DNA from: Ruminococcus sp.
GTDB taxonomy: Bacteria > Bacillota > Clostridia > Oscillospirales > Acutalibacteraceae
Direction of reading: 5' to 3'
NCBI GenBank assembly: GCA_017403985.1
Contig: JAFRDE010000012.1
Coordinates: 1-64,000 of the forward strand
Length of the DNA: 64,000 nt
A program made the translations under genes and the position numbers. Positions 1 through 64,000 of this stretch are shown piece after piece (within the stretch, counting starts at the first letter, position 1; the number at the start of each line of letters is the position of its first letter). The notes below the pieces were generated by a model. It worked only from the letters and a program-made list of their open reading frames with translations. It was not told where the DNA came from and ran no database searches.

Positions 1-140
1 TCTCCTTTCTTCTACAATAAGGCTTGAACATCTTTATTGTAACAGATCGGAGAGTTTTTTGTATAACTTTCGATGCGCACCCGCATAGCGGGTGGTTCTT
101 TGTACCGCTCTGGTGAGCGGCACTGTCTAAAGACATTAAC

Positions 141-169
141 AAAAGCCGGCACGGTACTGCCGTGCCGGA
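141..169 (-). terminator. Rho-independent terminator of the D,D-carboxypeptidase-like pair
   Basis: A perfect 9-bp stem (146-154 with 160-168) with a 5-nt loop is followed on the minus strand by TTTTG. It lies 9 bases past the stop codon of the gene at 178-1500. Two more short hairpins at about 78-120 have no T-run and remain unexplained. Confidence 0.8.
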
Positions 170-177
170 AATGAAGT

Positions 178-1500
178 TTATTTTTTCTTTTTATCACGTC
201 TGCGTTTCTTTGCGTAAGAGGAAGAAACGGTGACATAGACGATAAACAGTACCACGATCAGTCCTACCGCGATCAGAAACCACGGAGAAGTCAGGATCCC
301 GCGGATCGCGTCGGTCGTATACAGGATCGGGCTGACGCCAACGCTTTCGTTGGAAACCAGATTGATCTGCGTGAACGGCTCATCCTTATAATAAACGGTA
401 GCCGTCGTAACGATGTCGCCCTTATTGATCGGCGCGCTGACCGCGTCCGTGCTGTCGGGAACGATCTTGACATCCCCCTGCGAATAATCATCGGGCAGGA
501 TCACGTTGAGGTCCGTTTCCGGAACCAGCAGGATGCTTTCGGTATCCCACGCGTGGTCGATCTTCTGTTCACAGACCGGCGTATCCTTGGTCACGAGCGT
601 CACAAAGGACAGATTCAGGAAAGCCCAGCGGAACATGTTGGCAGCCTCTATCATGCAGTACTGCTCGTTTTCTTCCTTGCTTTCGTCATACGGCGCGTGC
701 AGACAGATGCACATGTAGGCGTAACCGTCATAAACGGCGTTCGCTATCAGGCATCTTCCCGCCTGCTGGGTCGAACCGTTCTTGACGCCCGTAGCGTATA
801 CATAGTAATACTCGCCGCCTCGTCCGGGATCGATCATCCAGTTGGTGGTGAAGAACGGAACGTCGTCGTCCTCTCTGGCGTAGTAGGTAGAGGTACCGCA
901 GATCTTCGAGAACAGCGGCAGACCCATCGCGTATTTGGTGATCTTATACAGGTCGCGCGCGGTGGTATAGTGATTATCGTCGTGGGTCCCGAAGGGATTG
1001 GTGAAGTGGGTATCGGTACAGCCCAGCTCCTCCGCCTTGGCGTTCATCATATCGACAAACGCTTTGACGTTGCCTTCACCGATATAATCGGCGAAAACCA
1101 TCGCCGCGTCGTGGCCGGCAGGCAGCATCATCGCGTACAGCAGGTTTTCAACCGTCAGCGTCTCGCCGACGTACCAATCCACACCGGAACAGGACATTCC
1201 CTGATTGATCACGCTGTCGATACAGCTCTGCTTGATCGGGATCTTTGTATCAAAATCATCAAAATGCTCTGCGGCGATGATATAGGTCATCACCTTGGTC
1301 AGTGCGGCGGGATAACGCTTGGCGTCGGCTTCCTTGGCGTAGACCTCCATCCCCGTATCGAGGTTGACCATCAACAGGGTGTCCGAATACTGCTCAACGT
1401 CACAGTCAAAGGTCAGAGCGGACGCCGGGACAACGGCAGTCAGCGCAAAAACCAGCGTGAGCGACAGGATAACGACAAAAAACCGAACGATTTTATTCAT
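178..1500 (-). CDS. D-alanyl-D-alanine carboxypeptidase family (S11) protein, catalytically degenerate
   Basis: The 440-residue protein has an N-terminal signal peptide/membrane segment, an S11 penicillin-binding fold and a C-terminal membrane anchor (about residues 405-427) with a Lys/Arg-rich tail, as in DacA/DacF exported peptidases that trim peptidoglycan stem peptides. The active site does not match: the SxxK box reads PAALTK (Ser replaced by Ala), the SGN box reads AGH, and the KTG box reads KNG. I therefore call it a pseudoenzyme that may still bind peptidoglycan. It begins 8 bases inside the end of the upstream paralogue (1493-2848), so the two are probably translated from one mRNA ending at the terminator at 141-169. 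Fold assignment is confident; function is unknown. Confidence 0.85.
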   Translation of the reverse strand: MNKIVRFFVVILSLTLVFALTAVVPASALTFDCDVEQYSDTLLMVNLDTGMEVYAKEADAKRYPAALTKVMTYIIAAEHFDDFDTKIPIKQSCIDSVINQGMSCSGVDWYVGETLTVENLLYAMMLPAGHDAAMVFADYIGEGNVKAFVDMMNAKAEELGCTDTHFTNPFGTHDDNHYTTARDLYKITKYAMGLPLFSKICGTSTYYAREDDDVPFFTTNWMIDPGRGGEYYYVYATGVKNGSTQQAGRCLIANAVYDGYAYMCICLHAPYDESKEENEQYCMIEAANMFRWAFLNLSFVTLVTKDTPVCEQKIDHAWDTESILLVPETDLNVILPDDYSQGDVKIVPDSTDAVSAPINKGDIVTTATVYYKDEPFTQINLVSNESVGVSPILYTTDAIRGILTSPWFLIAVGLIVVLFIVYVTVSSSYAKKRRRDKKKK

Positions 1501-2848
1501 ACGATTCGCCCTCCGATATCACAAACTCCGTCGCCTTGGTCAGAGAGCCCGTTGCTTCGGGCTTGTCGGAATTTTCGGACGCCGCTTCTACCGACGGCGT
1601 CAAGCTGTCGTCCGTCCCGTTACCGAGCGGCATCAGCTGATGATATACATAAGAGGTGAACCGTCCCATATCGGGCAGCATATCCAAGCCCTCGTCCGAG
1701 TTGACGATCAGCTGGATATCATCGATCACTTCGCCGTCATACGAAAGCGTCGCTTTGCCGACGGTCTGACCTTCGGCGATCGGCGTCATGACGGATTCGG
1801 GTATATCGAACTCATAACTGAGCTTACTCTCATCATAGTCATTGGGCAGTGTTTTGAACGCGGAATTGAACGGATGCAAATCCACCGGATACTCGCCCCA
1901 ATCGGCGGCGACGTTCACCTTTGCTATCGTATCTTCGGCGGCGATCATCTTACGGTCGGAAAGATTCAGATACGCCCATGTCGTCAGCTTTTTGACGTCG
2001 GCGTAGATATTCTCCTCGCTTTCCATCTTACCGAGCAGCCCGGCGAAAAAGTAGGTTTTTCCGCGATAGGTGGTCGTCAGCGCCATGTTCGCCCATGTCG
2101 CTTGCGTGTAAGAAATCTTCGCATCGTTGGCATAGCGGAAATAATAGGGGCTGTTTTCGTTGAGGATAGAAGCCTCGGGATAAACGGTATACTTCTCGTT
2201 TTCCGTCACGTCGTCGGTTTTCAGGCTTGCGGGGATATAAGACAGCGGATCGGCGCTCATAATCTCGTTGAAAAAGTCGTTTTTACGCACTTCCATATAG
2301 ATGGTATACAGATCGCGGCAGGTCGTATACTGATCGCTGGTATTGTCATATCCGGGGCTGACAAAGCCTGTATTCTCACATCCGAGCAGCTCGATCTTTT
2401 CATTCATCGCATCAACAAACGCCGCTCTGTCTCCGCCGGACGCCAGATCCGCCAGCGCGTATGCCGCGTCGTTTCCCGACGTCAGCATCATGATCGCCAT
2501 CAGATCCTTTGCGGTCAGTTCTTTATCGATAAACTGATTCAGCGAACCGTCGGTATGCGGCAGTGTATACGCAAAAGAACTCTCAACTTTATACGTCGCC
2601 GTATCGGGATCGGGTATCATTTCATAAGCGACCAGAAACGTCACAAGCTCGGAGAGATATCCCGCGTACCACATGTTATCCGGCTTTTGTGAAAAAACCG
2701 TGGTATTGGTATCAACGTTGATCAGCAGCATGTCGGCGGTAGTGGTTTCTATGACGTTTTCAAAGGATGACGCAGGAATCACAAAGATGCTGACAAATAT
2801 TGCAAAAATCAGCACGACAGATATCAAAAATTTTATCCTTTTATTCAT
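1493..2848 (-). CDS. D-alanyl-D-alanine carboxypeptidase family (S11) protein, second degenerate paralogue
   Basis: The 451-residue protein has a signal peptide (residues about 1-30) and the same S11 layout as its neighbour. Its conserved blocks align as MLTSGNDA (SxN box kept) and an asymmetric remnant of SxxK that reads GYLSEL, so both the nucleophile Ser and the Lys base are gone. The KTG box reads AKIS. Unlike its neighbour it has no C-terminal membrane anchor and ends in a Ser/Thr/Glu-rich tail, so it may be released or held only by the N-terminal segment. It is the first gene of an overlapping two-gene unit. Two adjacent inactive paralogues suggest a structural or sensing role in the wall. 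This is inference. Confidence 0.82.
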   Translation of the reverse strand: MNKRIKFLISVVLIFAIFVSIFVIPASSFENVIETTTADMLLINVDTNTTVFSQKPDNMWYAGYLSELVTFLVAYEMIPDPDTATYKVESSFAYTLPHTDGSLNQFIDKELTAKDLMAIMMLTSGNDAAYALADLASGGDRAAFVDAMNEKIELLGCENTGFVSPGYDNTSDQYTTCRDLYTIYMEVRKNDFFNEIMSADPLSYIPASLKTDDVTENEKYTVYPEASILNENSPYYFRYANDAKISYTQATWANMALTTTYRGKTYFFAGLLGKMESEENIYADVKKLTTWAYLNLSDRKMIAAEDTIAKVNVAADWGEYPVDLHPFNSAFKTLPNDYDESKLSYEFDIPESVMTPIAEGQTVGKATLSYDGEVIDDIQLIVNSDEGLDMLPDMGRFTSYVYHQLMPLGNGTDDSLTPSVEAASENSDKPEATGSLTKATEFVISEGESYE

Positions 2849-2985
2849 AGCATTTCCTTAAACAGTATGTTATAATTGCTTTGAAGAACTAAACTAATTC
2901 CTCATATTCGTGTTTATTGTACACTATTTATCGAGGGATATCAATGACAAAACTGTAAATTTACCGAGATTTTTGGAGGAACATT

Positions 2986-3633
2986 TTGATATATATCACA
3001 GGAGACACGCACGGCGACATCGAAATCTTCAATGAAAGGCGCTTAGGACACCTCAAAAAGGGTGATACGCTGATCATCACGGGAGATTTCGGATTCATCT
3101 GGGATAATTCTAAAGCAGAATTAAAGAACCTGAAAAAGCTCGAAAAGAAGAAGTTCGACATTCTCTTTGTCGAAGGCGCACATGAAAACTTTGAGCTGCT
3201 CAAAGCGTATGAGGAAGTACCGCTCCACGGCGGAACAGCTCGTAAGATCGCCGACAACATCTATTGTCTGAACCGCGGCGAGCTGTACTCCATCGAGGAT
3301 AAGATCATTTTCGCTCTCGGCGGCGGGCTGCCTCCGGAAGCCGACGAAACGCAGGGAGCGCCGTCGATGCCGACAGACGAAGAGCTCGAATACGCCGTCG
3401 TCAATATCGAAGAACAGCACAGGCGCGTCGATCTGATCATCACCCACGAAGCGCCCGCCTCCGTCAAGCGGCTCATCGACCGCGGCGCGTATATCAACGA
3501 CCTGAATATCTTCCTCGACACGGTCATGCACAACACGCGCTATGAAAAATGGTATTTCGGCAGTCTGCACGAGGACAGACCCGTCAGCGATAATCTGATC
3601 TGCGTGTTTGAGGAAGTACACAAGTTTGGATAA
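2986..3633 (+). CDS. Calcineurin-like metallophosphoesterase
   Basis: The 215-residue protein opens with the metallophosphoesterase signature GDTHGD and then GDFGFIWD, the D-x-H and GD metal-binding blocks. The third block, usually GNHE, appears as GAHENF, and a late THEAP block supplies a His ligand. The start is TTG at 2986, chosen because TTTTGGAGGAAC places a strong ribosome site 6 bases upstream and the protein begins exactly at the family's first strand. The substrate cannot be told from sequence. It is transcribed alone, opposite to its neighbours, and ends at the hairpin at 3711-3750. Confidence 0.85.
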   Translation: MIYITGDTHGDIEIFNERRLGHLKKGDTLIITGDFGFIWDNSKAELKNLKKLEKKKFDILFVEGAHENFELLKAYEEVPLHGGTARKIADNIYCLNRGELYSIEDKIIFALGGGLPPEADETQGAPSMPTDEELEYAVVNIEEQHRRVDLIITHEAPASVKRLIDRGAYINDLNIFLDTVMHNTRYEKWYFGSLHEDRPVSDNLICVFEEVHKFG

Positions 3634-3829
3634 TGGATAATGGTGAATGGCGAAGGGCGGGACACCCGCACCCGATTTATATAATTATCAGAAAACGATT
3701 ATTACAGAAAAATGCTCATGGCTTTTCAAAGAGTCATGAGCATTATTATTTGCATTATTTATTTCAATCAAAAACGCGTCAGCGTTTCCCAAAACCCTTC
3801 ACCCTTCACTATCACCATTCACCAAAATC
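3634..3829. repeat. Composite intergenic repeat: short tandem arms around a GC palindrome core
   Basis: The left arm (GGATAATGGTGAATGG) begins at the stop codon of the metallophosphoesterase gene. The right arm (CTTCACCCTTCACTATCACC and onward) runs to the stop codon of recG. Between them are the core pieces GGGCGGGACACCCGCACCCG and AACGCGTCAGCGTTTCCC. The same core with different arms recurs at 26596-26757, so this is a dispersed element and not a regulatory site of either gene. Confidence 0.7.
3711..3750 (+). terminator. Terminator-like hairpin after the metallophosphoesterase gene
   Basis: AATGCTCATG (3711-3720) pairs with CATGAGCATT (3734-3743), extended by CTTT/AAAG inside the loop, and is followed by ATTATTTG. 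The T-run is interrupted, so efficiency is uncertain. Confidence 0.6.
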
Positions 3830-5870
3830 AGTTCATCGTGTTTTCCGTCGTTTCAAACAGCTTGCGGATCTTGGCGCGCAGCGGTCTGAGGGCTTCGTCG
3901 CTCAGATCGGGCGACGTCCTCAGGATACTTTCTGCCGCCTCCTGACTTTGGGCGAGCGTTTCGGTATCGGAAAAGTCGGCGATACTCAGCTGCGGCAGAC
4001 CGTGCTGACGGTTGCCGAAGAAGTCGCCGGGGCCTCTCAGCTTCAGATCCATGTCCGCGATCTCGAAGCCGTTGTTGGTACGGCACATCACGCCGAGGCG
4101 CTGTTCCGTACTCTCGCCCTGATTGTCGGACACGAGGATGCAGTAACTCTTGTGCTCTCCCCTGCCGACGCGTCCGCGCAGCTGATGGAGTGTGGAAAGT
4201 CCGAACCGCTCGGCGTTCTCTATCATCATCACGGTGGCGTTCTTCACGTCGACGCCGACCTCCACCACCGTTGTGGATACCAGAATGGATATCTCATTCG
4301 CGGCGAACTGCGCCATCACTTTTTCCTTATCCTTCGCCTTCATCTTGCCGTGCAGGATGCCGACGGATATATCGCGGAAAGGTCCCAGCATCAGCTCGGC
4401 GGCGTAATCGTTGGCGTTCTGCAGTTCGTCGACGCCCTCGCTCTCTTCGACCAGGGGACAGACGATATAGCACTGTCTGCCCTCTTCGACCTGCTTTTTG
4501 AGGAAGCCCAGCGCCCTGTCGCGCTTATCCGTTCCGATGAAGTATGTCTCGACCTCGGTGCGACCGGGCGGCAGCTCATCGATGATCGTGATATCCAGAT
4601 CGCCGTAGATGATCAGACCGAGGGTACGCGGGATGGGCGTCGCGGACAGGACCAGCACATGCGGATGCTCGCCCTTGGACGCGAGACGCGCTCGCTGCGC
4701 AACGCCGAAGCGGTGCTGTTCATCGGTGATCGCACAGCCTAATTTCGCGAACACGGTACTTTCGCTGACCAGCGCGTGTGTGCCGATCACGATATCGCTC
4801 TCGCCGCTTTCGATGCGCGCGCGGGCTTTTCTTTTTTCCGCCGCGGTCATCGAACCGGTCAGCAGTTCGACGCGGACGTCCGTATCGGCGAACATCTTCC
4901 GGAATGTTTCATAATGCTGCTGCGCCAGTATCTCGGTAGGAGCCATAAATGCCGCCTGACAGCCGTTTTTCACGGTATGATAGCATACAGCGGCACAGAC
5001 GGCGGTCTTGCCCGAGCCGACGTCGCCCTGGATCAGACGGTTCATCGGCGAAGGCTTATCGCGCATATCGGCAACGCAGTCGCCGACAGCCCTCTGCTGG
5101 GCTCCCGTCAATGTAAACGGCAGCTTTTCAATAAACTCAGCCGTATAATCATCGCAAAAATGCATCGCCGTCTGCTCGTGCGACTGCGATTTCATCAGCC
5201 GCATACCGAGGTTAAGCGTCAGCAGTTCTTCAAAGATCAGGCGGCGGCGCGCCGTCTCCATCGCCTGCAGATCGGCGGGAAAATGGACGTTATTCAGCGC
5301 GAAGGACAGCGGACACAGATCATAACGCTGTAAAGCATCAGCAGGCAGCGGATCGCGGATCTCTGCGGGGAGCATCGAAAGCGCTTCCTTCGCCGCGCGG
5401 ATCATCATGTGGTTGTTCAGTCCCGCTGTCAAATGATAGACCGGGGTGATCGTCTCGGAGTCCGTCAGCTTATTGAACTCCGGCGACACCATCTGATAGC
5501 CGTATTTATCATAGGCGACTCTGCCCATGAACAGGTATTCCTCGCCGTAACGGAGCATGGAAGAGATATATTTGTTGTTGAAAAAGACCAGATTCAGGTA
5601 ACCGGTGTCGTCGCAGACGCTCAGCTTCGCCATCGTGCGGCCGCCGGAGATACGGATATTGTTGACGGGAGTCGCTACCTTTGCCCTGACGACGCAGTTT
5701 TCATCAGGCTGCAGCTCGGCGATCGGGGTCGTTGCCGACCAGTTATCGTAGGAGCGCGGATAATAGGTGATCATATCGCCGACGGTCTCGATACCGAGCT
5801 TACGGAACAAAGCGGCACGCTTCTCCCCTATGCCGCTGAGTTTTGTGATCGGAACTTCATATAAGGACAT
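3828..5870 (-). CDS. recG: ATP-dependent DNA helicase RecG
   Basis: The 680-residue protein has the normal length for Firmicutes RecG. Residues about 1-150 form the N-terminal wedge/OB region that grips branched DNA. The helicase core follows, with Walker A GDVGSGKT, the variant Walker B box DEQHRFG that marks RecG, SATPIPRT (motif III) and the C-terminal QLRGRVGRG (motif VI). RecG regresses stalled replication forks and processes Holliday junctions in the cytoplasm. The start ATG at 5870 is preceded by an AGGTGG-type ribosome site. It appears to be transcribed alone, and its stop codon abuts a repeat element. Confidence 0.97.
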   Translation of the reverse strand: MSLYEVPITKLSGIGEKRAALFRKLGIETVGDMITYYPRSYDNWSATTPIAELQPDENCVVRAKVATPVNNIRISGGRTMAKLSVCDDTGYLNLVFFNNKYISSMLRYGEEYLFMGRVAYDKYGYQMVSPEFNKLTDSETITPVYHLTAGLNNHMMIRAAKEALSMLPAEIRDPLPADALQRYDLCPLSFALNNVHFPADLQAMETARRRLIFEELLTLNLGMRLMKSQSHEQTAMHFCDDYTAEFIEKLPFTLTGAQQRAVGDCVADMRDKPSPMNRLIQGDVGSGKTAVCAAVCYHTVKNGCQAAFMAPTEILAQQHYETFRKMFADTDVRVELLTGSMTAAEKRKARARIESGESDIVIGTHALVSESTVFAKLGCAITDEQHRFGVAQRARLASKGEHPHVLVLSATPIPRTLGLIIYGDLDITIIDELPPGRTEVETYFIGTDKRDRALGFLKKQVEEGRQCYIVCPLVEESEGVDELQNANDYAAELMLGPFRDISVGILHGKMKAKDKEKVMAQFAANEISILVSTTVVEVGVDVKNATVMMIENAERFGLSTLHQLRGRVGRGEHKSYCILVSDNQGESTEQRLGVMCRTNNGFEIADMDLKLRGPGDFFGNRQHGLPQLSIADFSDTETLAQSQEAAESILRTSPDLSDEALRPLRAKIRKLFETTENTMN

Positions 5871-5887
5871 GGCGCACCACCTTTCTG

Positions 5888-5971
5888 TTAATGAGGAATC
5901 AGGAATGAGGAATTAAAATGAAAACGGAACCATCCGTTATCCAGTGACCAGTGACCAGTGACCAGTTATAT
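5888..5971. repeat. Heptamer-type tandem repeats upstream of recG
   Basis: AATGAGGAATCAGGAATGAGGAATT is followed, after a spacer, by three copies of CAGTGAC ending CCAGTTATA. These are the same short tandem units that flank genes elsewhere in the window. The 5871-6251 gap holds no gene that I can support. Confidence 0.65.
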
Positions 5972-6060
5972 TATACTCTTATCGAACATATATGTCAATC
6001 GTTTGATGATGATTCATCATACAATTATTCAAACAAAAAATGAAATGATATGAAGTCGGC

Positions 6061-6160
6061 ATGTTTGTCATTGTCATTGTCATTATCTTTTTCTTTGTCT
6101 TTTATATTTATCTTTGTATTTGTCTTGGCTTGTTTTGCTTACATTTGGTTGTTTTGGTTG
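6061..6160. repeat. T-rich low-complexity tract with TTGTCA hexamers
   Basis: Three tandem TGTCAT units give way to a long run built from TTTGTC, TTTATC and TTGG steps. It can be read as an open frame of Val/Ile/Phe, but composition alone explains that. It lies between the recG leader and the terminator of the FakA-like gene. Confidence 0.5.
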
Positions 6161-6169
6161 TATCAAATC

Positions 6170-6199
6170 AAAAAGGCTGCTCTCTACGGAACAGCCTTA
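6170..6199 (-). terminator. Terminator of the DAK2/FakA-like gene
   Basis: On the minus strand AAGGCTG pairs with CAGCCTT around a 12-nt loop, followed by TTTTGATT. It is located about 55 bases past the stop codon at 6252. Confidence 0.7.
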
Positions 6200-6251
6200 T
6201 CATTATTTTGATTATTTCGTGTCGTGACGTCCTGTCACGCCTCGCAACAGC

Positions 6252-7928
6252 TTATTCTACGCTGAAGATGTAGTAGTAGATCGGCTGATCGCCCTTGATG
6301 TAGGTGATATCGACCTGATCGGCGAACTTGTTCTCGAGCATTTCGACCGCCTCGGCAGCCTCTTCCTCGCTCACGCCCTCGCCGGAAATCAGGGTCACAA
6401 AGGACATATCTCTGTTGATCATGGACTTCGCGAGCTTATACAGCGCTCTGTTGGGAGAAGAAGAAGTAACGGTAAGCTTACCGTTGTCGAGACCGATGAT
6501 CTCACCCTCTTTGATCCTGCGCGCGCCGAACTCGGAATCACGAGCCGCAAAGGTGACCTGACCGGTAGCGACATTCTTCGCCGCCTGCTTCATGTTATAC
6601 ACGTTGGTATCGGCGTCACAGTCGGGGTCGAAGACCAGCATCGCGGATAAGCCCTGCGGGATGGTACGGGTCGGAACGATAATGACCTCTCTGTCCTCGA
6701 CAAGAGCAACGGTCTGCTCGGCAGCCATGATGATGTTCTTGTTGTTGGGCAGAACAAAGACCTTCTTCGCGGGGGTAGCGAGTACCGCCTCGAGGATATC
6801 GTCGGTGGAGGGGTTCATGCTCTGACCGCCGGATACGACGTTCAGGCATCCAAGCTCGTTAAAGAGGTTGCACAGACCCTCGCCGGCAGCGACGGCGACA
6901 AAGCCGAATTCCTCGGTAGGCTCGGCGATGACGGGCTCAGCCTTTTTCTCGGTCTTAGCCTTCGCCTTTTCGTTGTCTTCCTTCGCCTTCTTGTGCTGTT
7001 CCTTCATATTTTCGATCTTGACAGTCAGGAGCGAGCCGTAAGTAAGACCGTGCTGCAGCGCGTTGCCGGGCTGTTCGGTATGTACATGGACCTTGATGAT
7101 CTCATCGTCGGCTACCAGAACGATGCTGTCGCCGATGGTCTCAAGATACAGACGCAGGTCGTTGGGATCCTCTTCTACTTCGGGATCTCTGCCTACGATG
7201 AACTCGGTGCAGTAAGTAAAGTTGATGACCTGATCAAACTCAGCCGCTGCGGAGCGGAAGAAATCGTCGTCATTCTCTTTCTCATACGCTTCTTCGCTGT
7301 ACTCGACAACAACGCCGTCGCGGATCACGGAGAGCATACCTTCGAAGATGGTCAGGATCCCCTTGCCGCCGGCGTCGACTACGCCCGCCTTCTTCAGGAC
7401 GGGGAGCATCTCGGGAGTCTGCTCCAGCGCGTCGAGAGAAGCGTCGCAGACGATCTCCCACAGAACAGCGGGATCATCCTCGGTCTCGAGCGCTTCAAGA
7501 CCAGCCTCATAACCCATGCGGGCTACGGTAAGGATGGTGCCCTCGGTGGGCTTGGTGACAGCGTTGTACGCCGCCTCTACGCCCAGACCCAGCGCATGGA
7601 TCAGATCGGCGCCCGTCGCCTCAGCCTTGCCCTCGAGTCCCTTGGAGATGCCGCGGAACAAGAGAGAGGTGATAACGCCGGAGTTGCCGCGCGCGCCGCG
7701 AAGCATCGCGGAAGCGGTCAGCTTGGACACCTCGGCGACGTCGCCCGCCTCGGCGTTCTTCAGCGCTTCGGCTGCCGCGACGATCGTCATAGACATATTG
7801 GTACCTGTATCGCCGTCAGGCACAGGGAAAATGTTAAGATCGTTGATTCTGGCTTTGATGGACGAAATATTATTCGCGCCTGAAATAATAGCCTGTTTTA
7901 AAGTTTCACCATTCATCATTGGTAACAC
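6252..7928 (-). CDS. fakA: DAK2 domain protein, fatty acid kinase FakA/YloV-like
   Basis: The 558-residue protein matches the YloV/FakA architecture: an N-terminal DhaL (DAK2) nucleotide-binding domain (residues about 1-205) with NIFPVPDGDTGTNM and RGARGNSG blocks, a middle domain, and a C-terminal domain containing the LPNNKN block. FakA phosphorylates fatty acids held by a FakB partner so that they enter phospholipid synthesis. No fakB or asp23 gene is seen next to it, although asp23 often precedes yloV in Firmicutes. A charged Lys/Glu linker (about residues 307-330) separates the domains. The ATG at 7928 follows an AAGGATGTG ribosome site. Confidence 0.9.
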   Translation of the reverse strand: MLPMMNGETLKQAIISGANNISSIKARINDLNIFPVPDGDTGTNMSMTIVAAAEALKNAEAGDVAEVSKLTASAMLRGARGNSGVITSLLFRGISKGLEGKAEATGADLIHALGLGVEAAYNAVTKPTEGTILTVARMGYEAGLEALETEDDPAVLWEIVCDASLDALEQTPEMLPVLKKAGVVDAGGKGILTIFEGMLSVIRDGVVVEYSEEAYEKENDDDFFRSAAAEFDQVINFTYCTEFIVGRDPEVEEDPNDLRLYLETIGDSIVLVADDEIIKVHVHTEQPGNALQHGLTYGSLLTVKIENMKEQHKKAKEDNEKAKAKTEKKAEPVIAEPTEEFGFVAVAAGEGLCNLFNELGCLNVVSGGQSMNPSTDDILEAVLATPAKKVFVLPNNKNIIMAAEQTVALVEDREVIIVPTRTIPQGLSAMLVFDPDCDADTNVYNMKQAAKNVATGQVTFAARDSEFGARRIKEGEIIGLDNGKLTVTSSSPNRALYKLAKSMINRDMSFVTLISGEGVSEEEAAEAVEMLENKFADQVDITYIKGDQPIYYYIFSVE

Positions 7929-8066
7929 ATCCTTTAGTCTTAGCCGCCGTAATAAAGCCGAAGCCCGGCAACAAAAATTCTAATAGTTACAAACTTGTAT
8001 TATTATACACTAATTTGCCGTAATTATCAAGCACTTTGTATACAAAAAAGAATAATAATTTCAGAA

Positions 8067-8840
8067 TTATATTAGTTCAAATGACTGTGCAGCGGTACAT
8101 CTGCCGCTGCCGCGGTCGATATCGAACACGACGCAGTTGAGTTTACACGCTCCGTCGGCAAGCTCGAACCGCTCCGGAAGCTGGGTGGTGAAGCGGCGCA
8201 GGATGATATCCTTCTTCACGCCCAAAATACTGTCGATCACGCCCGTCATGCCGACGTCGGTGATATAGCCGGTACCGTTCGGAAGCACGGCAGCGTCGGC
8301 GGTCATCACATGGGTATGGGTGCCGAACACAGCGGAGACCCTGCCGTCGAGATAAAATCCCATCGCGCGCTTCTCGGAGGTCATCTCTCCGTGGAAATCG
8401 ACGATGATGATCTTCGCGTCGATCTCTTTGAGAATACGGTCGGCGGCGGTAAAGGGATTTTCGAGGGTCGCGTCCATCCCCTGCTGTGCCATCAGATTGA
8501 TCACGCCGACGGAGGTAAAGCCCATATCGACGACAGCCCATCCCCTGCCGGGCGTCGTGGACGACGGGTAGTTGGCGGGTCGGATGATATTCGGATTCTC
8601 ATCGAGGTAGGGATAGACCTCTCTGCGGCGGAAGCTGTGGTTGCCGAGGGTAATGAAATCCACGCCGGAGGTAAAGAGGTGGTCGGCGGACTTGGGCGTG
8701 ATGCCGTTGCCGTCCGAAGAATTCTCGCCGTTGCAGATAACGAAATCGATCTGCTGCTGACGCTTGAAATAAGGCAGATGCTGCCGCAGGAAGGCACAGC
8801 CCACCGAGCCGACAACGTCGCCGATACACATAATGCGCAT
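8067..8840 (-). CDS. ymdB: YmdB family metallophosphoesterase (TIGR00282 type)
   Basis: The 257-residue protein has the expected length and begins MRIMCIGDVVGSVG, the D-based first metal block of YmdB. Further blocks are NGENSSDGNGI, LGNHSF, DFHGEMTSEK and GTHTHVMTAD, which supply the His/Asp/Glu dinuclear metal site. In Bacillus YmdB is a 2',3'-cyclic nucleotide phosphodiesterase that affects biofilm and sporulation choices. It often lies near rny; no rny is seen here. The preceding 138-base gap (7929-8066) holds only A+T-rich sequence. Confidence 0.93.
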   Translation of the reverse strand: MRIMCIGDVVGSVGCAFLRQHLPYFKRQQQIDFVICNGENSSDGNGITPKSADHLFTSGVDFITLGNHSFRRREVYPYLDENPNIIRPANYPSSTTPGRGWAVVDMGFTSVGVINLMAQQGMDATLENPFTAADRILKEIDAKIIIVDFHGEMTSEKRAMGFYLDGRVSAVFGTHTHVMTADAAVLPNGTGYITDVGMTGVIDSILGVKKDIILRRFTTQLPERFELADGACKLNCVVFDIDRGSGRCTAAQSFELI

Positions 8841-8904
8841 AAAATCATCTTTCTATGTTTGAGATAGGGACAGTATATCACATAAAGCGAATAATTACAA
8901 GAAG

Positions 8905-8953
8905 CAACCTTGATGGAACTCCTCACTCCTCACTCCTAACTTCTAACTCCTCA
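8905..8953. repeat. CTCCTCACT heptamer-like repeat reaching into the yqfD stop codon
   Basis: Units ACTCCTCACTCCTCACTCC and TAACTTCTAACTCCTCACTC run directly into the TCA that is the reverse complement of the yqfD stop codon. The last two or three codons of yqfD therefore lie at the repeat edge. Confidence 0.6.
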
Positions 8954-10174
8954 CTCATCCCCCTCAGTCGGGACAATGCGCGGCGTCAGATCGGTGTTCT
9001 CATCCGTTCCGATAGGATCCTGATACGCGATATCCTCCACACAGGTATAAGTCACATGCAAGGTATATACATTGTCGCTGATATCCAGCGTGTATTCCCT
9101 GTCCTCGACCGTACAATCGCTCAGAGAGAACGCTTCATACAACTGCGCTTCGCGTGTCAATAATTCTTGTGCAGAATTATTATCCAATTCGCACTCATTG
9201 TATTCCAAGGCGCTGACGGTCTCGTTCACAACGCCGACAGGCAGGGTGATACCGAGCGGCGACGGCGACCGCACGACCTGTGAGGTCACCGAATACGGCG
9301 AATGAACCGCGCCGAATCGGTACGGGATACGCAGTCCGAACAGCAGCAGGCTCTTTCGCACAGCCGTTTCGCCGTTCGGAACAAGACTCTTTGAAACAGC
9401 AGGTACGGAAAAACTCGCTTCACGCTTTGTAAGTGCATAGACCCTTGCCTGAGCGTGCACCAAGCGGCTTGCTCCCTGCTCGCCCGTTCTCACGCCGCTG
9501 ACGATCAATTGCCCTTTGATCACGCCGGAGCCTTCGGTGATCTTTGTCTCGCCCTCCATCGCTTCGATCCGCAGGATCTGACCGTCGGACTTTGCCTTGA
9601 TGTTGCAGGGGGTGCTTATATCCTCCACCTCGGGAGCGGGAGCTTCCTCCTTGATTTCAACCGAGGCATAGGAGCCGGTGATATTCACCGCCATCCAGCC
9701 GATCTCTTTCTGTTCGAGCATGATCTCTCGCGCGACCTGTCCGCTGTCGATCGCGGGCTTGAATGCCCCGATATACAGACCGTGGTCGCGCAGATCGTCG
9801 AGCATCCGCGTCCGGCTGACGGTATCCAGTCCCGTGATATCGATGCTCCAGATGAACAGCGACATCACGAACACCGCGAGGATGAAAGCGCAAGCGCCGA
9901 TCACCAAGCCGACTCTGCCGCGGTAACGGCCGATCACGGTCGGCAGCCCTCTCTTGATACCGACACGCAGTCTTACTCCCGCGCCGCGCGCATACGGTCG
10001 GATACGGCGGTAATCGGAACGGTACATGCAGGCGGTAAAGCCGTCGTCTTTCCTTTGTACGTCCCACAATCTGATATTCTTGCGGGCGGTGATATTCAAA
10101 AAACGCTCGGGATATTTGCCGCTGACCGTAAAGCCGACATATCCGCGACAATATCGCAGTATTTTCAGCAGCAT
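8951..10174 (-). CDS. yqfD: Sporulation protein YqfD
   Basis: The 407-residue protein has the YqfD layout: a basic N-terminal domain (about 90 residues), one clear membrane helix at about residues 92-113, and a long extracytoplasmic part rich in beta strands with the family's GW-x-AVNI and GQ-x-LIVSG blocks. YqfD is a mother-cell sporulation protein of unknown chemistry, conserved in endospore formers. It follows yqfC by 3 bases, so the pair forms an operon, as in Bacillus. The presence of this pair is good evidence that the lineage carries sporulation genes. Confidence 0.92.
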   Translation of the reverse strand: MLLKILRYCRGYVGFTVSGKYPERFLNITARKNIRLWDVQRKDDGFTACMYRSDYRRIRPYARGAGVRLRVGIKRGLPTVIGRYRGRVGLVIGACAFILAVFVMSLFIWSIDITGLDTVSRTRMLDDLRDHGLYIGAFKPAIDSGQVAREIMLEQKEIGWMAVNITGSYASVEIKEEAPAPEVEDISTPCNIKAKSDGQILRIEAMEGETKITEGSGVIKGQLIVSGVRTGEQGASRLVHAQARVYALTKREASFSVPAVSKSLVPNGETAVRKSLLLFGLRIPYRFGAVHSPYSVTSQVVRSPSPLGITLPVGVVNETVSALEYNECELDNNSAQELLTREAQLYEAFSLSDCTVEDREYTLDISDNVYTLHVTYTCVEDIAYQDPIGTDENTDLTPRIVPTEGDE

Positions 10175-10177
10175 AGG

Positions 10178-10435
10178 TTATGCCTCGAAACGCAGGCTTG
10201 TGATAAAGCCGCTGATGATCAGTGCGGAATCGGAGATGCATTTCAGATTCAATCCGCGTCCCGCAACGGTCAGGATCATGGAATCCGTGTTGACGCGGAC
10301 CGCTTCATCCGTATATTCCAGCACGCCCCTGCCGCCTTCGATCAGGATCTCGCGGTTGCCGCTGAGCTCGATGCACGGCTCGTTCAATACAGGGAGCGCG
10401 GACGCTCGCCGTTTTTCTTTCTGCTTATCTTTCAT
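10178..10435 (-). CDS. yqfC: Sporulation protein YqfC
   Basis: The 85-residue protein has the size and motif order of YqfC (ELSGNREILIEG, then a beta-rich core ending GFITSLRF). It immediately precedes yqfD in the same direction, the conserved gene order. In Bacillus the pair is under the mother-cell factor sigma-E. Start ATG at 10435; the divergent gene begins at 10492, leaving a 56-base intergenic region that must hold both promoters. Confidence 0.88.
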   Translation of the reverse strand: MKDKQKEKRRASALPVLNEPCIELSGNREILIEGGRGVLEYTDEAVRVNTDSMILTVAGRGLNLKCISDSALIISGFITSLRFEA

Positions 10436-10491
10436 TGGATCACCCGTTTATTTTTATGAGAGCGCTCGCATATATATTATCGGTGACGTTA

Positions 10492-11586
10492 ATGAAGCAC
10501 AAAAAATTATTCTATATCAGAAATATAATTCAGTTGTCGACAGCGATTTTCGGCGTCTTCCTGTGCCTGAAATACGGTGAGGAGTGTACGCAGGGGGTCA
10601 AAAACGGAATTCTTTTCTGTATCGAAGTATTGGTACCGTCGCTCTTTCTCTTCATGGCACTGTCGTCGTATCTCGTCCGCAGCGGCGCCGCCGAAACGAT
10701 CACGAAGCCGTTCGGAAAAGTATCAGAATTCCTGTTTCGACTGCCGTCGGAGGCTTTCGCGGCTGTCATACTGAGTATGATCGGCGGTTATCCGGTCGGC
10801 GCGAAGGTCGCCGTGATGCTGTATGAACGCGGTCGGCTCAACGAAAGCGAAGCGCAGAAGACCGCCTGTATCGCGGTATGTGCGGGACCGGGCTTTTTGA
10901 TGAACTATGTCGGGCGGGCGCTGCTCGGCAGCGTGAAGGCAGGAGCGATCCTTTTCGCGGCACAGATCATCGGGACGCTTTTCACAGGCTTTCTGATCGG
11001 TCGGACGGTCAAAACAGAAACATATAACGCACGAAGGGATACCAATGTCCCGGCAGGCAAAAACCTGCTGACCACAGCCGTCGCCGACGCATCGCGCGCG
11101 GTATGTCAGCTTTGCGGGATGGTGGTGATCTGTTCCGCGCTGATCGAGGTCATTGCGACGGTGTCGCCGAGCGAAGGCGTTACGGATATCGCTTCGGCGG
11201 CTGTTGAGATCACGGCGGGATGCGGCAGGATGTGCGGCAAATATCCGCTGTACCTCGTCACCTTTTTCATCGGCTTCGGCGGCATTTCGGTACACTTGCA
11301 GATTTTTGCCGGCATAGGAAAGATCAATCTCAACAAAGGCTTATTTTTCCTTTGCAGAATCATACAGGGAATAATCACCGCCGCCGCGGCATATATTTTA
11401 TTTATGATTTTCCCTGTGGAACTGAGCGTGTTCAACAGTACGGACGCACCGCTGACCTTTGCAAAATCGGCGACCTTCGCCGGATCGGCCGCGCTGGTGC
11501 TGTCATCCCTCTGTTTCCTGGGGAGCATACATAAGACTGTCAACAAAAAACTTTCGGGAGGAGCAAGACACTCCCCTACTCAATAA
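10492..11586 (+). CDS. ylbJ: Sporulation integral membrane protein YlbJ-like (nucleoside-recognition domain)
   Basis: This is a membrane protein of 364 residues with about eight hydrophobic segments and the paired gate-like blocks of the nucleoside-recognition family: GGYPVGAKVA, CAGPGFLMNYVG, and a later GFGGISVHLQ. YlbJ is required for late sporulation in Bacillus. Upstream in-frame starts exist at 10435 (TTG) and 10456 (ATG). I prefer ATG 10492 because GGTGA lies 5 bases before it and the protein then begins MKHKK, a normal positive-inside lead. It lies divergent to yqfC, which supports a sporulation role. Confidence 0.8.
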   Translation: MKHKKLFYIRNIIQLSTAIFGVFLCLKYGEECTQGVKNGILFCIEVLVPSLFLFMALSSYLVRSGAAETITKPFGKVSEFLFRLPSEAFAAVILSMIGGYPVGAKVAVMLYERGRLNESEAQKTACIAVCAGPGFLMNYVGRALLGSVKAGAILFAAQIIGTLFTGFLIGRTVKTETYNARRDTNVPAGKNLLTTAVADASRAVCQLCGMVVICSALIEVIATVSPSEGVTDIASAAVEITAGCGRMCGKYPLYLVTFFIGFGGISVHLQIFAGIGKINLNKGLFFLCRIIQGIITAAAAYILFMIFPVELSVFNSTDAPLTFAKSATFAGSAALVLSSLCFLGSIHKTVNKKLSGGARHSPTQ

Positions 11587-11600
11587 TTCAGGAGGATATT

Positions 11601-13436
11601 ATGTGCGGAATAGCAGGCTGGCTGGATGAAGCCGTCGATATGAAAGAAAAGGATAAGGAACTCAGGGCGATGTCTGAATGTCTCAGACGACGCGGGCCGG
11701 ATGAGCACGGCGAATATGTCAAACGTCACGCGGCGCTGCTCCACCGACGGCTCAGCGTCATCGACCCGCAGAACGGACAACAGCCGATGAGCACCCTGTA
11801 TGACGGAGAAAAGTATACCATCGTCTACAACGGAGAGCTGTACAACACCAAAGAACTGAGGGAGGAACTGCATCAGGCGGGATTCGGCTTCGGCACGCAC
11901 AGCGACACCGAAGTGCTCTTAAAGGCATATTGTTATTATAAAGAGGATTGCGCCGTGAAGCTCAACGGCATCTATGCCTTCGCTGTGCTGGAGGAATGCT
12001 CGGGCAGGCTCTTTCTCTGCCGCGACAGAGTCGGCGTAAAGCCGCTGTTTTATCACGCGTACCGTGACGGGATCGTATTCGGCTCCGAGATCAAAGCGAT
12101 CCTCAACAGCGGAATCATAGAACCGAGAATCGGCGAAGAGGGCTTATACGAGCTCTTCTTCCTCGGTCCCGCGAGGACGCCGGGCAACGGTATCTTCAAG
12201 GGGATCAATGAACTTCTGCCGGGCGAATACGCGGTATTTGAGGACGGAAGATTGACAAAGCACCGCTACAGCCGCCTTACGGCTCATCCACACGAGGATG
12301 ATGAAAAGCAGACGATCGAAAAAACACGGTATTTGCTGACGGACGCGATACAAAGACAGCTGGTCTCCGACGTGCCGATGTGCTTCTTCCTGTCGGGCGG
12401 TCTGGACTCGAGCCTGATCTGTCAAACGGCTTCGAACAGCGAGAAATACAGTCATTCATCCATTGACACCTATTCCGTCGAATACGCGGAGAATCAGCAG
12501 TACTTTCAGCGTTCGCTCTTCCAGCCCAACGCCGATTATGAATATATCGGGATGATGGTGCAGAGCACCGGCTCAAGGCATCACGAGATCGTACTGGATA
12601 ACGAAAAGGTCCTTGATGCGCTGTATCCGTCGGTCGAAGCGCGCGACCTGCCGGGTTATGTGGACATCGACTCTTCCCTGCTGCTGTTCTGCCGCGAGAT
12701 CAAAAAGCGTTTTACCGTTGCGCTGTCGGGCGAATGTGCCGACGAGCTCTTCGGCGGTTATCCATGGTATCATAATCGGGATATCTTATTCGAAGACTGC
12801 TTTCCGTGGTCGCGGGAGCAGGATATCCGCCGTCAGGTGCTGAAAAAAGGACTCCTTCCGCGCGGCGAGGAATATGTGCGTCAGCGATATCTCGACACAC
12901 TCAAAGAGGCTGACTCTCTGCCCGAGGACAGCAAAGTCGACAAGCGGATGCGCGAGATGTTCGCGCTCAACTACTACTGGTTCATGCAATGCCTGCTCGA
13001 ACGCAAGGACCGCTGTTCGATGCGGTCGGGGCTCGAGGTTAGAGTACCGTTCTGCGATTATCGGCTGGTGGATTACGCGTACAACATGCCGTGGGAGCTC
13101 AAAGCATACGGCGGCAGAGAGAAAGGGATCGTCCGCAAGGCGTTTGAGGATATCCTGCCGCGCGAAATCGTTTACCGCAAGAAAAGTCCTTATCCCAAGA
13201 CGCACCATCCCGTCTATATGAAGCTGTGCGCCGAAAAGGTGAACAATATCCTTTCCGACCCGACACGGCGCATCAACAGCCTGATCGATCCCGACGGCGT
13301 CAGGGAGATCATCGAGCATCCGGACAGTCTGAGATCGCCGTGGTACGGTCAGCTGATGAAGGCGCCGCAGATCCTCGCGTACCTGATCGAAACGGATTAT
13401 TGGCTCGAAAAATACCATGTGGAAATCGAGCTGTAA
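11601..13436 (+). CDS. asnB: Asparagine synthase (glutamine-hydrolysing)
   Basis: The 611-residue protein begins MCGIAGW, placing the Ntn-type nucleophile Cys2 of the glutaminase domain (residues 2-200). Residues about 230-560 form the ATP-pyrophosphatase synthetase domain with the PP-loop SGGLDSSL and the SGECADELFGGY block that binds aspartyl-AMP. It converts aspartate, glutamine and ATP to asparagine in the cytoplasm. A GGAGG ribosome site precedes the ATG, and the gene follows ylbJ by 14 bases, so co-transcription is possible. Confidence 0.95.
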   Translation: MCGIAGWLDEAVDMKEKDKELRAMSECLRRRGPDEHGEYVKRHAALLHRRLSVIDPQNGQQPMSTLYDGEKYTIVYNGELYNTKELREELHQAGFGFGTHSDTEVLLKAYCYYKEDCAVKLNGIYAFAVLEECSGRLFLCRDRVGVKPLFYHAYRDGIVFGSEIKAILNSGIIEPRIGEEGLYELFFLGPARTPGNGIFKGINELLPGEYAVFEDGRLTKHRYSRLTAHPHEDDEKQTIEKTRYLLTDAIQRQLVSDVPMCFFLSGGLDSSLICQTASNSEKYSHSSIDTYSVEYAENQQYFQRSLFQPNADYEYIGMMVQSTGSRHHEIVLDNEKVLDALYPSVEARDLPGYVDIDSSLLLFCREIKKRFTVALSGECADELFGGYPWYHNRDILFEDCFPWSREQDIRRQVLKKGLLPRGEEYVRQRYLDTLKEADSLPEDSKVDKRMREMFALNYYWFMQCLLERKDRCSMRSGLEVRVPFCDYRLVDYAYNMPWELKAYGGREKGIVRKAFEDILPREIVYRKKSPYPKTHHPVYMKLCAEKVNNILSDPTRRINSLIDPDGVREIIEHPDSLRSPWYGQLMKAPQILAYLIETDYWLEKYHVEIEL

Positions 13437-13621
13437 ATATGACAATCCTGTAACAAAGAACCGTTATTCGCACGATTTCAAAGAATTATCATAGAATGTT
13501 AATAAATCAGTCATATTTTGTTCTAATCAGCGACATAATCGCCTGATATGATTAGCACAAGCAATCATAGTTGTTATGGTTGCGAACTATGACTGACAAG
13601 AATGTGAAAGGAAGTGGCAGA

Positions 13622-14125
13622 ATGAAAGGCGAAAGCTACCAGAACCTGAGCGCTTATTTTTCCGAAACCAAAGCGCGCAACACGACCATCAAGGCACTGC
13701 ATGACGTTCTGCCGCTGGTCATGTACATCTTTTACCCCATACAGCTGATCGCACTGGCGATCAACGAGGGCTTCGGCAGCGAAAGATTCCTGCGGTTCAT
13801 GCTGATACCGCTGGGTACGCTGATCGTGATCTCTATCATCCGCGCGCTCGTTAACGCCAAGCGGCCGTACGAGGTATACAACTATGAGCCTGCCGTGCAC
13901 AAGAACACAAGCGGCAAGAGCTTCCCCTCAAGACATACGGTCAGCGCTTTCATCATCGCGATGGCGTTCCTGTACGTCGACACCCGCATCGGTATCATCA
14001 TGCTGTTCGTCGCGTCGCTCATCGGCGTGACACGCGTACTGGCGGGCGTACACTTCATCCGCGACGTCGTCTTCGGCGCCCTGATCGGTATCGCCGTCGG
14101 CGCGGTCGGATTCTTTGTATTCTGA
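13622..14125 (+). CDS. PAP2-superfamily membrane phosphatase
   Basis: The 167-residue protein has about five membrane helices and the three PAP2 signatures: KRPYEVY (K-x-R-P form), SFPSRHT and RVLAGVHFIRDV (R...H...D). Such enzymes dephosphorylate lipid phosphates such as phosphatidate or undecaprenyl pyrophosphate. I start at ATG 13622, preceded by GAAAGGAAG, and not at the upstream in-frame ATGs, because those add a polar stretch without family support. A candidate promoter region lies in 13500-13570 (TGATATGATTAGCAC). The substrate is not decided by sequence. Confidence 0.87.
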   Translation: MKGESYQNLSAYFSETKARNTTIKALHDVLPLVMYIFYPIQLIALAINEGFGSERFLRFMLIPLGTLIVISIIRALVNAKRPYEVYNYEPAVHKNTSGKSFPSRHTVSAFIIAMAFLYVDTRIGIIMLFVASLIGVTRVLAGVHFIRDVVFGALIGIAVGAVGFFVF

Positions 14126-14161
14126 TAATTCCTCCTTATCGGTTCTCTCCTTTTTGAATAG

Positions 14162-14197
14162 AAAAAGCGTGGGCTTCACAAGAGCTCACGCTTTTTT
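14162..14197. terminator. Shared terminator between the PAP2 and flippase-like genes
   Basis: AGCGTGGGCT (14166-14175) pairs with AGCTCACGCT (14183-14192). It is flanked by A5 on the left and T6 on the right, so it can serve both converging genes. Confidence 0.85.
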
Positions 14198-14213
14198 GTT
14201 ATGTTTATTCGTT

Positions 14214-15356
14214 TTATTCGGAAGAATCCTCTTCCTTTTTCTCAGCAGACGCCGTGCTTACAGCCGGTTTCGTCAGGAAGTGGACGCGGATATGATGGAT
14301 CAGCGTCACGATTCCGGCAAAGATAAAGCTGATATAGAAGTTGATACCTCTGGTAATGACCATCGTGGAATCCAGCAGGATCACGTTGCTGATGACCATC
14401 GAAAAGACGTTGTTGAAGATCGCCTCGCTCGCGCCGACGGCGCCGGGCAGCGGCACGCAGTAAGCGCCGAACCAGCAGAAAGCCTCGAGCGCGTAGATAT
14501 CGATGACGTTGATCTTCACGCCCGCGAGCTCCGGGATATTATACAGCGCGCCGTAGAACACGCACACGCCGATAGAGATATAAACAATGCGTTCGATGAA
14601 ATTGAAAATGAACGATTCAAACAGCGATTTTTTGTTATGACTGAGGAGCGACACCGACGCCTTGAAGCGATGGACGGACGCGTCGATGCGACCGATATAC
14701 TCTTCCCTGTCCTTGACGATCCTGACCAGCGCCGCGAGATTGACGAGCCATGTCGCGATCTTGATAACAACCTTTTCGGAGACCATGATCAGCACATAGA
14801 CCGACAGGAACAAGAGCTGGACCACCAGTCCGACGATGATACATGTCTTGACGATCCATGAGTCGATGTTGATGAACAGGTTCGGGCGGACGATAAAGGT
14901 GATCAGCGCCAGCGCCATCAGCGAAGCGGTATACATCAGCAGGTTGACCGAAAGGATCGCAGTCGTGTGCGAGATCGGGATCCCGTCCTTGACCATGTAA
15001 TACGCCGAGGCGGGCTGACCACCGGTCGCGGAGGGTGTGATCGCCGAAAAATAGATATCTGCGGAGGCGTAAGCGTAGTTACGGCGCAGACCCTTATGAT
15101 AGCCCAGCGCCTTGGACAGCGAGCGGATACTCAGTCCCTTAAAGCCGATGTTCAGTATCATGCACAAAAACGCGCCGACAAGGAACGGCCAGTGGATCTT
15201 GCTGATGAACTCCCCGAGCGACGCGGGTGAAAAGCCGTCTTTATTGCGGAAGATGATAAAGAAGGTCAATCCGATCAGTGCCAGCAGAATCGAAACGTTC
15301 ACGATATTCTTTTTCAGACTCGGTTTCTTGGTTTCCATCGGACGACCTCCCTTCAT
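14214..15356 (-). CDS. Lysylphosphatidylglycerol synthase TM-region / flippase-like (UPF0104) membrane protein
   Basis: The 380-residue protein has about eight membrane helices. It carries the family block SAITPSATGGQPAS (the conserved P-S-x-x-G-G pattern) and a late PLPGAVGASEA block, typical of the UPF0104 / AglD/MprF-membrane-like family. Members move lipids or lipid-linked groups across the membrane, but the substrate here is unknown. It lies convergent to a PAP2 phosphatase, another lipid-linked enzyme. Start ATG 15356; an alternative ATG at 15338 would remove six residues. Confidence 0.85.
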   Translation of the reverse strand: MKGGRPMETKKPSLKKNIVNVSILLALIGLTFFIIFRNKDGFSPASLGEFISKIHWPFLVGAFLCMILNIGFKGLSIRSLSKALGYHKGLRRNYAYASADIYFSAITPSATGGQPASAYYMVKDGIPISHTTAILSVNLLMYTASLMALALITFIVRPNLFINIDSWIVKTCIIVGLVVQLLFLSVYVLIMVSEKVVIKIATWLVNLAALVRIVKDREEYIGRIDASVHRFKASVSLLSHNKKSLFESFIFNFIERIVYISIGVCVFYGALYNIPELAGVKINVIDIYALEAFCWFGAYCVPLPGAVGASEAIFNNVFSMVISNVILLDSTMVITRGINFYISFIFAGIVTLIHHIRVHFLTKPAVSTASAEKKEEDSSE

Positions 15357-15442
15357 AGCAGCTGTCGCTGCAGTGACGTTTTGACTGCGTCAAAATGATG
15401 GTATCTCTTCGAGATAGTGATGATTGCCTGCGGCAAGTGATA

Positions 15443-16324
15443 TTATGTCAGCTTCAGCAATTCCGGTTCCGTCAAGAAACCTTTTGACGCGCCGCTCTCG
15501 CCGATCTTGTAGGATGCGAAATACGAGGCTTTTCGCAGCGCTTCAACAGGCTCCTCTCCTTGGAGGAAAAAGTGTACGAAAGCGGAGAATAAAGCGTCGC
15601 CCGCGCCCACGGTGTTTTTGATCTCGCGGGTTTTGACGGCGGGAACCGCGGAAAAACGTTCACACTTGCGTCCGTACAAAAGCGCGCCCTTATCCCCCAT
15701 GCCGACGATGATATATCGGCACGGATATACTGCGGCGAGCTCTTTGACAAATTCCCGTTCTCTGCCGATGATCTTTTCATTGGACAGGAACAGCACGTCA
15801 GCCGCGCGCATGAAATCGGCGTTGTAGTCATCATAGACGTCGGACAGGCAGTGTACGTCGCAAAAGATCGGTTTGCCGGTCGCTTTCGCGATCCCGAGCA
15901 GCGGACGAGAATAATTGATATTGCACAGGCAGAAGCCGTCAAAGCCGTCAAGGTCGGCATAATCGTCCTCGGACAGCCTCAGTTCCTGCATATCTTTGAG
16001 GTCGGTATAGACTCTGCGCCTGCCGTCCTTATCATACAGCACAACACTCTGCGGCGTTTCCTTACACGGCGCAAAACGGCAATCGTTGATAGGCTCAGCC
16101 GTCAGGCGCACCAAAGCGCCCACGTCATCATCGGCGGCAAAGGTCGCAAAGCTCACGGTATCACCGAGCGAAGTTAAAGCCAAAGCGACGTTCAGCCCCA
16201 CGCCGGAAGCGATGGACTTCACGCCGAAAAAGTTATAATCAACCGGCTGATATTCGATCGGAAAGCTCTCGATCGCGCAAGAGGTCTCGACGTTGGATAA
16301 TCCGGAAACAAATATCCTGCTCAC
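15443..16324 (-). CDS. PfkB-family carbohydrate kinase
   Basis: The 293-residue protein has the ribokinase fold: an N-terminal lid region with the glycine pair in SGVGLNVALAL and the C-terminal PfkB signature GAGDALFSAFVHF, whose Asp is the catalytic base. The sugar substrate is not clear. The start is GTG at 16324, with GGAG 8 bases upstream and the protein beginning MSRIFVSG as is usual. It follows the amidohydrolase gene by 127 bases that contain a hairpin (16416-16439), so co-transcription with the block upstream is uncertain. Confidence 0.88.
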   Translation of the reverse strand: MSRIFVSGLSNVETSCAIESFPIEYQPVDYNFFGVKSIASGVGLNVALALTSLGDTVSFATFAADDDVGALVRLTAEPINDCRFAPCKETPQSVVLYDKDGRRRVYTDLKDMQELRLSEDDYADLDGFDGFCLCNINYSRPLLGIAKATGKPIFCDVHCLSDVYDDYNADFMRAADVLFLSNEKIIGREREFVKELAAVYPCRYIIVGMGDKGALLYGRKCERFSAVPAVKTREIKNTVGAGDALFSAFVHFFLQGEEPVEALRKASYFASYKIGESGASKGFLTEPELLKLT

Positions 16325-16415
16325 GGCTCACACTCCATGACGTAATAATACAAGTTATATTGTACCGCAAAACTGTCCAAAAATCAAGTTACAAATCCTA
16401 TTAGCGGAAAAGATA

Positions 16416-16439
16416 CAGCTCCCTCTGTCGAGGGAGCTG
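16416..16439 (-). terminator. AGCTCCCTC palindrome, possible terminator of the amidohydrolase operon
   Basis: AGCTCCCTC (417-425 of this kilobase) pairs with GAGGGAGCT (430-438) across a 4-nt loop. On the minus strand it is followed by GTATCTTTTCC, a weak T-run. The same palindrome motif is found in repeats at 37640-37690 and 42612-42656, so it may be a dispersed element used as a terminator. Confidence 0.55.
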
Positions 16440-16451
16440 ATAACCGTTTGC

Positions 16452-17261
16452 TTATATTGTTAAGTCATATACTTTTTTGACGTTTTCGCTGAGGATGAGC
16501 TTCATTTCTTCATCCGTCAGTCCGAGGTTAAAGAACATCTCCACCTCGTCCTTCGGGTGCCACATCGGGTAATCGGTGCCGAACAGCACCCTGTCCGCGC
16601 CGTAGCGGCGGATGATCTCGGCGGTCTTGTCGAGCGGTACCCATGCCATCGTGGACGAGCAGTCGACATATAGGTTCGGGATACCCGCCAGCTCTTTACT
16701 GGCTTCTTCCCACAGCGACCAGCCGCCCAGATGCGCGCCGATAATGGTCAGGTCGGTATACGTTTCCAAGATCGGGATCAGGCGGTTGGTGTTGGAGAAA
16801 TCATAGCGCTTATCGCCCGTGTGCATCAGGATCGGCAGCCCGAACTCCTCGCACAGCTCATAGATCTTCAGACAGCGGTAGTCGTCGATCTTGAACTGCT
16901 GGATGTCGGGATGGAGCTTGACTCCTTTGAGTCCGAGGTCTACCAGATGCTGAACATCTGCGCGCTGATCCTCGCTGTCGGGATGGAGCGTACCCAGTCC
17001 CGTCAATCTGCCGTCAGCCTGCGCGACGGTATCGGCAATAAAGTTGTTGATGGACTGCACCTGCTTCGGGGTCGTCGCGACGCTCTGTACCAGCGAATGA
17101 TCGATCCCGACCTGCGCGTTGATCTCTAACAGACTGCGCGCGGTGCCGTCGCACTTGGCGACGGTGTCATAGAAGTGATCGGTACCCGCCACCGCCTTGG
17201 ACGCGATCTTTTCGGGGTAGATATGGCAGTGCGTGTCAATTATCTGAAATCCGTTTCTCAT
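16452..17261 (-). CDS. Amidohydrolase family (amidohydrolase 2 / ACMSD-like) protein
   Basis: The 269-residue protein has the metal-dependent TIM-barrel hydrolase pattern: DTHCHIY near the start (HxH), GVKLHPD, LMHTGDK, IIGAHLGGW and FGTDYPMW supply the remaining His and Asp ligands. This subfamily includes decarboxylases (ACMSD, gamma-resorcylate) as well as hydrolases. Its ATG overlaps the stop of the upstream TIM-barrel/acyl-CoA-synthetase fusion in the form TAATG, so translation is coupled and the two proteins probably act on the same substrate. The reaction is not known. Confidence 0.87.
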   Translation of the reverse strand: MRNGFQIIDTHCHIYPEKIASKAVAGTDHFYDTVAKCDGTARSLLEINAQVGIDHSLVQSVATTPKQVQSINNFIADTVAQADGRLTGLGTLHPDSEDQRADVQHLVDLGLKGVKLHPDIQQFKIDDYRCLKIYELCEEFGLPILMHTGDKRYDFSNTNRLIPILETYTDLTIIGAHLGGWSLWEEASKELAGIPNLYVDCSSTMAWVPLDKTAEIIRRYGADRVLFGTDYPMWHPKDEVEMFFNLGLTDEEMKLILSENVKKVYDLTI

Positions 17262-19786
17262 TACGCCGTCACCACACTGTTCGCTTTCTGCAGACCGAGC
17301 TTCTCGACCGCGTCCTCGCGCATCTTGTACTTGAGGATCTTGCCGGCGGCGTTCATCGGGAAGCTGTCGACAAAGTCGATATAGCGCGGCACCTTATGGC
17401 GCGCCATGTTCGCGGCGATATAGTCCTTCATCTCCTGCTCGGTCATATTCTCGCCCTCCTTGAGGATGATGCACGCCATGATCTCTTCACCGTAGTTTTC
17501 ATCGGGTACGCCGATGACCTGAACGTCGGATACCTTGGGATTGGTATAGATGAATTCCTCGATCTCCTTGGGGTAAATATTTTCACCGCCGCGGATGATC
17601 ATGTCTTTGAGTCGTCCGGTGATCTTATAATAACCGTCCTCGGTCTTGCAGGCGAGGTCGCCGGTATGGAGCCAGCCGTCCTTGTCGATGGCTTCGGCAG
17701 TCTCCTTGGGCATCTTGTAATAGCCCTTCATGATATTGTAGCCGCGCGCGAGGAATTCGCCGTTGACGTTGGGAGGGCACTCCTCCCCCGTCTCGGGATC
17801 GACAATCTTACACTCGATCTCAGGCAGTTCTTTTCCGACGGTGTTGACGCGCACTTCGATCGAATCCTCGGTTGAGCTCATGGTACAGCCGGGAGAAGCC
17901 TCGGTCTGACCGTAAACGATGGTGATCTCGGTCATGTGCATCTTGTCGACGACCTCGCGCATTTTATCGATCGGGCAGGGAGAACCCGCCATGATACCGG
18001 TACGCATGTAGGAGAAGTCGGTCTTAGGGAAGTCGGGATGCTCCAGCAGGGAGATAAACATCGTGGGAACGCCGTGGAAGGCGGTGATATGCTCGTTGTT
18101 GATACACGCAAGCGCGGGCTTCGGGCTGAAATACGGCAGCGGCAGAACGGTCGCGCCGTGTGTCATGGAGGCGGTCATCGCCAGCACCATGCCGAAGCAG
18201 TGGAACATCGGTACCTGGATCATCATGCGGTCGGCAGTGGACAGATCCATGCGGTCGCCGATATTCTTGCCGTTGTTGACGATATTGTAGTGGGTCAGCA
18301 TCACGCCCTTGGGGAAGCCGGTGGTGCCGGAGGTGTACTGCATATTGCAGACGTCGTCCTTGTCGACCGCCGCCGCCATGCGATAAACTTCGCTCTTCGG
18401 GGTCTTGGTGGCGTATTCCAAGGCTTTTTCCCATGTCAGACAGCCCTTCTGCTCAAAGCCGACGGTGATGACGTTGCGCAGGAACGGCAGACGCTTCGCG
18501 TGGAGCTGTTCGCCGTCCTTGACGTTTGCGAGCTCAGGACACAGGCGGGCGACGATCTCGCCGTAGCTGGTATCCTTCGCGCCCTCTGTGATGATCAGGG
18601 TATGGGTATCGCTCTGTTTAAGCAAATATTCAGCCTCATGGATCTTGTAGGCAGTGTTGACGGTGACCAGCACAGCGCCGAGCTTGACGGTCGCCCAGAA
18701 GGAGATATACCACTGGGGGACGTTGGAAGCCCAGACTGCGACGTGAGAGCCGGCTTTCACGCCTAAGGAGATCAGAACGCGGGCGAATTCATCCACGTCG
18801 TCGCGGAACTCGCTGTAGGTGCGGGTATAATCGAGCGAGGTGTATTTGAACGCTAACTGATCGGGGAATTCCTCCACCATGCGGTCGAGGACGTCAGAGA
18901 AGGTCGCGTCGATCAGCGTTTCCTTCTTCCATACGAACTTTCCGGTATGGCGGTTGTTCCAGTACAGCGCGGATTCATTCTTGGAGGTATCAGCGAACTG
19001 CTTCATGTAGCTGATAAACTGGGCGAAGATGATATCCATATCGTCGAGCTCAGGACACCACTTGGGATCCCACACCAGCGAGATAAAGCCGTCATAGTTG
19101 ACTGAGCGCAGCGCCTTCATGGTCTCGGTAATCGGAAGATTTCCCTCGCCGACCAAACGGTATTCGATACCGTCGATGGTCTCGACAGCATCGTTAAGAT
19201 GGACATGACGCACATACGCGCCGAGATTCGAGATGATCTTGGCGGGACTCTCGCCGACGGTGAAGTAGGCGGCGGACATATTCCACAGCGCCGCGACATA
19301 ATCGGACGCAAAATACTCCAGCGTATCGCGCAGCAACGCTGTGTCAGCGTACATTCCGCGCGTTTCGATCAACAGCGAGATCTTCTCCTTTTCCGCCTCG
19401 GGCAGGACGGACTCGATCAGACGCTTGGTGTTTTTGACAGCTAATTTAACGTCAAAATGCGTTTCCGCTCTCAGGCGGATATTGGGGATATGAAGGTTAG
19501 AGGCGATCTGTAAACAGCGGCTGATCTCGGCGATCGCCGCGTCGAACTGATCCTCGTCGGCAATATCGTTGATGACGTCGATGCAGGGGATCTTCAACCC
19601 GCGGTCGTATAACATCCGCATCGTCGCCGCGGCGGAGTAATCCTGAAAGACCCCGCTCTTTTCGGAGAATGCCGCGTTGTTGATATTATGAGGCTCAATG
19701 CCCTCGAATTTAAAGTATTCCGCAGCGTCGCAAAATTCTTCAAAAGAAATATCATGCCAGCCTTTGGTGGAAAATGAAAATTTCAT
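17261..19786 (-). CDS. Fusion: sugar-phosphate-isomerase-like TIM barrel + AMP-forming acyl-CoA synthetase
   Basis: The 841-residue protein joins two complete domains. Residues about 1-265 are a xylose-isomerase-like / AP endonuclease 2 TIM barrel (FSTKGWHDISFEEFCDAA at the start, then RLRAETHFD, LLIETRG and VHLNDAV blocks). Residues about 275-830 are an ANL-superfamily ligase with MQYTSGTTGFPKG (P-loop), YGQTEASPG, the HTGDLA aspartate motif and the C-terminal AAGKILKYKM lysine motif, so the ligase looks active. It activates some carboxylic acid to its CoA thioester. It is coupled by TAATG to the amidohydrolase and lies 205 bases after the LeuA-like gene behind a Leu-type T-box. I do not know another use of this fusion. 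Confidence 0.88.
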   Translation of the reverse strand: MKFSFSTKGWHDISFEEFCDAAEYFKFEGIEPHNINNAAFSEKSGVFQDYSAAATMRMLYDRGLKIPCIDVINDIADEDQFDAAIAEISRCLQIASNLHIPNIRLRAETHFDVKLAVKNTKRLIESVLPEAEKEKISLLIETRGMYADTALLRDTLEYFASDYVAALWNMSAAYFTVGESPAKIISNLGAYVRHVHLNDAVETIDGIEYRLVGEGNLPITETMKALRSVNYDGFISLVWDPKWCPELDDMDIIFAQFISYMKQFADTSKNESALYWNNRHTGKFVWKKETLIDATFSDVLDRMVEEFPDQLAFKYTSLDYTRTYSEFRDDVDEFARVLISLGVKAGSHVAVWASNVPQWYISFWATVKLGAVLVTVNTAYKIHEAEYLLKQSDTHTLIITEGAKDTSYGEIVARLCPELANVKDGEQLHAKRLPFLRNVITVGFEQKGCLTWEKALEYATKTPKSEVYRMAAAVDKDDVCNMQYTSGTTGFPKGVMLTHYNIVNNGKNIGDRMDLSTADRMMIQVPMFHCFGMVLAMTASMTHGATVLPLPYFSPKPALACINNEHITAFHGVPTMFISLLEHPDFPKTDFSYMRTGIMAGSPCPIDKMREVVDKMHMTEITIVYGQTEASPGCTMSSTEDSIEVRVNTVGKELPEIECKIVDPETGEECPPNVNGEFLARGYNIMKGYYKMPKETAEAIDKDGWLHTGDLACKTEDGYYKITGRLKDMIIRGGENIYPKEIEEFIYTNPKVSDVQVIGVPDENYGEEIMACIILKEGENMTEQEMKDYIAANMARHKVPRYIDFVDSFPMNAAGKILKYKMREDAVEKLGLQKANSVVTA

Positions 19787-19874
19787 CGGTAATCACATAC
19801 CTTTCAAATGTGTATAAACAAAAACAGTAACAGTGTCAATAATTACGTTTAATGTGAGAGATAGGTGCAGTCCC

Positions 19875-19975
19875 TTTTTGTGGGATTGCCACGTCGCTTT
19901 GCTCCTCGCAATGACAGCGAATCTTTGTGGGATTCCCACGTCGGGACTCTGTCCCTCCTCGGAATGACACAAGGA
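19875..19975. repeat. Two REP-like palindromic units
   Basis: Unit 1 contains GGGATTGCCACGTCGC...CCTCGCAATGACA and unit 2 contains GGGATTCCCACGTCGGG...CTCGGAATGACA. The ends of each unit are complementary, so each folds into a long imperfect hairpin. At least six related units lie elsewhere in the window. They sit between the LeuA-like gene and the fusion gene and could attenuate or process the mRNA. Confidence 0.75.
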
Positions 19976-19991
19976 AAAAGGCACGCGTACC

Positions 19992-21362
19992 TTAATCCTC
20001 TTCGTAAACGATCTTGTTGACCGCGCTGATGTACGCGCGGATGGACGCGCCGATAATATCCGTACTGAGACCGGTGCCGGAGTAAATGCGTCCGCCCACT
20101 CTCAGGCGTACCAGCGCGGAACCCATTGCTTCTTTCTCCTGTGTGACGGTCTGGATGGAGAAATCGTCAAGCTCAAAGCGTCTGCCGATGATCTGCTCGA
20201 TCGCGTGGAAAGCGGCGTCGATCGGACCGTCGCCGATCGCGATGCCCTGTACGGTCCTGCCTTCGCGGTTGAGTGAGATCTGCGCGGAGGAGCTGATGCG
20301 GTTGCCGCTGTTAATCACATAAGTCTCGAGATTGTAGGTCGAGGGAACCTGCAGCGCGACGGACGCGATGATCGCGTCGAGCTCCTTGATGCCGACATTT
20401 TTCTTGCGGGCGATACGCAGGAACTCCTCATATACCTTTTTGATATCCTCGTCGGACAGGTCGTAGCCTAACTTTTCGATGCTTTCGCGTACTGTGTCGA
20501 TGGTATCGGTGGCAGCCAAACGGATGCCGTCGTCCACGATCTCACGCGCGACGACATTCTGCGCCTTACCGCTGATGATCCACTCGATCTGGTCGATGGT
20601 GCGGTGGAGCTCGGTGGTACGGATATCGGCAGAAATACCGTAATTCTCGCGGATATCTTTGATCAGCGCGCCGAATTCTCGCAGCGGAGTTGCTTCGCCG
20701 CCGATCGAAGTCTTGACGCAGGCAGCGCCGTTCTTGACAGCCAATATCGCCGCCGCGGTAGCGACGCCGTTTTTATTATTGCACATCACGCCGACCGGTA
20801 CGTCGATATCCTCGGTCACTCTGATGACAAATGCCGCGAAATCATCGGGCAGGAGAATCGCCGCGTCGTCGCACAGCGTTACCTTGGAGGCTCCCGCCGC
20901 GACAGCGCAGCGGATGGCTTCTTTGAGGAAGGCTTCTTCAGCGCGGGTCGCGTCGACTGCGGAAAACTCTACGTCGTCACAGACGGTTTTTGCCTTCGCG
21001 ACCATCCGGCTGACGTAATCGCACATCTTATTCTGCTTCTTATGCAGCGTATATTCCATGATAGAAGCCGTCATCGGCAGCTCGACGCGGATACGCGGAC
21101 GCGCAGCCGTCGACAGCGCCTCAGCCGCGCGGTCGATCGCCTCGGGCGAAGAGGTCGCCGCTACGGAAAGGACCGAACCTTTCACAAAGGACGCCGCAGT
21201 ACGCACCAGCAGGCTGTCCGCCTTTGTCACGCCGATCTCGGGAAGCTCGATCGCGTCAACGCCGAGTCGCTCTAATTTACGCGCGATCTCCAGCTTCTGC
21301 TTGAAAGATAAAGTCGATTTCGCGTCGGATAACGTCGTTTCGGCAATTTTGATGTGATTCAT
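19992..21362 (-). CDS. LeuA/HMG-lyase-family protein with LeuA dimer-regulatory domain, metal site lost
   Basis: The 456-residue protein has the isopropylmalate/homocitrate synthase layout: an HMGL-like TIM barrel (residues about 1-270) and a C-terminal LeuA allosteric domain (about 330-455). Key catalytic positions differ. The usual TLRDGEQ box reads TLSDAKS, removing the catalytic Arg. The metal-binding HxHND box reads MCNNKNG, removing both His ligands. The GxGERAGN box is not recognisable. It is probably not a functional IPM synthase and may be a leucine-binding regulator or an altered lyase. A T-box leader (21523-21834) with apparent Leu specifier controls it. An AGGAGG site precedes ATG 21362. 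Confidence 0.82.
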   Translation of the reverse strand: MNHIKIAETTLSDAKSTLSFKQKLEIARKLERLGVDAIELPEIGVTKADSLLVRTAASFVKGSVLSVAATSSPEAIDRAAEALSTAARPRIRVELPMTASIMEYTLHKKQNKMCDYVSRMVAKAKTVCDDVEFSAVDATRAEEAFLKEAIRCAVAAGASKVTLCDDAAILLPDDFAAFVIRVTEDIDVPVGVMCNNKNGVATAAAILAVKNGAACVKTSIGGEATPLREFGALIKDIRENYGISADIRTTELHRTIDQIEWIISGKAQNVVAREIVDDGIRLAATDTIDTVRESIEKLGYDLSDEDIKKVYEEFLRIARKKNVGIKELDAIIASVALQVPSTYNLETYVINSGNRISSSAQISLNREGRTVQGIAIGDGPIDAAFHAIEQIIGRRFELDDFSIQTVTQEKEAMGSALVRLRVGGRIYSGTGLSTDIIGASIRAYISAVNKIVYEED

Positions 21363-21416
21363 AGTATGATTCCTCCTAAGTTGATAGAAGATATTAAGTA
21401 TTATTGCTAAGGAAAC

Positions 21417-21525
21417 AAGTGACCGGTGACAAGTTAATAGGGTCGCTTCGCTCCGATTTGATTTTTCGGGTGCGGGCAGCGCCCGCCATCAACCATTCAC
21501 CATTCACCGTTCACCATTCACCAAA
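21417..21525. repeat. Composite repeat with heptamer arms between T-box terminator and LeuA-like gene
   Basis: The left arm has AAGTGACCGGTGACAAG and the right arm has three CATTCACC/GTTCACC units. The core contains GGGTGCGGGCAGCGCCCGCC. It lies inside the transcribed leader, after the T-box terminator and before the ribosome site. Confidence 0.65.
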
Positions 21526-21834
21526 AAATAAATCCCCGAGGTTCTAAAACCTCAGGGACGAATTTACTTCGCGGTACCACCCTGCTTGCCGTATAATACG
21601 GCCGCTCACCGGGCTCTGACAAGCCCTCTGCCATGATAACGGGACAATCCGGAAACACCTACTGGCAACTGCCATACGCGTAAAAAACGCGCACGCGCGT
21701 TCGGCGTTTCTGCTCCGAAATGAGACTCGCTATTACTTCCTAACCGTCTCACACCAACCGGCGGCTCTCTGAAAAGGGATGCTGTAAAAGCGATAATTTC
21801 TTCAACGCATTTAGCGGTTATTTTGCTGTTTAGT
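21523..21834 (-). promoter_or_regulatory. T-box riboswitch, apparent leucine specifier (CTC)
   Basis: On the minus strand the leader holds Stem I (AGAGAGCCGCC...GGTG), the distal CGGAGC element, the T-box AGGGTGGTACCGCG (21571-21584) and a terminator hairpin (about 21531-21556) ending in a T-rich tail. I place the specifier as CTC, 6 nt before GAGC at the position where it occurs in compact Ile/Gly T-boxes. CTC also lies at the end of a possible TGAGAC/GTCTCA stem, so the reading needs folding. T-boxes let uncharged tRNA stop termination, so low leucine charging would switch on the LeuA-like gene and perhaps the fusion gene. Confidence 0.85.
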
Positions 21835-21863
21835 AATATAGCACAAGAGAAAGCAATTGTCAA
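21835..21863 (-). promoter_or_regulatory. Sigma-A promoter of the Leu T-box unit
   Basis: Minus-strand TTGACA (21858-21863) and TATATT (21835-21840) are 17 bases apart, directly ahead of Stem I. Confidence 0.85.
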
Positions 21864-21957
21864 GCGCTTTAGTGTGTGAAAAGTTCCTTTTGTTTCAACT
21901 GACAAGGGAAGGATTATGCGTATGGATAATTATGGTGTTTTTGACAATGCCGTACTC

Positions 21958-22000
21958 CGATTTTTGGGATTGCCGCGCTCTAACGCGCTTGCAACGACAT
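21958..22000. repeat. REP-like palindromic unit
   Basis: A diverged copy (TTGGGATTGCCGCGCTCTA...GCTTGCAACGACA) of the repeat also seen at 19875, 23231 and 31904. It lies downstream of ilvE. Confidence 0.6.
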
Positions 22001-22053
22001 CATCCGATAGAAAAACGGCAGGGTCTCCCCTGCCGTCGTCATATCTTATTCAA

Positions 22054-23118
22054 TTAAACCTCAACGGTCCAGCCGTACTTGTCCTCGATCTCGCCCCACT
22101 GGATACCGGTAACGGTATCGTAGAGGTGCTGGGACAGCTCGCCGATCTCGTTGTTGTTGACGGTGTACTTGTGCTCCTTGTAACACAGCTCGCCGATCGG
22201 AGAGATGACCGCCGCGGTACCGCAGCCCCATGCCTCTTCGAGAGTGCCGTCGGTCATCGCCTGAGCAAGCTCCTCAACGGGCAACAGGCGCTCGTTGATG
22301 TTGTAGCCCTCGTCCTTCAAAAGCTCGATGCAGGACTTTCTGGTGATACCGGGCAGGATGGAACCGGTCAGCTTGGGGGTGACGATCTCATCGCCGATCT
22401 TGAACATAACGTTCATCGCGCCGACTTCCTCGATGTACTTGCGCTCAACGCCGTCGAGCCACAGAACCTGAGAATAGCCCATCTGCTCGGCGCGCTCGCC
22501 TGCACGGTTGGAAGCGGCGTAGTTGCCGCCGCACTTCGCGTAGCCGGTACCGCCGCGCACCGCGCGGACGTCCTGATCCTCGATCATGATCTTGACCGGG
22601 TTCAGACCTTCTTTATAGTAGGAACCGACCGGAGAAGCGATGATCAGGAACTCTGCATGATGTACCGCGTGAACGCCGAGGCTCTCGTCGTCGCCGAACA
22701 TGAACGGACGCAGATACAGGGAGGTACCCTTATCGGCGGGAGTCCAATCCTGCTCCAAACGAACGAACTCGAGCAGCGCCTGCATCGCGTCGTCCTCAGG
22801 CATCTCAGGCAGGCAAAGACGCTCGGCGGAATTGTTCATACGGCGGATGTTTTCGATCGGTCTGAAAAGCTGTACCTTACCGTCGGCACGGCGATATGCC
22901 TTCAGGCCCTCAAAAATCTCAGAGCCGTAATGCAGTACGGTGGAAGCAGGATGGATGGAAAGGCGCTCGAAAGGAACGATGCGGGCGTCATGCCAGCCCT
23001 GATCCTTATCCCATGTCCAGCGGAACATGTGATCGGTAAAAATCTTGCCGAAGCCGAGGGTGGAGGTATCGGTGGGCTTTGCCTTCGGATTCGGGTTTAA
23101 GGTAACTTTGATATCCAT
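22054..23118 (-). CDS. ilvE: Branched-chain amino acid aminotransferase
   Basis: The 354-residue protein has the fold-type IV PLP aminotransferase pattern of the longer IlvE type: HYGSEIFEGLKAYR near residue 80, KCGGNYAAS with the PLP lysine in this block, VMFKIGD and the LPGITRKS phosphate-binding segment. It interconverts leucine, isoleucine and valine with their 2-oxoacids using glutamate/2-oxoglutarate. It is downstream of the VOR subunits on the same strand, with about 200 bases of REP repeats between. Together they can carry a branched 2-oxoacid to or from the amino acid. An AAGGAG site precedes ATG 23118. Confidence 0.95.
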   Translation of the reverse strand: MDIKVTLNPNPKAKPTDTSTLGFGKIFTDHMFRWTWDKDQGWHDARIVPFERLSIHPASTVLHYGSEIFEGLKAYRRADGKVQLFRPIENIRRMNNSAERLCLPEMPEDDAMQALLEFVRLEQDWTPADKGTSLYLRPFMFGDDESLGVHAVHHAEFLIIASPVGSYYKEGLNPVKIMIEDQDVRAVRGGTGYAKCGGNYAASNRAGERAEQMGYSQVLWLDGVERKYIEEVGAMNVMFKIGDEIVTPKLTGSILPGITRKSCIELLKDEGYNINERLLPVEELAQAMTDGTLEEAWGCGTAAVISPIGELCYKEHKYTVNNNEIGELSQHLYDTVTGIQWGEIEDKYGWTVEV

Positions 23119-23146
23119 AATTATCTACTCCTTTACAGTATCAATT

Positions 23147-23316
23147 GTCATTCCGAGGAGGGCACAGCCCGACGTGGGAATCCCCCTGTGACTGAAACCG
23201 TTCACAATAACAGAAATATTGATTCTCTCTTTGTGGGATTGCCGCGCCCTAAAGGGCTCGCAATGACAGCGTGTAATTGTAGGATTGCCACGGGCTAAAG
23301 CCCTCGTAATGACATT
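23147..23316. repeat. Three REP-like palindromic units between VOR and ilvE
   Basis: Units at 23147-23190 (opposite orientation: GTCATTCCGAGGAGGGC...GTGGGAATCC), 23231-23275 (GGGATTGCCGCGCCCTA...GCTCGCAATGACA) and 23279-23316 (GGATTGCCACGGGCTA...CCCTCGTAATGACA). Each folds on itself. No gene is seen in this gap. Confidence 0.75.
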
Positions 23317-23325
23317 TTTATCTAA

Positions 23326-23861
23326 TTATTCAAACTCCGCGCCCATCTGGATCGCCTTGAAGTTGACGTCCTTCATGTTGGCGCGCTTGGCGGAGATGAC
23401 CTTATCTAAAGCGGCACGGATGCCCTCGTCGGTATAGTCGCCGGTCTCTTTGAGGAGCTTGCCGACGATGATCATGTTGGCGAGATTGCCGAGCTTTTCA
23501 TCGGAAGCCATCTTGGTCGCCGGAATATAGAATACAGTCACGTCGTCGCGCTCGACCTTGCGCTCGATCAGCGTAGAATCCGCGAAGATCATGCCGCCGG
23601 GCTTGACCTTACTCTCGAATCTGTCTAAGGACGGCAGATTCATGGCGACGAGGATATCGGGATTAGAAACGATCGGGGAACCGACGGGTGTGTCGGATAC
23701 GATAACGGAGCAGGAAGCGGTACCGCCGCGCATCTCGGGACCGTAGGAGGGCAGCCAGCTTACCTGCTTATCCTCGATCAGACCTTTGTAGGCGATGAAC
23801 TTGCCGGCGAAAAGGATACCCTGACCGCCGAAGCCGGAGAACAACATATTTTTAGCACTCA

Positions 23862-23862
<1 letters not shown>
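23326..23862 (-). CDS. 2-oxoacid:ferredoxin oxidoreductase, gamma subunit
   Basis: The 178-residue protein starts MSAKNMLFSGFGGQGILFAGK, the glycine-rich start of the POR/KOR/VOR gamma domain, and keeps the SWLPSYGPEMRGGTASC block for contacts with the partner subunits. In the complex it takes part in CoA-dependent oxidative decarboxylation (or reductive carboxylation) of a 2-oxoacid. Its ATG overlaps the end of the beta subunit gene, so it is translationally coupled. It is the last gene of the ferredoxin-alpha-beta-gamma operon. Confidence 0.93.
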
Positions 23863-24619
<757 letters not shown>

Positions 24620-24620
<1 letters not shown>

Positions 24621-25684
24621 TACGCAATACCTCCGTTTACTTCTTTGATCGCGTTCAGCACCTGTTCCGGGTCGGGGATCATACCGCCGGCGCGGTTGCA
24701 CAGGGAAACGGGACACTTGGATTCAATCGCGAGCTGAACGTCCTCGATCATCTGACCCATGTTCAGCTCGACGGAAATGAACGCCTTCGCGTGCTCGGCA
24801 GCCTTCTTGAAGGGCGCCTTCGGGAACGGCCAGAGGGTGATCGGACGGATCAGACCGACCTTGATGCCGAGCTTTCTCGCCTCGTCTACAGCGTTCTTGG
24901 AAACGCGCGCGGCAATACCGAAAGCGGCGATGACGATATCGGCGTCCTCAACCTTGTACTCTTCATACATGGTCTCGTTCTCTTCGATGACCTTATAGCG
25001 GTCATAACGCTTGAAATTGAGCTCCTCTAATTCCTCGGGAACCAGAGAGAGAGAGTTGACGATGTTATGCTCGCGCTCGAGCTTGGTGCCGGTGGTCGCC
25101 CACGGCTTTTCGGGAGCGGGCTTGACCTCGAGGTCTTCGATGGATACGGGCTCCATCATCTGACCCATGGTACCGTCGGCAAGGACCATAGCGGTCACGC
25201 GGTATTGATCGGCGAGTTCAAAACCCTTGACGGTCAGCTCAGCCATTTCCTGTACGGAAGCGGGAGCGAGAACGATCATGTGATAGTCGCCGTGGCCGCC
25301 GCCGCGGGTAGACTGGAAGTAGTCGGACTGGGAAGGCTGGATGCCGCCGAGACCCGGGCCGCCGCGCTGTACGTTAACAACCAGAGCGGGAAGATCGGAG
25401 CCGGCTAAGTAGGAGATACCCTCGCCCTTCAGCGATACGCCGGGAGAGGAAGAAGAGGTCATGACTCTTTTACCTGCCGAGGCGACGCCGTAGACCATGT
25501 TGATCGCGGCGATCTCGGACTCCGCCTGCAGGAAGGTACCGCCGATCTTCGGCATGACCTTCGCCATGTAAGCGGCAATCTCGGTCTGAGGGGTGATCGG
25601 ATAACCGAAGTAATGCAGACAGCCCGCCTTGATCGCGGCTGCGGCGATGGCTTCGTTACCCTTCATCAAAATCTTATCTGCCAT
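24620..25684 (-). CDS. vorB: 2-oxoacid:ferredoxin oxidoreductase, alpha subunit (VorB-like, 3-methyl-2-oxobutanoate)
   Basis: The 354-residue protein is the pyruvate/2-oxoacid:ferredoxin oxidoreductase alpha subunit, with GNEAIAAAAIKAGC, GYPITPQTEI, QAESEIAAINM and TSSSSPGVSL blocks. The overall sequence is of the type usually named VorB. The four-subunit form with a separate small ferredoxin and the neighbouring ilvE both point to branched-chain 2-oxoacids, but substrate choice among 2-oxoacids cannot be fixed from sequence. It begins 9 bases after the ferredoxin gene and couples to the beta subunit by TAATG. Confidence 0.92.
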
Positions 25685-25693
25685 GTTTTTTCA

Positions 25694-25906
25694 TCACCTT
25701 TCTACCTTAATGATACAGTCGGGGCACATCATATAGCAGGATGCGCAGCCGATACATTCACTCATATCGGTGCACTCTACGGGATGGTGACCCTTCTTGT
25801 TGATCTTGTCTGTGGCGATACGCAGGATGCCCTTGGGGCAGGCGTCCACACACAGCGCGCAACCTTTACAGTTGTCGGTCTTGAATGTCAGTTTTGCCAT
25901 ATACAT
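25694..25906 (-). CDS. 2 x [4Fe-4S] ferredoxin-like delta subunit of the 2-oxoacid oxidoreductase
   Basis: The 70-residue protein has two clusters of Cys spaced as CxxCxxCxxxCP: CKGCALCVDACPKG and CIGCASCYMMCPD. It passes electrons between the TPP site and external ferredoxin. It is the first subunit gene in the operon, 16 bases after the P-loop ATPase gene. Confidence 0.95.
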   Translation of the reverse strand: MYMAKLTFKTDNCKGCALCVDACPKGILRIATDKINKKGHHPVECTDMSECIGCASCYMMCPDCIIKVER

Positions 25907-25922
25907 TTTCCCTTCTTCTTAT

Positions 25923-26585
25923 TTATATCGGTTTCGCTTGAAGATGCAAGCGGAATAATGGGTTGATTTGATCTTTCAATTCATCATAGAGGCGATTCTC
26001 GACGGTGGTAAGCACCAACGGTAATCCTGACAGCTCGCAGACTGCTTTCGCATAGTCGGCGGAGCCGAGAACATCCTTTGCGGAGGTCTCCCCCGCCAAG
26101 TTTGAATTGTTAATGATGCCGGTGAACGGGATACCGCACGCCGCTTCGATCTCGCGCATGACCTCGATAGTCGACGGCGCGTCGGGCGTCAGGGGGCGGA
26201 ACTTGTTCACCACCATCAGCATTTCATAGTCATCTTCGGCAAGGATCGCGTCGCGCAGTCTGCCGAGAGCATAGGCTCCCCTGTCGTCGCCGCCGATATC
26301 CATGATCACGGAGAGACTTTTGTCGTCGGTGATGGAATACAGGTCGGCAGGCATGGACGGCAGATCGACGTTGGAGGACGCGAACTCGGAGCAGATCAGG
26401 CGGATACCGTGTGCTTTGAATTCATCCTCGCTGTCCTTGGAGCGGAAATAGGGATTGACGATATCGAGGTCGGCGATGGCGACGTTATCGCGCTGAGAAG
26501 CGAGATCAAGCGCCATGTTGACAGCGATGTTGGTCTTTCCCGAGCCGTAGTGACCGCAGAGGATGGTTAATCTCTTATATAACAT
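25923..26585 (-). CDS. ParA/MinD/CobQ-type P-loop ATP-binding protein
   Basis: The 220-residue protein has a deviant Walker A, GHYGSGKTN, at residues about 9-17, then VAIADLDIVNPYF (Walker A' aspartate region) and VIMDIGGDD (Walker B). This is the SIMIBI class used for metal-cluster assembly or partitioning. An in-frame extension to 26669 runs into repeat sequence. The ATG at 26585 gives MLYKRLTILCGHYGSGKT with a natural start, so I chose it. Its place just ahead of the ferredoxin/VOR genes suggests a maturation role for an Fe-S enzyme. This is inference. Confidence 0.8.
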   Translation of the reverse strand: MLYKRLTILCGHYGSGKTNIAVNMALDLASQRDNVAIADLDIVNPYFRSKDSEDEFKAHGIRLICSEFASSNVDLPSMPADLYSITDDKSLSVIMDIGGDDRGAYALGRLRDAILAEDDYEMLMVVNKFRPLTPDAPSTIEVMREIEAACGIPFTGIINNSNLAGETSAKDVLGSADYAKAVCELSGLPLVLTTVENRLYDELKDQINPLFRLHLQAKPI

Positions 26586-26595
26586 AGTAAACTTA

Positions 26596-26757
26596 TCCTT
26601 CGATATAATACACTGAAAAATGAATACTGAAAACTTAAAACTGAAAAATGTTGGGTGGGACACCCACACCCGTTTTAAATTCTACCAATCCAAAACGCGA
26701 GAGCGTTTCCCAATATTATTCATTATTCAGTCTTCAGTCTTCAATTTTCAGTATCAT
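26596..26757. repeat. Composite repeat with ACTGAAAA/TTTTCAGT arms and shared GC core
   Basis: The left arm (ATGAATACTGAAAACTTAAA) and right arm (TTCAGTCTTCAGTCTTCAAT) are inverted relative to one another. The core GGGTGGGACACCCACACCCG ... AACGCGAGAGCGTTTCCC is nearly the same as at 3634-3829, while the arms differ. The right arm ends at the stop codon of the next gene. Confidence 0.75.
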
Positions 26758-29042
26758 AGCAGGTTCCTCTGTATCTTACCGCTCGTTGTCTTCGGCAGAG
26801 AATCGCGGAAGACGACGATACGCGGGTATTTATACGGAGCGGTGTGGGTCTTGACGTAATCCTGGATCTCTTTCTTCAGCGCTTCGGTGCCCTCGGTACC
26901 CTTCACCAGCACGATAGAAGCCTTGACGACCTGACCTCTTACGGGGTCGGGAGCGGGAGAAACGCCGCACTCGAGCACATAAGGCAGCTCCATGATGACA
27001 CTCTCGATCTCAAACGGTCCGATACGGTAGCCGGAGGACTTGATAACGTCGTCCGCACGTCCGACATACCAGAAGAAGCCGTCTTCATCGCGCCACGCGA
27101 GGTCGCCGGTGTGGTAATAGCCGTTGCGCCAGTTCTTGCGGGTCGCGTCGACGTCGTTATAGTAGTACATCGCCAGACCGCAGGGCATCCCGTCCGCAAT
27201 ATTGATCACGATCTCGCCGGGTTCGCCGTCGGGAACGTCATTGCCGTCCTTATCGATCAGATGGATGTCATAGATCGGCGAGGGCTTGCCCATGGAGCCG
27301 ATCTTATGCGGCGCGCCGATCATATTGCAGATAATAACGGCGGTCTCGGTCTGACCGAAGCCCTCCATGATCTGCAGACCGGTGAGCTTCTCGAACTGGT
27401 TGTATACCTCGGGATTCAGCGCCTCGCCCGCGGTGGTCATGCGCTTGACGGAGGAGAAATCGTACTTACTGATATCCTCCTTGATCATCATGCGCAGCAT
27501 CGTAGGCGGTGCGCAGAAGGTTGTGATCTGATACTTTGCGAACATCGGCAGGATGTCGTCGGCATGGAAGCGGTCGAAGTCGTAAACGAACATCGGCGCT
27601 TCACACAGCCACTGGCCGTAGAGCTTGCCCCACGCGGCTTTTGCCCAGCCGGTGTCGGAGATGGTAAAGTGCAGACCGTCGGGATCGACGTTGTGCCAGA
27701 AGTGGGCGGTCATGAAGTGACCCAGCGCCAGCTTATGGCTGTGGGCGGCGATCTTCGGATAACCGGAGGTGCCGGAGGTGAAATACATCAGCATGATATC
27801 GTCGCCGCAGGGGGTGCTTTCCTTACGCTCAAAGTGGGATGAGAACAGCTTATATTCTTCGTCGAAGTTGCGCCAACCCTCACGCACGCCGTTGACCATG
27901 ATGCGCTTGAGCTGCGGATAATTCTCCATCGCCTTTTCGACCTCTTCGGCACTGTAGCCGTCGCCGGTACAGATGATAGCGGAAACGCCCGCCGCCTTAA
28001 AGCGGTATTCGAGGTCGTGCGCCTGCAGCTGATTGGTCGCGGGGATCGCGATCGCGCCCAGCTTGTGCAGACCGATGATCGCGAACCAGAACTGGTAATG
28101 ACGCTTCAATATCAGCATGACGCGGTCGCCTCTGCGGATACCAAGGCTCTTGAAATAGTTCGCGCACTGGCAGGACGCGTGACGGATATCGGTAAAGGTG
28201 AAGCGGTGCTCCGTCTTGTCGTTGCCGACATGGATCATCGCCAGCTTGTCGGGGTCTTTATAGGAAATGGCGTCGATGACGTCATAGCCGAAGTTGAATT
28301 TTTCCGTATTCTTGAAAGTGACCTTGGTCGGCGTGCCGTTCTCGTTGACCTCATAGTCGACGAACTTCTTCCAGACGCGCTCCTTGGTGTCGATTTTTTC
28401 CACCTTGGCGGTGGCGATCGCCTTGGTCTGGGTCAGCTCGGGGATCGGCTCGCCCTTGGGATTGAGGACAATCGCGTAGAAGATACAATCCTGTTCGCCG
28501 ACTGCCATTTCACCGTGAGGCGTATTGGAATCGAAATAAATCGTATCGCCGGGTCCTAAGATCTCTTTATGATCGCCGACCTGTACCATCAGCTGACCTT
28601 CGATGACGATATCGATCTCCTGACCGTCGTGCGTCGTCAGCTCCATCGGCTTATTCTGTGCATCCGGATTATACTTGCTCTTGACATACAGAGGCTCCGC
28701 GATGCGGTTCTGGAACGCATAGGCAAGATTATAGTAGGTCATGCCGTGCGCCTGAGATACCTTCTGACCGGTACCGCGTCGGGTCACGGTGTAGGATTTC
28801 AGATTCGGAGAAATACCCTCGATGATCTCGGTGACGTTGACGTTCAGCGCCTGAGCAACGCGATAAATGAAAGCGAAGTTCAAGTCCTGTTCGCCGGATT
28901 CACAGGCGATATACTCCTCTTCGGTCACGTCGGTGAACGCCGCCATTTCCGCGACGGTCTTGCCCTCTAATTCGCGCAGTTCGCGAATACGGGAAGCCAT
29001 TTCTTTGATTTTTGTGTCGATAGCAGTTGTGTTGTAATCCAT
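26754..29042 (-). CDS. HTH(XRE)-cupin-AMP-forming acyl-CoA synthetase fusion (copy A)
   Basis: The 762-residue protein has three parts. Residues about 10-65 form an XRE helix-turn-helix (IRELRELEGKTVAEMAAFTDV). Residues about 110-195 form a cupin_2 barrel (GQEIDIVIEGQLMVQVGDH, then GDTIYFDSNTPHGEMA). Residues about 230-760 form an ANL ligase with MYFTSGTSGYPKI, GFGQTETAVI, YHTGDLAWRDEDG, YRIGPFEIE and the C-terminal KTTSGKIQRN lysine. HTH+cupin is a classic repressor layout (PuuR/SutR type), here joined to an enzyme. The ligase is of the acetyl/medium-chain acyl-CoA type. It is preceded by its own T-box with apparent Val codon. Likely role: activation of a branched acid, with possible autoregulation. 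Confidence 0.9.
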   Translation of the reverse strand: MDYNTTAIDTKIKEMASRIRELRELEGKTVAEMAAFTDVTEEEYIACESGEQDLNFAFIYRVAQALNVNVTEIIEGISPNLKSYTVTRRGTGQKVSQAHGMTYYNLAYAFQNRIAEPLYVKSKYNPDAQNKPMELTTHDGQEIDIVIEGQLMVQVGDHKEILGPGDTIYFDSNTPHGEMAVGEQDCIFYAIVLNPKGEPIPELTQTKAIATAKVEKIDTKERVWKKFVDYEVNENGTPTKVTFKNTEKFNFGYDVIDAISYKDPDKLAMIHVGNDKTEHRFTFTDIRHASCQCANYFKSLGIRRGDRVMLILKRHYQFWFAIIGLHKLGAIAIPATNQLQAHDLEYRFKAAGVSAIICTGDGYSAEEVEKAMENYPQLKRIMVNGVREGWRNFDEEYKLFSSHFERKESTPCGDDIMLMYFTSGTSGYPKIAAHSHKLALGHFMTAHFWHNVDPDGLHFTISDTGWAKAAWGKLYGQWLCEAPMFVYDFDRFHADDILPMFAKYQITTFCAPPTMLRMMIKEDISKYDFSSVKRMTTAGEALNPEVYNQFEKLTGLQIMEGFGQTETAVIICNMIGAPHKIGSMGKPSPIYDIHLIDKDGNDVPDGEPGEIVINIADGMPCGLAMYYYNDVDATRKNWRNGYYHTGDLAWRDEDGFFWYVGRADDVIKSSGYRIGPFEIESVIMELPYVLECGVSPAPDPVRGQVVKASIVLVKGTEGTEALKKEIQDYVKTHTAPYKYPRIVVFRDSLPKTTSGKIQRNLL

Positions 29043-29072
29043 AACATACCTCTATTCCCGGGATGCTTGCAT

Positions 29073-29376
29073 TAAAAAACGCTCATCCCAAAGTAATAAC
29101 TTTGAGACGAGCGCATAACACCCGCGGTACCACTCAAATTGCAGGCTGAAACTCAGCTCTGCCGCTCTCAGAATCTTATACCGGTCCTATCGAAGCGCGG
29201 TATATAACCCCCAGACATTCACGCAGTCATCACGGAGGAGGTCTAATCACACATTACATGCTTTCTTCTCCCCGGCTCTGAAGCTACAAACACGGAAACC
29301 GTCACGGGAGCTTTCACCAACCGCTCCTTCTCTGAGTGACAAGAGAACCGCGCCCTCTTCGTCATAGCCTTTAACT
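29073..29376 (-). promoter_or_regulatory. T-box riboswitch, apparent valine specifier (GTA)
   Basis: The minus strand shows Stem I (CAGAGAAGGAGCGGTTGGTG, with GGAGC/GCTCC pairing), the T-box GAGTGGTACCGCGGGTG (around 29120-29136) and a strong terminator (CGCTC...GAGCG stem, T6) at 29077-29115. Taking the triplet 6 nt before GAGC gives GTA (Val). The neighbouring TTT or GTT would be other readings, so this specifier is the least certain of the three. Control is by uncharged tRNA binding, which prevents termination ahead of the HTH-cupin-ligase gene. Confidence 0.87.
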
Positions 29377-29382
29377 CGTCTT

Positions 29383-29411
29383 ATATTATCACATGATTCG
29401 TTATTTGTCAA
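29383..29411 (-). promoter_or_regulatory. Sigma-A promoter of T-box (Val) unit
   Basis: Minus-strand TTGACA (29406-29411) and TAATAT (29383-29388) with a 17-base spacer, just upstream of the leader. Confidence 0.88.
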
Positions 29412-29424
29412 CCCGTTTTTAGTG

Positions 29425-29525
29425 GCAAGTGACAAGTGACCGGTGACAAGTTATTTCAATATAATACAGGTGTGGGCGAAGCCCGCCAACAACTTGTCAC
29501 TAACCACTGACCACTGGTCACTGGT
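29425..29525. repeat. Composite repeat with GTGACAAGT/ACTTGTCAC arms
   Basis: The left arm GGCAAGTGACAAGTGACCGG and right arm CAACTTGTCACTAACCACTG are inverted. The core has GGTGTGGGCGAAGCCCGCC. The right arm ends at the stop codon of the ligase gene at 29526. Confidence 0.7.
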
Positions 29526-31790
29526 TTACAGTTTATTTCTCTGGATCTTGCCGCTGATGGTCTTGGGCAGGCTGTCGCGGAAGACGACGATACGCGGATA
29601 CTTGTAAGGAGCGGTATGCTGCTTGACGTAATCCTGGATCTCTTTCTTCAGCTCTTCGGAAGGCTCCTTGCCCTTGACGAGGACGATACTCGCCTTGACG
29701 ACCTGACCGCGCACCTCATCGGGAGCCGCGGATACGCCGCACTCAAGCACATACGGCAGTTCCATGATGACGGATTCGATCTCGAACGGTCCGATACGGT
29801 AGCCGGAGGATTTGATAACGTCGTCGGTACGTCCGACATACCAGAAGTAGCCGTCCTCATCACGCCACGCGGTATCGCCTGTATGGTACATACCGTCATG
29901 CCACGCTTCATGCGTCGCTTCCTCGTTGCGGTAATAGCCTTTAAACAAGCCGCAGGGAACACGCTTGTCGGTACGAATAATGATCTCGCCGGGTTCGCCG
30001 TCGGGAACGGGATTGCCGTCCGGATCGACAATATCGATATCATAGCCAGGGATGGGCTTGCCCATCGAGCCGAGCTTGGGCGTCGTGCCGAAGAGGTTGC
30101 CGATAGTGAGGGTGGTCTCGGTCTGACCGAAGCCCTCCATGATCCTGAGACCCGTCGCCTTGCGGAACTGACGCCAGACCTCGGGATTCAGCGCCTCACC
30201 GGCAGTCGTCATATGGACAATGCTCGACAGATCGTACTTGCTCAGGTCCTCCTTGATCATCATGCGCAGCATGGTAGGCGGTGCGCAGAAGGTGGTGATA
30301 TGGTATTTTTTAAACATCGGAAGGATGTCGTCGGCATGGAAGCGGTCAAAGTCATAGGTAAAGACCGCGCCCTCAGACAGCCACTGGCCGTAGAGCTTGC
30401 CCCACAGCGCCTTACCCCAGCCGGTGTCGGAGATGGTGAAGTGCAGACCGTCGGGATCGACGCCGTGCCAGTATTTGGCGGTCACATAATGACCGAGCGC
30501 ATACTTGTAGCTGTGGTTGGCAATCTTGGGATAACCGGTCGTACCGGAGGTAAAGAACATGACCATCGTATCGTTGCCGCAGGGAGTATCGACGGTACGA
30601 TAATAATGAGTGGAATACATCTCATATTCTGCGTCGAAGTCACGCCAGCCGTCTCTCTGACCGCCCACCAAAACTTTAGTCGTCAGTGTCGGACAGGTCT
30701 TCTGCGCCTCGTCAACAGAGTCGGCAACAGCGCCGTCGGCAGTCGCGACAATCGCGGAAACGCCTGCCGACTGGAAGCGATATTCAAAATCATGCGCTAA
30801 GAGCTGATTGGTCGCGGGGATCGCGATCGCGCCCAGCTTATGCAGCGCAAGCATAGAGAACCAGAACTGGTAATGGCGCTTCAGCACGAGCATAACACGG
30901 TCGCCTTTTTTGATACCGAGCGATTTGAAATAGTTCGCAGTCTGATTGGAACGGCGCTTCATATCGTTGAAGGTAAAGCGACGCTCGACCTTGTTCTTGT
31001 CGATATGGAGCATGGCGAGCTTTTCGGGCGTATTGTTCGCGATGGCATCGACACAGTCGAAAGCAAAGTTGAACTTATCCTCATTCTTGAAGCTGATCGC
31101 TTTCAGACAGCCGTCCTCATCCTCAAGGGTACGGACAAACTGTGAGGCGATCTCGGATTTTTTCTTGACATGCGCCTTCATGACGTCGTCGTCGTGCTCT
31201 TCTACCTCTTTCTCGCCGGGGAGAATGATCGCGATGAACTTGACGTCCTCGCCGCCGATGGCGATCATGCCGTGAGGGGTGGAGGAATTGTAATAGATGC
31301 TGTCGCCCGCTTGCAGCTCCTCAAAATTGTTGCCGATCTGGATTTTCATCTTGCCGGAGATGACATAATCGAATTCCTGACCGGCATGCTTGGTCAGATG
31401 GATCGGCTTGTTCTGGAGCGATTCATTATAGTCGTATTGGCAGAAGTAGGGCTCGGCAATTTTGTTCTTGAACATCGGTGCGACGTTCACGATAGAGATG
31501 CCTTCTTCCTCGGCAGTCTGTCTGCCGCCGCCGCGTCGGGTAACGGTGTAGCTCTTGAGTCTTGCCGACTCGCCCTCTAAGATATCGGTGATACCCAGAC
31601 CGAATGCCAAAGCGCACTTATGGATAAAGGTAAAGGGGAAATCCTCAGACCCGTTCTCATAAGCCTTGTACTCGGCGACGGTCACCTCGGTTTTTTCCGC
31701 CATTTCCTCAACAGAAAAGCCGGAAATCTCACGCATCTCGCGGATACGTTTTGCTACCTCGACTAATTTTTCATTATCAACTACTGACAT
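29526..31790 (-). CDS. HTH(XRE)-cupin-AMP-forming acyl-CoA synthetase fusion (copy B)
   Basis: This is a 754-residue paralogue of the gene at 26754, with the same order: XRE HTH (about 10-65, ISGFSVEEMAEKTEVTVAEY), cupin (about 110-190, GQEFDYVISGKMKIQIGNN, GDSIYYNSSTPHGM) and ANL ligase (about 230-750, FFTSGTTGYPKI, GFGQTETTLT, YHTGDTAWRDEDG, KTISGKIQRN). Start ATG 31790 (MSVVDNEK) has GGGAGGAAC upstream. The in-frame extension to 31829 starts inside the leader and lacks a ribosome site. Its own T-box reads as Ile. Two paralogues with differing T-box codons suggest different branched-acid substrates. Confidence 0.9.
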   Translation of the reverse strand: MSVVDNEKLVEVAKRIREMREISGFSVEEMAEKTEVTVAEYKAYENGSEDFPFTFIHKCALAFGLGITDILEGESARLKSYTVTRRGGGRQTAEEEGISIVNVAPMFKNKIAEPYFCQYDYNESLQNKPIHLTKHAGQEFDYVISGKMKIQIGNNFEELQAGDSIYYNSSTPHGMIAIGGEDVKFIAIILPGEKEVEEHDDDVMKAHVKKKSEIASQFVRTLEDEDGCLKAISFKNEDKFNFAFDCVDAIANNTPEKLAMLHIDKNKVERRFTFNDMKRRSNQTANYFKSLGIKKGDRVMLVLKRHYQFWFSMLALHKLGAIAIPATNQLLAHDFEYRFQSAGVSAIVATADGAVADSVDEAQKTCPTLTTKVLVGGQRDGWRDFDAEYEMYSTHYYRTVDTPCGNDTMVMFFTSGTTGYPKIANHSYKYALGHYVTAKYWHGVDPDGLHFTISDTGWGKALWGKLYGQWLSEGAVFTYDFDRFHADDILPMFKKYHITTFCAPPTMLRMMIKEDLSKYDLSSIVHMTTAGEALNPEVWRQFRKATGLRIMEGFGQTETTLTIGNLFGTTPKLGSMGKPIPGYDIDIVDPDGNPVPDGEPGEIIIRTDKRVPCGLFKGYYRNEEATHEAWHDGMYHTGDTAWRDEDGYFWYVGRTDDVIKSSGYRIGPFEIESVIMELPYVLECGVSAAPDEVRGQVVKASIVLVKGKEPSEELKKEIQDYVKQHTAPYKYPRIVVFRDSLPKTISGKIQRNKL

Positions 31791-31903
31791 AATGTGTTCC
31801 TCCCATATAGATAGATTAGGGTTCAACAATCAATAAATCGAAGATTGTGTTGCAGTCGGCACGGCTTGGAAAAACAAGTCGCTGTGCGTAATGCTTATTC
31901 CGT

Positions 31904-31946
31904 TGAGATTGCCACGGCCCCTGTGGGGCTTCGCAATGACAAGGAA
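31904..31946. repeat. REP-like palindromic unit downstream of the Ile T-box terminator
   Basis: TGAGATTGCCACGGCCCC...GGGGCTTCGCAATGACA. Ends pair with each other. A near copy is at 32050-32092 inside the T-box leader. Confidence 0.78.
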
Positions 31947-31948
31947 TA

Positions 31949-32290
31949 AAAAAAACACCCGTCTCAACATTGAGACGAGTGTGAAAATCACATCCGCGGT
32001 ACCACTCAACTTGCAGTAATGCTACTGCCACTCTCGAGGTCTGTATATCGGTTGAGATTGCCACAGCTCCAATGGAGCTTCGCAATGACAATTTATATAT
32101 CTAACCTCTATGCCTTTACGCAGCAATCACGGGGAGTATCTACTCAGCATACACAAGTATCGCTTTTCGGGCTCCCGGCTCGGAAGGGATGGGTACTCAG
32201 GCTCATTTTATCGGCTTACACCTGCCGCCGACTCTCTGAAAAAACAACGCCCTGACCGTCTTCGTCACAGCCTTTATCAATTGTCTATGT
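31949..32290 (-). promoter_or_regulatory. T-box riboswitch, apparent isoleucine specifier (ATC)
   Basis: On the minus strand: Stem I AGAGAGTCGGCGGCAGGTG, then CCCATCCCTTCCGAGC, where ATC sits 6 nt before GAGC as in compact Ile T-boxes; the T-box GAGTGGTACCGCGGATG (around 31993-32009); and a terminator (CACTCGTCTCA...TGAGACGGGTG, T8) at about 31952-31982. The leader is longer than the Val one because a REP unit (32050-32092) lies between Stem I and the antiterminator. Charging of tRNA-Ile should control the ligase gene at 29526. Confidence 0.88.
32050..32092. repeat. REP-like unit inserted within the Ile T-box leader
   Basis: TGAGATTGCCACAGCTCC...GGAGCTTCGCAATGACA matches the unit at 31904 but lies between Stem I and the T-box sequence. 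It should fold as its own hairpin and so may extend the leader without breaking the switch. Confidence 0.78.
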
Positions 32291-32293
32291 CAA

Positions 32294-32321
32294 ATTGTAG
32301 CACATTTTTTGAAAAAGTCAA
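32294..32321 (-). promoter_or_regulatory. Sigma-A promoter of T-box (Ile) unit
   Basis: Minus-strand TTGACT (32316-32321) and TACAAT (32294-32299), 16-base spacer. The rest of the gap up to 32525 shows no gene, only a partial Cys/Ser-rich shadow frame. Confidence 0.75.
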
Positions 32322-32525
32322 TATGTTTATTATGACGATTATCTGATATGGTGAACACAATATTTTATCCACTTTTCAAAGGGGATGTAAGAAATGACGC
32401 TTGCGATATCCCGCATGGCAGTTTCGTATCGCGCTTATCTGATTTTTCGACGAAACAAAGTCTGTCATTTTTAACCTGCGTTTGATAGCAATGACAAGTC
32501 CAACCGCGGGACACAAGTCCCTCCC

Positions 32526-33416
32526 CTACAGATTGTCTCTGCCGCGTCTGTTGCTGAGCAAATAGTTCAAGATCGCCATACCGATGATAATGACGTAACC
32601 GATGATGCTCCAGACGTCCGGTACCTGCTGAAAGACGATCAGGCTCATCAAGGACGCAAAAATGATCTGACTGAAATCATAGACGGATATCTCCTTGGCT
32701 GGCGCACAGGTGTAAGCGGCGGTAATGGAAAACTGCGCCAAAGCTGCCGAGACACCGGCGCTGAGCAGATAGATCCACTGGAGCGCCGTCATCGGAACAT
32801 AGCCGGCGATCGCGATCGGCGTGACGATCAGGGTCGAAGCGGTCGAGAAAAAGAACACGATATAAGGGTTCTTCTCCCCCATCAGTCCGAGCTTGCGTAC
32901 GCATCCGTAGGCGGCTCCGGCGAACACGCCGCCCATGAATCCGACCAGAGCCGGGATAAACGCGGCGTTGGCAAAGCTCGGCTTGATCACGAACAGCGCG
33001 CCGAACAAAGCGCCGCCGAGGATCAGCCACTGATAGAGCCGCGGGCGCTCGTGGATAAAGATAAACGAGAACAGCACCGCGAAAAACGGCGACATCTTAT
33101 TCAGGATCGACGCGTCGGACAGCACCAGCGTCTCGAGCGCGTAATAGTTGCACACGACGCCTGCCAAGCCGAAAACAGTCCGCAGGATCAAATACGGCAT
33201 ACTGCCCTTTACTGACGGCCGAAGCGGCATTTTATTCTTTAAAAGAACAATAAAAGCGATGACCGCCGCCATCGCGTTGCGGAAAAAGACCTTCTGAAAC
33301 ACCGGCAGCTCGTCGCCGCTGAGTTTGACAAACATATTCATGCAGGCGAAGAAGAATGCCGACAAAATCAGAAGCAGGATCCCTTTGGTTCTTTTACTCA
33401 CGATATCAAGCACCAA
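32526..33416 (-). CDS. EamA-domain DMT-superfamily transporter
   Basis: The 296-residue protein has about ten membrane helices as two EamA repeats (residues about 12-145 and 158-290). It has the AFFFACMNMFVKL start typical of the family and a later YDFSQIIFASLMSLIVFQQ block. DMT proteins export or import amino acids, cofactors or drugs; the substrate cannot be told. It may be relevant that it lies just upstream of the BCAA block, but transcription units are separate. Start may be ATG 33416 (MVLDIVSKRTKG). Confidence 0.88.
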   Translation of the reverse strand: MVLDIVSKRTKGILLLILSAFFFACMNMFVKLSGDELPVFQKVFFRNAMAAVIAFIVLLKNKMPLRPSVKGSMPYLILRTVFGLAGVVCNYYALETLVLSDASILNKMSPFFAVLFSFIFIHERPRLYQWLILGGALFGALFVIKPSFANAAFIPALVGFMGGVFAGAAYGCVRKLGLMGEKNPYIVFFFSTASTLIVTPIAIAGYVPMTALQWIYLLSAGVSAALAQFSITAAYTCAPAKEISVYDFSQIIFASLMSLIVFQQVPDVWSIIGYVIIIGMAILNYLLSNRRGRDNL

Positions 33417-33548
33417 TCATAAAATACTAATAATACAGTTATTGTATCACAAGGCTGACCCTTTTTCAATAAAAACACATCACTGAATAATCATGAATCG
33501 ATTTGTCAACAATACTACCGGAAGATACAAAAACAGGAGCGTGAACAA

Positions 33549-33896
33549 ATGAACGTCAAACGCGGAGATATTTATTACGCGGATCTCAGCCCGGTGGTAG
33601 GCTCGGAACAGGGAGGGATCAGACCGGTGCTGATCATCCAGAACGACGTCGGCAACCGCTACTCCCCCACCGTGATCGCGGCGGCGATCACCAGCCGCAC
33701 GGATAAGACCAAGCTGCCGACGCATATCCCCATCGAAGCCCGCGACTGCGGACTGCAAAAAGACAGCGTCGTCCTGCTCGAGCAGGTGCGTACATTAGAC
33801 AAGCGCAGACTCAGAGAAAGGATGGGCTCGGTCAGTATCCGTGCGATGAAAGAAATCAATCAGGCGCTGTCCGTATCCTTCGGGCTGATCGGCTGA
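33549..33896 (+). CDS. ndoA: MazF/PemK (NdoA) family endoribonuclease toxin, apparently solitary
   Basis: The 115-residue protein matches the NdoA/MazF pattern: [23 protein letters not shown] start, then [11 protein letters not shown], and [10 protein letters not shown], which carries the Thr/Ser and Arg expected at the RNase site. Length equals Bacillus EndoA. Such toxins cut mRNA at short specific sites and are kept in check by a small antitoxin gene upstream. Here the upstream gap is 132 bases and no antitoxin frame is visible, so its partner may be elsewhere or lost. A clear terminator follows at 33907. Confidence 0.92.
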
Positions 33897-33906
33897 CCGC
33901 GCAATA

Positions 33907-33946
33907 AGCCCGGGGGTTCGTCAACAGACTGTGCCCCCGGGCTTTT
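33907..33946 (+). terminator. Terminator of the MazF gene
   Basis: AGCCCGGGGG (33907-33916) pairs with CCCCCGGGCT (33934-33943), followed by TTTT. Confidence 0.92.
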
Positions 33947-34037
33947 GAAATTATAAACAACTATTCTGGTGTAAGCACCAAAGTGTTTGCCGATCACTTT
34001 ACCCACGCTTTGATTGTGCAAATTATTAGACACATCA

Positions 34038-34082
34038 TAACCGACTACTGGTCACTTGCCACTTGTCACTGGTCACTAAACA
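34038..34082. repeat. Heptamer-type repeat at the 3' end of the DUF6020-like gene
   Basis: CTGGTCACTTGCCACTTGTCACTGGTCAC runs up to the reverse-complemented stop codon at 34084. Same units as at 29425-29525. Confidence 0.65.
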
Positions 34083-34083
34083 A

Positions 34084-35733
34084 TCAGCCTTCCGCATCCG
34101 TAACCGAAGCCGAGATTTTATCGGGTACTGATTCTTTGGCAGCAGACTTTTTGTTATTACCGTCAGCCGCAGACGGATCCGATTTCTCCTCCCGGAAAAC
34201 GAGCAGAAGCAAAACGGGCGTTATGACAAACGAATAATAGAACAGTCGGTAATCATCGCCGCTGAGGAGCAGCATGGTGCCGAAGTTATACAGCAGCATC
34301 GCCAGCACCGGCAGGATACGCTTCCATTCGGCTTTTACTCTGAATCTGAATTTCGCGAACGCCGCGACGATCAAGATCAGATTCATCGCACCGATATACC
34401 AGAATATCCATTTCATAAAGGTATTCAGACGATCCGTGACAAACGAAGCGATACCGTTCGCGACCGGATTGTACTGATAGGTGATACCGAATTCGTTTCC
34501 GACGATACCGGGTCTGAAGTCGCTCCAGTGGGAGTCGTCGGCGCTGAGGGTATACACCATATCGGTCGCCGCGATCAAGCCGGTGAAGGCTTCCTTGGGC
34601 GATTTGACGAAGCATCTGAGCATATAGCCGATCACCTTCGGAGCACCCGCTTCGCTGATCTTATGATAATCCGTACCGGCGCGGAATTTCACGGTATTGA
34701 AGTTACCCATAATATAACCGTCCGTCCATGATTCTGACGGCGCCACGGAGTAGATAAACTCCTTTACATCATCATCCAGCGCGGACGGATTGCGCGCGGC
34801 GACAGCGCCGATCACGGAAACAGGCACGCCGAGCATCTCCGTCTCTCTGTCACCGGGCTGCTCCACGTTCAACAGCGCGTAGAACGGTCCTTCGATCAGG
34901 ATGACCGCCGCGACAAAGCACACTGCCGTGATGACAGCCGCTTTGCGTTTGAGGTACAGCAGCATCGCGATCAGCATCGGAAGCGTGAACAGCAGCGCGT
35001 TATGTCGGAATACCGTCGCCAGTACCAGAACGATAACGACTGCGGCGATATGACTGCGCTTTTTCAGCCACTCGCCCTTGGTAAAATACGCGTTAGCCGC
35101 ATAGGCGGCGGCAAGCAGCGCGGTGATCGCAAACGGGACGTCCTTCCACGGGTACACCGATATGAAGGCTGTAGCCGGGCTGATCAATATAAACGCAAGG
35201 GACAGCACGGCGTAAGGAATATTGCTGTGCCGCAAGACCGTATAAGCGGCATAAGCGGCGGCAAGAGAAAACGCGATCAGCTGGAACAAAACGACCGATC
35301 CTGTCCACCCGCCGGTCAGCTTCAGCGGAATCGTAAAGCCGAGCAACGTATGCAGAACGGGATGCCAGTTATTATACTCGCCGGTCACCGCCTGCCTGTA
35401 CTGTGTAACGGAATCCGCCGAAAAAGCGCCCGGATAATAAGCGGCATAATAGATACCGAAAACCGCCGCGCACACGAGGAAAAACAGCGTAAACCAGCAG
35501 ATCTTACTCTTTTTCGTTTTCAGGACCGCCTTATAGCGTATTCCGATACGCCGACACAGCTTGATCAATGCGGGACAAATAATCACTGCTCCGATCAGGA
35601 TCAGGATATACAGCCACACTTTGACCTTGTCGGAATAATCGGACAGAAAAACGTCCGCTCCGACAATAAACGTTACATAGAGAATCAGGAGAATCCCTTT
35701 GATCCCCTCCAGATAATCCCATACTTTCTTCAT
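34084..35733 (-). CDS. Multi-pass membrane protein, DUF6020/GT-C-like
   Basis: The 549-residue protein has about 12 hydrophobic helices. After the first loops it carries YYPGAFSADSVTQYRQ and WHPVLHTLL, an Asp-bearing outer loop followed by the H-P motif typical of the DUF6020 / GT-C glycosyltransferase-like group. Such enzymes use polyprenyl-phosphate sugars outside the membrane, but no activity is shown here. The C-terminal tail is charged and Ala/Asp/Ser-rich. Its start follows the metK stop by only 1 base, so it is co-transcribed with metK and under the SAM riboswitch, which is unusual for such a protein. Confidence 0.75.
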   Translation of the reverse strand: MKKVWDYLEGIKGILLILYVTFIVGADVFLSDYSDKVKVWLYILILIGAVIICPALIKLCRRIGIRYKAVLKTKKSKICWFTLFFLVCAAVFGIYYAAYYPGAFSADSVTQYRQAVTGEYNNWHPVLHTLLGFTIPLKLTGGWTGSVVLFQLIAFSLAAAYAAYTVLRHSNIPYAVLSLAFILISPATAFISVYPWKDVPFAITALLAAAYAANAYFTKGEWLKKRSHIAAVVIVLVLATVFRHNALLFTLPMLIAMLLYLKRKAAVITAVCFVAAVILIEGPFYALLNVEQPGDRETEMLGVPVSVIGAVAARNPSALDDDVKEFIYSVAPSESWTDGYIMGNFNTVKFRAGTDYHKISEAGAPKVIGYMLRCFVKSPKEAFTGLIAATDMVYTLSADDSHWSDFRPGIVGNEFGITYQYNPVANGIASFVTDRLNTFMKWIFWYIGAMNLILIVAAFAKFRFRVKAEWKRILPVLAMLLYNFGTMLLLSGDDYRLFYYSFVITPVLLLLVFREEKSDPSAADGNNKKSAAKESVPDKISASVTDAEG

Positions 35734-35734
35734 C

Positions 35735-36913
35735 TTATACCAAAGCCGCCTTCAATTCCTCAGTCTTGTCGGTGATCTCCCAGCGCACGCCGAGTTCTTC
35801 TCTGCCCATGTGACCGTAGGCGGAGAGCGGCGCGTAGGAAGTGTTCAGCAGATCGAGCGTGCGGATGATAGACGACGGACGCGCGTCGAACACCTTGTTG
35901 ACCGCTTCAGCGATCTGTTCATTCGTATACTTGGAAGTACCGAACGTTTCCACCATAACGGAAACGGGCTTTGCGACGCCGATCGCGTAGGCGAGCTGGA
36001 CCTCAGCCTTTTTCGCGATACCCGCGGCGACGATGTTCTTCGCGATATAGCGGGCGAAATACGCAGCGCTTCTGTCGACCTTGGTCGGATCCTTGCCGGA
36101 GAAAGCGCCGCCGCCGTGGCGCGCGTAGCCGCCGTAGGTATCGACGATGATCTTGCGTCCGGTCAGACCGGAGTCGCCCTCGGGACCGCCGACGACGAAT
36201 CTGCCGGTAGGATTGACAAATATCTTGGTATTATCGTCCATCAAGCCCTCGGGAATGATCGGACGGATGACTTCTTTGATCAGATCCTCTCGGATCTTTT
36301 CGAGAGGCGTTTCGGCGTCATGCTGGGTAGACACAACGACGGTATCCACACGCTTTGCCCTGTCGCCGTCATATTCGACGGTGACCTGCGTCTTGCCGTC
36401 GGGGCGCAGATAAGGCAGATCGCCGTTCTTGCGTACTTCAGTCAAACGGTACGCCATCTTCTGTGCCAGAGAGATCGCCAGCGGCATCAGTTCGGGAGTC
36501 TCATCACAGGCGTAACCGAACATCATGCCCTGATCGCCCGCGCCGAGCTGATTATCGGCGTTATCCTCGCCGTCCTTGAGCTCATACGAAGCGTTGACGC
36601 CCATCGCGATATCGGGGCTCTGGGTATCCAGAAACACATTGACCTCGCAGGTGTTGCCGTCAAAGGTCGCCGCCTCGCTGTCGTAGCCGATGTCGCAGAC
36701 AGCCTTGCGGATGACCGCCTCATAATCCACCTTTGCGGTCGTGGAGATCTCTCCCATAACGTTGACTCTGCCGGTGGTCGCGGTGGTCTCGCAGGCGACA
36801 TGCGCGTTCTTATCCTGAGACAGGATCGCGTCGAGGATCGAGTCGGACACGCGGTCGCACAGTTTATCGGGATGACCCTCGGTAACGGATTCGGACGTAA
36901 AGAAATAGCTCAT
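35735..36913 (-). CDS. metK: S-adenosylmethionine synthetase
   Basis: The 392-residue protein has the MetK pattern: [16 protein letters not shown] at the start (SAM synthetase ATP site), [12 protein letters not shown] (signature 1) and [19 protein letters not shown] (signature 2, with the P-loop-like GGGAFSGKD). It makes SAM from methionine and ATP in the cytoplasm. It is controlled by a SAM-I riboswitch 130 bases upstream, whose terminator should form when SAM is high. A REP unit lies between the switch and the ribosome site. Confidence 0.98.
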
Positions 36914-36993
36914 AATAATACCTCATTCCTCAACTTTTCAAATCATATCAGGCGGTACAATCGGCACAGGCTTTGCAAACAGAAGCATTAAAT

Positions 36994-37034
36994 GGTTGAG
37001 ATTGCCGCAGACTGAAGCCCTCACAACGACAATT
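36994..37034. repeat. Diverged REP-like unit
   Basis: GTTGAGATTGCCGCAGACTGAAGCCCTCACAACGACA, between the riboswitch terminator and metK. It has weaker self-pairing than the other copies. Confidence 0.6.
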
Positions 37035-37046
37035 CATAATAAAAAA

Positions 37047-37168
37047 CTCCGCGCGGCTTACCGTGCGGAGCAAAAACTCATCTCTCGGTCATACCGCAGG
37101 ATTTAGCACCTTACATATCGCAGGTTGCCGGACTTCACAGGGCCTGTCCCTCAGTCGCTCTTGATAAG
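37047..37168 (-). promoter_or_regulatory. SAM-I (S-box) riboswitch with terminator
   Basis: The minus-strand aptamer (37077-37168) has P1 CTTATC/GATGAG, the GAGGGA kink-turn side, AGTCCGGCAACC and AAGGTGCTAAATCC, all hallmark S-box blocks. The terminator stem (CTCCGC...GCGGAG, about 37047-37070) is followed by T6. SAM binding should favour termination and reduce metK. Confidence 0.95.
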
Positions 37169-37222
37169 TGTATCAGTTATTTAGTAAAGGGAGGAGCAAG
37201 CTCCTCCCTCACTGCTTTTTTG

Positions 37223-37251
37223 ATTATAATACATACGACAAAAAATGTCAA
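37223..37251 (-). promoter_or_regulatory. Sigma-A promoter of metK
   Basis: Minus-strand TTGACA (37246-37251) and TATAAT (37223-37228), 17-base spacer: consensus match. A GGGAGGAGC/GCTCCTCCC hairpin (37187-37210) lies between this promoter and the aptamer. Confidence 0.9.
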
Positions 37252-37270
37252 TATACTATACGGGATCGTT

Positions 37271-37564
37271 TCAAGCGATCTCCTCTAAAGAACAGCCGCA
37301 GTCGATGCTGTGCTTGACTCTGTCCTGAACCTCGGCGCGCTTCGCGTCGTTGAAGCGATCTACGGTACCTACGAGGTAGCCGGTGATGCGGCGGATGCGC
37401 TCGAAGGGAACGTTATCATAGGTGTAGCTCATATCGACATAGTCGCCGTCAACGGTGAAGGTCACGGAGGTGATCAGCTTGTCGGGATTCTGTTCTTTGA
37501 TCTGAGATACGTACGCGTTGATTTCTGTTTTTGTCAGGCTGCCGCCGTTTACTGTTACTGTCAT
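37271..37564 (-). CDS. Small protein with NrdD-C-terminus-like motif
   Basis: The 97-residue protein starts at ATG 37564 after AGGAGATTAAC; an upstream in-frame extension is A+T-rich and unlikely. Residues about 60-90 (RITGYLVGTVDRFNDAKRAE and then DRVKH) resemble the C-terminal end of anaerobic ribonucleotide reductase NrdD, a pattern I recall as G-Y-L-x-x-x-x-x-R-W/F-N-x-x-K-x-x-E. The Cys pair near the end (CGC) is also noteworthy. It lacks the rest of the enzyme, so it cannot reduce nucleotides alone. It could be a glycyl-radical spare part or a coincidental match. Weakly assigned. Confidence 0.55.
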   Translation of the reverse strand: MTVTVNGGSLTKTEINAYVSQIKEQNPDKLITSVTFTVDGDYVDMSYTYDNVPFERIRRITGYLVGTVDRFNDAKRAEVQDRVKHSIDCGCSLEEIA

Positions 37565-37639
37565 GTTAATCTCCTCATTTCCTAAAGTTTTATTGGATTC
37601 AATACAATAATTTGGTTTCTCGCTGTCGCTCAAGCAACG

Positions 37640-37690
37640 ATACAATTCCTCAGCCGCTTCGCGGCAGCTCCCTTTCCCAAAGGGAGCCAG
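37640..37690. repeat. Palindromic repeat (CTCAGCCGCTTCGCGGCAGCTCCCTTT type)
   Basis: CCTCAGCCGCTTCGCGGCAG contains a GCCGC/GCGGC hairpin and is followed by CTCCCTTTCCCAAAGGGAG, a second hairpin. A related unit is at 42612-42656. The rest of the 37565-37919 gap is A+T-rich with no gene that I can support. Confidence 0.65.
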
Positions 37691-37919
37691 CAGGTCAAAA
37701 CACACTTTATCTTGATTGCAGTTCAAATAATAGCACAATATATAGTGGTTTGCAAGTAACAAAACTATATTTTTTAGTTACAAGTTTTTAACTTATTTTG
37801 TATCTCCCGTCACCAGGGGCGCTATATATAGTATTATACAGCATCATTGTATAATTATATTGCGAATCGGGAAAAATAAAATATAAATATTTATTCAGAA
37901 AATAGGGAGGTTAATGAAT

Positions 37920-38054
37920 ATGATCGGATTTCTGATCGGCTTGGTCGTCGGAGGTATCTTCGGCGTGATCGTGATGGCGTTGATGAACGCGGCGAGTGAA
38001 GCGGATGATCATGCAGAAAAGCAGCATAAAATATGGCAGGATAAAACCGTATAG
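37920..38054 (+). CDS. Small membrane protein, DUF3789-like
   Basis: The 44-residue protein begins MIGFLIGLVVGGIFGVIVMA and ends in a charged tail (EADDHAEKQHK). One Gly-rich membrane helix followed by a polar tail is the DUF3789 pattern. GGGAGG lies 9 bases before ATG 37920; an ATG 6 bases earlier is in frame but too close to that site. It has its own terminator at 38075. Function is unknown. Confidence 0.75.
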   Translation: MIGFLIGLVVGGIFGVIVMALMNAASEADDHAEKQHKIWQDKTV

Positions 38055-38074
38055 CTTATATGCGTTCTCTGTAA

Positions 38075-38120
38075 ATGGCAAGGGACAGTTCAAAATCAAC
38101 TGCCCCTTGCCATTCATATT
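38075..38120 (+). terminator. Terminator of the DUF3789-like gene
   Basis: ATGGCAAGGG (38075-38084) pairs with CCCTTGCCAT (38104-38113) extended by ACAGTT/AACTG, followed by TCATATTTTTA. Confidence 0.8.
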
Positions 38121-38121
38121 T

Positions 38122-38646
38122 TTATCTCATTTTTTCCTTGAGGATCATCCGAGGAATATTGACAGCAGCAAGCACAGCAAATGCCATTGCTAAGCCATAA
38201 ACAAAATACACCGTTTCAAATGTCCGGGCGGTCAAAGCGTTTGCCGTATGAAGCAACTCATCATATCCGACAAGAGCTCCGCTCAAACTCCATAAGAAAG
38301 TTGACGATAACAGTCCGAGTAAATTAACAACGATGTTCTTCAATACTGACGCCGCATGATCGTAACAAATCATAAAGAATCCCAAATGAGACACCGTAAG
38401 CGCCAGAATCAACGCAGGCATCGCCGAAAGACTCAGTTTATAAAAAAAACACAACATTAGGAGCATAGGAGAAAAACAGTAGAATATTACGCTGACAACA
38501 CGAAGCCTTAAGCGTGTTCCGCTTTTTTTCACACCTTGCATGACAAAGGTCATTCCCACTCCCACAGCGGCAGGAAGAAGTGATGAAAGCAGCATTATCA
38601 TTAGATTACGTAACAATCCTGAAATGATTATATAACTGTTTTCCAT
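38122..38646 (-). CDS. Multi-pass membrane protein, unknown family
   Basis: The 174-residue protein has about five hydrophobic segments (around residues 14-35, 46-70, 72-92, 102-125 and 142-165). I recognise no family. The only notable feature is the charged patch MQGVKKSGTRLRLR after the first helix. It has somewhat higher A+T content than its neighbours. It lies 11 bases downstream of the SPFH protein gene and may be part of that operon. Confidence 0.6.
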   Translation of the reverse strand: MENSYIIISGLLRNLMIMLLSSLLPAAVGVGMTFVMQGVKKSGTRLRLRVVSVIFYCFSPMLLMLCFFYKLSLSAMPALILALTVSHLGFFMICYDHAASVLKNIVVNLLGLLSSTFLWSLSGALVGYDELLHTANALTARTFETVYFVYGLAMAFAVLAAVNIPRMILKEKMR

Positions 38647-38657
38647 CTCTTATCTCC

Positions 38658-39563
38658 TTATTCTTTCGGTTTGGTGATCATTTCCTTGAGGGACGTCGCA
38701 ACCGTCGCAAGGTTCGACATATTCGAAGGAACGATCAGCTTGGTCGCCTTGCCGTCGGCTACCTTCGCGAGCGCCTCGAGCGATTTCAGCTCGATGACCT
38801 TATCGCTGGGGTTGGCTTCACTCAGCATACGCAGCGCGTCGGCGTTCGCCTTCTGTACGGTCAGGATCGCCTGCGCCTCGCCTTCCGCCTCGCGGATCTT
38901 ACTTTCCTTCACAGCGTCAGCCTTGAGGATCGCGCTTTCCTTCAGACCTTCGGCGACGAGGATCTGGGATCTCTTCTCACCCTCAGCGTCGAGGATACGA
39001 GCGCGGCGCTCGCGCTCCGCCTTCATCTGCTTCTCCATGGCGTCCTGGATCTCGCGCGGAGGCAGGATGTTCTTCAGCTCTACGCGGATCACGCGGATGC
39101 CCCACGCGTCGGTCGCCTCATCGAGGATGATGCGGATCTTGTCGTTGATGGTGTCGCGGGAGGTCAGGGTGGAGTCGAGCTCGAGGTCGCCGATGATATT
39201 ACGCAGAGTGGTGGCGGTCAGGTTCTCGATCGCGCTCAAAGGACGCTCTACGCCGTAGGTGTACAGCTTCGGATCGGTGATCTCGAAGTACACGACGGTG
39301 TCGATCTGCATCGTGACGTTATCACGGGTGATAACCGGCTGGGGCGGGAAGTCCACGACCTGCTCTTTTAACGATACCTTCTTGGAAATACGGTCGATAA
39401 AGGGCACCTTGAGGTGCAGACCGGTTCCCCAAGTCTGATGATACGCGCCGAGACGCTCGATGACGAACGCGTGTGCCTGCGGCACGATCTTGATGTTGCG
39501 CGCGACGATGATCACAACGATCAGCGCGATAACAGCAATAATGATTAATGATACGATTGACAT
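38658..39563 (-). CDS. SPFH/Band 7 (stomatin-like) membrane protein
   Basis: The 301-residue protein has an N-terminal membrane helix (about residues 4-24), a stomatin/QmcA-type SPFH domain (about 28-190, with the IKIVPQAHAFVIERLG start) and a charged coiled coil (about 190-250, MKAERERRARILDAEGEKR). Such proteins form oligomeric membrane microdomains. It is coupled with the NfeD gene upstream (39615-40052), the common pair. The predicted assembly is in the cytoplasmic membrane. Confidence 0.93.
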   Translation of the reverse strand: MSIVSLIIIAVIALIVVIIVARNIKIVPQAHAFVIERLGAYHQTWGTGLHLKVPFIDRISKKVSLKEQVVDFPPQPVITRDNVTMQIDTVVYFEITDPKLYTYGVERPLSAIENLTATTLRNIIGDLELDSTLTSRDTINDKIRIILDEATDAWGIRVIRVELKNILPPREIQDAMEKQMKAERERRARILDAEGEKRSQILVAEGLKESAILKADAVKESKIREAEGEAQAILTVQKANADALRMLSEANPSDKVIELKSLEALAKVADGKATKLIVPSNMSNLATVATSLKEMITKPKE

Positions 39564-39614
39564 AATGCTTTCCTTTCAAAATACAGTTGATAGTTATTAG
39601 TATTAAGTTATCAG

Positions 39615-40052
39615 CTAATGGTTATTCTTACTTACCATCAGCTTGACGCCTTCGATGGCGGTAACGGTCACGCTCTCGCCCTCGGGGATCACCTCTCCGT
39701 TGACGCTGCGCGCCGTCCACTTTTCGGTATCGACCTTGACCATTCCCTGCGCCTTATCGTTGTCGATCCCGGTCAGCACGATCGCGGTCTTGCCGATATA
39801 GCGGTCGGCGTTGGTCGCTTCCGCCTTATTTTTTCTCAGCTTTTTGACCAGCGGGCGCGTTACGGCGAGCGAGATCGCCGATACGACGACAAAAACCGCT
39901 CCCTGAATGATGATATTATCCGTAAACAGCGAGGTGATACACGCCGCGATACCGCCGATGGTGAACCAGATCGACACCAGCTGCACGGTGATCGCTTCGA
40001 GCAGCGCCATCGCTACGGCGAGCACCAGCCATATGATTGTCATAGTATTCAT
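39615..40052 (-). CDS. NfeD-like membrane protein
   Basis: The 145-residue protein has two or three membrane helices (about residues 6-80) and a C-terminal OB-fold domain (about 85-140, IGKTAIVLTGIDNDKAQGMVKVDTEKW). This is the short NfeD form, which partners SPFH proteins. It is 51 bases before the SPFH gene. The ribosome site AGGAGG lies at the end of the small frame at 40056-40181. Confidence 0.92.
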   Translation of the reverse strand: MNTMTIIWLVLAVAMALLEAITVQLVSIWFTIGGIAACITSLFTDNIIIQGAVFVVVSAISLAVTRPLVKKLRKNKAEATNADRYIGKTAIVLTGIDNDKAQGMVKVDTEKWTARSVNGEVIPEGESVTVTAIEGVKLMVSKNNH

Positions 40053-40055
40053 GGA

Positions 40056-40181
40056 TTACCTCCTGAAGAAGAATCCGCCCGGCGGTCTCATGAAAACATG
40101 AGGACGCGGCATCGGTCTGAAGAACAGAAACGGAGCCGGGAAACGCCTCGGATGCATCATCCTGAATAAATTAAACATCAT
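40056..40181 (-). CDS. Small Pro/Phe/Arg-rich reading frame between DUF-type and NfeD genes
   Basis: A 41-residue frame (MMFNLFRMMHPRRFPAPF... ending PPGGFFFRR) overlaps the stop codon of the preceding membrane protein by 11 bases. Its own end supplies the AGGAGG ribosome site of nfeD. An AAGGAGG is 15 bases before the first ATG, longer than usual. The composition is Pro, Phe, Met and Arg. It is possible but unproven; translation could come by coupling. Confidence 0.35.
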   Translation of the reverse strand: MMFNLFRMMHPRRFPAPFLFFRPMPRPHVFMRPPGGFFFRR

Positions 40182-40479
40182 GATCTTTAAATAACGCCTC
40201 CTTGTTTTCGTGCGGTTCGACGGGCATATTCTGTCTGTCGGCTCTGCGGGCGACGAAGAAAGAGATAACCAGCAGGACGAACAGCGGGATGAATATGACC
40301 ATCATCAGGTTATTGCCGGTAAAGATGCCGATCAGCATCAGGACGAATGTCACTAAGCACAGTACTGCGCTGACCGTCGTATTGGTAGATTTTTTCTGAG
40401 ACCCGTAAACGTCTTTATACTGATTTGCCTGAGCCGCTACGGGTCGGTTCTTCATAAAATCGGTTTGATTATTTTCCAT
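40171..40479 (-). CDS. Two-helix membrane protein, unknown
   Basis: The 102-residue protein starts at ATG 40479 (MENNQTDF) with AGGAGATAATAAA before it; another ATG 18 bases upstream (40497) overlaps the DUF1836 stop but lacks an equal site. Two hydrophobic helices lie at about residues 40-60 and 64-84, flanked by polar tails. It may act with the neighbouring SPFH/NfeD proteins. Confidence 0.65.
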   Translation of the reverse strand: MENNQTDFMKNRPVAAQANQYKDVYGSQKKSTNTTVSAVLCLVTFVLMLIGIFTGNNLMMVIFIPLFVLLVISFFVARRADRQNMPVEPHENKEALFKDHDV

Positions 40480-40496
40480 TTTATTATCTCCTGTCA

Positions 40497-41033
40497 TTAG
40501 ATCGTTTCATTGAATAATTTGTCTGCCTCACTCTTACAGCAGCTCGCCGCATACGCGTAAGCCATGATCCGCAAAGCGCAGACTATCTTCTCTTTGTCTG
40601 AGGCGGACATATCCGCCAGAGATTCGTCGACCGCGGCGGTGACCTCCCCTACCCTGTTCAGCGGGAGTTGACCCTGATCCAGCTGATCGGCGATCACACA
40701 GAAGACGTCGTATAGCCGTTCTTCGGTAATGATATCGTCGCTTTCATCGTCGGTGTCGCCGTTGATATAGGTGAGCAATCCGCCGATACGCTCGATCGCC
40801 ATACATTCCCTCAGTTCGGAGATCAGCAGGATCCGCGCCAGATGGCGCTCGCTGTACTTCTTCATAACGGGATGCGGCACATAACCGCGCTTGATCCAGT
40901 TCTGGATCGTAGTCGGCTCCAGATCGCTCAGCCTGCATATCTGACCGAGCGTCAAGCCGTCAGCCGCCTTGATCAGCGGAAGATAATCGGCGATCCTGCC
41001 GCGTTTCTTTTCCATGGTTTTTGCGTCAGTCAT
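40497..41033 (-). CDS. DUF1836 domain protein (MerR-like HTH)
   Basis: The 178-residue protein has a MerR-like N-terminal DNA-recognition part (LTLGQICRLSDLEPTTIQNWIKRGYVPHP) and the DUF1836 core with ERHLARILLISELRECMAIERI. It probably regulates transcription. It is co-transcribed with the small membrane protein downstream, which it overlaps in TAATG form. Its targets are unknown. Confidence 0.88.
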   Translation of the reverse strand: MTDAKTMEKKRGRIADYLPLIKAADGLTLGQICRLSDLEPTTIQNWIKRGYVPHPVMKKYSERHLARILLISELRECMAIERIGGLLTYINGDTDDESDDIITEERLYDVFCVIADQLDQGQLPLNRVGEVTAAVDESLADMSASDKEKIVCALRIMAYAYAASCCKSEADKLFNETI

Positions 41034-41120
41034 AATCCGCCTCCCTTCTCGAGTTTACATGATTATATCACAGGTTCATGTGACTGTCAATACTTTTCGC
41101 ACGAATATTTAAAATTTTTT

Positions 41121-41149
41121 CAAAAGAAAAGCCCGCCGTAAGGCGAGCT
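41121..41149 (-). terminator. Terminator of the DUF4854-like lipoprotein gene
   Basis: On the minus strand AGCTCGCC pairs with GGCGGGCT across a 4-nt loop, followed by TTTCTTTTG. It lies 35 bases past the stop. Confidence 0.82.
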
Positions 41150-41183
41150 CTCAAAATCATACCTTTATTATTGCCGTCTAATA

Positions 41184-41654
41184 CTATTCAAAAACCTTTT
41201 CGGTGATCAATGAACCGTCGTCGTTGAGATAGCTCACCTTAACCTTCGGGTTTTCTGTATTGACATACTGACGCAGTTCCTCAACAACGTCGCCGTAGAC
41301 CTCCGTGCTGGTGCTGTCGGACAGCGCGCTGTCGATCCTCTCCTTCATTGCGGCGACTTGATCATCCGCAAAATGGTCTACATAGGTATATTCATACACC
41401 AGTGTATCGTCTTGTGCATATACCGCCATCTTAACGACCGACTCATCGCCCTCTGACTGCTCTTTGATCCGCTCCTGTACCTGAGGATTATTGAGATAAT
41501 CCTCAACAGTCGCGAATTGCTTCACGGGAGCGGCAGTAGCCGCAGCGGAATCGGCGCTGTCTTTCGTCGCGCCGTTCTCACTGCTCTTTTCACCGCAAGC
41601 CGCAAGGGATACACAGAATAATAATGCCAATAATAAACAAATCAACTTTTTCAT
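41184..41654 (-). CDS. Lipoprotein, DUF4854-like
   Basis: The 156-residue protein starts MKKLICLLLALLFCVSLAACG, a lipobox (L-A-A-C) signal peptide, then a Ser/Ala/Asp-rich linker and an alpha/beta domain with VEDYLNNPQVQERIKEQ and EVYGDVVEELRQYVN, the DUF4854 pattern. I chose ATG 41654, preceded by TTGGAGC, over the TTG at 41675. It is anchored outside the membrane. Function unknown. Confidence 0.85.
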   Translation of the reverse strand: MKKLICLLLALLFCVSLAACGEKSSENGATKDSADSAAATAAPVKQFATVEDYLNNPQVQERIKEQSEGDESVVKMAVYAQDDTLVYEYTYVDHFADDQVAAMKERIDSALSDSTSTEVYGDVVEELRQYVNTENPKVKVSYLNDDGSLITEKVFE

Positions 41655-41675
41655 ATTATAATGCTCCAAAGACAA

Positions 41676-42572
41676 TTATTGATAATCAAAGCCGCTGGGT
41701 TCACAGATCGGCTTGTCAAGGATCTCGGGATTCTCACAAATATACTGCACGAGCTTTAAGCTGCGGGCAAAGTAGAAGCCGTCGCCGATACGCTCGTCGA
41801 GCGTCGCGCCGATATCGCACATCTTGCGGATCTGCTTGGTGCCGTCGGGCATCAGGCGTTCCTCGTCGTGGATCGTGCCGATGGTAATCATCAGGCTGTT
41901 GGTGCCGTAGTTGTTCAGATGGTGATAGACGGCGGGACATTTGATCGAACCGAGGTTGGACAGGAAGATCGAGGAATAATGCGGATCGCCGTCGGAAAAC
42001 GCCTTTGGGGTCTTGCCCCAGTAATCCAGCCAGCGCGCGATCTTGCAGATGAACATCACGATCGGTCTGGGCAGAGCGCCGATCTTATCGAGCGTATCGT
42101 CGATCCCGCCCTTTTTGTTCGCGTCCCTGCGCACCTTTCTGACTTTATCGACGACCAGTCTGCTGACGTTGTCGACGGTGTCGGTTGCTTTGGGCACAAA
42201 GAACAGCAGCGCCTCTTCCGCGTGATCGTCAAACGCCAGCTTCGCCGCGAAGGCACAGCTGATCTCATAGCGCTCATAGGTGCGTCCCGCCTGAACGAAA
42301 CGGTTCATCAGCGGGCGCTCGTTCACCATCTTGGCGCACGCGGCGATCACACAGTGGAAAAAGGTCGTTTTGATCTCGGGATTTTCGATATTCTTCTTCT
42401 CAACAAACTCGAGCATCTTCGTCACGTCGATCGAATCGTGCAGATACACCTCACAGTCGGTGCGCTTGGGCCACAGGCATGACATGATCGTCTGCAGTCC
42501 GGGAACCTTGACGCGCCTGCCGTCCCATCGATCGCCCCATTTGCGTTTATATCCGTTGATTACTTTTGCCAT
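41676..42572 (-). CDS. E2-like (2-oxoacid dehydrogenase acyltransferase / CAT fold) protein, catalytic His replaced
   Basis: This is a 298-residue protein with the chloramphenicol acetyltransferase fold and the E2 C-terminal motif. In active enzymes that motif is DHRxxDG; here it reads DERIGDG, so the catalytic His is Glu. The N-terminal lipoyl domains of E2 are absent. It may bind acyl-CoA without transfer, or use another base. I start at ATG 42572 (MAKVINGY), 7 bases after GGGGGAT. It is followed by the lipoprotein gene, 21 bases apart. Confidence 0.8.
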   Translation of the reverse strand: MAKVINGYKRKWGDRWDGRRVKVPGLQTIMSCLWPKRTDCEVYLHDSIDVTKMLEFVEKKNIENPEIKTTFFHCVIAACAKMVNERPLMNRFVQAGRTYERYEISCAFAAKLAFDDHAEEALLFFVPKATDTVDNVSRLVVDKVRKVRRDANKKGGIDDTLDKIGALPRPIVMFICKIARWLDYWGKTPKAFSDGDPHYSSIFLSNLGSIKCPAVYHHLNNYGTNSLMITIGTIHDEERLMPDGTKQIRKMCDIGATLDERIGDGFYFARSLKLVQYICENPEILDKPICEPSGFDYQ

Positions 42573-42611
42573 AGTATCATCCCCCATATCAATATCGGTT
42601 AAGTTCCATTG

Positions 42612-42656
42612 GAACCCTCAGTTGCCTGAGGCGACAGCTCCCTTGGAAAAGGGAGG
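42612..42656. repeat. Palindromic repeat (CTCAGTTGCCTGAGGCGACAGCTCCCTT type)
   Basis: CCCTCAGTTGCCTGAGGCGACAG then CTCCCTTGGAAAAGGGAGG, matching the layout of the unit at 37640-37690. Confidence 0.65.
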
Positions 42657-42664
42657 CGAAAGAA

Positions 42665-43444
42665 TTATATTTCATATACCTTCCCGAATTCCATCGCGGC
42701 GGTCGGTATACCTTCCTTTGTCAGCCGATAGGTAAAAAGAGCGGTTTCAATCCGCGAGGACATCGGCGGGAAAGTATCGTCGTAATGGTCGAGAAAGATG
42801 CTTTTAGGTTCTAACTTGTTAATGATCGGCTTTACGGTCCGCGCGGGATCCCCCGTACCCTGGAACGGCAGGATCAGCACGTCGGCGCCCGTCGGATAAA
42901 GCGTATCGATATCCAGACCCATGCTGCCCATCAGCTGGATCCTCTTCCCCTCCGCTTCGATCTCATAAAAGAGCGTTTCGCGGTTTTCATCAAACCGACG
43001 GTTCAATTTTATCAGCTCATAGAGGCGCTTCGGATGCAGAAGCGTTTCCTTTTTGAACACGGTTTTCATCACTATGCCCGCGTCGAAACGGCAGTGCCGT
43101 CCCTGATACACGCGTATCTTGAAGCCGCCGAGCTGAAAACTGACGCCGGGCGCGATCAGCTTCAGTTTTTCTTTCGGAAGATCGTGTTCGATCAGCGTCT
43201 GACACGGTGTAATAGTAGCGTGTATCTTTACATCGGCGTCCTTGTACAGGCGCGGGATATCCAGAATGTGATCAAAGTGACCGTGCGTCACCAGCACCGC
43301 GTCAGCCGTACGGAATTTGATCGCGCGCAGCTTGCGGCGACAAAGCGATTCGTTGAGCGGGATCCCTAAAAACGGATCGAACACCAGACGGTATCCGTCC
43401 GATTCGAGCATGACGGCAGCCGTGCCATACCAACTCAGCTTCAT
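42665..43444 (-). CDS. MBL-fold metallohydrolase
   Basis: The 259-residue protein has the metallo-beta-lactamase metal motif THGHFDH (HxHxDH), an aspartate-rich LVFDPF strand before it, and a late FLDHYDDTFPP block. The family includes UlaG-like lactonases and RNA-processing enzymes. Substrate unknown. It overlaps the end of the acyl-CoA ligase gene by 4 bases, so coupled translation and related function (acyl-CoA/thioester or lactone chemistry) are likely. Confidence 0.88.
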   Translation of the reverse strand: MKLSWYGTAAVMLESDGYRLVFDPFLGIPLNESLCRRKLRAIKFRTADAVLVTHGHFDHILDIPRLYKDADVKIHATITPCQTLIEHDLPKEKLKLIAPGVSFQLGGFKIRVYQGRHCRFDAGIVMKTVFKKETLLHPKRLYELIKLNRRFDENRETLFYEIEAEGKRIQLMGSMGLDIDTLYPTGADVLILPFQGTGDPARTVKPIINKLEPKSIFLDHYDDTFPPMSSRIETALFTYRLTKEGIPTAAMEFGKVYEI

Positions 43445-45123
43445 GCGTTCTCCTCCTCGGCGTTCGCCTCATCCTCTAACTTGCGGTAGGCGACCTTGCC
43501 GACCAGCGTCTTAGGCAGCTCATCGCGGAAGACGATCTCCTTCGGCAGCGCGTAGACCGCTATGTTCAGCTTTAAGACGTCCATGATCTTCTGCTTCATG
43601 TCTTCGGTCGGCTCCACGCCGTCGTGCAGCACAACGTAAGCGCGTACCCGCTGCATGCGCCGCGGATCCCTGACGCCGATCACACAGCTGTACGCGACCT
43701 CGTCCACGCCGTCGATCAGGTTCTCGATGGGACCGGGGTAAACATTGTAGCCGTTGGTGATGATCATACGCTTGATGCGCTGTTTGAAATAGACGTAGCC
43801 GTCCTCATCCATCGAGCCGAGATCGCCCGTATAGAGCCAGATATTGCCGTCGGCTAACTGCCGCAGCGTATTCGCGGTCTCTTCGGGATTTTTCAGATAA
43901 CGCGTCATCACCGAGGGTCCGCGCAGGATGATCTCGCCCTCCTCGCCGAAGGGCAGAACGTCGTCGGTGCCGGGTCTGACGATCTGGTAATAGGTGTCGG
44001 GATACGGCAGACCGATACTGTTCTCGCGGTATTCGTTCTTCGGCGTCAGACAGCTGGCGGTCACGCATTCCGTCAGGCCGTAGCCCTCGCGCACCTGTAT
44101 ATCAGCGTGATGCTCCTTGAGAAATTTATCGATCTTCTTCTTGAGTTCAACGGACAGCGAGTCGCCGCCGCAGAACATGCCGAGCAGATAGGACAGATCC
44201 TTGCCCTCGAGCTCCGGTAAATGCAGGAGCGCCTCAAAGATGGTCGGAACGCCCGCGATAAAGTTGGGGCGCTTCTGCACCAGCGCCTTGGCATAAGTGT
44301 GCTTGTTGAAGGTCGGCATCAGCATACAGCACGCGCCGTAGATGAGCGGGACATGGATATTGATGCCCAAGCCGAAGCCGTGGAACATCGGCATACAGCT
44401 GAGCACTCTCATCCCGCGGGTGATCTCGATATCCATCGCCGTTTTTGACTGCATGGCGCAGGCGTTGAAGTTCAGATCGGTCAGGCAGATGCCCTTGGGC
44501 AGTCCCGAGGTGCCGCCGCTGTAAAGGATCGCCGCGGTACGGTCTTTCTCATAGCCGACGACAGGAGCGCTGTCAACCTTTTCGGCGCCTTTGAGGAAGT
44601 TCCGATACAAAATACTGTTTTCGGTGTTGGGATATTTCAGATAGCTTTTGCCCTTTTTCAGCAGATAGACCGCCGCCAGATGCAGAGGCAGCTCGTTCTG
44701 CATGCGGCAGATGATCGCCGTCACCGCGTGATCGGCATTCTTGATCGCCCTGGAAACGTTTTCAAAGAACAGATCCACCGTAACGATAGCTTTGCTCTCG
44801 CTGACGTCCAGATAATAGGTGATCTCCTTCTGCGCCGATTGGGGATGCACCATATTGCAGATCGCTCCGATACGGTTCAGCGCGTAGAAGCACTCCAGCG
44901 TCTGCGGGATGTTCGGCAGACAGAGGGTAACAGCATCGCCCTTACCGATACCCATGGCGGTAAAAGCCTTCGCGCAGCGTTCGATGCGCTTCATCAGCTC
45001 TTTATAGGTGATATATTTTCCGTAGAACTCTATCGCGGCGTCGTCGGGGTATTCCTTCACCGTCCGCTCGACCATCTGATACATGGTCAGCGCGGGGTAA
45101 TCGATCATCAATTTATCACTCAT
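43441..45123 (-). CDS. AMP-forming acyl-CoA ligase
   Basis: The 560-residue ANL ligase has LYSGGTSGLPKG (P-loop), YGLTECVT, TGDLGSMDEDG, KRMIITNGYNVYP and a C-terminal LVGKVAYRK lysine. The ATG at 45123 (MSDKLMIDY) follows GAGGAAAACATT; an upstream in-frame codon extends 10 residues into the leader without support. It is a long- or medium-chain acyl-CoA synthetase type and probably acts with the MBL hydrolase downstream, with which it overlaps. Confidence 0.92.
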   Translation of the reverse strand: MSDKLMIDYPALTMYQMVERTVKEYPDDAAIEFYGKYITYKELMKRIERCAKAFTAMGIGKGDAVTLCLPNIPQTLECFYALNRIGAICNMVHPQSAQKEITYYLDVSESKAIVTVDLFFENVSRAIKNADHAVTAIICRMQNELPLHLAAVYLLKKGKSYLKYPNTENSILYRNFLKGAEKVDSAPVVGYEKDRTAAILYSGGTSGLPKGICLTDLNFNACAMQSKTAMDIEITRGMRVLSCMPMFHGFGLGINIHVPLIYGACCMLMPTFNKHTYAKALVQKRPNFIAGVPTIFEALLHLPELEGKDLSYLLGMFCGGDSLSVELKKKIDKFLKEHHADIQVREGYGLTECVTASCLTPKNEYRENSIGLPYPDTYYQIVRPGTDDVLPFGEEGEIILRGPSVMTRYLKNPEETANTLRQLADGNIWLYTGDLGSMDEDGYVYFKQRIKRMIITNGYNVYPGPIENLIDGVDEVAYSCVIGVRDPRRMQRVRAYVVLHDGVEPTEDMKQKIMDVLKLNIAVYALPKEIVFRDELPKTLVGKVAYRKLEDEANAEEENA

Positions 45124-45232
45124 AATGTTTTCCTCGTCTGTATATCTATGCACATACAGTCATATTTTAATGGAAAATCATGCTCTTGTCAATTTATTTA
45201 TGCAATCCCGCGGTTTTCATAAAAACAAAACG

Positions 45233-45261
45233 CTCCCCGTTCACAAAAAGCAAACGGGGAG
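45233..45261 (-). terminator. Terminator of the large dockerin gene
   Basis: CTCCCCGTT (45233-45241) pairs with AACGGGGAG (45253-45261). The minus strand continues CGTTTTGTTTTTA. Confidence 0.85.
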
Positions 45262-45283
45262 ATAAAAATGATATTCAGTTTGA

Positions 45284-48200
45284 TCAGGTTGTTATCGTCT
45301 TACCGATCTCATACGGAACGCTCATTCCGGCGAGATATCTTTGAATATAGGTAGCGTCAATGATATCTACTGTACCGCTTCCGTCGACGTCGCCTGCCGC
45401 ATCGTTATAAGTTTTTGTAACACTCATATCGGCAAGCTCACGCTGGATCCATGATACGTCGATGACCGTCACAACACCGTCTCCGTCAACATCGCCGAGG
45501 ATATAGGGATCGGCGGGTTTATCGCTGATATAACGCATAGTAACGATATCGGAGGTCACGCTGTAGTTGCCGCAGATAACCACACAGCGCACGCCCTTAT
45601 CGACATAGCTGCCCTTATCGTTACCGTCGATATCGATGCTGTATTCGCTGTGGAACACCTCTTCGCTGTCGACTGTCTTGTTGGGCTGAGACACTGTTTC
45701 GGTTTTGACCGTCTGCCATTTATCCGTCGCCTCATCAAATCGCTGCCAGCAGAAATCCATCGTGCTGTCGATGTCAACCGTCTTTACGGCGTCTATGCCG
45801 AAGGTCGCGGTCTCATCGGCGGTATTCTCCGCCATCCAGTAGGTTTTCGGCTGCTGCGTGATTTTGATCTTGCCGTTGGTATTCTGTTCGATACTGCCGG
45901 TCGAAATTGAATCCGTTAGGATGCCTTCGGTCACGATCACCGTACCGTCCTGCTCACTCTGCACCGTTGCGGGAGCAAGATAGAACCTTTCTTCATCACT
46001 GTAAGTGTTCTTAGCCAAATGAACGGTATAAAGCGTGTAATCGGAGTTTTGATCCGGTTTGATCACCATCTCTTTGTTCTGGAGATGGATCATGTTGTTG
46101 CCGGTGTTTGCGTCGGACATATAGATGTTATAGCCGGTCGCCCTACGCTCGGGATTGCGGTTTTTGCTCTTCCACATCAGGGTGATATCCGCAGAGCCGT
46201 CGTCGTACTTCTTCATCGACTGGATCGTGAAATTCTCAGGTTGTTCGGGCGGAAGATCATAGTTCTCCGTGAAGTAGCTCAGCGCGTAGACGTCTGTGTT
46301 GGCGCTCATATCGACATTATCGTCGTCGATCCCCTCACGGTCGATCTCAAAGCCTTCCATCTTGTAGCAGACTGAGGTCGCTGTGTAATTGTACAGAGAA
46401 CCGCTTTCGGGATCGTAATGACGGATCTGGCTGTTGACCTTAGTATACTCATTATCCTGAGGAAGATCGGAAAAGCTCACACCGTCAGGCAATGTGCGGA
46501 CCGGGGAGTTGTAGATTGTGGTGAAGGTCACACCGTCGGAGTTGGTTCTGCCGGCTGTGCCGCCGATCTGAGCCGTAAAATTACCCGTAACACTGCTGCC
46601 TCCCTTGAAGATCAACGCGTTCGCCTTGAAGCCGAATTTGACCGATAGCGAAAAGTTGCCTGTTACGCTGCCGGAATTATCGGTTTCGGTCGCGAAGGTC
46701 AGGCTCGCGCCCTTCATAACCTCATTTTTATTATTTTCGACGTCAACGGCAACCATACCGCAGTCAGTTTCGCTCACATCACCGATCGTGGTCTTGCCGA
46801 TCGCGTCGGGCAGATTGTGGTCATACAGAGAGGGATCGCCGTAACAGGATTTGGCGAGCTTATCCCTGTCGATCATCTTGGCAGAGGTATCGGGGGGCAG
46901 GGTGTCTTCGGTTTGCGGCGTACCGTCGATGGCAGTCTGAAGCGCCGTATTGTACTGATCGATCGTCAGAGAGGAAAAGACAGGATCCTGTGCTTCGCTG
47001 AACTCCACGATCTCAGGCTCCTCGTCAGGATTCTTGGTTTTGACGACCTCATAGACATTGACGATGATCGGTATGACATAGCATATAACGCAGTCATCGG
47101 GAGAGTCTATCATAATGCTCTTGGTAAGCTCCCTCTGGTGGGCGCAGGAATGGCTGAAAACAAAGTCGAGTCCGGCGGAGATCGACGTTTCAACTTCCGA
47201 TTCTGCTACCACCGCGCCGAATGAAACCTCTTCGGAATAACCTGCCGCAATTCCCACTCCGACATTCAACCCGGAATAGTTGCTCAGACCGGTCGTGATA
47301 TCGAACTCGTAGTTGTAGAGCGAATTCACTTCCGGATAATAGGGAGGAACCTGCATGACGGCATACAGCACCGGAGCGGAGTAGGTAGCATAGGAGCCCG
47401 CCCAGCGGTAGTAGTAGGTATCCTCCTCCGTGTTCATGAAGTTGACAAACAGCGTGGTACCGTAGTCGTCCTCGTTTCTCTTGCTGAAATAGTCGTTATA
47501 CGCCTTGTATGACCAATGATCATCATCGTTGGAATCGGTATCCGAAATGATGGAGATATCCATATAGACGTTATCATCGTTCGCGTCGACGGGGTCGGAG
47601 GATACGATCGCAATCTGATCGACGGCGGAATCGTTGAAGAAATGGCCCGATGCACAGGTGCTCAGCCACATGGTACTGTCTTCGGGATCCTTGTCGGCGC
47701 AGACATGCTCGCTCAGATCATAGCAGTACTCCTTGCTGAAGGAGACGTTGCTGCCGAAATTCTCGATATCATGTCCCGGCTGGGTGTCTGCGATATAGTA
47801 GAGCGGCGTACCGTCCGTTTTCTTGTCGGTATAGACGGGCGTGCCGGTGACCTTGGCGTTCTGACAGTCGAGGATCACGCCCTGGATGCAGAGCTGATCC
47901 TTTGTACCGGGCGAATCATAGAGATAATGACCGGCGCACATCGCCGTCGGCTCGATCGCGCTGTAATGATTGATGCCGAGGTTGCCGGGAGCGGCTACCT
48001 CCATCGGCGCAGCCCAGACCATTTGATACTCCGTGCCGGTATAGGTGATGATATTGACATAGTTGGACGATTGATCGAAGGAACCGTAGCGGCGATTTTC
48101 ATCATTCGCACCTTCGGGCTTAGTCATATCCTTTTCTTTGAGACCCGCGACAACGAGCTCCTTGAAGCCGTCGCCGTTGAGGTCGGCGTCACAGGAGTTG

Positions 48201-49495
48201 ACGTAATTCATACGCTTGGTGTTGTTGTCGAACGGCAGATACTCGTAGCGGAACATCTGAACAAATTTGTTGTCCTCTGCGCTGTCCTTATCATAGCTGA
48301 ATATCTTGGTGATAGAGTTGATATCCAGGTTTTTATTCTTATAATGACGCGGAACGGAGACCGTGATCACCAGGTCGTCGTGCGTTTTGTACTGCGTCGC
48401 GCCCGTGGAGGAGTGTTTATCCTCGCCCAGACGGATCGAGGTAGTAGACAGAGCAACGGTAGGCAAGTACCAATCCTCTCCCATATGGGAGTAATCGTCA
48501 GTGAAATCCTTGATATGGATATTGCCAAGCTCAGTGTGAGAGAAGTTGCCGCTGCTGTCCTTATTGAACTTCATGATGACGACGCGCGCATCATTTGCGT
48601 CGCCGTCGTTCTTTTTATCGGGCATATAATAGGCGATCTCTTCCAAGCCGTCGTCGTCATAGTCGCCCACAGCCAGCGGTACATAGCCTCTGCTCTCGCC
48701 GACGGGGATATCGCGGACATAATCACCGGACTGCATATAGACGGTGTACTCGTCGACTTTATTCCATTTGAACTTGTCGCCGTCCGCGACTCTGTCAAAC
48801 AGCTCCATACGGATCGAGGAACCTTTATTGGGATCGTCTTCCTTATAGCACAGGCTGTAATATGCCAGCTCATCCAAGCCGTCGCCGTCAACGTCGATAC
48901 CCATACCGTTGCTGGTCTGGATATCCCAGCTGTCGCTGTCGTCATGCCAGTAATAGTAATCGGTCTCTCTGGCGAGACTGGTCAGATTATCGTTCAGATC
49001 CGCCGCGTTGCCGATATTGACGTCGTTGTAGGTGTTGATGTACGCTTCATAGTGATCGTGATGGTCGGTATCACACACCAGCAGCTCGTTCGGGTTGACA
49101 AAGGTGAAGCCCGACATCGGGTTCTGGTACTGTGCGTCGGTTGCGTATTCCTGCGCCTTCGCCGACAAAGCGGCAGAGTCAAAATTCAATGAATCATAGA
49201 CGCTGCTGTCACAGGAAAGAGAGATAAAGTTCTCATCATAATCCTCCTGACCCTGCTGTACATAGCTGAGCGCCTCGCTGCCGTCCAGCTCGCTGGATTT
49301 TCCGGTATGCGGAACCAGAAGCGAGGTTTCCAGATCGTCCGTGCTGTACTGTCCGAAGCCGGCGTCGCCTTCAAATACAGGCTCGCTGTTCTCCGGGTAT
49401 TCCAGAGCAGAAACGCTGACGCTCATGCCGAAAGCGGATATAATGATCAGTACGGAAAGTACGATCGCTAACAGTTTTTTGCCGAATCGCAACAT
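45284..49495 (-). CDS. Large secreted dockerin protein with FG-GAP-like calcium repeats
   Basis: The 1403-residue protein has a signal peptide (about 1-31) and several DxDGDGxDE repeats (DVDGDGLDELAYY, DYDDDGLEEIAYY, DLNGDGFKELVV) that suggest a beta-propeller of FG-GAP/VCBS type, at about residues 200-560. A fibronectin-type segment (about 1080-1190) precedes a C-terminal dockerin (about 1333-1403) with two Ca loops, DVDGDGVVTVID and DVDGSGTVDIID, each followed by IQR-type helices. A dockerin docks the protein to a cohesin on a scaffoldin at the cell surface. The catalytic role is not clear: no glycosidase fold is recognised. Strong promoter at 49530-49558. Confidence 0.88.
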   Translation of the reverse strand: MLRFGKKLLAIVLSVLIIISAFGMSVSVSALEYPENSEPVFEGDAGFGQYSTDDLETSLLVPHTGKSSELDGSEALSYVQQGQEDYDENFISLSCDSSVYDSLNFDSAALSAKAQEYATDAQYQNPMSGFTFVNPNELLVCDTDHHDHYEAYINTYNDVNIGNAADLNDNLTSLARETDYYYWHDDSDSWDIQTSNGMGIDVDGDGLDELAYYSLCYKEDDPNKGSSIRMELFDRVADGDKFKWNKVDEYTVYMQSGDYVRDIPVGESRGYVPLAVGDYDDDGLEEIAYYMPDKKNDGDANDARVVIMKFNKDSSGNFSHTELGNIHIKDFTDDYSHMGEDWYLPTVALSTTSIRLGEDKHSSTGATQYKTHDDLVITVSVPRHYKNKNLDINSITKIFSYDKDSAEDNKFVQMFRYEYLPFDNNTKRMNYVNSCDADLNGDGFKELVVAGLKEKDMTKPEGANDENRRYGSFDQSSNYVNIITYTGTEYQMVWAAPMEVAAPGNLGINHYSAIEPTAMCAGHYLYDSPGTKDQLCIQGVILDCQNAKVTGTPVYTDKKTDGTPLYYIADTQPGHDIENFGSNVSFSKEYCYDLSEHVCADKDPEDSTMWLSTCASGHFFNDSAVDQIAIVSSDPVDANDDNVYMDISIISDTDSNDDDHWSYKAYNDYFSKRNEDDYGTTLFVNFMNTEEDTYYYRWAGSYATYSAPVLYAVMQVPPYYPEVNSLYNYEFDITTGLSNYSGLNVGVGIAAGYSEEVSFGAVVAESEVETSISAGLDFVFSHSCAHQRELTKSIMIDSPDDCVICYVIPIIVNVYEVVKTKNPDEEPEIVEFSEAQDPVFSSLTIDQYNTALQTAIDGTPQTEDTLPPDTSAKMIDRDKLAKSCYGDPSLYDHNLPDAIGKTTIGDVSETDCGMVAVDVENNKNEVMKGASLTFATETDNSGSVTGNFSLSVKFGFKANALIFKGGSSVTGNFTAQIGGTAGRTNSDGVTFTTIYNSPVRTLPDGVSFSDLPQDNEYTKVNSQIRHYDPESGSLYNYTATSVCYKMEGFEIDREGIDDDNVDMSANTDVYALSYFTENYDLPPEQPENFTIQSMKKYDDGSADITLMWKSKNRNPERRATGYNIYMSDANTGNNMIHLQNKEMVIKPDQNSDYTLYTVHLAKNTYSDEERFYLAPATVQSEQDGTVIVTEGILTDSISTGSIEQNTNGKIKITQQPKTYWMAENTADETATFGIDAVKTVDIDSTMDFCWQRFDEATDKWQTVKTETVSQPNKTVDSEEVFHSEYSIDIDGNDKGSYVDKGVRCVVICGNYSVTSDIVTMRYISDKPADPYILGDVDGDGVVTVIDVSWIQRELADMSVTKTYNDAAGDVDGSGTVDIIDATYIQRYLAGMSVPYEIGKTITT

Positions 49496-49529
49496 AGTAC
49501 GATCCCTCCTTCTATTATTGTTACTCTAT

Positions 49530-49558
49530 ACTATAATAAAAAAGAGTCAGTTTGACAA
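49530..49558 (-). promoter_or_regulatory. Sigma-A promoter of the large dockerin gene
   Basis: Minus-strand TTGTCA (49553-49558) and TATAGT (49530-49535), 17-base spacer, 30-35 bases ahead of the ATG and just before the GAAGGAGGG ribosome site. The rest of the 49496-49863 gap contains the leader of the divergent gene and no further frame that I can support. Confidence 0.82.
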
Positions 49559-49863
49559 GAGTTTAACAACATTTTTATGCAATATTCCAATATGAATCCG
49601 CAAAACTCTACGCAGTATTCAGTTGTTCACTTTCTCACAGCTTGACAGGAAACGGAATCATCCGGAAAAGCTCAAAGCGGCAGAAATTATTCTTCGCCGC
49701 TTTAACGATACTTGCAATCGCAGTCAAAGCCTTTGAGATATGCCGGCTTGCGATTTATTCACGAAACAACAAAAATGTTGAGAAAGTTTAGAATACATAT
49801 TAAAAAGAATTGATAATTCTGTTACCATTCGAAGTGTAATCGATATAACAGCATAGAGGTTTT

Positions 49864-50721
49864 ATGATGAAAAGCATATTCAAACGCGGATTATCCCTGC
49901 TGATCAGCCTGATCCTGATCTGTTCTTTAGTACAGGGCGCGGCTGCGGCAACGCTCAACGGAACCGGTACCGGGTTCGTCAACAAAGCAAAGCGTACGAT
50001 CCTGTTCTATGTCTGCGGCAGCGATCTCGAAACGGAATCGGGACTCGCCTCGTTCAATATCAGGCAGATTCTGAAATCGAATTTCAGCGCCGATGACAAC
50101 GTAAAGTTTATTGTGCTGACCGGCGGTTCGCTGCTATGGAATCTCGAAAGCGAATATCTCTGCGATCCGAACGGTCTCGGTCTATCGACAGACGAAGAAA
50201 CCGGCGAGTATACCGTCAGCAGCGAGTATAACCAGCTTTGGGAAGCCAAGGGTGCCGACGCTGCCGAGAATGCCGGTAAGCTCGTATTGCTTGACGCGGA
50301 CGGTATCACGGGCGCGGACGGCGATGATCTCTGTCTGAAAGTGACGCATTACGGCGAGACGCTGGAGGAAGGATTGGATTATACATGGGAGAAGAAGAAT
50401 CCCAATGATGATCTGACGGTCCCCGGAGAATATGAGATCGTACTGATCGGCAAGAGCAAATATGTCAGAAGAGCGACCAAAACGATCACCGTCAAGACGG
50501 GACTTCTGGGCGACGCGAATCTCGACGGCGTTGTGGACATCACCGACGCGACGACGATCCAGCGGTATGATATAGGGATGATCGAACTCAGCGACGCGGC
50601 TTTGACCCTCGGCGATGTTGACGGCGACAACGACGTCTGTATCATCGACGCGACATGGCTACAGCGCTTCGACGCAGGGATGAAAGCGCCCGACGGTATC
50701 GGGAAACCGATCAATCAATAA
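49864..50721 (+). CDS. Secreted dockerin protein with truncated clostripain-like start
   Basis: The 285-residue protein has a signal peptide (about 1-29), then the first strands of a peptidase C11 (clostripain) domain (KRTILFYVCGSDLETESG and later FIVLTGGSLLW), then a beta-rich linker (about 135-210) and a two-repeat dockerin (about 214-285: DANLDGVVDITD and DVDGDNDVCIID). The central C11 part with the catalytic His and Cys is absent, so the peptidase should be inactive. Either an internal deletion or a recruited binding module explains it. It is divergent from the large dockerin gene. Start ATG 49864; ATAGAGG is a weak site. Confidence 0.8.
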   Translation: MMKSIFKRGLSLLISLILICSLVQGAAAATLNGTGTGFVNKAKRTILFYVCGSDLETESGLASFNIRQILKSNFSADDNVKFIVLTGGSLLWNLESEYLCDPNGLGLSTDEETGEYTVSSEYNQLWEAKGADAAENAGKLVLLDADGITGADGDDLCLKVTHYGETLEEGLDYTWEKKNPNDDLTVPGEYEIVLIGKSKYVRRATKTITVKTGLLGDANLDGVVDITDATTIQRYDIGMIELSDAALTLGDVDGDNDVCIIDATWLQRFDAGMKAPDGIGKPINQ

Positions 50722-50805
50722 ATCGACTCCAAAGGAGTCACAATCAAATAAAAAAAGCAGCAGATCCACCAAACCGGTGCTTCTGCCAATTGTTCAGCTT
50801 AACGA

Positions 50806-50838
50806 TAAAAAGAGTCCGAAAAATTCGGACTCTTTTTT
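50806..50838. terminator. Bidirectional terminator after the short dockerin gene
   Basis: AAAAGAGTCCGAA pairs with TTCGGACTCTTTT with a short loop; A and T tails on both sides. The 14-base sequence TGGTGCGCCCGACA follows at once (50838-50851) and is repeated at 51072-51085. Confidence 0.9.
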
Positions 50839-50930
50839 GGTGCGCCCGACATCCGTTTGGTTCATTGGAAATGTATGACGTCGTTTATTACACACTGCTC
50901 CCGTACCTATGTATTATCTGCTCTCTCCTT

Positions 50931-50955
50931 AAAAACAGTCCTCAGGACTGTTTTT
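50931..50955. terminator. Palindromic terminator-like hairpin
   Basis: AAAAACAGTCCT pairs with AGGACTGTTTTT around one base. It lies within the 50722-51071 gap, which otherwise shows no gene. Confidence 0.75.
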
Positions 50956-51034
50956 ACCTTCGTCTCTTCGTGCGGCTTGAGACTCGGCACAGTCGCCTTC
51001 AAATCCTCTCGGGCACACTTAGATTGTACAGATC

Positions 51035-51067
51035 AATAAAAGGATACCCGAATGGGTATCCTTTTAT
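51035..51067. terminator. Bidirectional terminator directly after the tRNA-Leu remnant
   Basis: AATAAAAGGATACCC pairs with GGGTATCCTTTTATT across a 4-nt loop. For the minus strand it lies 5 bases past the 3' end of the tRNA-Leu fragment, as expected for the tRNA operon terminator. Confidence 0.9.
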
Positions 51068-51071
51068 TGAA

Positions 51072-51121
51072 TGGTGCGCCCGACAGGATTTGAACCTGCA
51101 CCCTTGCGGACCGGAACCTAA
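51072..51121 (-). pseudogene. 3' half of a tRNA-Leu(UAG)-like gene, 5' half missing
   Basis: Reading the minus strand, from TTAGGTTCCGG (end of the anticodon loop, TAG) there is a long variable arm (TCCGCAAGGGT), an intact T arm (GCAGG TTCAAAT CCTGT), an acceptor strand CGGGCGC, discriminator A and CCA. Upstream there is no GCGCCCG to close the acceptor and no matching anticodon 5' strand. The break at the anticodon loop is where site-specific recombination often happens. Confidence 0.72.
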
Positions 51122-51196
51122 TGGTAACGTCACCTCGGTGGAAGAATAATCTAAGTCAAAATCTCATATTACATCAGGTGCTTGTTGCCCAGCTTT

Positions 51197-51272
51197 TGGT
51201 GGCGCCTGCGGGATTTGAACCCTGCATTACCGGATTGAAAGCCCGGTGTCCTAACCATTAGACTAAGGCGTC
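51197..51272 (-). tRNA. tRNA-Glu(UUC), with mismatched T and acceptor stems
   Basis: The gene is 76 nt with encoded CCA. Anticodon stem CCGGG/TCCGG, loop CTTTCAA, anticodon TTC. The acceptor (GACGCCT/AGGCGCC) has an A2-C71 mismatch, and the T stem (CAGGG/CCCGC) has two mismatches (50-64 and 49-65). The D arm is regular. It may be a weak or decaying tRNA. Confidence 0.8.
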
Positions 51273-51289
51273 ATATAAGGTTATATTTA

Positions 51290-51366
51290 TGGCGGCTCGG
51301 ACGGGACTCGAACCCGCAACCTCCCGATAGACAGTCGGGTATTCTGCTCATTTGAATTACCGAGCC
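51290..51366 (-). tRNA. tRNA-Asp(GUC)
   Basis: The gene is 77 nt with CCA. Acceptor GGCTCGG/CCGAGCC is perfect, anticodon stem CCCGA/TCGGG, loop CTGTCTA (anticodon GTC), T stem GCGGG/CCCGT. The D loop (AAATGAGCA) lacks the standard GG at positions 18-19, a trait more usual in phage or mobile-element tRNAs. Confidence 0.85.
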
Positions 51367-51371
51367 GTATG

Positions 51372-51446
51372 TGGTAGCTCCTGCGGGAATTGAACCCGCG
51401 TTTCCGGATTGAGAATCCGGCGTCGTAACCACTTGACTAAGGAGCC
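51372..51446 (-). tRNA. tRNA-Glu(CUC)
   Basis: The gene is 75 nt with CCA. Acceptor GGCTCCT/AGGAGCT with G1-U72, anticodon stem CCGGA/TCCGG, loop TTCTCAA (anticodon CTC), T stem GCGGG/CCCGC perfect. D stem and GTGG loop are normal. Confidence 0.9.
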
Positions 51447-51451
51447 TTATT

Positions 51452-51526
51452 TGGTACTCCGGGATGGACTGGAACCAATCATCAAGCGATTATAAGTCGC
51501 TCGTTTTGCCTTTAAACTACCGGAGC
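51452..51526 (-). tRNA. tRNA-Ile(UAU)
   Basis: The gene is 75 nt with CCA. Acceptor GCTCCGG/CCGGAGT with G1-U72, anticodon stem AGCGA/TCGCT, loop CTTATAA (anticodon TAT, for AUA). The T stem ATTGG/CCATC has two mismatches. The D arm GTTT/AAAC with GGC loop is regular. This is the first gene of the minus-strand tRNA group. Confidence 0.8.
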
Positions 51527-51590
51527 ATATGCTCTCGTCTGTCCGAGATGTCAACCGTCTTTCCGATTTGCCGTGATATTGATAAACACT

Positions 51591-51818
51591 TTATGAATAA
51601 ACTAAAATGTTGTTGATATTTGTATTGAACAATACAGACAGAATTACCATATTGTCCAAAGTAGGCAATGCTGTACCGCGCTGCCATTTGTAAATCGCCT
51701 GCGGTGTTGAAAAGCCGAAAATCTGCTGCAGATTACCGACTGTTAAGCCCGCGTTTACTCTCAGCCGCTGAATATTTTGACCTGTCGCGGTCATATTGAT
51801 TACAGGATAGGCAGACAT
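51591..51818 (-). CDS. Small XRE-type helix-turn-helix protein
   Basis: The 75-residue protein has the Cro/CI-type HTH (GQNIQRLRVNAGLTVGNLQQIFGFSTPQAIYKWQRG) over residues about 9-60. ATG 51818 follows an excellent GGAGGTGAAAGAG site; upstream in-frame residues to 51863 would read into a terminator and are discarded. It probably represses genes within the island. A+T content is higher than in the core genes. Confidence 0.85.
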   Translation of the reverse strand: MSAYPVINMTATGQNIQRLRVNAGLTVGNLQQIFGFSTPQAIYKWQRGTALPTLDNMVILSVLFNTNINNILVYS

Positions 51819-51862
51819 CTCTTTCACCTCCGAAAATTCATATTTGTCTGTTTTCAAGCACA

Positions 51863-51897
51863 CAAAAACCGCCTGCCCAACATGAGAGGCAGGCGGT
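51863..51897 (-). terminator. Terminator between the small frame at 51917 and the HTH gene
   Basis: Minus strand ACCGCCTGCC pairs with GGCAGGCGGT, followed by TTTTTGTG. It separates the small gene upstream from the HTH gene. Confidence 0.85.
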
Positions 51898-51916
51898 GAA
51901 TTTTCGCACGCAAAGG

Positions 51917-52051
51917 TTATTCGGGCGCGTTCAACCGTTTCAATTTACCACTCTCATATGGGCGCAATTCATTAATGCCCTCACGTTCTGCGTAGGACAC
52001 GAAATCTCGCTCATATTCAGCTATGGCAAATGTGTAACGAAGATTGAACAT
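51917..52051 (-). CDS. Small acidic protein, unknown
   Basis: The 44-residue frame (MFNLRYTFAIAEYERDFVSYAERE...) has an AAAGGAAA site before its ATG at 52051 and a clear terminator after its stop. The composition is charged and soluble. I know no family. Support is the ribosome site and terminator. Confidence 0.6.
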   Translation of the reverse strand: MFNLRYTFAIAEYERDFVSYAEREGINELRPYESGKLKRLNAPE

Positions 52052-52267
52052 TTGAATTTCCTTTCCGAGGTCTTACCTCTCTGTTTTCTGTAATCATCTT
52101 AACACACAACAAGCTGCGTGTCAATAAACCTGTAGTATAATTTCTTCCCTTGTGTCAACCCTATGATTCTCACCGGATGACCATGTATCTTTTGATGTTA
52201 TTTTTATTATATCAGATATTCCGTTATAATGTGTCGTTTGCAAAGCGACAAATCTTTGATGATATAT

Positions 52268-52984
52268 TTACCGGTGTTTGTACAAAGATAAAACCGGGAA
52301 GTATTCATTCATACTGATGAACTTTTGATAATACAGTCTGTTTGTTTTTAGCGTAATATCAAATCTGTTTTTATTAAGCTCATATACTGTCGCTTTAAGT
52401 TTATCTGCGGAAGCAACGTCAAAGCCGTTTCGGTTAAAATATGCAAGAGTGATGTGCGGCGTAAGATACGGATAAGGGCAAACCCTTACCTTGTTTATCG
52501 TATCATATATTTGTTGCAGCTTATTCCATTCGTTTCCATCGGCAGGAATCAAGGCGAGCACAAGGCTTGTGCTGACCATATTAATGATATAATTGGTTCT
52601 CATTCTTATTACCGTGATCTGTTGCGGCAAATCTCTGAGTATACGCAATAATTTGATTTCGTTGCTGAAAACATCTGCCGCTATGTTTTCAAGCTCATCT
52701 GACGCGCTCAAATCGTGGAGCGTCAGATGAATAGTATCCGTTTTTATTTTCTCGCAAAAGCACTCGGGCGCGGCATTGTAAAGTGTTTTTATTTCTTTTT
52801 CAATTTTTGCCTTTGTGCGGCTGTCAAGGTCAAAAACGACCGTATCGCCGTAAAAAGGTTTAAAACGATTATCTTGATTAACCTTTTCAAATACTCTTTT
52901 GTCGGGCTTAAAAGAGCCTTCTCCGAGCTGTAATTCCGCCTGCTGATAGCTGATTCTTTTAATAAAATCTTTATAGGCTTCCAT
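52268..52984 (-). CDS. 2H phosphoesterase (2'-5' RNA ligase-like / cyclic phosphodiesterase)
   Basis: The 238-residue protein has two HxT-like motifs, THLTLH-type (TIHLTLHDL) and TPHITLAYF, the active-site pair of the 2H family (LigT/CPDase). Such enzymes hydrolyse 2',3'-cyclic phosphates on cut RNA, or seal 2'-5' bonds. The ATG at 52984 follows AGGAGATAGAAAA. It follows the HD-kinase gene by 11 bases and ends the RNA-repair operon. Confidence 0.82.
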   Translation of the reverse strand: MEAYKDFIKRISYQQAELQLGEGSFKPDKRVFEKVNQDNRFKPFYGDTVVFDLDSRTKAKIEKEIKTLYNAAPECFCEKIKTDTIHLTLHDLSASDELENIAADVFSNEIKLLRILRDLPQQITVIRMRTNYIINMVSTSLVLALIPADGNEWNKLQQIYDTINKVRVCPYPYLTPHITLAYFNRNGFDVASADKLKATVYELNKNRFDITLKTNRLYYQKFISMNEYFPVLSLYKHR

Positions 52985-52995
52985 TTTTCTATCTC

Positions 52996-54165
52996 CTAAA
53001 CACAAATCCAATCAACCTCATGCGCCTCAAAGCGTTCGGGAGGGATCAGCTTTGAGAGCATCTTCTCTATTACATATCGAGGAACACAGTCATCTCTGCC
53101 GATATTTCTTCTGAGGTTTTCATTCCAGCTTGTTTCCAGAAATACTACGCGGACATACGCCTTATAAGACATCCACAGACTAATCATCTTTGAACGGATA
53201 TCGGGAGTAATATTTGTCGCATTAAAAACAAAATCCCGCTTTTTTCTCAGCATTTCTGTCATACGCGATTTCGCGATTCTTATTACTTCACTTTGACTGC
53301 CTATCGGAGGGATTCCGAATTCGGAGCGTATATCGTCGAGCGAAATCATTTTATAGTCAAAATAGCGTTCTTTGATAAACGTATCCTTTCCCGTACCGGG
53401 AAGACCGCATATCATAACAGCTCTGCACGCGCAGTCGTTATAAAGTTCGGTATCTGGGGTAACGTTTTTCCCCGATAAATAGGCGTATTCCGTAAATGGT
53501 GACGAAAACACGGGCGGAACGTCAAAGCATGCAAGTTCCTCGGCAAGCTGAGCGCAAAGCTCGTGCTTTTCTGTGCCCATTGAATCTTCTTTACATAGTC
53601 TTCCGGACGAATCCGCGACGGAAAGAGCAGTCAGCAGCTTTATTGAAAAATCAGGCGCTAGCTCGCCCGCAGAAGCTGTACGGATTATCCGTTTCTCTGA
53701 GTCCTTTGCTTCAAGCATATACGGCGGAGTCATATGATATCTCACCAGAAAACAAATGGTTTCTCTGAAGTTCTGTAAATCGGGCTCGCCGCACACACCA
53801 TACTCTCTCCAGAGCATTTCCCGGACAAAGTTTGCGCCAACCTCCGCGTGGCGCGGGGAATGCCAGTCTCCGTCCTCAAATCTTGTTGTACTCGCCTTTC
53901 CGATATCATGGAACAGCGCCGCCAAAAACAGCTCCTGCTGCTGTTTCTCGGAAAGGCTTCTAAATGTGTTTGAAGCGGCAAGGCTTTCACACACCATTTC
54001 GGTATGGACCCATACGTCGCCTTCAGCATGGTATTTCGGACTCTGCTTTGTGTTTTTCAACGATTCAACAAACGGTCTCATGACAGTTCTTTTTATCATT
54101 GACCAATTAATAACATATTCCGGAGCTTCGGGAACAACGGCGATAAGCTCGTCAATTCTGTTCAT
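52996..54165 (-). CDS. Fusion of HD phosphohydrolase and P-loop 5'-OH polynucleotide kinase
   Basis: The 389-residue protein has an HD domain (about residues 35-200): HTEMVCESL, FHDIGKA with the H-D metal pair, and VRYHMTP. Residues about 245-389 form an AAA_33/Pnk-type kinase with VMICGLPGTGKDT (Walker A), then MISLDDIRSEFG and a later FNATN region as in zeta-toxin/Pnk kinases. Together they could remove a 2' or 3' phosphate and add a 5' phosphate, the two healing steps of RNA repair. It overlaps the RNA ligase gene by 14 bases, a sign of joint action. Start ATG 54165, GAGGTGAGTT. Confidence 0.85.
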   Translation of the reverse strand: MNRIDELIAVVPEAPEYVINWSMIKRTVMRPFVESLKNTKQSPKYHAEGDVWVHTEMVCESLAASNTFRSLSEKQQQELFLAALFHDIGKASTTRFEDGDWHSPRHAEVGANFVREMLWREYGVCGEPDLQNFRETICFLVRYHMTPPYMLEAKDSEKRIIRTASAGELAPDFSIKLLTALSVADSSGRLCKEDSMGTEKHELCAQLAEELACFDVPPVFSSPFTEYAYLSGKNVTPDTELYNDCACRAVMICGLPGTGKDTFIKERYFDYKMISLDDIRSEFGIPPIGSQSEVIRIAKSRMTEMLRKKRDFVFNATNITPDIRSKMISLWMSYKAYVRVVFLETSWNENLRRNIGRDDCVPRYVIEKMLSKLIPPERFEAHEVDWICV

Positions 54166-54964
54166 AACTCACCTCAAACAGCGAATCTATCGGAACGGCA
54201 AGCTTGTTTGGAACAATCGGTCGCTCAAGCCAATGGGTTTCGGACGCGTCAACAGTCTGCAAAAATGACGCGCGGACAAATTTCATTCTTTCAACAACCT
54301 CTCCGTTTTCCTCAACCTTAATATATAAGCCTTCCATCAGATTTGAATTATCTGTTTCTCTGATTTGGCGCTCAACATCAAGACCAAACCTTTCACTTTC
54401 TTTTCTCAGATTTTCCAGATGCTTTTCTGTAATATAATTCGACCTCCCCAACAGCTTAAGCAGCTCCTCTCTGCTCTGAAAAACGCCCCTTTTCAAAACA
54501 GGCACTGAGCACACGGGCAAATCCTTAATCAACTTGTATCTTGAGTCGGTATCGAGATATTTTCCGCTTTTTCTGTCAAAAATATCAAATTCCAGAAAGT
54601 AGTGTGGCAAAGCGTCGTAATAAACTGTGTGCTTAGCGTAAAGCCATTCGCCGTACATAATATAGCGCGAACCGAGAACACAATACAGGCTGTCTTTTTG
54701 AACGCTCGCCCATTGCTTTAATAGATTATAGTGCTTCTCTCTGTAACCGCCTTCAATGTAGTGCCCTCTGCTCTGAAGCAGCAGTTCACCGTCGGGTGAA
54801 AAAGAGATTGCGGTGTTCGCGCCGTCAACCTTTTCTTCCACGACAATGTATTTTCCTTGTATGACCCTAAAAGGGATTTGTGATAAATCCTCGTCACCCG
54901 GCTGAAGGCGCGAGCCTTCAATATGCGGCGTACGGGGATATTTAATTAATTTTAATTCTTCCAT
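54152..54964 (-). CDS. RNA ligase family protein
   Basis: The 270-residue nucleotidyltransferase has motif I EEKVDGANT (Lys41 being the AMP acceptor), then SRGHYIEG (motif near III), FLEFDIFD (IIIa), EGLYIKV (IV) and MKFVR (V). This is the DRB0094/Rnl-like group that joins RNA 3'-OH and 5'-phosphate ends through an adenylated intermediate. It is coupled to the HD-kinase by overlap and to the methyltransferase by a 4-base gap. It provides the sealing step of the repair cassette. Confidence 0.9.
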   Translation of the reverse strand: MEELKLIKYPRTPHIEGSRLQPGDEDLSQIPFRVIQGKYIVVEEKVDGANTAISFSPDGELLLQSRGHYIEGGYREKHYNLLKQWASVQKDSLYCVLGSRYIMYGEWLYAKHTVYYDALPHYFLEFDIFDRKSGKYLDTDSRYKLIKDLPVCSVPVLKRGVFQSREELLKLLGRSNYITEKHLENLRKESERFGLDVERQIRETDNSNLMEGLYIKVEENGEVVERMKFVRASFLQTVDASETHWLERPIVPNKLAVPIDSLFEVSYEQN

Positions 54965-54968
54965 AATT

Positions 54969-55649
54969 TTATTCTTTAGCCGCGGTCATAAACAAATGAC
55001 CGTTCACACCGTTAAAATTCAGTTTCTTTGCTCCTGCCTCTGTAAACATCGCGGCGAGCTTGTTTTTGGTAAGTAAATGAATGTGTTCAGGATTATTGTC
55101 GGGCTTAGAAGGTACCGAGACAACAACATATCTCCTTGCAAGTCTGACAGCATTTGCGACTGCCTGCTCAACTTCGGGAATATGCTCCAAAACCTCGAGC
55201 ATCGTGACAACGTCAAAGCTGCTGTCGGGAGCGTTCCAAGTGCAAATGTTCTCCTGCAACGCGTCAAGCCGCTCAATACCACCCCGACGAATCGTATTTA
55301 AAAAATCAATCCTGTGCGGTAAAATATCAAGAGCCGTAACCTCAGCGTACGGAAAGTCTATTAAAAAAGGGAACAGGAATACGCCCCTGCCGCTTCCGAC
55401 ATCGAGAAGGCTTTCGGGGTAAACCGCCTTAAGAAAACCCATAGCCATCTTTACACGTGGCAAATCATCCTTCTCTTTGAAGCGATACATTTTTAAGCCC
55501 ATACGATTGCCGTAATCAATTAACTTATTGATTTGATCATCTGACAATTGTTCCAGCGGAGCGTCAATGAGTCCTCTGCTCAAATCTCCGCCGTTTTTTA
55601 TTACATATCCGCGGACATATGCCGCCGAAAGTTGTTGAAATTCGGTCAT
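54969..55649 (-). CDS. Class I SAM-dependent methyltransferase in the RNA-repair operon
   Basis: The 226-residue protein has the SAM-binding motif LLDVGSGRG (motif I), VTALDI (acidic end of strand 2), FDVVTMLEVLEH (motif IV) and a late HLLTKN block. The family is of the UbiE/Methyltransf_11 type. Hen1, the 2'-O-methyltransferase in Pnkp/Hen1 repair, uses an E...E..H metal set around the same position. MLEVLEHIPEVE is compatible but too general to claim Hen1. Its place beside an RNA ligase suggests RNA as substrate. Start ATG 55649 with GAGGGAAAT. Confidence 0.83.
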   Translation of the reverse strand: MTEFQQLSAAYVRGYVIKNGGDLSRGLIDAPLEQLSDDQINKLIDYGNRMGLKMYRFKEKDDLPRVKMAMGFLKAVYPESLLDVGSGRGVFLFPFLIDFPYAEVTALDILPHRIDFLNTIRRGGIERLDALQENICTWNAPDSSFDVVTMLEVLEHIPEVEQAVANAVRLARRYVVVSVPSKPDNNPEHIHLLTKNKLAAMFTEAGAKKLNFNGVNGHLFMTAAKE

Positions 55650-55722
55650 AGTTCATTTCCCTCATAATCAGTGTAAGCTTATGAACAAAGTGTGCTCATT
55701 TCTGGGCTGCAAATCAAAAGCA

Positions 55723-56377
55723 TTATTTTTTATACGCAATCAAAAACAAGGAGCCGTTTGTGTCCTTAAATTCTATTTTTGCGATACCTGCAGCTACAAA
55801 TGCTGCCGCGAGGTTTTCTTTTGTAAGTTGGTTGTCGGAGGGCTTTTTCGAAACCGACACCAAAACATAACGCCTTGCAAGCCGAACGGCGTTTTGTATT
55901 GCCTTTTTGTAATCAGGCGTAAATCTCAGCACCTCCAACATAGTTACAACATCGAAAATGTTATCGGGAGCATCCCATATACATATGTCTTTTTGCAATG
56001 CGTTCATCCAATCTAAACCGCCCAACCTCATAGCGTGGAGGAAATTTATCCTGGGTTTAGAGATATCCTTCTGTTTCGGGAAAGTCTCGCAAAAAGCGGA
56101 ACAGAAATTCTCCTTTGCCACTGCCGACATCAAGCAGATTCCCGGGATTGACTTTCTTCAAAAAGCTCAGAGCTTCGTTAACATACGGTAAACCTACAAT
56201 TTCATTAAACCGAAACATTCTCAAACCGTTTATATTTCCGTCTTCTATAATCTCATCGGCTTGCTTTTCTGTTATGGATACAAGCGGTGTGCCTGTCAGC
56301 TCATAACGTAGCTTAAGTTTGTTTTTTTCGGAGCAGCCACGGACATAGGCCGAAGCTAAAACTTTAAAATAATCCAT
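55723..56377 (-). pseudogene. Second methyltransferase, frameshifted
   Basis: The paralogue of the gene at 54969 is split in two frames: 56057-56377 holds the N-terminal half with motif I (LLDVGSGKG), and 55723-56133 holds motif IV (FDVVTMLEVLRF) and the C-terminal half. The frame changes near 56065-56080, where the intact paralogue has about four more residues (a deletion of around 10-11 bases). The H of the LEVLEH motif is also lost (LRF). This is most likely a broken duplicate; programmed frameshifting is less likely because no slippery heptamer is seen. Confidence 0.8.
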
Positions 56378-56427
56378 ATTTCTTTTTTTGATTAATAAGC
56401 AGTGATAATGTGCCTAACAAATCAGTA

Positions 56428-56811
56428 TTATTTCATAAACCTTTCGTCGCGCTCGTCGGCGTCATCTGCCAATTCCAATATTTGTTCGGTATACTCATCG
56501 ATCTGCTCGTCTGAAAATTTGAGGAATTCAAGTGTTTCCTCATTTGTCCCTTTGAAGATTTGCGATGTGATATTATAATTAGAATCCACCCGTCTGACGC
56601 CGAGGCTTAGTCGGCGCAGGCTGCCGTCTCCGAGAACATCATATTTGTATAACAGAAACGCAATGTTTCTTGTCCCGCTCAGCAAAAAGGAAACGCGATA
56701 ACCTGTGAATTTTCCTTTTGAGGGTATTTCATTAATGATTTTGTCAGCCATCATTTCACTTGATTCCCACAAAAGTTTATTTATTTCCTTAATATGTTCT
56801 TCCCTCGTCAT
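56428..56811 (-). CDS. Small protein of unknown family with GTNEE motif (a)
   Basis: The 127-residue protein is alpha/beta in composition. It shares the late block FKGTNEETLEFL and an acidic helix (DEQIDEYTEQILELADDADE) with the adjacent gene (56829). A GTACAAGGG site precedes ATG 56811. It probably forms a pair with that gene. No function is recognised. Confidence 0.72.
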   Translation of the reverse strand: MTREEHIKEINKLLWESSEMMADKIINEIPSKGKFTGYRVSFLLSGTRNIAFLLYKYDVLGDGSLRRLSLGVRRVDSNYNITSQIFKGTNEETLEFLKFSDEQIDEYTEQILELADDADERDERFMK

Positions 56812-56828
56812 AACCCTTGTACTCCTTT

Positions 56829-57200
56829 TTAACTGTAATAATCATCCAATTTGTCTGACATTGCCGTGATTCTGCCGTAAAGCCGGTTTAAATCATATTT
56901 TGGTTTTCTGACATATTCTAAAAATTCCTCGTTTGTTCCAACAAAATCAAACTGAGTTAAATCTCTGTCCGCGCCTCTTTTGCGGACCGTTAATGTCAGG
57001 GTGAAAACATCGGCAGGATCTCCGTTTATGTGTGTGTATGCAATACGACAGCCGTTATCTGTTGAGCAGAGCTCCAAATACGCAGCCAAATCGATGCCTT
57101 CTTCCTTTTTGCCCGCTTCTATATCATCTGCCAAGCCAGACATAGCGTTTTGAATATAGCACTTAATTGTTGCTTCGTTCTTTTTTGTGATTCTTTTCAT
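56829..57200 (-). CDS. Small protein of unknown family with GTNEE motif (b)
   Basis: The 123-residue protein has a basic start (KRITKKNEATIKCYI), beta strands (RIAYTHINGD, TLTLTVRKRG) and the same FVGTNEEFLEYV block as 56428, then an acidic helix. GGAGAAGATGTT precedes ATG 57200. The two are probably divergent paralogues. They lie between the repair and GTPase/ATPase parts of the island. Confidence 0.72.
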   Translation of the reverse strand: MKRITKKNEATIKCYIQNAMSGLADDIEAGKKEEGIDLAAYLELCSTDNGCRIAYTHINGDPADVFTLTLTVRKRGADRDLTQFDFVGTNEEFLEYVRKPKYDLNRLYGRITAMSDKLDDYYS

Positions 57201-57274
57201 AACATCTTCTCCGTTTATTCTACAATAGAAAAATACAACTTATAGTAATATTTAAAAATTAAGGTCATTTAGCA

Positions 57275-57316
57275 ATATTCGGAAAGCCCAAGTCAAACTC
57301 ACGGCTTTCCGAATAT
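57275..57316. repeat. 14-bp perfect inverted repeat
   Basis: ATATTCGGAAAGCC (57275-57288) and GGCTTTCCGAATAT (57303-57316) with a 14-nt loop, located between the HerA-like gene's stop and the small genes. There is no T-run, so it is not a clear terminator. Confidence 0.7.
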
Positions 57317-57375
57317 CGTTCATTATAAGAAAACTGCCCGTCAGATTATGATGTTGTTATTACGCTTCTGACAGT

Positions 57376-60300
57376 CTATCTTTGCGAAATCGCTTTGTAA
57401 ACCATTTGAAGAATCAAAATGATATTGTTCTTGACATAATCCGAAGGAGGATATACAAACAGCTCCTGCCAAACACCTGCCAGCAAAGCATCAAAAAATT
57501 CTGCGGTCAGGTTATCTTCATTGGTAATATCAATTTCGGAATCGTCAATCAGCACTGATAATCTCAAAATCAAGTCTGTATAAATAGAATAGAATCCGCA
57601 AAGCATTGCAATACCCTTTGCCTGCGCGCCTGAATTGCGATTTTTTATCTCTATCTGACTATGCAGAACATCCGCTCTGAACTCAGAGAGTATCTCGATT
57701 TCTTTCCTTTTGATATCGCCCGTCGAAATCAGCTCGCAGAAACGTCTTGAGAACAATAGCATTTGGAGAATAAATCGGTTGCTCCAGCTTCCGTCCGCCT
57801 CAAGACTCTTCTTGATGCCGTCGCTTAACAGCATCAAATAGAACTGCCTGTCCGAATTTGCCGAAATTTCCGAAAAGCCGTGCAGGTAGAGCAGCCTTTC
57901 AAGTTCCTTGATGATTGCCAAGAAGAACCGCTTTGAATTGTTCAAATCGTCAAAGAGCAAATTGTTTACAAACTTATTCGACAAAGCGATAAATTCATCT
58001 CGGAATCCTTCGTTGTTCATAATAAAGTCAACGTTCGAGATGTTTTCCAAGCCATCTCCGGAGGATTTGTATTCATACTTTGCACCGCTGTCTTTGACAC
58101 CGCTCTTATTGATTCTGATTTTTATTGGTTTTTCCATTCCCTCGGTTCTTACGACCGCATCGCCCTGATTCAAGGCGGAAATGACAAATGACAGATCGTC
58201 CATCAAAAGCGACTTTTCGATCATTTCGATGTCTGTTTTGTTGTCAAGACGGTGAATGATCTTTGTGCTGGAATTGCTAACAACATCCTGTGATACCTTT
58301 CCGGGACTTTGATCAACTATGATAAAGCCCTCGCCATACGCACGGATTTCCGCCATCATATTAGACAGAGTTTCCACAAGCTGCATTTCGGGAGCGGCAA
58401 CCTCCTGATTGGAACTGTTTTGTCCGCTGTTCTTAAACAATCTGTGAGCTTCTTCAACAACAACAATATGATTGAGTTTGTTATTCAATTTTTTTGAGTT
58501 TTTAACGCACTGGAAATACTGCATTATCAGCGAACCCATCACTATGCTTTTATCGGCGTCGTCAGCTAAGCCGTCAAGTTCGATAACGTGCCTTGTATTG
58601 ATCCAGCTTTCAAAAACAGGATGATTAGTTGTATTTAACAGTACTCCTTTTATGCCTGTTGTAAAAGATTTTAACCTTGACAGCAAAGCGCCCTGATAAC
58701 TGCTTAACGATTCTCCCTGAAAATCGCTGTTATTAAGATACAATTCAATTTCTTCGCACAAATCGCTGAACGTGGGATACAGATAGTCCTCGGGTACCAA
58801 ATCCGCAAAAACATTAACGCTGTTTACAACATTCCAGCCTTTTTTTACATAGCAGTTATAAATGCACTGTTCAAGGATATTAGGCATAGCGGCGTAAAGC
58901 GAAAACGCAGAGCTGATGATTTTTTTGATCGCGTCCATATGGAAAGGCAGCGATCCCTCCGGCGGGAACCAGAACGGATTGAGCTGAATCACGCCGTCCT
59001 GCTGAGCGTTCATATGATGGATTTCCAAATCATCATATTTGTTTTTCAATATCTTATACTCGCTTTTGACCGGCTCGATAACCATAAACGGAACATCTGT
59101 CTGCTCGAGAATGCTGAAAACGGTATTGCTCTTTCCGCAGCCCGTCATACCGAACACCGACATATGTCTGTTCAGCTTGTTTCTGTCAATGCAGAATTGT
59201 CTGTCGGTTTGATTGGAATTCCAGTATATCTTTCCGAGCTCGAGGTCGCCCGTTTCATCCGGAGTGTTGACGGCAAGCTCCTCGTTTTTCTTTCTTTCAA
59301 AGCCCGGAAAATCAGACTTGGGCAGGCAGAAAAACTTTGACGCGCTTCCGCAGGGAACTTCGGCGGCAAACTTTGCGGTCTTTCCGTCTATCCACCTAAC
59401 CGCATAATCCTTTTTGGACAACGCCGTTGAGATGACCGAGGTGACGACCTGATAGTCCGCGTAGTTTTCGGCTTGGCAGAAAATCGAGATATTTTTCATA
59501 CCGCCCGAAAGACCGCGGGTCAGTTCCTTTAATTCATCGTCAATAATATCGGAAAGTACTTTGACGACGGCGATACGGCTGAGCTGAGAAAGAGACGCGG
59601 ATATGCTGTCTCCGTTGGTTGAACCGAAGGTCTTATGATTCGCCAGATTTTTGGGGTTAAAAGAACCCTTAACCTTGTTTTCGGATTCGTTTTCGGTACA
59701 GCCGATCGTGATATTCAGATTGAGGTTATTAATGGCTTCGAGCTCCTTTTGGAGTTCGGTAAGCTTTTTAATTTTTTCTTTGATAAAAAATTCCGATGTT
59801 TTATCCGCACTCAGCGTGACGCGGTATTTTCCGCGGATATCGGCGGCAATCAGCGCCGATATCCAATTAGTCAGCTCATTTTCGTTTTTTTGATTGTTTT
59901 TAGAGTAAAAGCATTTTGCGCTGCCCGAAAAGCTGTATTTTTCACCTACAAAGCTGCTTTTTTCAATACGCTCTGTTTCGGCATAATCGTTCCAAGCCAT
60001 AAGCGCTGATTTTACAGCCTGCTCGGGCATATCTTTTCCTCCGCAAATAACTCCGGTTTCGTTTGCGTTCTTATGGAGTATCATCTCGAAGGAATCGTTT
60101 GAATTGACCAAGGTGTTAACGGAATTGTCAAGCCGTCTTACATCTTCATCTTCGGCATTGCCTGATCTTGACCAGAACTTGCCGATCTTTTTGAGCTTGT
60201 AGTAAAATTTGTTTCCTCCGGAAAAGCTTTCGTCATTTTCGAGCAGAGCATCTATAGTTTTTTTGATCAGCTTTGCCGAATCGTAATTATAAATATTCGT

Positions 60301-60399
60301 TTGCCCGTCCGGACTTGCAAAAGCATAGTACAGCGCTTCAATATTAGTCGAATCAAAACCGTCTAACTGAAGAAAATCCAGTTTATTTATATCGATCAA
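57376..60399 (-). CDS. HerA/VirB4-type (DUF87) ATPase
   Basis: The 1007-residue protein has a central ATPase: Walker A GMTGCGKSN (about residue 423), Walker B VVVEEAHRLF (about 648) and an IVDQSPGKV sensor-like block. The N-terminal 400 residues and C-terminal 200 residues show no known domain to me. HerA ATPases move DNA or act as hexameric motors in several defence systems. The start is TTG at 60399, chosen for AGGAGGGG 5 bases before it. It overlaps the dynamin-like gene's stop in TTGA form, so the two are coupled. Confidence 0.87.
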   Translation of the reverse strand: MIDINKLDFLQLDGFDSTNIEALYYAFASPDGQTNIYNYDSAKLIKKTIDALLENDESFSGGNKFYYKLKKIGKFWSRSGNAEDEDVRRLDNSVNTLVNSNDSFEMILHKNANETGVICGGKDMPEQAVKSALMAWNDYAETERIEKSSFVGEKYSFSGSAKCFYSKNNQKNENELTNWISALIAADIRGKYRVTLSADKTSEFFIKEKIKKLTELQKELEAINNLNLNITIGCTENESENKVKGSFNPKNLANHKTFGSTNGDSISASLSQLSRIAVVKVLSDIIDDELKELTRGLSGGMKNISIFCQAENYADYQVVTSVISTALSKKDYAVRWIDGKTAKFAAEVPCGSASKFFCLPKSDFPGFERKKNEELAVNTPDETGDLELGKIYWNSNQTDRQFCIDRNKLNRHMSVFGMTGCGKSNTVFSILEQTDVPFMVIEPVKSEYKILKNKYDDLEIHHMNAQQDGVIQLNPFWFPPEGSLPFHMDAIKKIISSAFSLYAAMPNILEQCIYNCYVKKGWNVVNSVNVFADLVPEDYLYPTFSDLCEEIELYLNNSDFQGESLSSYQGALLSRLKSFTTGIKGVLLNTTNHPVFESWINTRHVIELDGLADDADKSIVMGSLIMQYFQCVKNSKKLNNKLNHIVVVEEAHRLFKNSGQNSSNQEVAAPEMQLVETLSNMMAEIRAYGEGFIIVDQSPGKVSQDVVSNSSTKIIHRLDNKTDIEMIEKSLLMDDLSFVISALNQGDAVVRTEGMEKPIKIRINKSGVKDSGAKYEYKSSGDGLENISNVDFIMNNEGFRDEFIALSNKFVNNLLFDDLNNSKRFFLAIIKELERLLYLHGFSEISANSDRQFYLMLLSDGIKKSLEADGSWSNRFILQMLLFSRRFCELISTGDIKRKEIEILSEFRADVLHSQIEIKNRNSGAQAKGIAMLCGFYSIYTDLILRLSVLIDDSEIDITNEDNLTAEFFDALLAGVWQELFVYPPSDYVKNNIILILQMVYKAISQR

Positions 60400-63071
60400 C
60401 TCAACCCCTCCTTACTCTGCAGATCATTGATCATATCCTGAAAGCCGCTCAAAAGCATTGAGAAATTGACGTCCTCAATATTTTTCAGCTCGTTTTTATA
60501 TTCAGGCTGATTTTTGATTTGATTTACAGCATATTCGATACCGATTCCGGTGTTTACCGTTGCCCTTAATTCCTTCAGCATTGCGAAATTCTTTCTCTCT
60601 AAAGCTTCTATTGCTCCGATTTCGCTGCTGTTGGACGGATCAAGCACGGTGATCATATATGTTATCCTGTTATTCAGGATATTAAGCGGAGCGTTTAACG
60701 CTTTCTTTTTATGATCAGCCGCGTCAATGCATCCCTTCTTAACAGGCAATTTGGGATTGATCGTTTCTATGTACATTTTTTGATGAGCTTTCGTCAATAC
60801 AAAAACTGTTTCTATCGTTTTCAGCATTTCAGCCTTATTAACGCAATAGGTGTGTGTTCTCCATGTGCCGAAGTGTTCAAGCTTTTCGGCAAACGATTTT
60901 GTGATTTCCTTGAAAACCTCGTTAAGCGCATCTTGATTTCCTTTAACATCGTCAACCAACGTCTGGGTCAATTCATCAAGCGTATCCTGTGAACCGATAT
61001 TGGCCTCGATATCATTCAGGCATACAAGAACATAGTTCCTGAACTGATCGTTGATTTGTTCGAGGAATTTGACGGAGTTCTCATAAATCAGCTCTGTCTG
61101 CTCATCGCTCTTTGAATTTTCTTCTATTTTCTCACGGAGTTTCTTTTTAGTTAATTCAATTGTCTTAGTAATCTCTTTGTCGATCTTATCAAACTCTTCG
61201 GTTAAAGACTCGATAATATCAGCGTCGATTTCGCTGTATTTTTCACGTATTTCGTTAACCACTCTTTTGAGGAATGTTGTATATTTCGAGAACGGCTTGG
61301 CAAACTGGAAGTTTTTGATTCTGTTGTTCAGTTTGACCCAATTTGAATAATTAGGGTTTACATATTCTTTATACTCTCTGCCCTTTTTCTTCTTTAGGTA
61401 ATAAAGTACAACATTGCCGTTGATATTCTTTTCAAGGTTGCTTTTCGCGGCTTTATAGCTTTTTTCCCTAAGCTCTTTGATTTCGTCATTTAAGCCTGAG
61501 ATCAATTCATCGTCAGCTTCTTGAAATCGGCCGTCGCCAAAATTCTCGAATGCCTTATCGATTTTTTGGTTTGCATTTGTAACAAAATTTGTAAGTATCT
61601 GATTGAGAAGATTTTCCAACGCTGATTTTATTATAACATTGGTTTCCGAGACGTTTCCGCTTGTAGCGCTGTATAAGTCAATCAGTGACTTTAATTCGTC
61701 TGCCGCCTCTTCTACAAGCATATACAGGCTCCTGACAAACTCCAGCGTATTTGTAACAACCGAATTATCGGCATAATCGTTGAGCGCCTTAAGGAAAGGT
61801 TCGCCAGGATAATCCTCGTTATTGAACTCCAGTACATCATCAATGTCCTGAGTAACCACGATTTTTCCGTTTCTGATTCTCATACATTGATTCGCGGTAA
61901 ATGTATTGGGCGAATCAATAATGCCATTGTCAACATACCGCTTTTCGCCGTATGTCAGCGCGGATATCGGATAAATCTTGGGCTCAAGATTAAACTTCTT
62001 TAAACTTACCTCTGCAGTGCCGACGGATACCTTAATTTGCGTGGGATCTAATCCGTCAACCTTGTTAAGCGCAACTACAACTCTATCCTGCTTGGATTTT
62101 AAATCACGGATAGCTTCCGTGTTAAGCATTTGAGCAACCGCGTCCAAACCGGCGGCATCAACCTCTTTCTTGAAGATGTATAGCATAGACTGAACTTCTT
62201 CAAGAGCCATCTCGGTTATATCCTTATGAGACAAATAACCGTTTTGCGAGATGTTGTCTGAACCCAATCCGGGTAAATCGTAAAACACAAGACCCTTTTT
62301 CAGCAAGGGAGAATCCCAGTATACGGTAACGGTATAGCATTTTTCGTCGTCCTTAAGTCCGATTGCTCTCAGCAATTCCTGCTGCATCGTTCTAGACTCG
62401 ATATGAGTTTGTGACAAGACCTCCTCTTCCTCATTGTTTTGCATATATGCGCACATTGCAGTCAGAAGAAGCATCGCTACGTGTTTCGGATCATTCTCGT
62501 TAAGGGTCAGATCCGCCGCTGTAATTTTACGTTCGCTGTTTTCGTATTCCTTCATCGGACGCTTTGTAAAATATGTTACATTTCCCAAAGCCAAGACCTC
62601 GCGGCAAATCGCGAAGTAATCGACAAGCTTTTTAAACAATCCTTCTTTCAACGAGCCTTTCGAACAAGGGACGGAGAAAGATCTGATATCCTTTAACTTG
62701 TTTTTTCCGTTATTTTCTATAACCTCCTGCACGGTCACTTCAATTTTTATCTCTCCACCGTATCTGATAACTGTGGGAACGCATGTGGTTGCAATATCGC
62801 AAAACGGAAGCAGGGGATATTCCAAAACAAAAGCATTAGTAACAGATGACTTTCCCGCCGACTGGCCTGCCGCTACTGCGATACGATACTCAAGGGTCTG
62901 TAGCCTTCTGTATTTTTCAAAGGTTCTTTTGTATAAAACCGGCGCATAAGTGCTAAGTAGCGCTCTCATATCATCGGTTTCAAAGAAAGCCATTATCTCT
63001 TTGCTGTTTTTGAGCACCTGCTCTCTTAACTCACCGGGAGTAATAGGTTTTGTAATTATGTTATCTCTCAT
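60396..63071 (-). CDS. Dynamin-like GTPase
   Basis: The 891-residue protein has the dynamin GTPase motifs: G1 GQSAGKSS (about residues 69-76), G3 DLPGLGSDN (about 268), G4 NKVD (about 337). The rest is a long helical and partly coiled-coil stalk. No obvious membrane segment is seen. Bacterial dynamins remodel membranes, and some protect against phage by acting on membranes of infected cells. GGAGGG precedes ATG 63071. It is followed immediately by the HerA gene (4-base overlap) and preceded by the gene cut at the window edge (14 bases). Confidence 0.9.
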   Translation of the reverse strand: MRDNIITKPITPGELREQVLKNSKEIMAFFETDDMRALLSTYAPVLYKRTFEKYRRLQTLEYRIAVAAGQSAGKSSVTNAFVLEYPLLPFCDIATTCVPTVIRYGGEIKIEVTVQEVIENNGKNKLKDIRSFSVPCSKGSLKEGLFKKLVDYFAICREVLALGNVTYFTKRPMKEYENSERKITAADLTLNENDPKHVAMLLLTAMCAYMQNNEEEEVLSQTHIESRTMQQELLRAIGLKDDEKCYTVTVYWDSPLLKKGLVFYDLPGLGSDNISQNGYLSHKDITEMALEEVQSMLYIFKKEVDAAGLDAVAQMLNTEAIRDLKSKQDRVVVALNKVDGLDPTQIKVSVGTAEVSLKKFNLEPKIYPISALTYGEKRYVDNGIIDSPNTFTANQCMRIRNGKIVVTQDIDDVLEFNNEDYPGEPFLKALNDYADNSVVTNTLEFVRSLYMLVEEAADELKSLIDLYSATSGNVSETNVIIKSALENLLNQILTNFVTNANQKIDKAFENFGDGRFQEADDELISGLNDEIKELREKSYKAAKSNLEKNINGNVVLYYLKKKKGREYKEYVNPNYSNWVKLNNRIKNFQFAKPFSKYTTFLKRVVNEIREKYSEIDADIIESLTEEFDKIDKEITKTIELTKKKLREKIEENSKSDEQTELIYENSVKFLEQINDQFRNYVLVCLNDIEANIGSQDTLDELTQTLVDDVKGNQDALNEVFKEITKSFAEKLEHFGTWRTHTYCVNKAEMLKTIETVFVLTKAHQKMYIETINPKLPVKKGCIDAADHKKKALNAPLNILNNRITYMITVLDPSNSSEIGAIEALERKNFAMLKELRATVNTGIGIEYAVNQIKNQPEYKNELKNIEDVNFSMLLSGFQDMINDLQSKEGLS

Positions 63072-63085
63072 TTATAATCCCTCCG

Positions 63086-64000
63086 TCATTTTAATATTTC
63101 ATCCGCAATGCAGACCTCTTCCAAAAATCGGCAAATGTTTTCCGAAGTATACTGCTCCGCGCCGCAGGGTAACCCATATTTATCCCACATTGCAAATTCA
63201 CGGTTCAGGCGAAGCTCATCTGCGGAAGAAGCGGATGAACTTAACGCGCGAAACAGAAGCTCATATTTCATACTGCACATATAAAATTCCTTGAACGAAA
63301 CGGGAAGATCCCAGTTGTTTTCATTCAAAACACGGATAACAGCCTCCTTTTCGCGCTGAGAGTGAATCGCTTTTATCGGCGCGCAATCGATCTTATTATA
63401 AATCAAAGTCAGCTTGTACCTTGCTCCGTCAACAACCGGAACGGCAAAGTCTTTGGGTTCGGCTCCGATAATGACGATCCGGCGCGCATATTCCTTTTTC
63501 TGCGGCAAGTCTTTTAAATCGCAAACCTCAAAGTGGTATTCCGGATTAAGCTCCGCCAACACATCTGCAGTGGTTTTTCTTCCGACATGCTTACGTGCGG
63601 AAGTGATTAACACGATATTGCTTTGCAGCCACCTCAGCTTTTCAATTTCATCCGGAATCTGCGACGCGATATTTTGAACGTCGTCACAAATAACCGTCAG
63701 GTCTTTTTTTGTATTGGCAAGCTTCTGTCTGAACGAGGAAACTGCGATCTCTCTGACTTTTTTGCCCGAATTTTCCGTATCGACAATCAAAATCAGCCAC
63801 TGTTCAACATCTTTTGCGTTTCTGATCATATCGCACTGGCGCTTAAGCGCGATATCGCTGATACTCGACACATAGATACCCATATTGCTTTTGGGAGGAA
63901 CCAGCTCGCCCAGCTCCTGCCCGATTTGCTGCTCACAAATCGAAAAACTGTTTTCTTTGAGAACCTTTTTTATCGGCTCAATGTCAATGAAAGTACAGTT
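63086..64000 (-). CDS. Protein of unknown family, N-terminus beyond the window (partial)
   Basis: The open frame continues in phase past the ATG at 63883 to the window edge (reading TFIDIEPIKKVLKEN...), so 63883 is not a safe start and the gene is truncated by the window. The visible 300 or so residues have alpha/beta segments (VEQWLILIVDTENSGK, IVIIGAEPKDF) but no P-loop or other motif that I know. Spacing of 14 bases to the dynamin gene suggests it is the first known member of the trio. I assign no function. Confidence 0.75.
   Translation of the reverse strand, partial: NCTFIDIEPIKKVLKENSFSICEQQIGQELGELVPPKSNMGIYVSSISDIALKRQCDMIRNAKDVEQWLILIVDTENSGKKVREIAVSSFRQKLANTKKDLTVICDDVQNIASQIPDEIEKLRWLQSNIVLITSARKHVGRKTTADVLAELNPEYHFEVCDLKDLPQKKEYARRIVIIGAEPKDFAVPVVDGARYKLTLIYNKIDCAPIKAIHSQREKEAVIRVLNENNWDLPVSFKEFYMCSMKYELLFRALSSSASSADELRLNREFAMWDKYGLPCGAEQYTSENICRFLEEVCIADEILK

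What the first reader, a model, noticed from the sequence alone, without database searches (positions are those of the whole stretch)
16452..31946. Branched-chain acid assimilation block under three T-boxes
VOR, IlvE, three AMP-type acyl-CoA ligases and a LeuA-like protein sit in one minus-strand block. T-box specifiers read by position as Leu, Val and Ile. T-boxes turn genes on when an amino acid is short, so this set is expected to make BCAAs from outside branched acids (isovalerate, isobutyrate, 2-methylbutyrate) by activation, reductive carboxylation and transamination. Ruminococci are known to need such acids.
Basis: partly seen in the sequence, partly recalled or inferred. Interest (0 to 1): 0.8.

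Follow-up and report, generated by a model that had tools for sequence, protein, structure and literature searches.

The report
Starvation-switched branched-acid amino acid pathway
A gut-type Ruminococcus relative that has lost the usual genes for making valine, isoleucine and leucine carries a gene set that looks built to make them from short branched acids, with each acid-activating enzyme switched on by shortage of the matching amino acid.

Summary
Three minus-strand T-boxes read Ile (AUC), Val (GUA) and Leu (CUC). In related loci the specifier is AUC in 66 of 74 ligase 1 genes, GUA/GUC in 45 of 57 ligase 2 genes and CUC/CUG in 42 of 56 LeuA-like genes. In the rest none was read; no other codon appeared. 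An overlapping order-level sample adds one exception.

The genome has no IlvB, IlvC, IlvD or true LeuA. Ligase 1 is 51% identical to MacsMa, which prefers 2-methylbutyrate. One ligase-domain column separates Ile and Val ligases: Gly versus Ala at the acyl pocket.

Two features were missed. Ligases 1 and 2 carry an N-terminal HTH-cupin. The "LeuA" is a probable pseudoenzyme: 0 of 58 sequences keep both metal histidines, while its regulatory domain is best conserved. True LeuA occurs in 1 of 30 genomes with it, against 101 of 117 without. It precedes a TIM-barrel-fused ligase, the predicted isovalerate activator. The chemistry is old; the gene set and its control look new.

The parts
31968..32277 (-). 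Ile T-box (specifier AUC) with terminator, upstream of ligase 1
   Evidence: Rfam RF00230 75.9 bits, E 2.5e-15, below gathering score 93; specifier rule; terminator fold
29526..31790 (-). Ligase 1: HTH + cupin + AMP-forming acyl-CoA ligase, predicted 2-methylbutyryl-CoA synthetase
   Evidence: Pfam; best PDB match 3etc MacsMa E 1.2e-187; Gly459 in 80 of 80 aligned ligase 1 proteins, this one included
29100..29374 (-). Val T-box (specifier GUA) with terminator, upstream of ligase 2
   Evidence: Rfam RF00230 71.6 bits, E 3.1e-14, below gathering score; specifier; fold
26754..29042 (-). Ligase 2: HTH + cupin + AMP-forming acyl-CoA ligase, predicted isobutyryl-CoA synthetase
   Evidence: Pfam; 63% identical to ligase 1; Ala at the pocket column in 53 of 53 aligned ligase 2 proteins, this one included
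25923..26585 (-). MRP/ParA-like P-loop ATPase, before VorD in most relatives that reach there; role unknown
   Evidence: Pfam CbiA 27.2 bits, ParA below its cut-off (on the longer ORF to 26669); neighbourhoods
25694..25906 (-). VorD, 4Fe-4S ferredoxin-like subunit
   Evidence: Pfam Fer4
24620..25684 (-). VorB, 2-oxoacid:ferredoxin oxidoreductase alpha subunit
   Evidence: NCBIfam NF005507 VorB 545.9 bits, cut-off 399
23862..24620 (-). VorA, TPP-binding beta subunit
   Evidence: Pfam TPP_enzyme_C; below NCBIfam cut-offs
23326..23862 (-). VorC, gamma subunit
   Evidence: Pfam POR; below NCBIfam cut-offs
22054..23118 (-). IlvE, branched-chain aminotransferase type II
   Evidence: TIGR01123 398.7 bits, cut-off 250.05
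21551..21814 (-). Leu T-box (specifier CUC) with terminator
   Evidence: Rfam RF00230 114.7 bits, above gathering score; specifier; fold
19992..21362 (-). pLeuA: LeuA-like probable pseudoenzyme, degenerate catalytic domain, kept LeuA_dimer regulatory domain
   Evidence: LeuA-like fold
17261..19786 (-). TIM-barrel (AP_endonuc_2) + AMP-forming acyl-CoA ligase fusion, predicted isovaleryl-CoA synthetase
   Evidence: Pfam; follows pLeuA in the loci where pLeuA was found
16452..17261 (-). Amidohydro_2 family protein overlapping the ligase stop; found in only part of the relatives; role unknown
   Evidence: Pfam

Best explanation
This is an assimilation pathway that makes Ile, Val and Leu from external 2-methylbutyrate, isobutyrate and isovalerate in a genome without the ilv route or LeuA. 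Three AMP-forming ligases activate the acids. The VOR complex carboxylates the acyl-CoAs reductively with reduced ferredoxin to the 2-oxoacids, and IlvE transaminates them. Each ligase sits below a T-box for the amino acid its acid would become, so uncharged tRNA-Ile, tRNA-Val or tRNA-Leu switches on the matching ligase. Ligase 1 is assigned to 2-methylbutyrate, ligase 2 to isobutyrate and the TIM-fused ligase to isovalerate. Shown here by sequence: the genes, T-boxes, conserved specifiers, missing ilv and leuA genes, pocket difference and lost pLeuA catalytic residues. Inferred: substrates, reaction direction, and that pLeuA and the HTH-cupin domains act as sensors.
For: Specifiers (genes with 400 nt or more upstream): ligase 1 AUC 66 of 74, none read in 8. 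Ligase 2 GUA/GUC 45 of 57, none read in 12. pLeuA CUC/CUG 42 of 56, none read in 14. No other codon occurred, while several neighbouring bases vary. No IlvC, IlvD or IlvB in the genome; no LeuA besides pLeuA. Over 147 order genomes, pLeuA goes with absence of IlvC (3 of 30 have it, against 66 of 117) and of true LeuA of either type (1 of 30, against 101 of 117). Ligase 1 best PDB match is 3etc, MacsMa, which prefers 2-methylbutyrate (PMC10455477, passages). MbcS, the best NCBIfam match of both ligases, takes 2-methylbutyrate and isobutyrate but isovalerate poorly (PMC10026030, passages). That fits a different ligase type under the Leu T-box. Gly in 80 of 80 ligase 1 and Ala in 53 of 53 ligase 2 proteins at one column. 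It aligns with Val in an acetyl-CoA synthetase (9g79), by motif the V310 position that PMC8511477 (passages) says lines the acyl pocket. Natural subtraction: G014 has the Ile ligase and pLeuA, no second HTH ligase, and keeps IlvC and IlvD. G060 has pLeuA, no HTH ligase match at 1e-100, and keeps IlvC and IlvD. Neither has true LeuA.
Against: No biochemistry exists. The substrate of the TIM-fused ligase rests on its T-box alone. Some relatives have no T-box: cmscan at E 0.01 found none in L035, L041, L051 and L053, and in L043 only the Val one. One Gly-type ligase (G142, L207) sits below a CUC T-box. G089 has the modules together with IlvC, IlvD and true LeuA. Many order genomes have only the Gly-type ligase, 7 of them with IlvC. 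tRNA-Ile(GAU) was not found. Neither ligase reaches the MbcS cut-off (444 and 423 bits against 850). Counts over genomes are not corrected for kinship, and the locus sets overlap.
Confidence: 0.82

Rival explanations
1. The ligases mainly supply isobutyryl-, 2-methylbutyryl- and isovaleryl-CoA as primers for branched-chain membrane fatty acids, as MbcS does in Staphylococcus aureus; the amino acid link is secondary.
For: Nearest named family is MbcS, whose role is fatty acid priming (PMC10026030, passages).
Against: Ile, Val and Leu specifiers conserved by gene; VOR and IlvE in the same block; linkage to missing IlvC and LeuA.
Confidence: 0.06
2. The block runs in the catabolic direction: BCAAs to 2-oxoacids to acyl-CoAs to acids, yielding reduced ferredoxin and ATP.
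For: 2-oxoacid oxidoreductases and aminotransferases are reversible (established knowledge).
Against: T-boxes switch genes on when tRNA is uncharged (PMC7583486, passages), the wrong sign for catabolism; AMP-forming ligases spend ATP; the de novo route is missing.
Confidence: 0.03
3. One or more ligases act on other acids, such as aryl acids for aromatic amino acids, and the T-box match is loose.
For: Rumen bacteria can also make phenylalanine from phenylacetate (title in the reference list of PMC7356843); specificity of the TIM-fused ligase is unconstrained by homology.
Against: Specifier conservation; MacsMa and MbcS kinship; the Gly/Ala column follows the specifier, 67 of 67 AUC genes with Gly and 41 of 41 GUA/GUC genes with Ala where both were read (1 and 4 more had the residue unread).
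Confidence: 0.05
4. pLeuA is not a dead enzyme but catalyses a different reaction of the HMGL-like fold without the usual metal site.
For: Several barrel residues stay conserved (E39, D137, R140, D165) and the fold is kept.
Against: The HxH pair, the GE of RDGEQ, R75 and the stretch of true LeuA with H295, H300 and H302 are lost; the regulatory domain is the best conserved part.
Confidence: 0.2

Closest known systems
Carboxylation of branched volatile acids to BCAAs in rumen bacteria
   Same: Same overall chemistry: isovalerate to Leu, 2-methylbutyrate to Ile, isobutyrate to Val (PMC7356843, passages and reference titles; the 1962 original PMC279306 is not held).
   Different: I met no gene set or regulation for it in my searches; here the genes, three T-boxes and ligase assignment are proposed.
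MacsMa (3ETC), Methanosarcina acetivorans medium-chain acyl-CoA synthetase
   Same: 51% identical to ligase 1 over the ligase domain, same Gly at the pocket column; prefers 2-methylbutyrate (PMC10455477, passages).
   Different: The match covers only the ligase part of ligase 1 (residues 211-752), not the HTH-cupin part.
MbcS of Staphylococcus aureus (NF047394)
   Same: Best NCBIfam match of ligases 1 and 2; alpha-branched short acids.
   Different: They score about half the family cut-off; MbcS feeds fatty acid synthesis (PMC10026030, passages).
T-box leaders of BCAA genes
   Same: Rfam RF00230, specifier codon, core, terminator; leuA T-boxes are known (PMC2494555, passages).
   Different: Here they control acid-activating ligases and a LeuA pseudoenzyme instead of the ilv/leu pathway.
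2-isopropylmalate synthase LeuA
   Same: Fold and LeuA_dimer domain; leucine T-box.
   Different: Catalytic metal site and active-site stretch lost in the family.

Membership tests
T-box riboswitch (RF00230) | Covariance-model score at or above gathering score | tested here: inconclusive
   Leu 114.7 passes 93; Ile 75.9 and Val 71.6 do not, E 2.5e-15 and 3.1e-14
T-box riboswitch (RF00230) | Specifier codon, T-box core and competing terminator with U-run | tested here: met
   specifiers conserved in relatives
T-box riboswitch (RF00230) | Response to uncharged cognate tRNA | not testable with these tools
   tRNA-Leu(GAG) and tRNA-Val(UAC) present with A73; tRNA-Ile(GAU) not found
MbcS (NF047394) | Curated family cut-off 850 bits | tested here: not met
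   444 and 423 bits; related, not filed as MbcS
Short branched-chain acyl-CoA synthetases (MacsMa-like) | Homology over the whole ligase fold and Gly in place of the acetate-type Trp | tested here: met
   3etc E 1.2e-187; EGFGQTE where 9g79 has a WW motif; Trp-to-Gly rule from PMC10455477 (passages)
Short branched-chain acyl-CoA synthetases (MacsMa-like) | Activity on 2-methylbutyrate or isobutyrate | not testable with these tools
   Needs assay
2-ketoisovalerate:ferredoxin oxidoreductase | Alpha, beta, gamma, delta subunits; VorB family cut-off | tested here: met
   NF005507 545.9 bits above 399; all four genes adjacent; beta, gamma and delta stay below their NCBIfam cut-offs
IlvE type II | TIGR01123 cut-off | tested here: met
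   398.7 bits, cut-off 250.05
2-isopropylmalate synthase LeuA | TIGR00973 cut-off 598.7 bits | tested here: not met
   244.9 bits
2-isopropylmalate synthase LeuA | RDGEQ motif and HxH metal ligands | tested here: not met
   0 of 58 sequences keep both His, 3 of 58 keep one; G and E of RDGEQ kept in 0 of 58, its D in 4 of 58 including this one
2-isopropylmalate synthase LeuA | LeuA_dimer regulatory domain | tested here: met
   Pfam PF08502 104.9 bits, cut-off 24.9

The most novel reading that the evidence does not exclude
Each acid-activating ligase has its own end-product sensor on top of its T-box. The HTH-cupin fused to the Ile and Val ligases would make them bifunctional enzyme and DNA-binding regulator, in the manner of BirA (analogy recalled). 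The LeuA pseudoenzyme would be a recycled leucine-binding subunit that restrains the isovalerate ligase: a biosynthetic enzyme kept only for its allosteric domain after its pathway was lost.
Probability: 0.4. Interest if true: 0.88.

Novelty: new variant of a known kind. Interest (0 to 1): 0.77.

Why it matters
Rumen bacteria's use of branched volatile acids has been known since the 1960s. This locus gives candidate genes, one ligase per acid, with predictions that can be tested one by one. It shows T-boxes reassigned, amino acid by amino acid, to a replacement pathway. It lets substrates of acyl-CoA ligases be predicted from an RNA codon and one residue, and it offers a case of an enzyme that lost catalysis but kept its probable leucine-binding domain. 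It bears on feeding branched acids to ruminants and on cross-feeding in gut communities.

Tried and rejected
True LeuA in this genome: rejected. With pLeuA as query the only match is pLeuA itself. The other LeuA type (NF002991) has no match at 1e-40. Of two HMGL-like proteins the second is oxaloacetate decarboxylase subunit alpha, above its cut-off. A complete ilv route: rejected. LeuC was only indirectly checked: one aconitase-family gene, open frame 650 aa, was found and not classified further. LeuB, LeuD, citramalate synthase by its own model and threonine deaminase were not searched.

Mended on re-check: counting only LeuA that resembles pLeuA gave 0 of 30 against 50 of 117. Adding the second type gives 1 of 30 (G089) against 101 of 117. 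I left the odds as they were.

Rows dropped: L125 and L126 were fetched as true LeuA, but my script picked wrong-strand frames, so only L121-L124 serve as true LeuA; L123 and L124 are much alike. L089 (the window itself) was left out of relative counts. In one search, 6 of 80 ligase 1 genes and 1 of 57 pLeuA genes had under 400 nt upstream and were left out.

Finder errors: four ligase 1 leaders (L180, L184, L187, L192) came out as GGC. On reading them the top candidate was a mis-picked stem and the second, with normal spacing, reads ATC. L196 was called as core only and reads ATC by eye. The Ala-type gene of L212 was also core only and was not read. These six are not in the 29 and 14 counted. 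The L207 CUC call stands as an exception.

TIM domain of the third ligase: in 23 full-length sequences, positions 169 (D/N), 196 (H/R/L) and 240 (N/K/D) vary, and the domain is less conserved than the ligase part (0.51 against 0.81), so a sugar-isomerase activity seems unlikely; which positions bind metal is recalled.

Papers: searches found no paper joining T-box with acyl-CoA, Ruminococcus or 2-ketoisovalerate oxidoreductase terms. One search gave nothing on the point; PMC11304471 (passages) is about Bacteroides. PMC279306 and PMC2650889 are not held. PMC2494555 and PMC7778990 hold no mention of CoA or oxidoreductase in their main text. Their supplements were not seen, so such T-boxes may sit unremarked in T-box databases.
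Full report
WHAT IS THERE. The minus strand carries, in order of transcription: an Ile T-box, ligase 1; a Val T-box, ligase 2, an MRP-like ATPase, VorD, VorB, VorA, VorC and IlvE; a Leu T-box, a LeuA-like gene, a TIM-barrel/AMP-ligase fusion and an amidohydrolase. The Leu T-box passes Rfam's gathering score; the Ile and Val boxes score below it with E-values of 2.5e-15 and 3.1e-14. All three have the GGUACC core and a strong hairpin followed by a U-run. The assembly holds eight T-boxes at E 0.001. By my reading of the downstream proteins (names recalled) the other five precede cysE/cysS, alaS, pheS, thrS and a trpB-like gene. The rule used for specifiers reads UUC for pheS, as it should. The T-box bulge is UGGU in the Ile, Val and Leu boxes; this genome's tRNA-Leu(GAG) and tRNA-Val(UAC) end in ACCA, as needed. 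tRNA-Ile(GAU) was not found among 42 tRNA matches.

CONSERVATION. With 30 pLeuA loci, the window's own among them, from 147 order genomes these gave the neighbourhoods. In genes with at least 400 nt upstream, ligase 1 is preceded by AUC in 66 of 74, ligase 2 by GUA or GUC in 45 of 57, pLeuA by CUC or CUG in 42 of 56. In the others (8, 12, 14) none was read, and no other codon appeared. The two sets share some genomes (G014 and L028 appear to be the same), so they are not fully independent. The codon is all but fixed while the base after it and several before it vary. Some carriers lack T-boxes: cmscan at E 0.01 found none in L035, L041, L051 and L053, and only the Val one in L043. The Leu module sometimes lies before the Ile module or on the other strand, with a Leu specifier where read.

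NO DE NOVO ROUTE. The genome, rated 99.56% complete, has no IlvC, IlvD or IlvB match (each family was found in 14 of 14 control genomes). It has no LeuA besides pLeuA. The second LeuA type gave no match at 1e-40, and the only other HMGL-like protein is an oxaloacetate decarboxylase subunit. Of the ten same-family genomes in the sample, only this one and G043 lack IlvC, and these two alone have full-length pLeuA; the other eight have true LeuA. Over all 147 order genomes, IlvC occurs in 3 of 30 with pLeuA against 66 of 117 without (Fisher p 3e-6). True LeuA of either type occurs in 1 of 30 against 101 of 117 (p 4e-18). These tables were read from listings and are not corrected for kinship. Genomes with two fused HTH ligases (one copy cut at a contig end in G142) have pLeuA in 15 of 16 cases, against 15 of 131. 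The three pLeuA genomes with IlvC are telling. G014 has the Ile ligase and pLeuA but no second HTH ligase. G060 has pLeuA and no HTH ligase match at 1e-100. Both keep IlvC and IlvD and lack true LeuA, as if the de novo route filled just what the modules do not. The third, G089, has the modules and also IlvC, IlvD and true LeuA.

LIGASES 1 AND 2. Both are HTH + cupin + AMP-ligase proteins, 63% identical. In the PDB the best match of ligase 1 is 3etc, MacsMa (E 1.2e-187), 51% identical (49% for ligase 2). MacsMa prefers 2-methylbutyrate (PMC10455477, passages). The best NCBIfam model for both is MbcS, which takes 2-methylbutyrate and isobutyrate and discriminates against isovalerate (PMC10026030, passages); neither ligase reaches its cut-off. 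In an alignment of 80 ligase 1 and 53 ligase 2 proteins, the window's two included, one column after residue 210 differs between groups with at least 85% agreement in each: Gly459 in 80 of 80 against Ala in 53 of 53; MacsMa has Gly. Groups were set by best BLAST match. Against the specifier, read independently, 67 of 67 AUC genes with the residue read have Gly and 41 of 41 GUA/GUC genes have Ala (1 and 4 unread). The column directly follows a conserved GW and aligns with the Val of GWVT in an acetyl-CoA synthetase (9g79). Salmonella V310, after W309, lines the acyl pocket and controls specificity (PMC8511477, passages); that they are the same position is inferred from the motif. Gly leaves more room, Ala less, which fits 2-methylbutyrate against isobutyrate. 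A second, partly overlapping sample of order genomes gave AUC with Gly 29 of 29 and GUA with Ala 14 of 14. One exception reads CUC with Gly (L207). In 11 Gly and 2 Ala genes no T-box was read, five Gly leaders needed reading by eye (AUC), one Ala leader stayed unread, and one AUC gene was cut before the residue.

THE LEU MODULE. The LeuA-like protein fails the LeuA family cut-off. Among 58 aligned sequences, the window protein included, none keeps both histidines of the HxH metal motif (3 keep one), the G and E of RDGEQ are kept in none, and R75 and the stretch of true LeuA with H295, H300 and H302 are gone (four true LeuA proteins compared). The LeuA_dimer domain is instead the best conserved part: mean identity 0.64 within pLeuA against 0.43 for the catalytic domain, the reverse of true LeuA (0.58 against 0.68). 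An AlphaFold2 model (mean pLDDT 85.2, pTM 0.60) matches LeuA and related synthase structures, leucine-bound LeuA 3fig among them; the catalytic domain alone superposes better than the whole. The gene is followed by the TIM-fused ligase in the loci where it was found. The TIM domain varies at positions where related enzymes bind metal (positions recalled). I read pLeuA as a leucine-sensing partner of the isovalerate ligase; the sensing is inference.

MECHANISM. Uncharged tRNA switches on the matching ligase, and the acid becomes an acyl-CoA. VOR adds CO2 with reduced ferredoxin and IlvE transaminates. VorB and IlvE pass their family cut-offs. The T-box sign (on when tRNA is uncharged, PMC7583486, passages) and ATP-spending ligases argue for the biosynthetic direction. 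Whether VOR and IlvE are under the Val T-box or have own promoters is open.

NOVELTY. The chemistry is known (PMC7356843, passages). My searches found no paper that joins T-boxes to this route, within open-licence papers only. In a sample of 398 genomes of the phylum, pLeuA at E 1e-80 occurred in this genome and one other.

Noticed in passing
window 37075-37170 (-), metK 35735-36913 (-): SAM-I riboswitch upstream of the S-adenosylmethionine synthetase gene; ordinary.
   Followed up: no
window about 32040-32090, 23190-23310, 19880-19970 (-): A short interspersed repeat (TGTCATTGCGA...GTGGCAATC type) lies in several intergenic gaps and inside the Ile T-box leader itself.
   Followed up: no
order genomes: Some hits run over HTH, cupin and ligase with one to four stop codons at 42-54% identity, which suggests separate neighbouring HTH-cupin and ligase genes elsewhere and a later fusion.
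   Followed up: no
L207 (G142): A Gly-type HTH-cupin ligase lies below a CUC (Leu) T-box: the one mismatch of specifier and ligase type.
   Followed up: partly
window 25923-26585 (-): MRP/ParA-like ATPase lies before VorD in most loci that reach there; perhaps Fe-S cluster delivery to VOR.
   Followed up: no
window 51452-51526 (-): tRNA-Ile with anticodon UAU in a Glu-Asp-Glu-Ile cluster, while tRNA-Ile(GAU) was not found among the tRNAs located.
   Followed up: partly
order genomes: Many genomes carry only the Gly-type (Ile) ligase, often without IlvC and without a Val ligase; how they get valine is open.
   Followed up: no
147 order genomes: Most genomes have either a true LeuA (102 of 147) or pLeuA (30 of 147), with one having both; this near-exclusion suggests replacement rather than simple loss.
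   Followed up: partly
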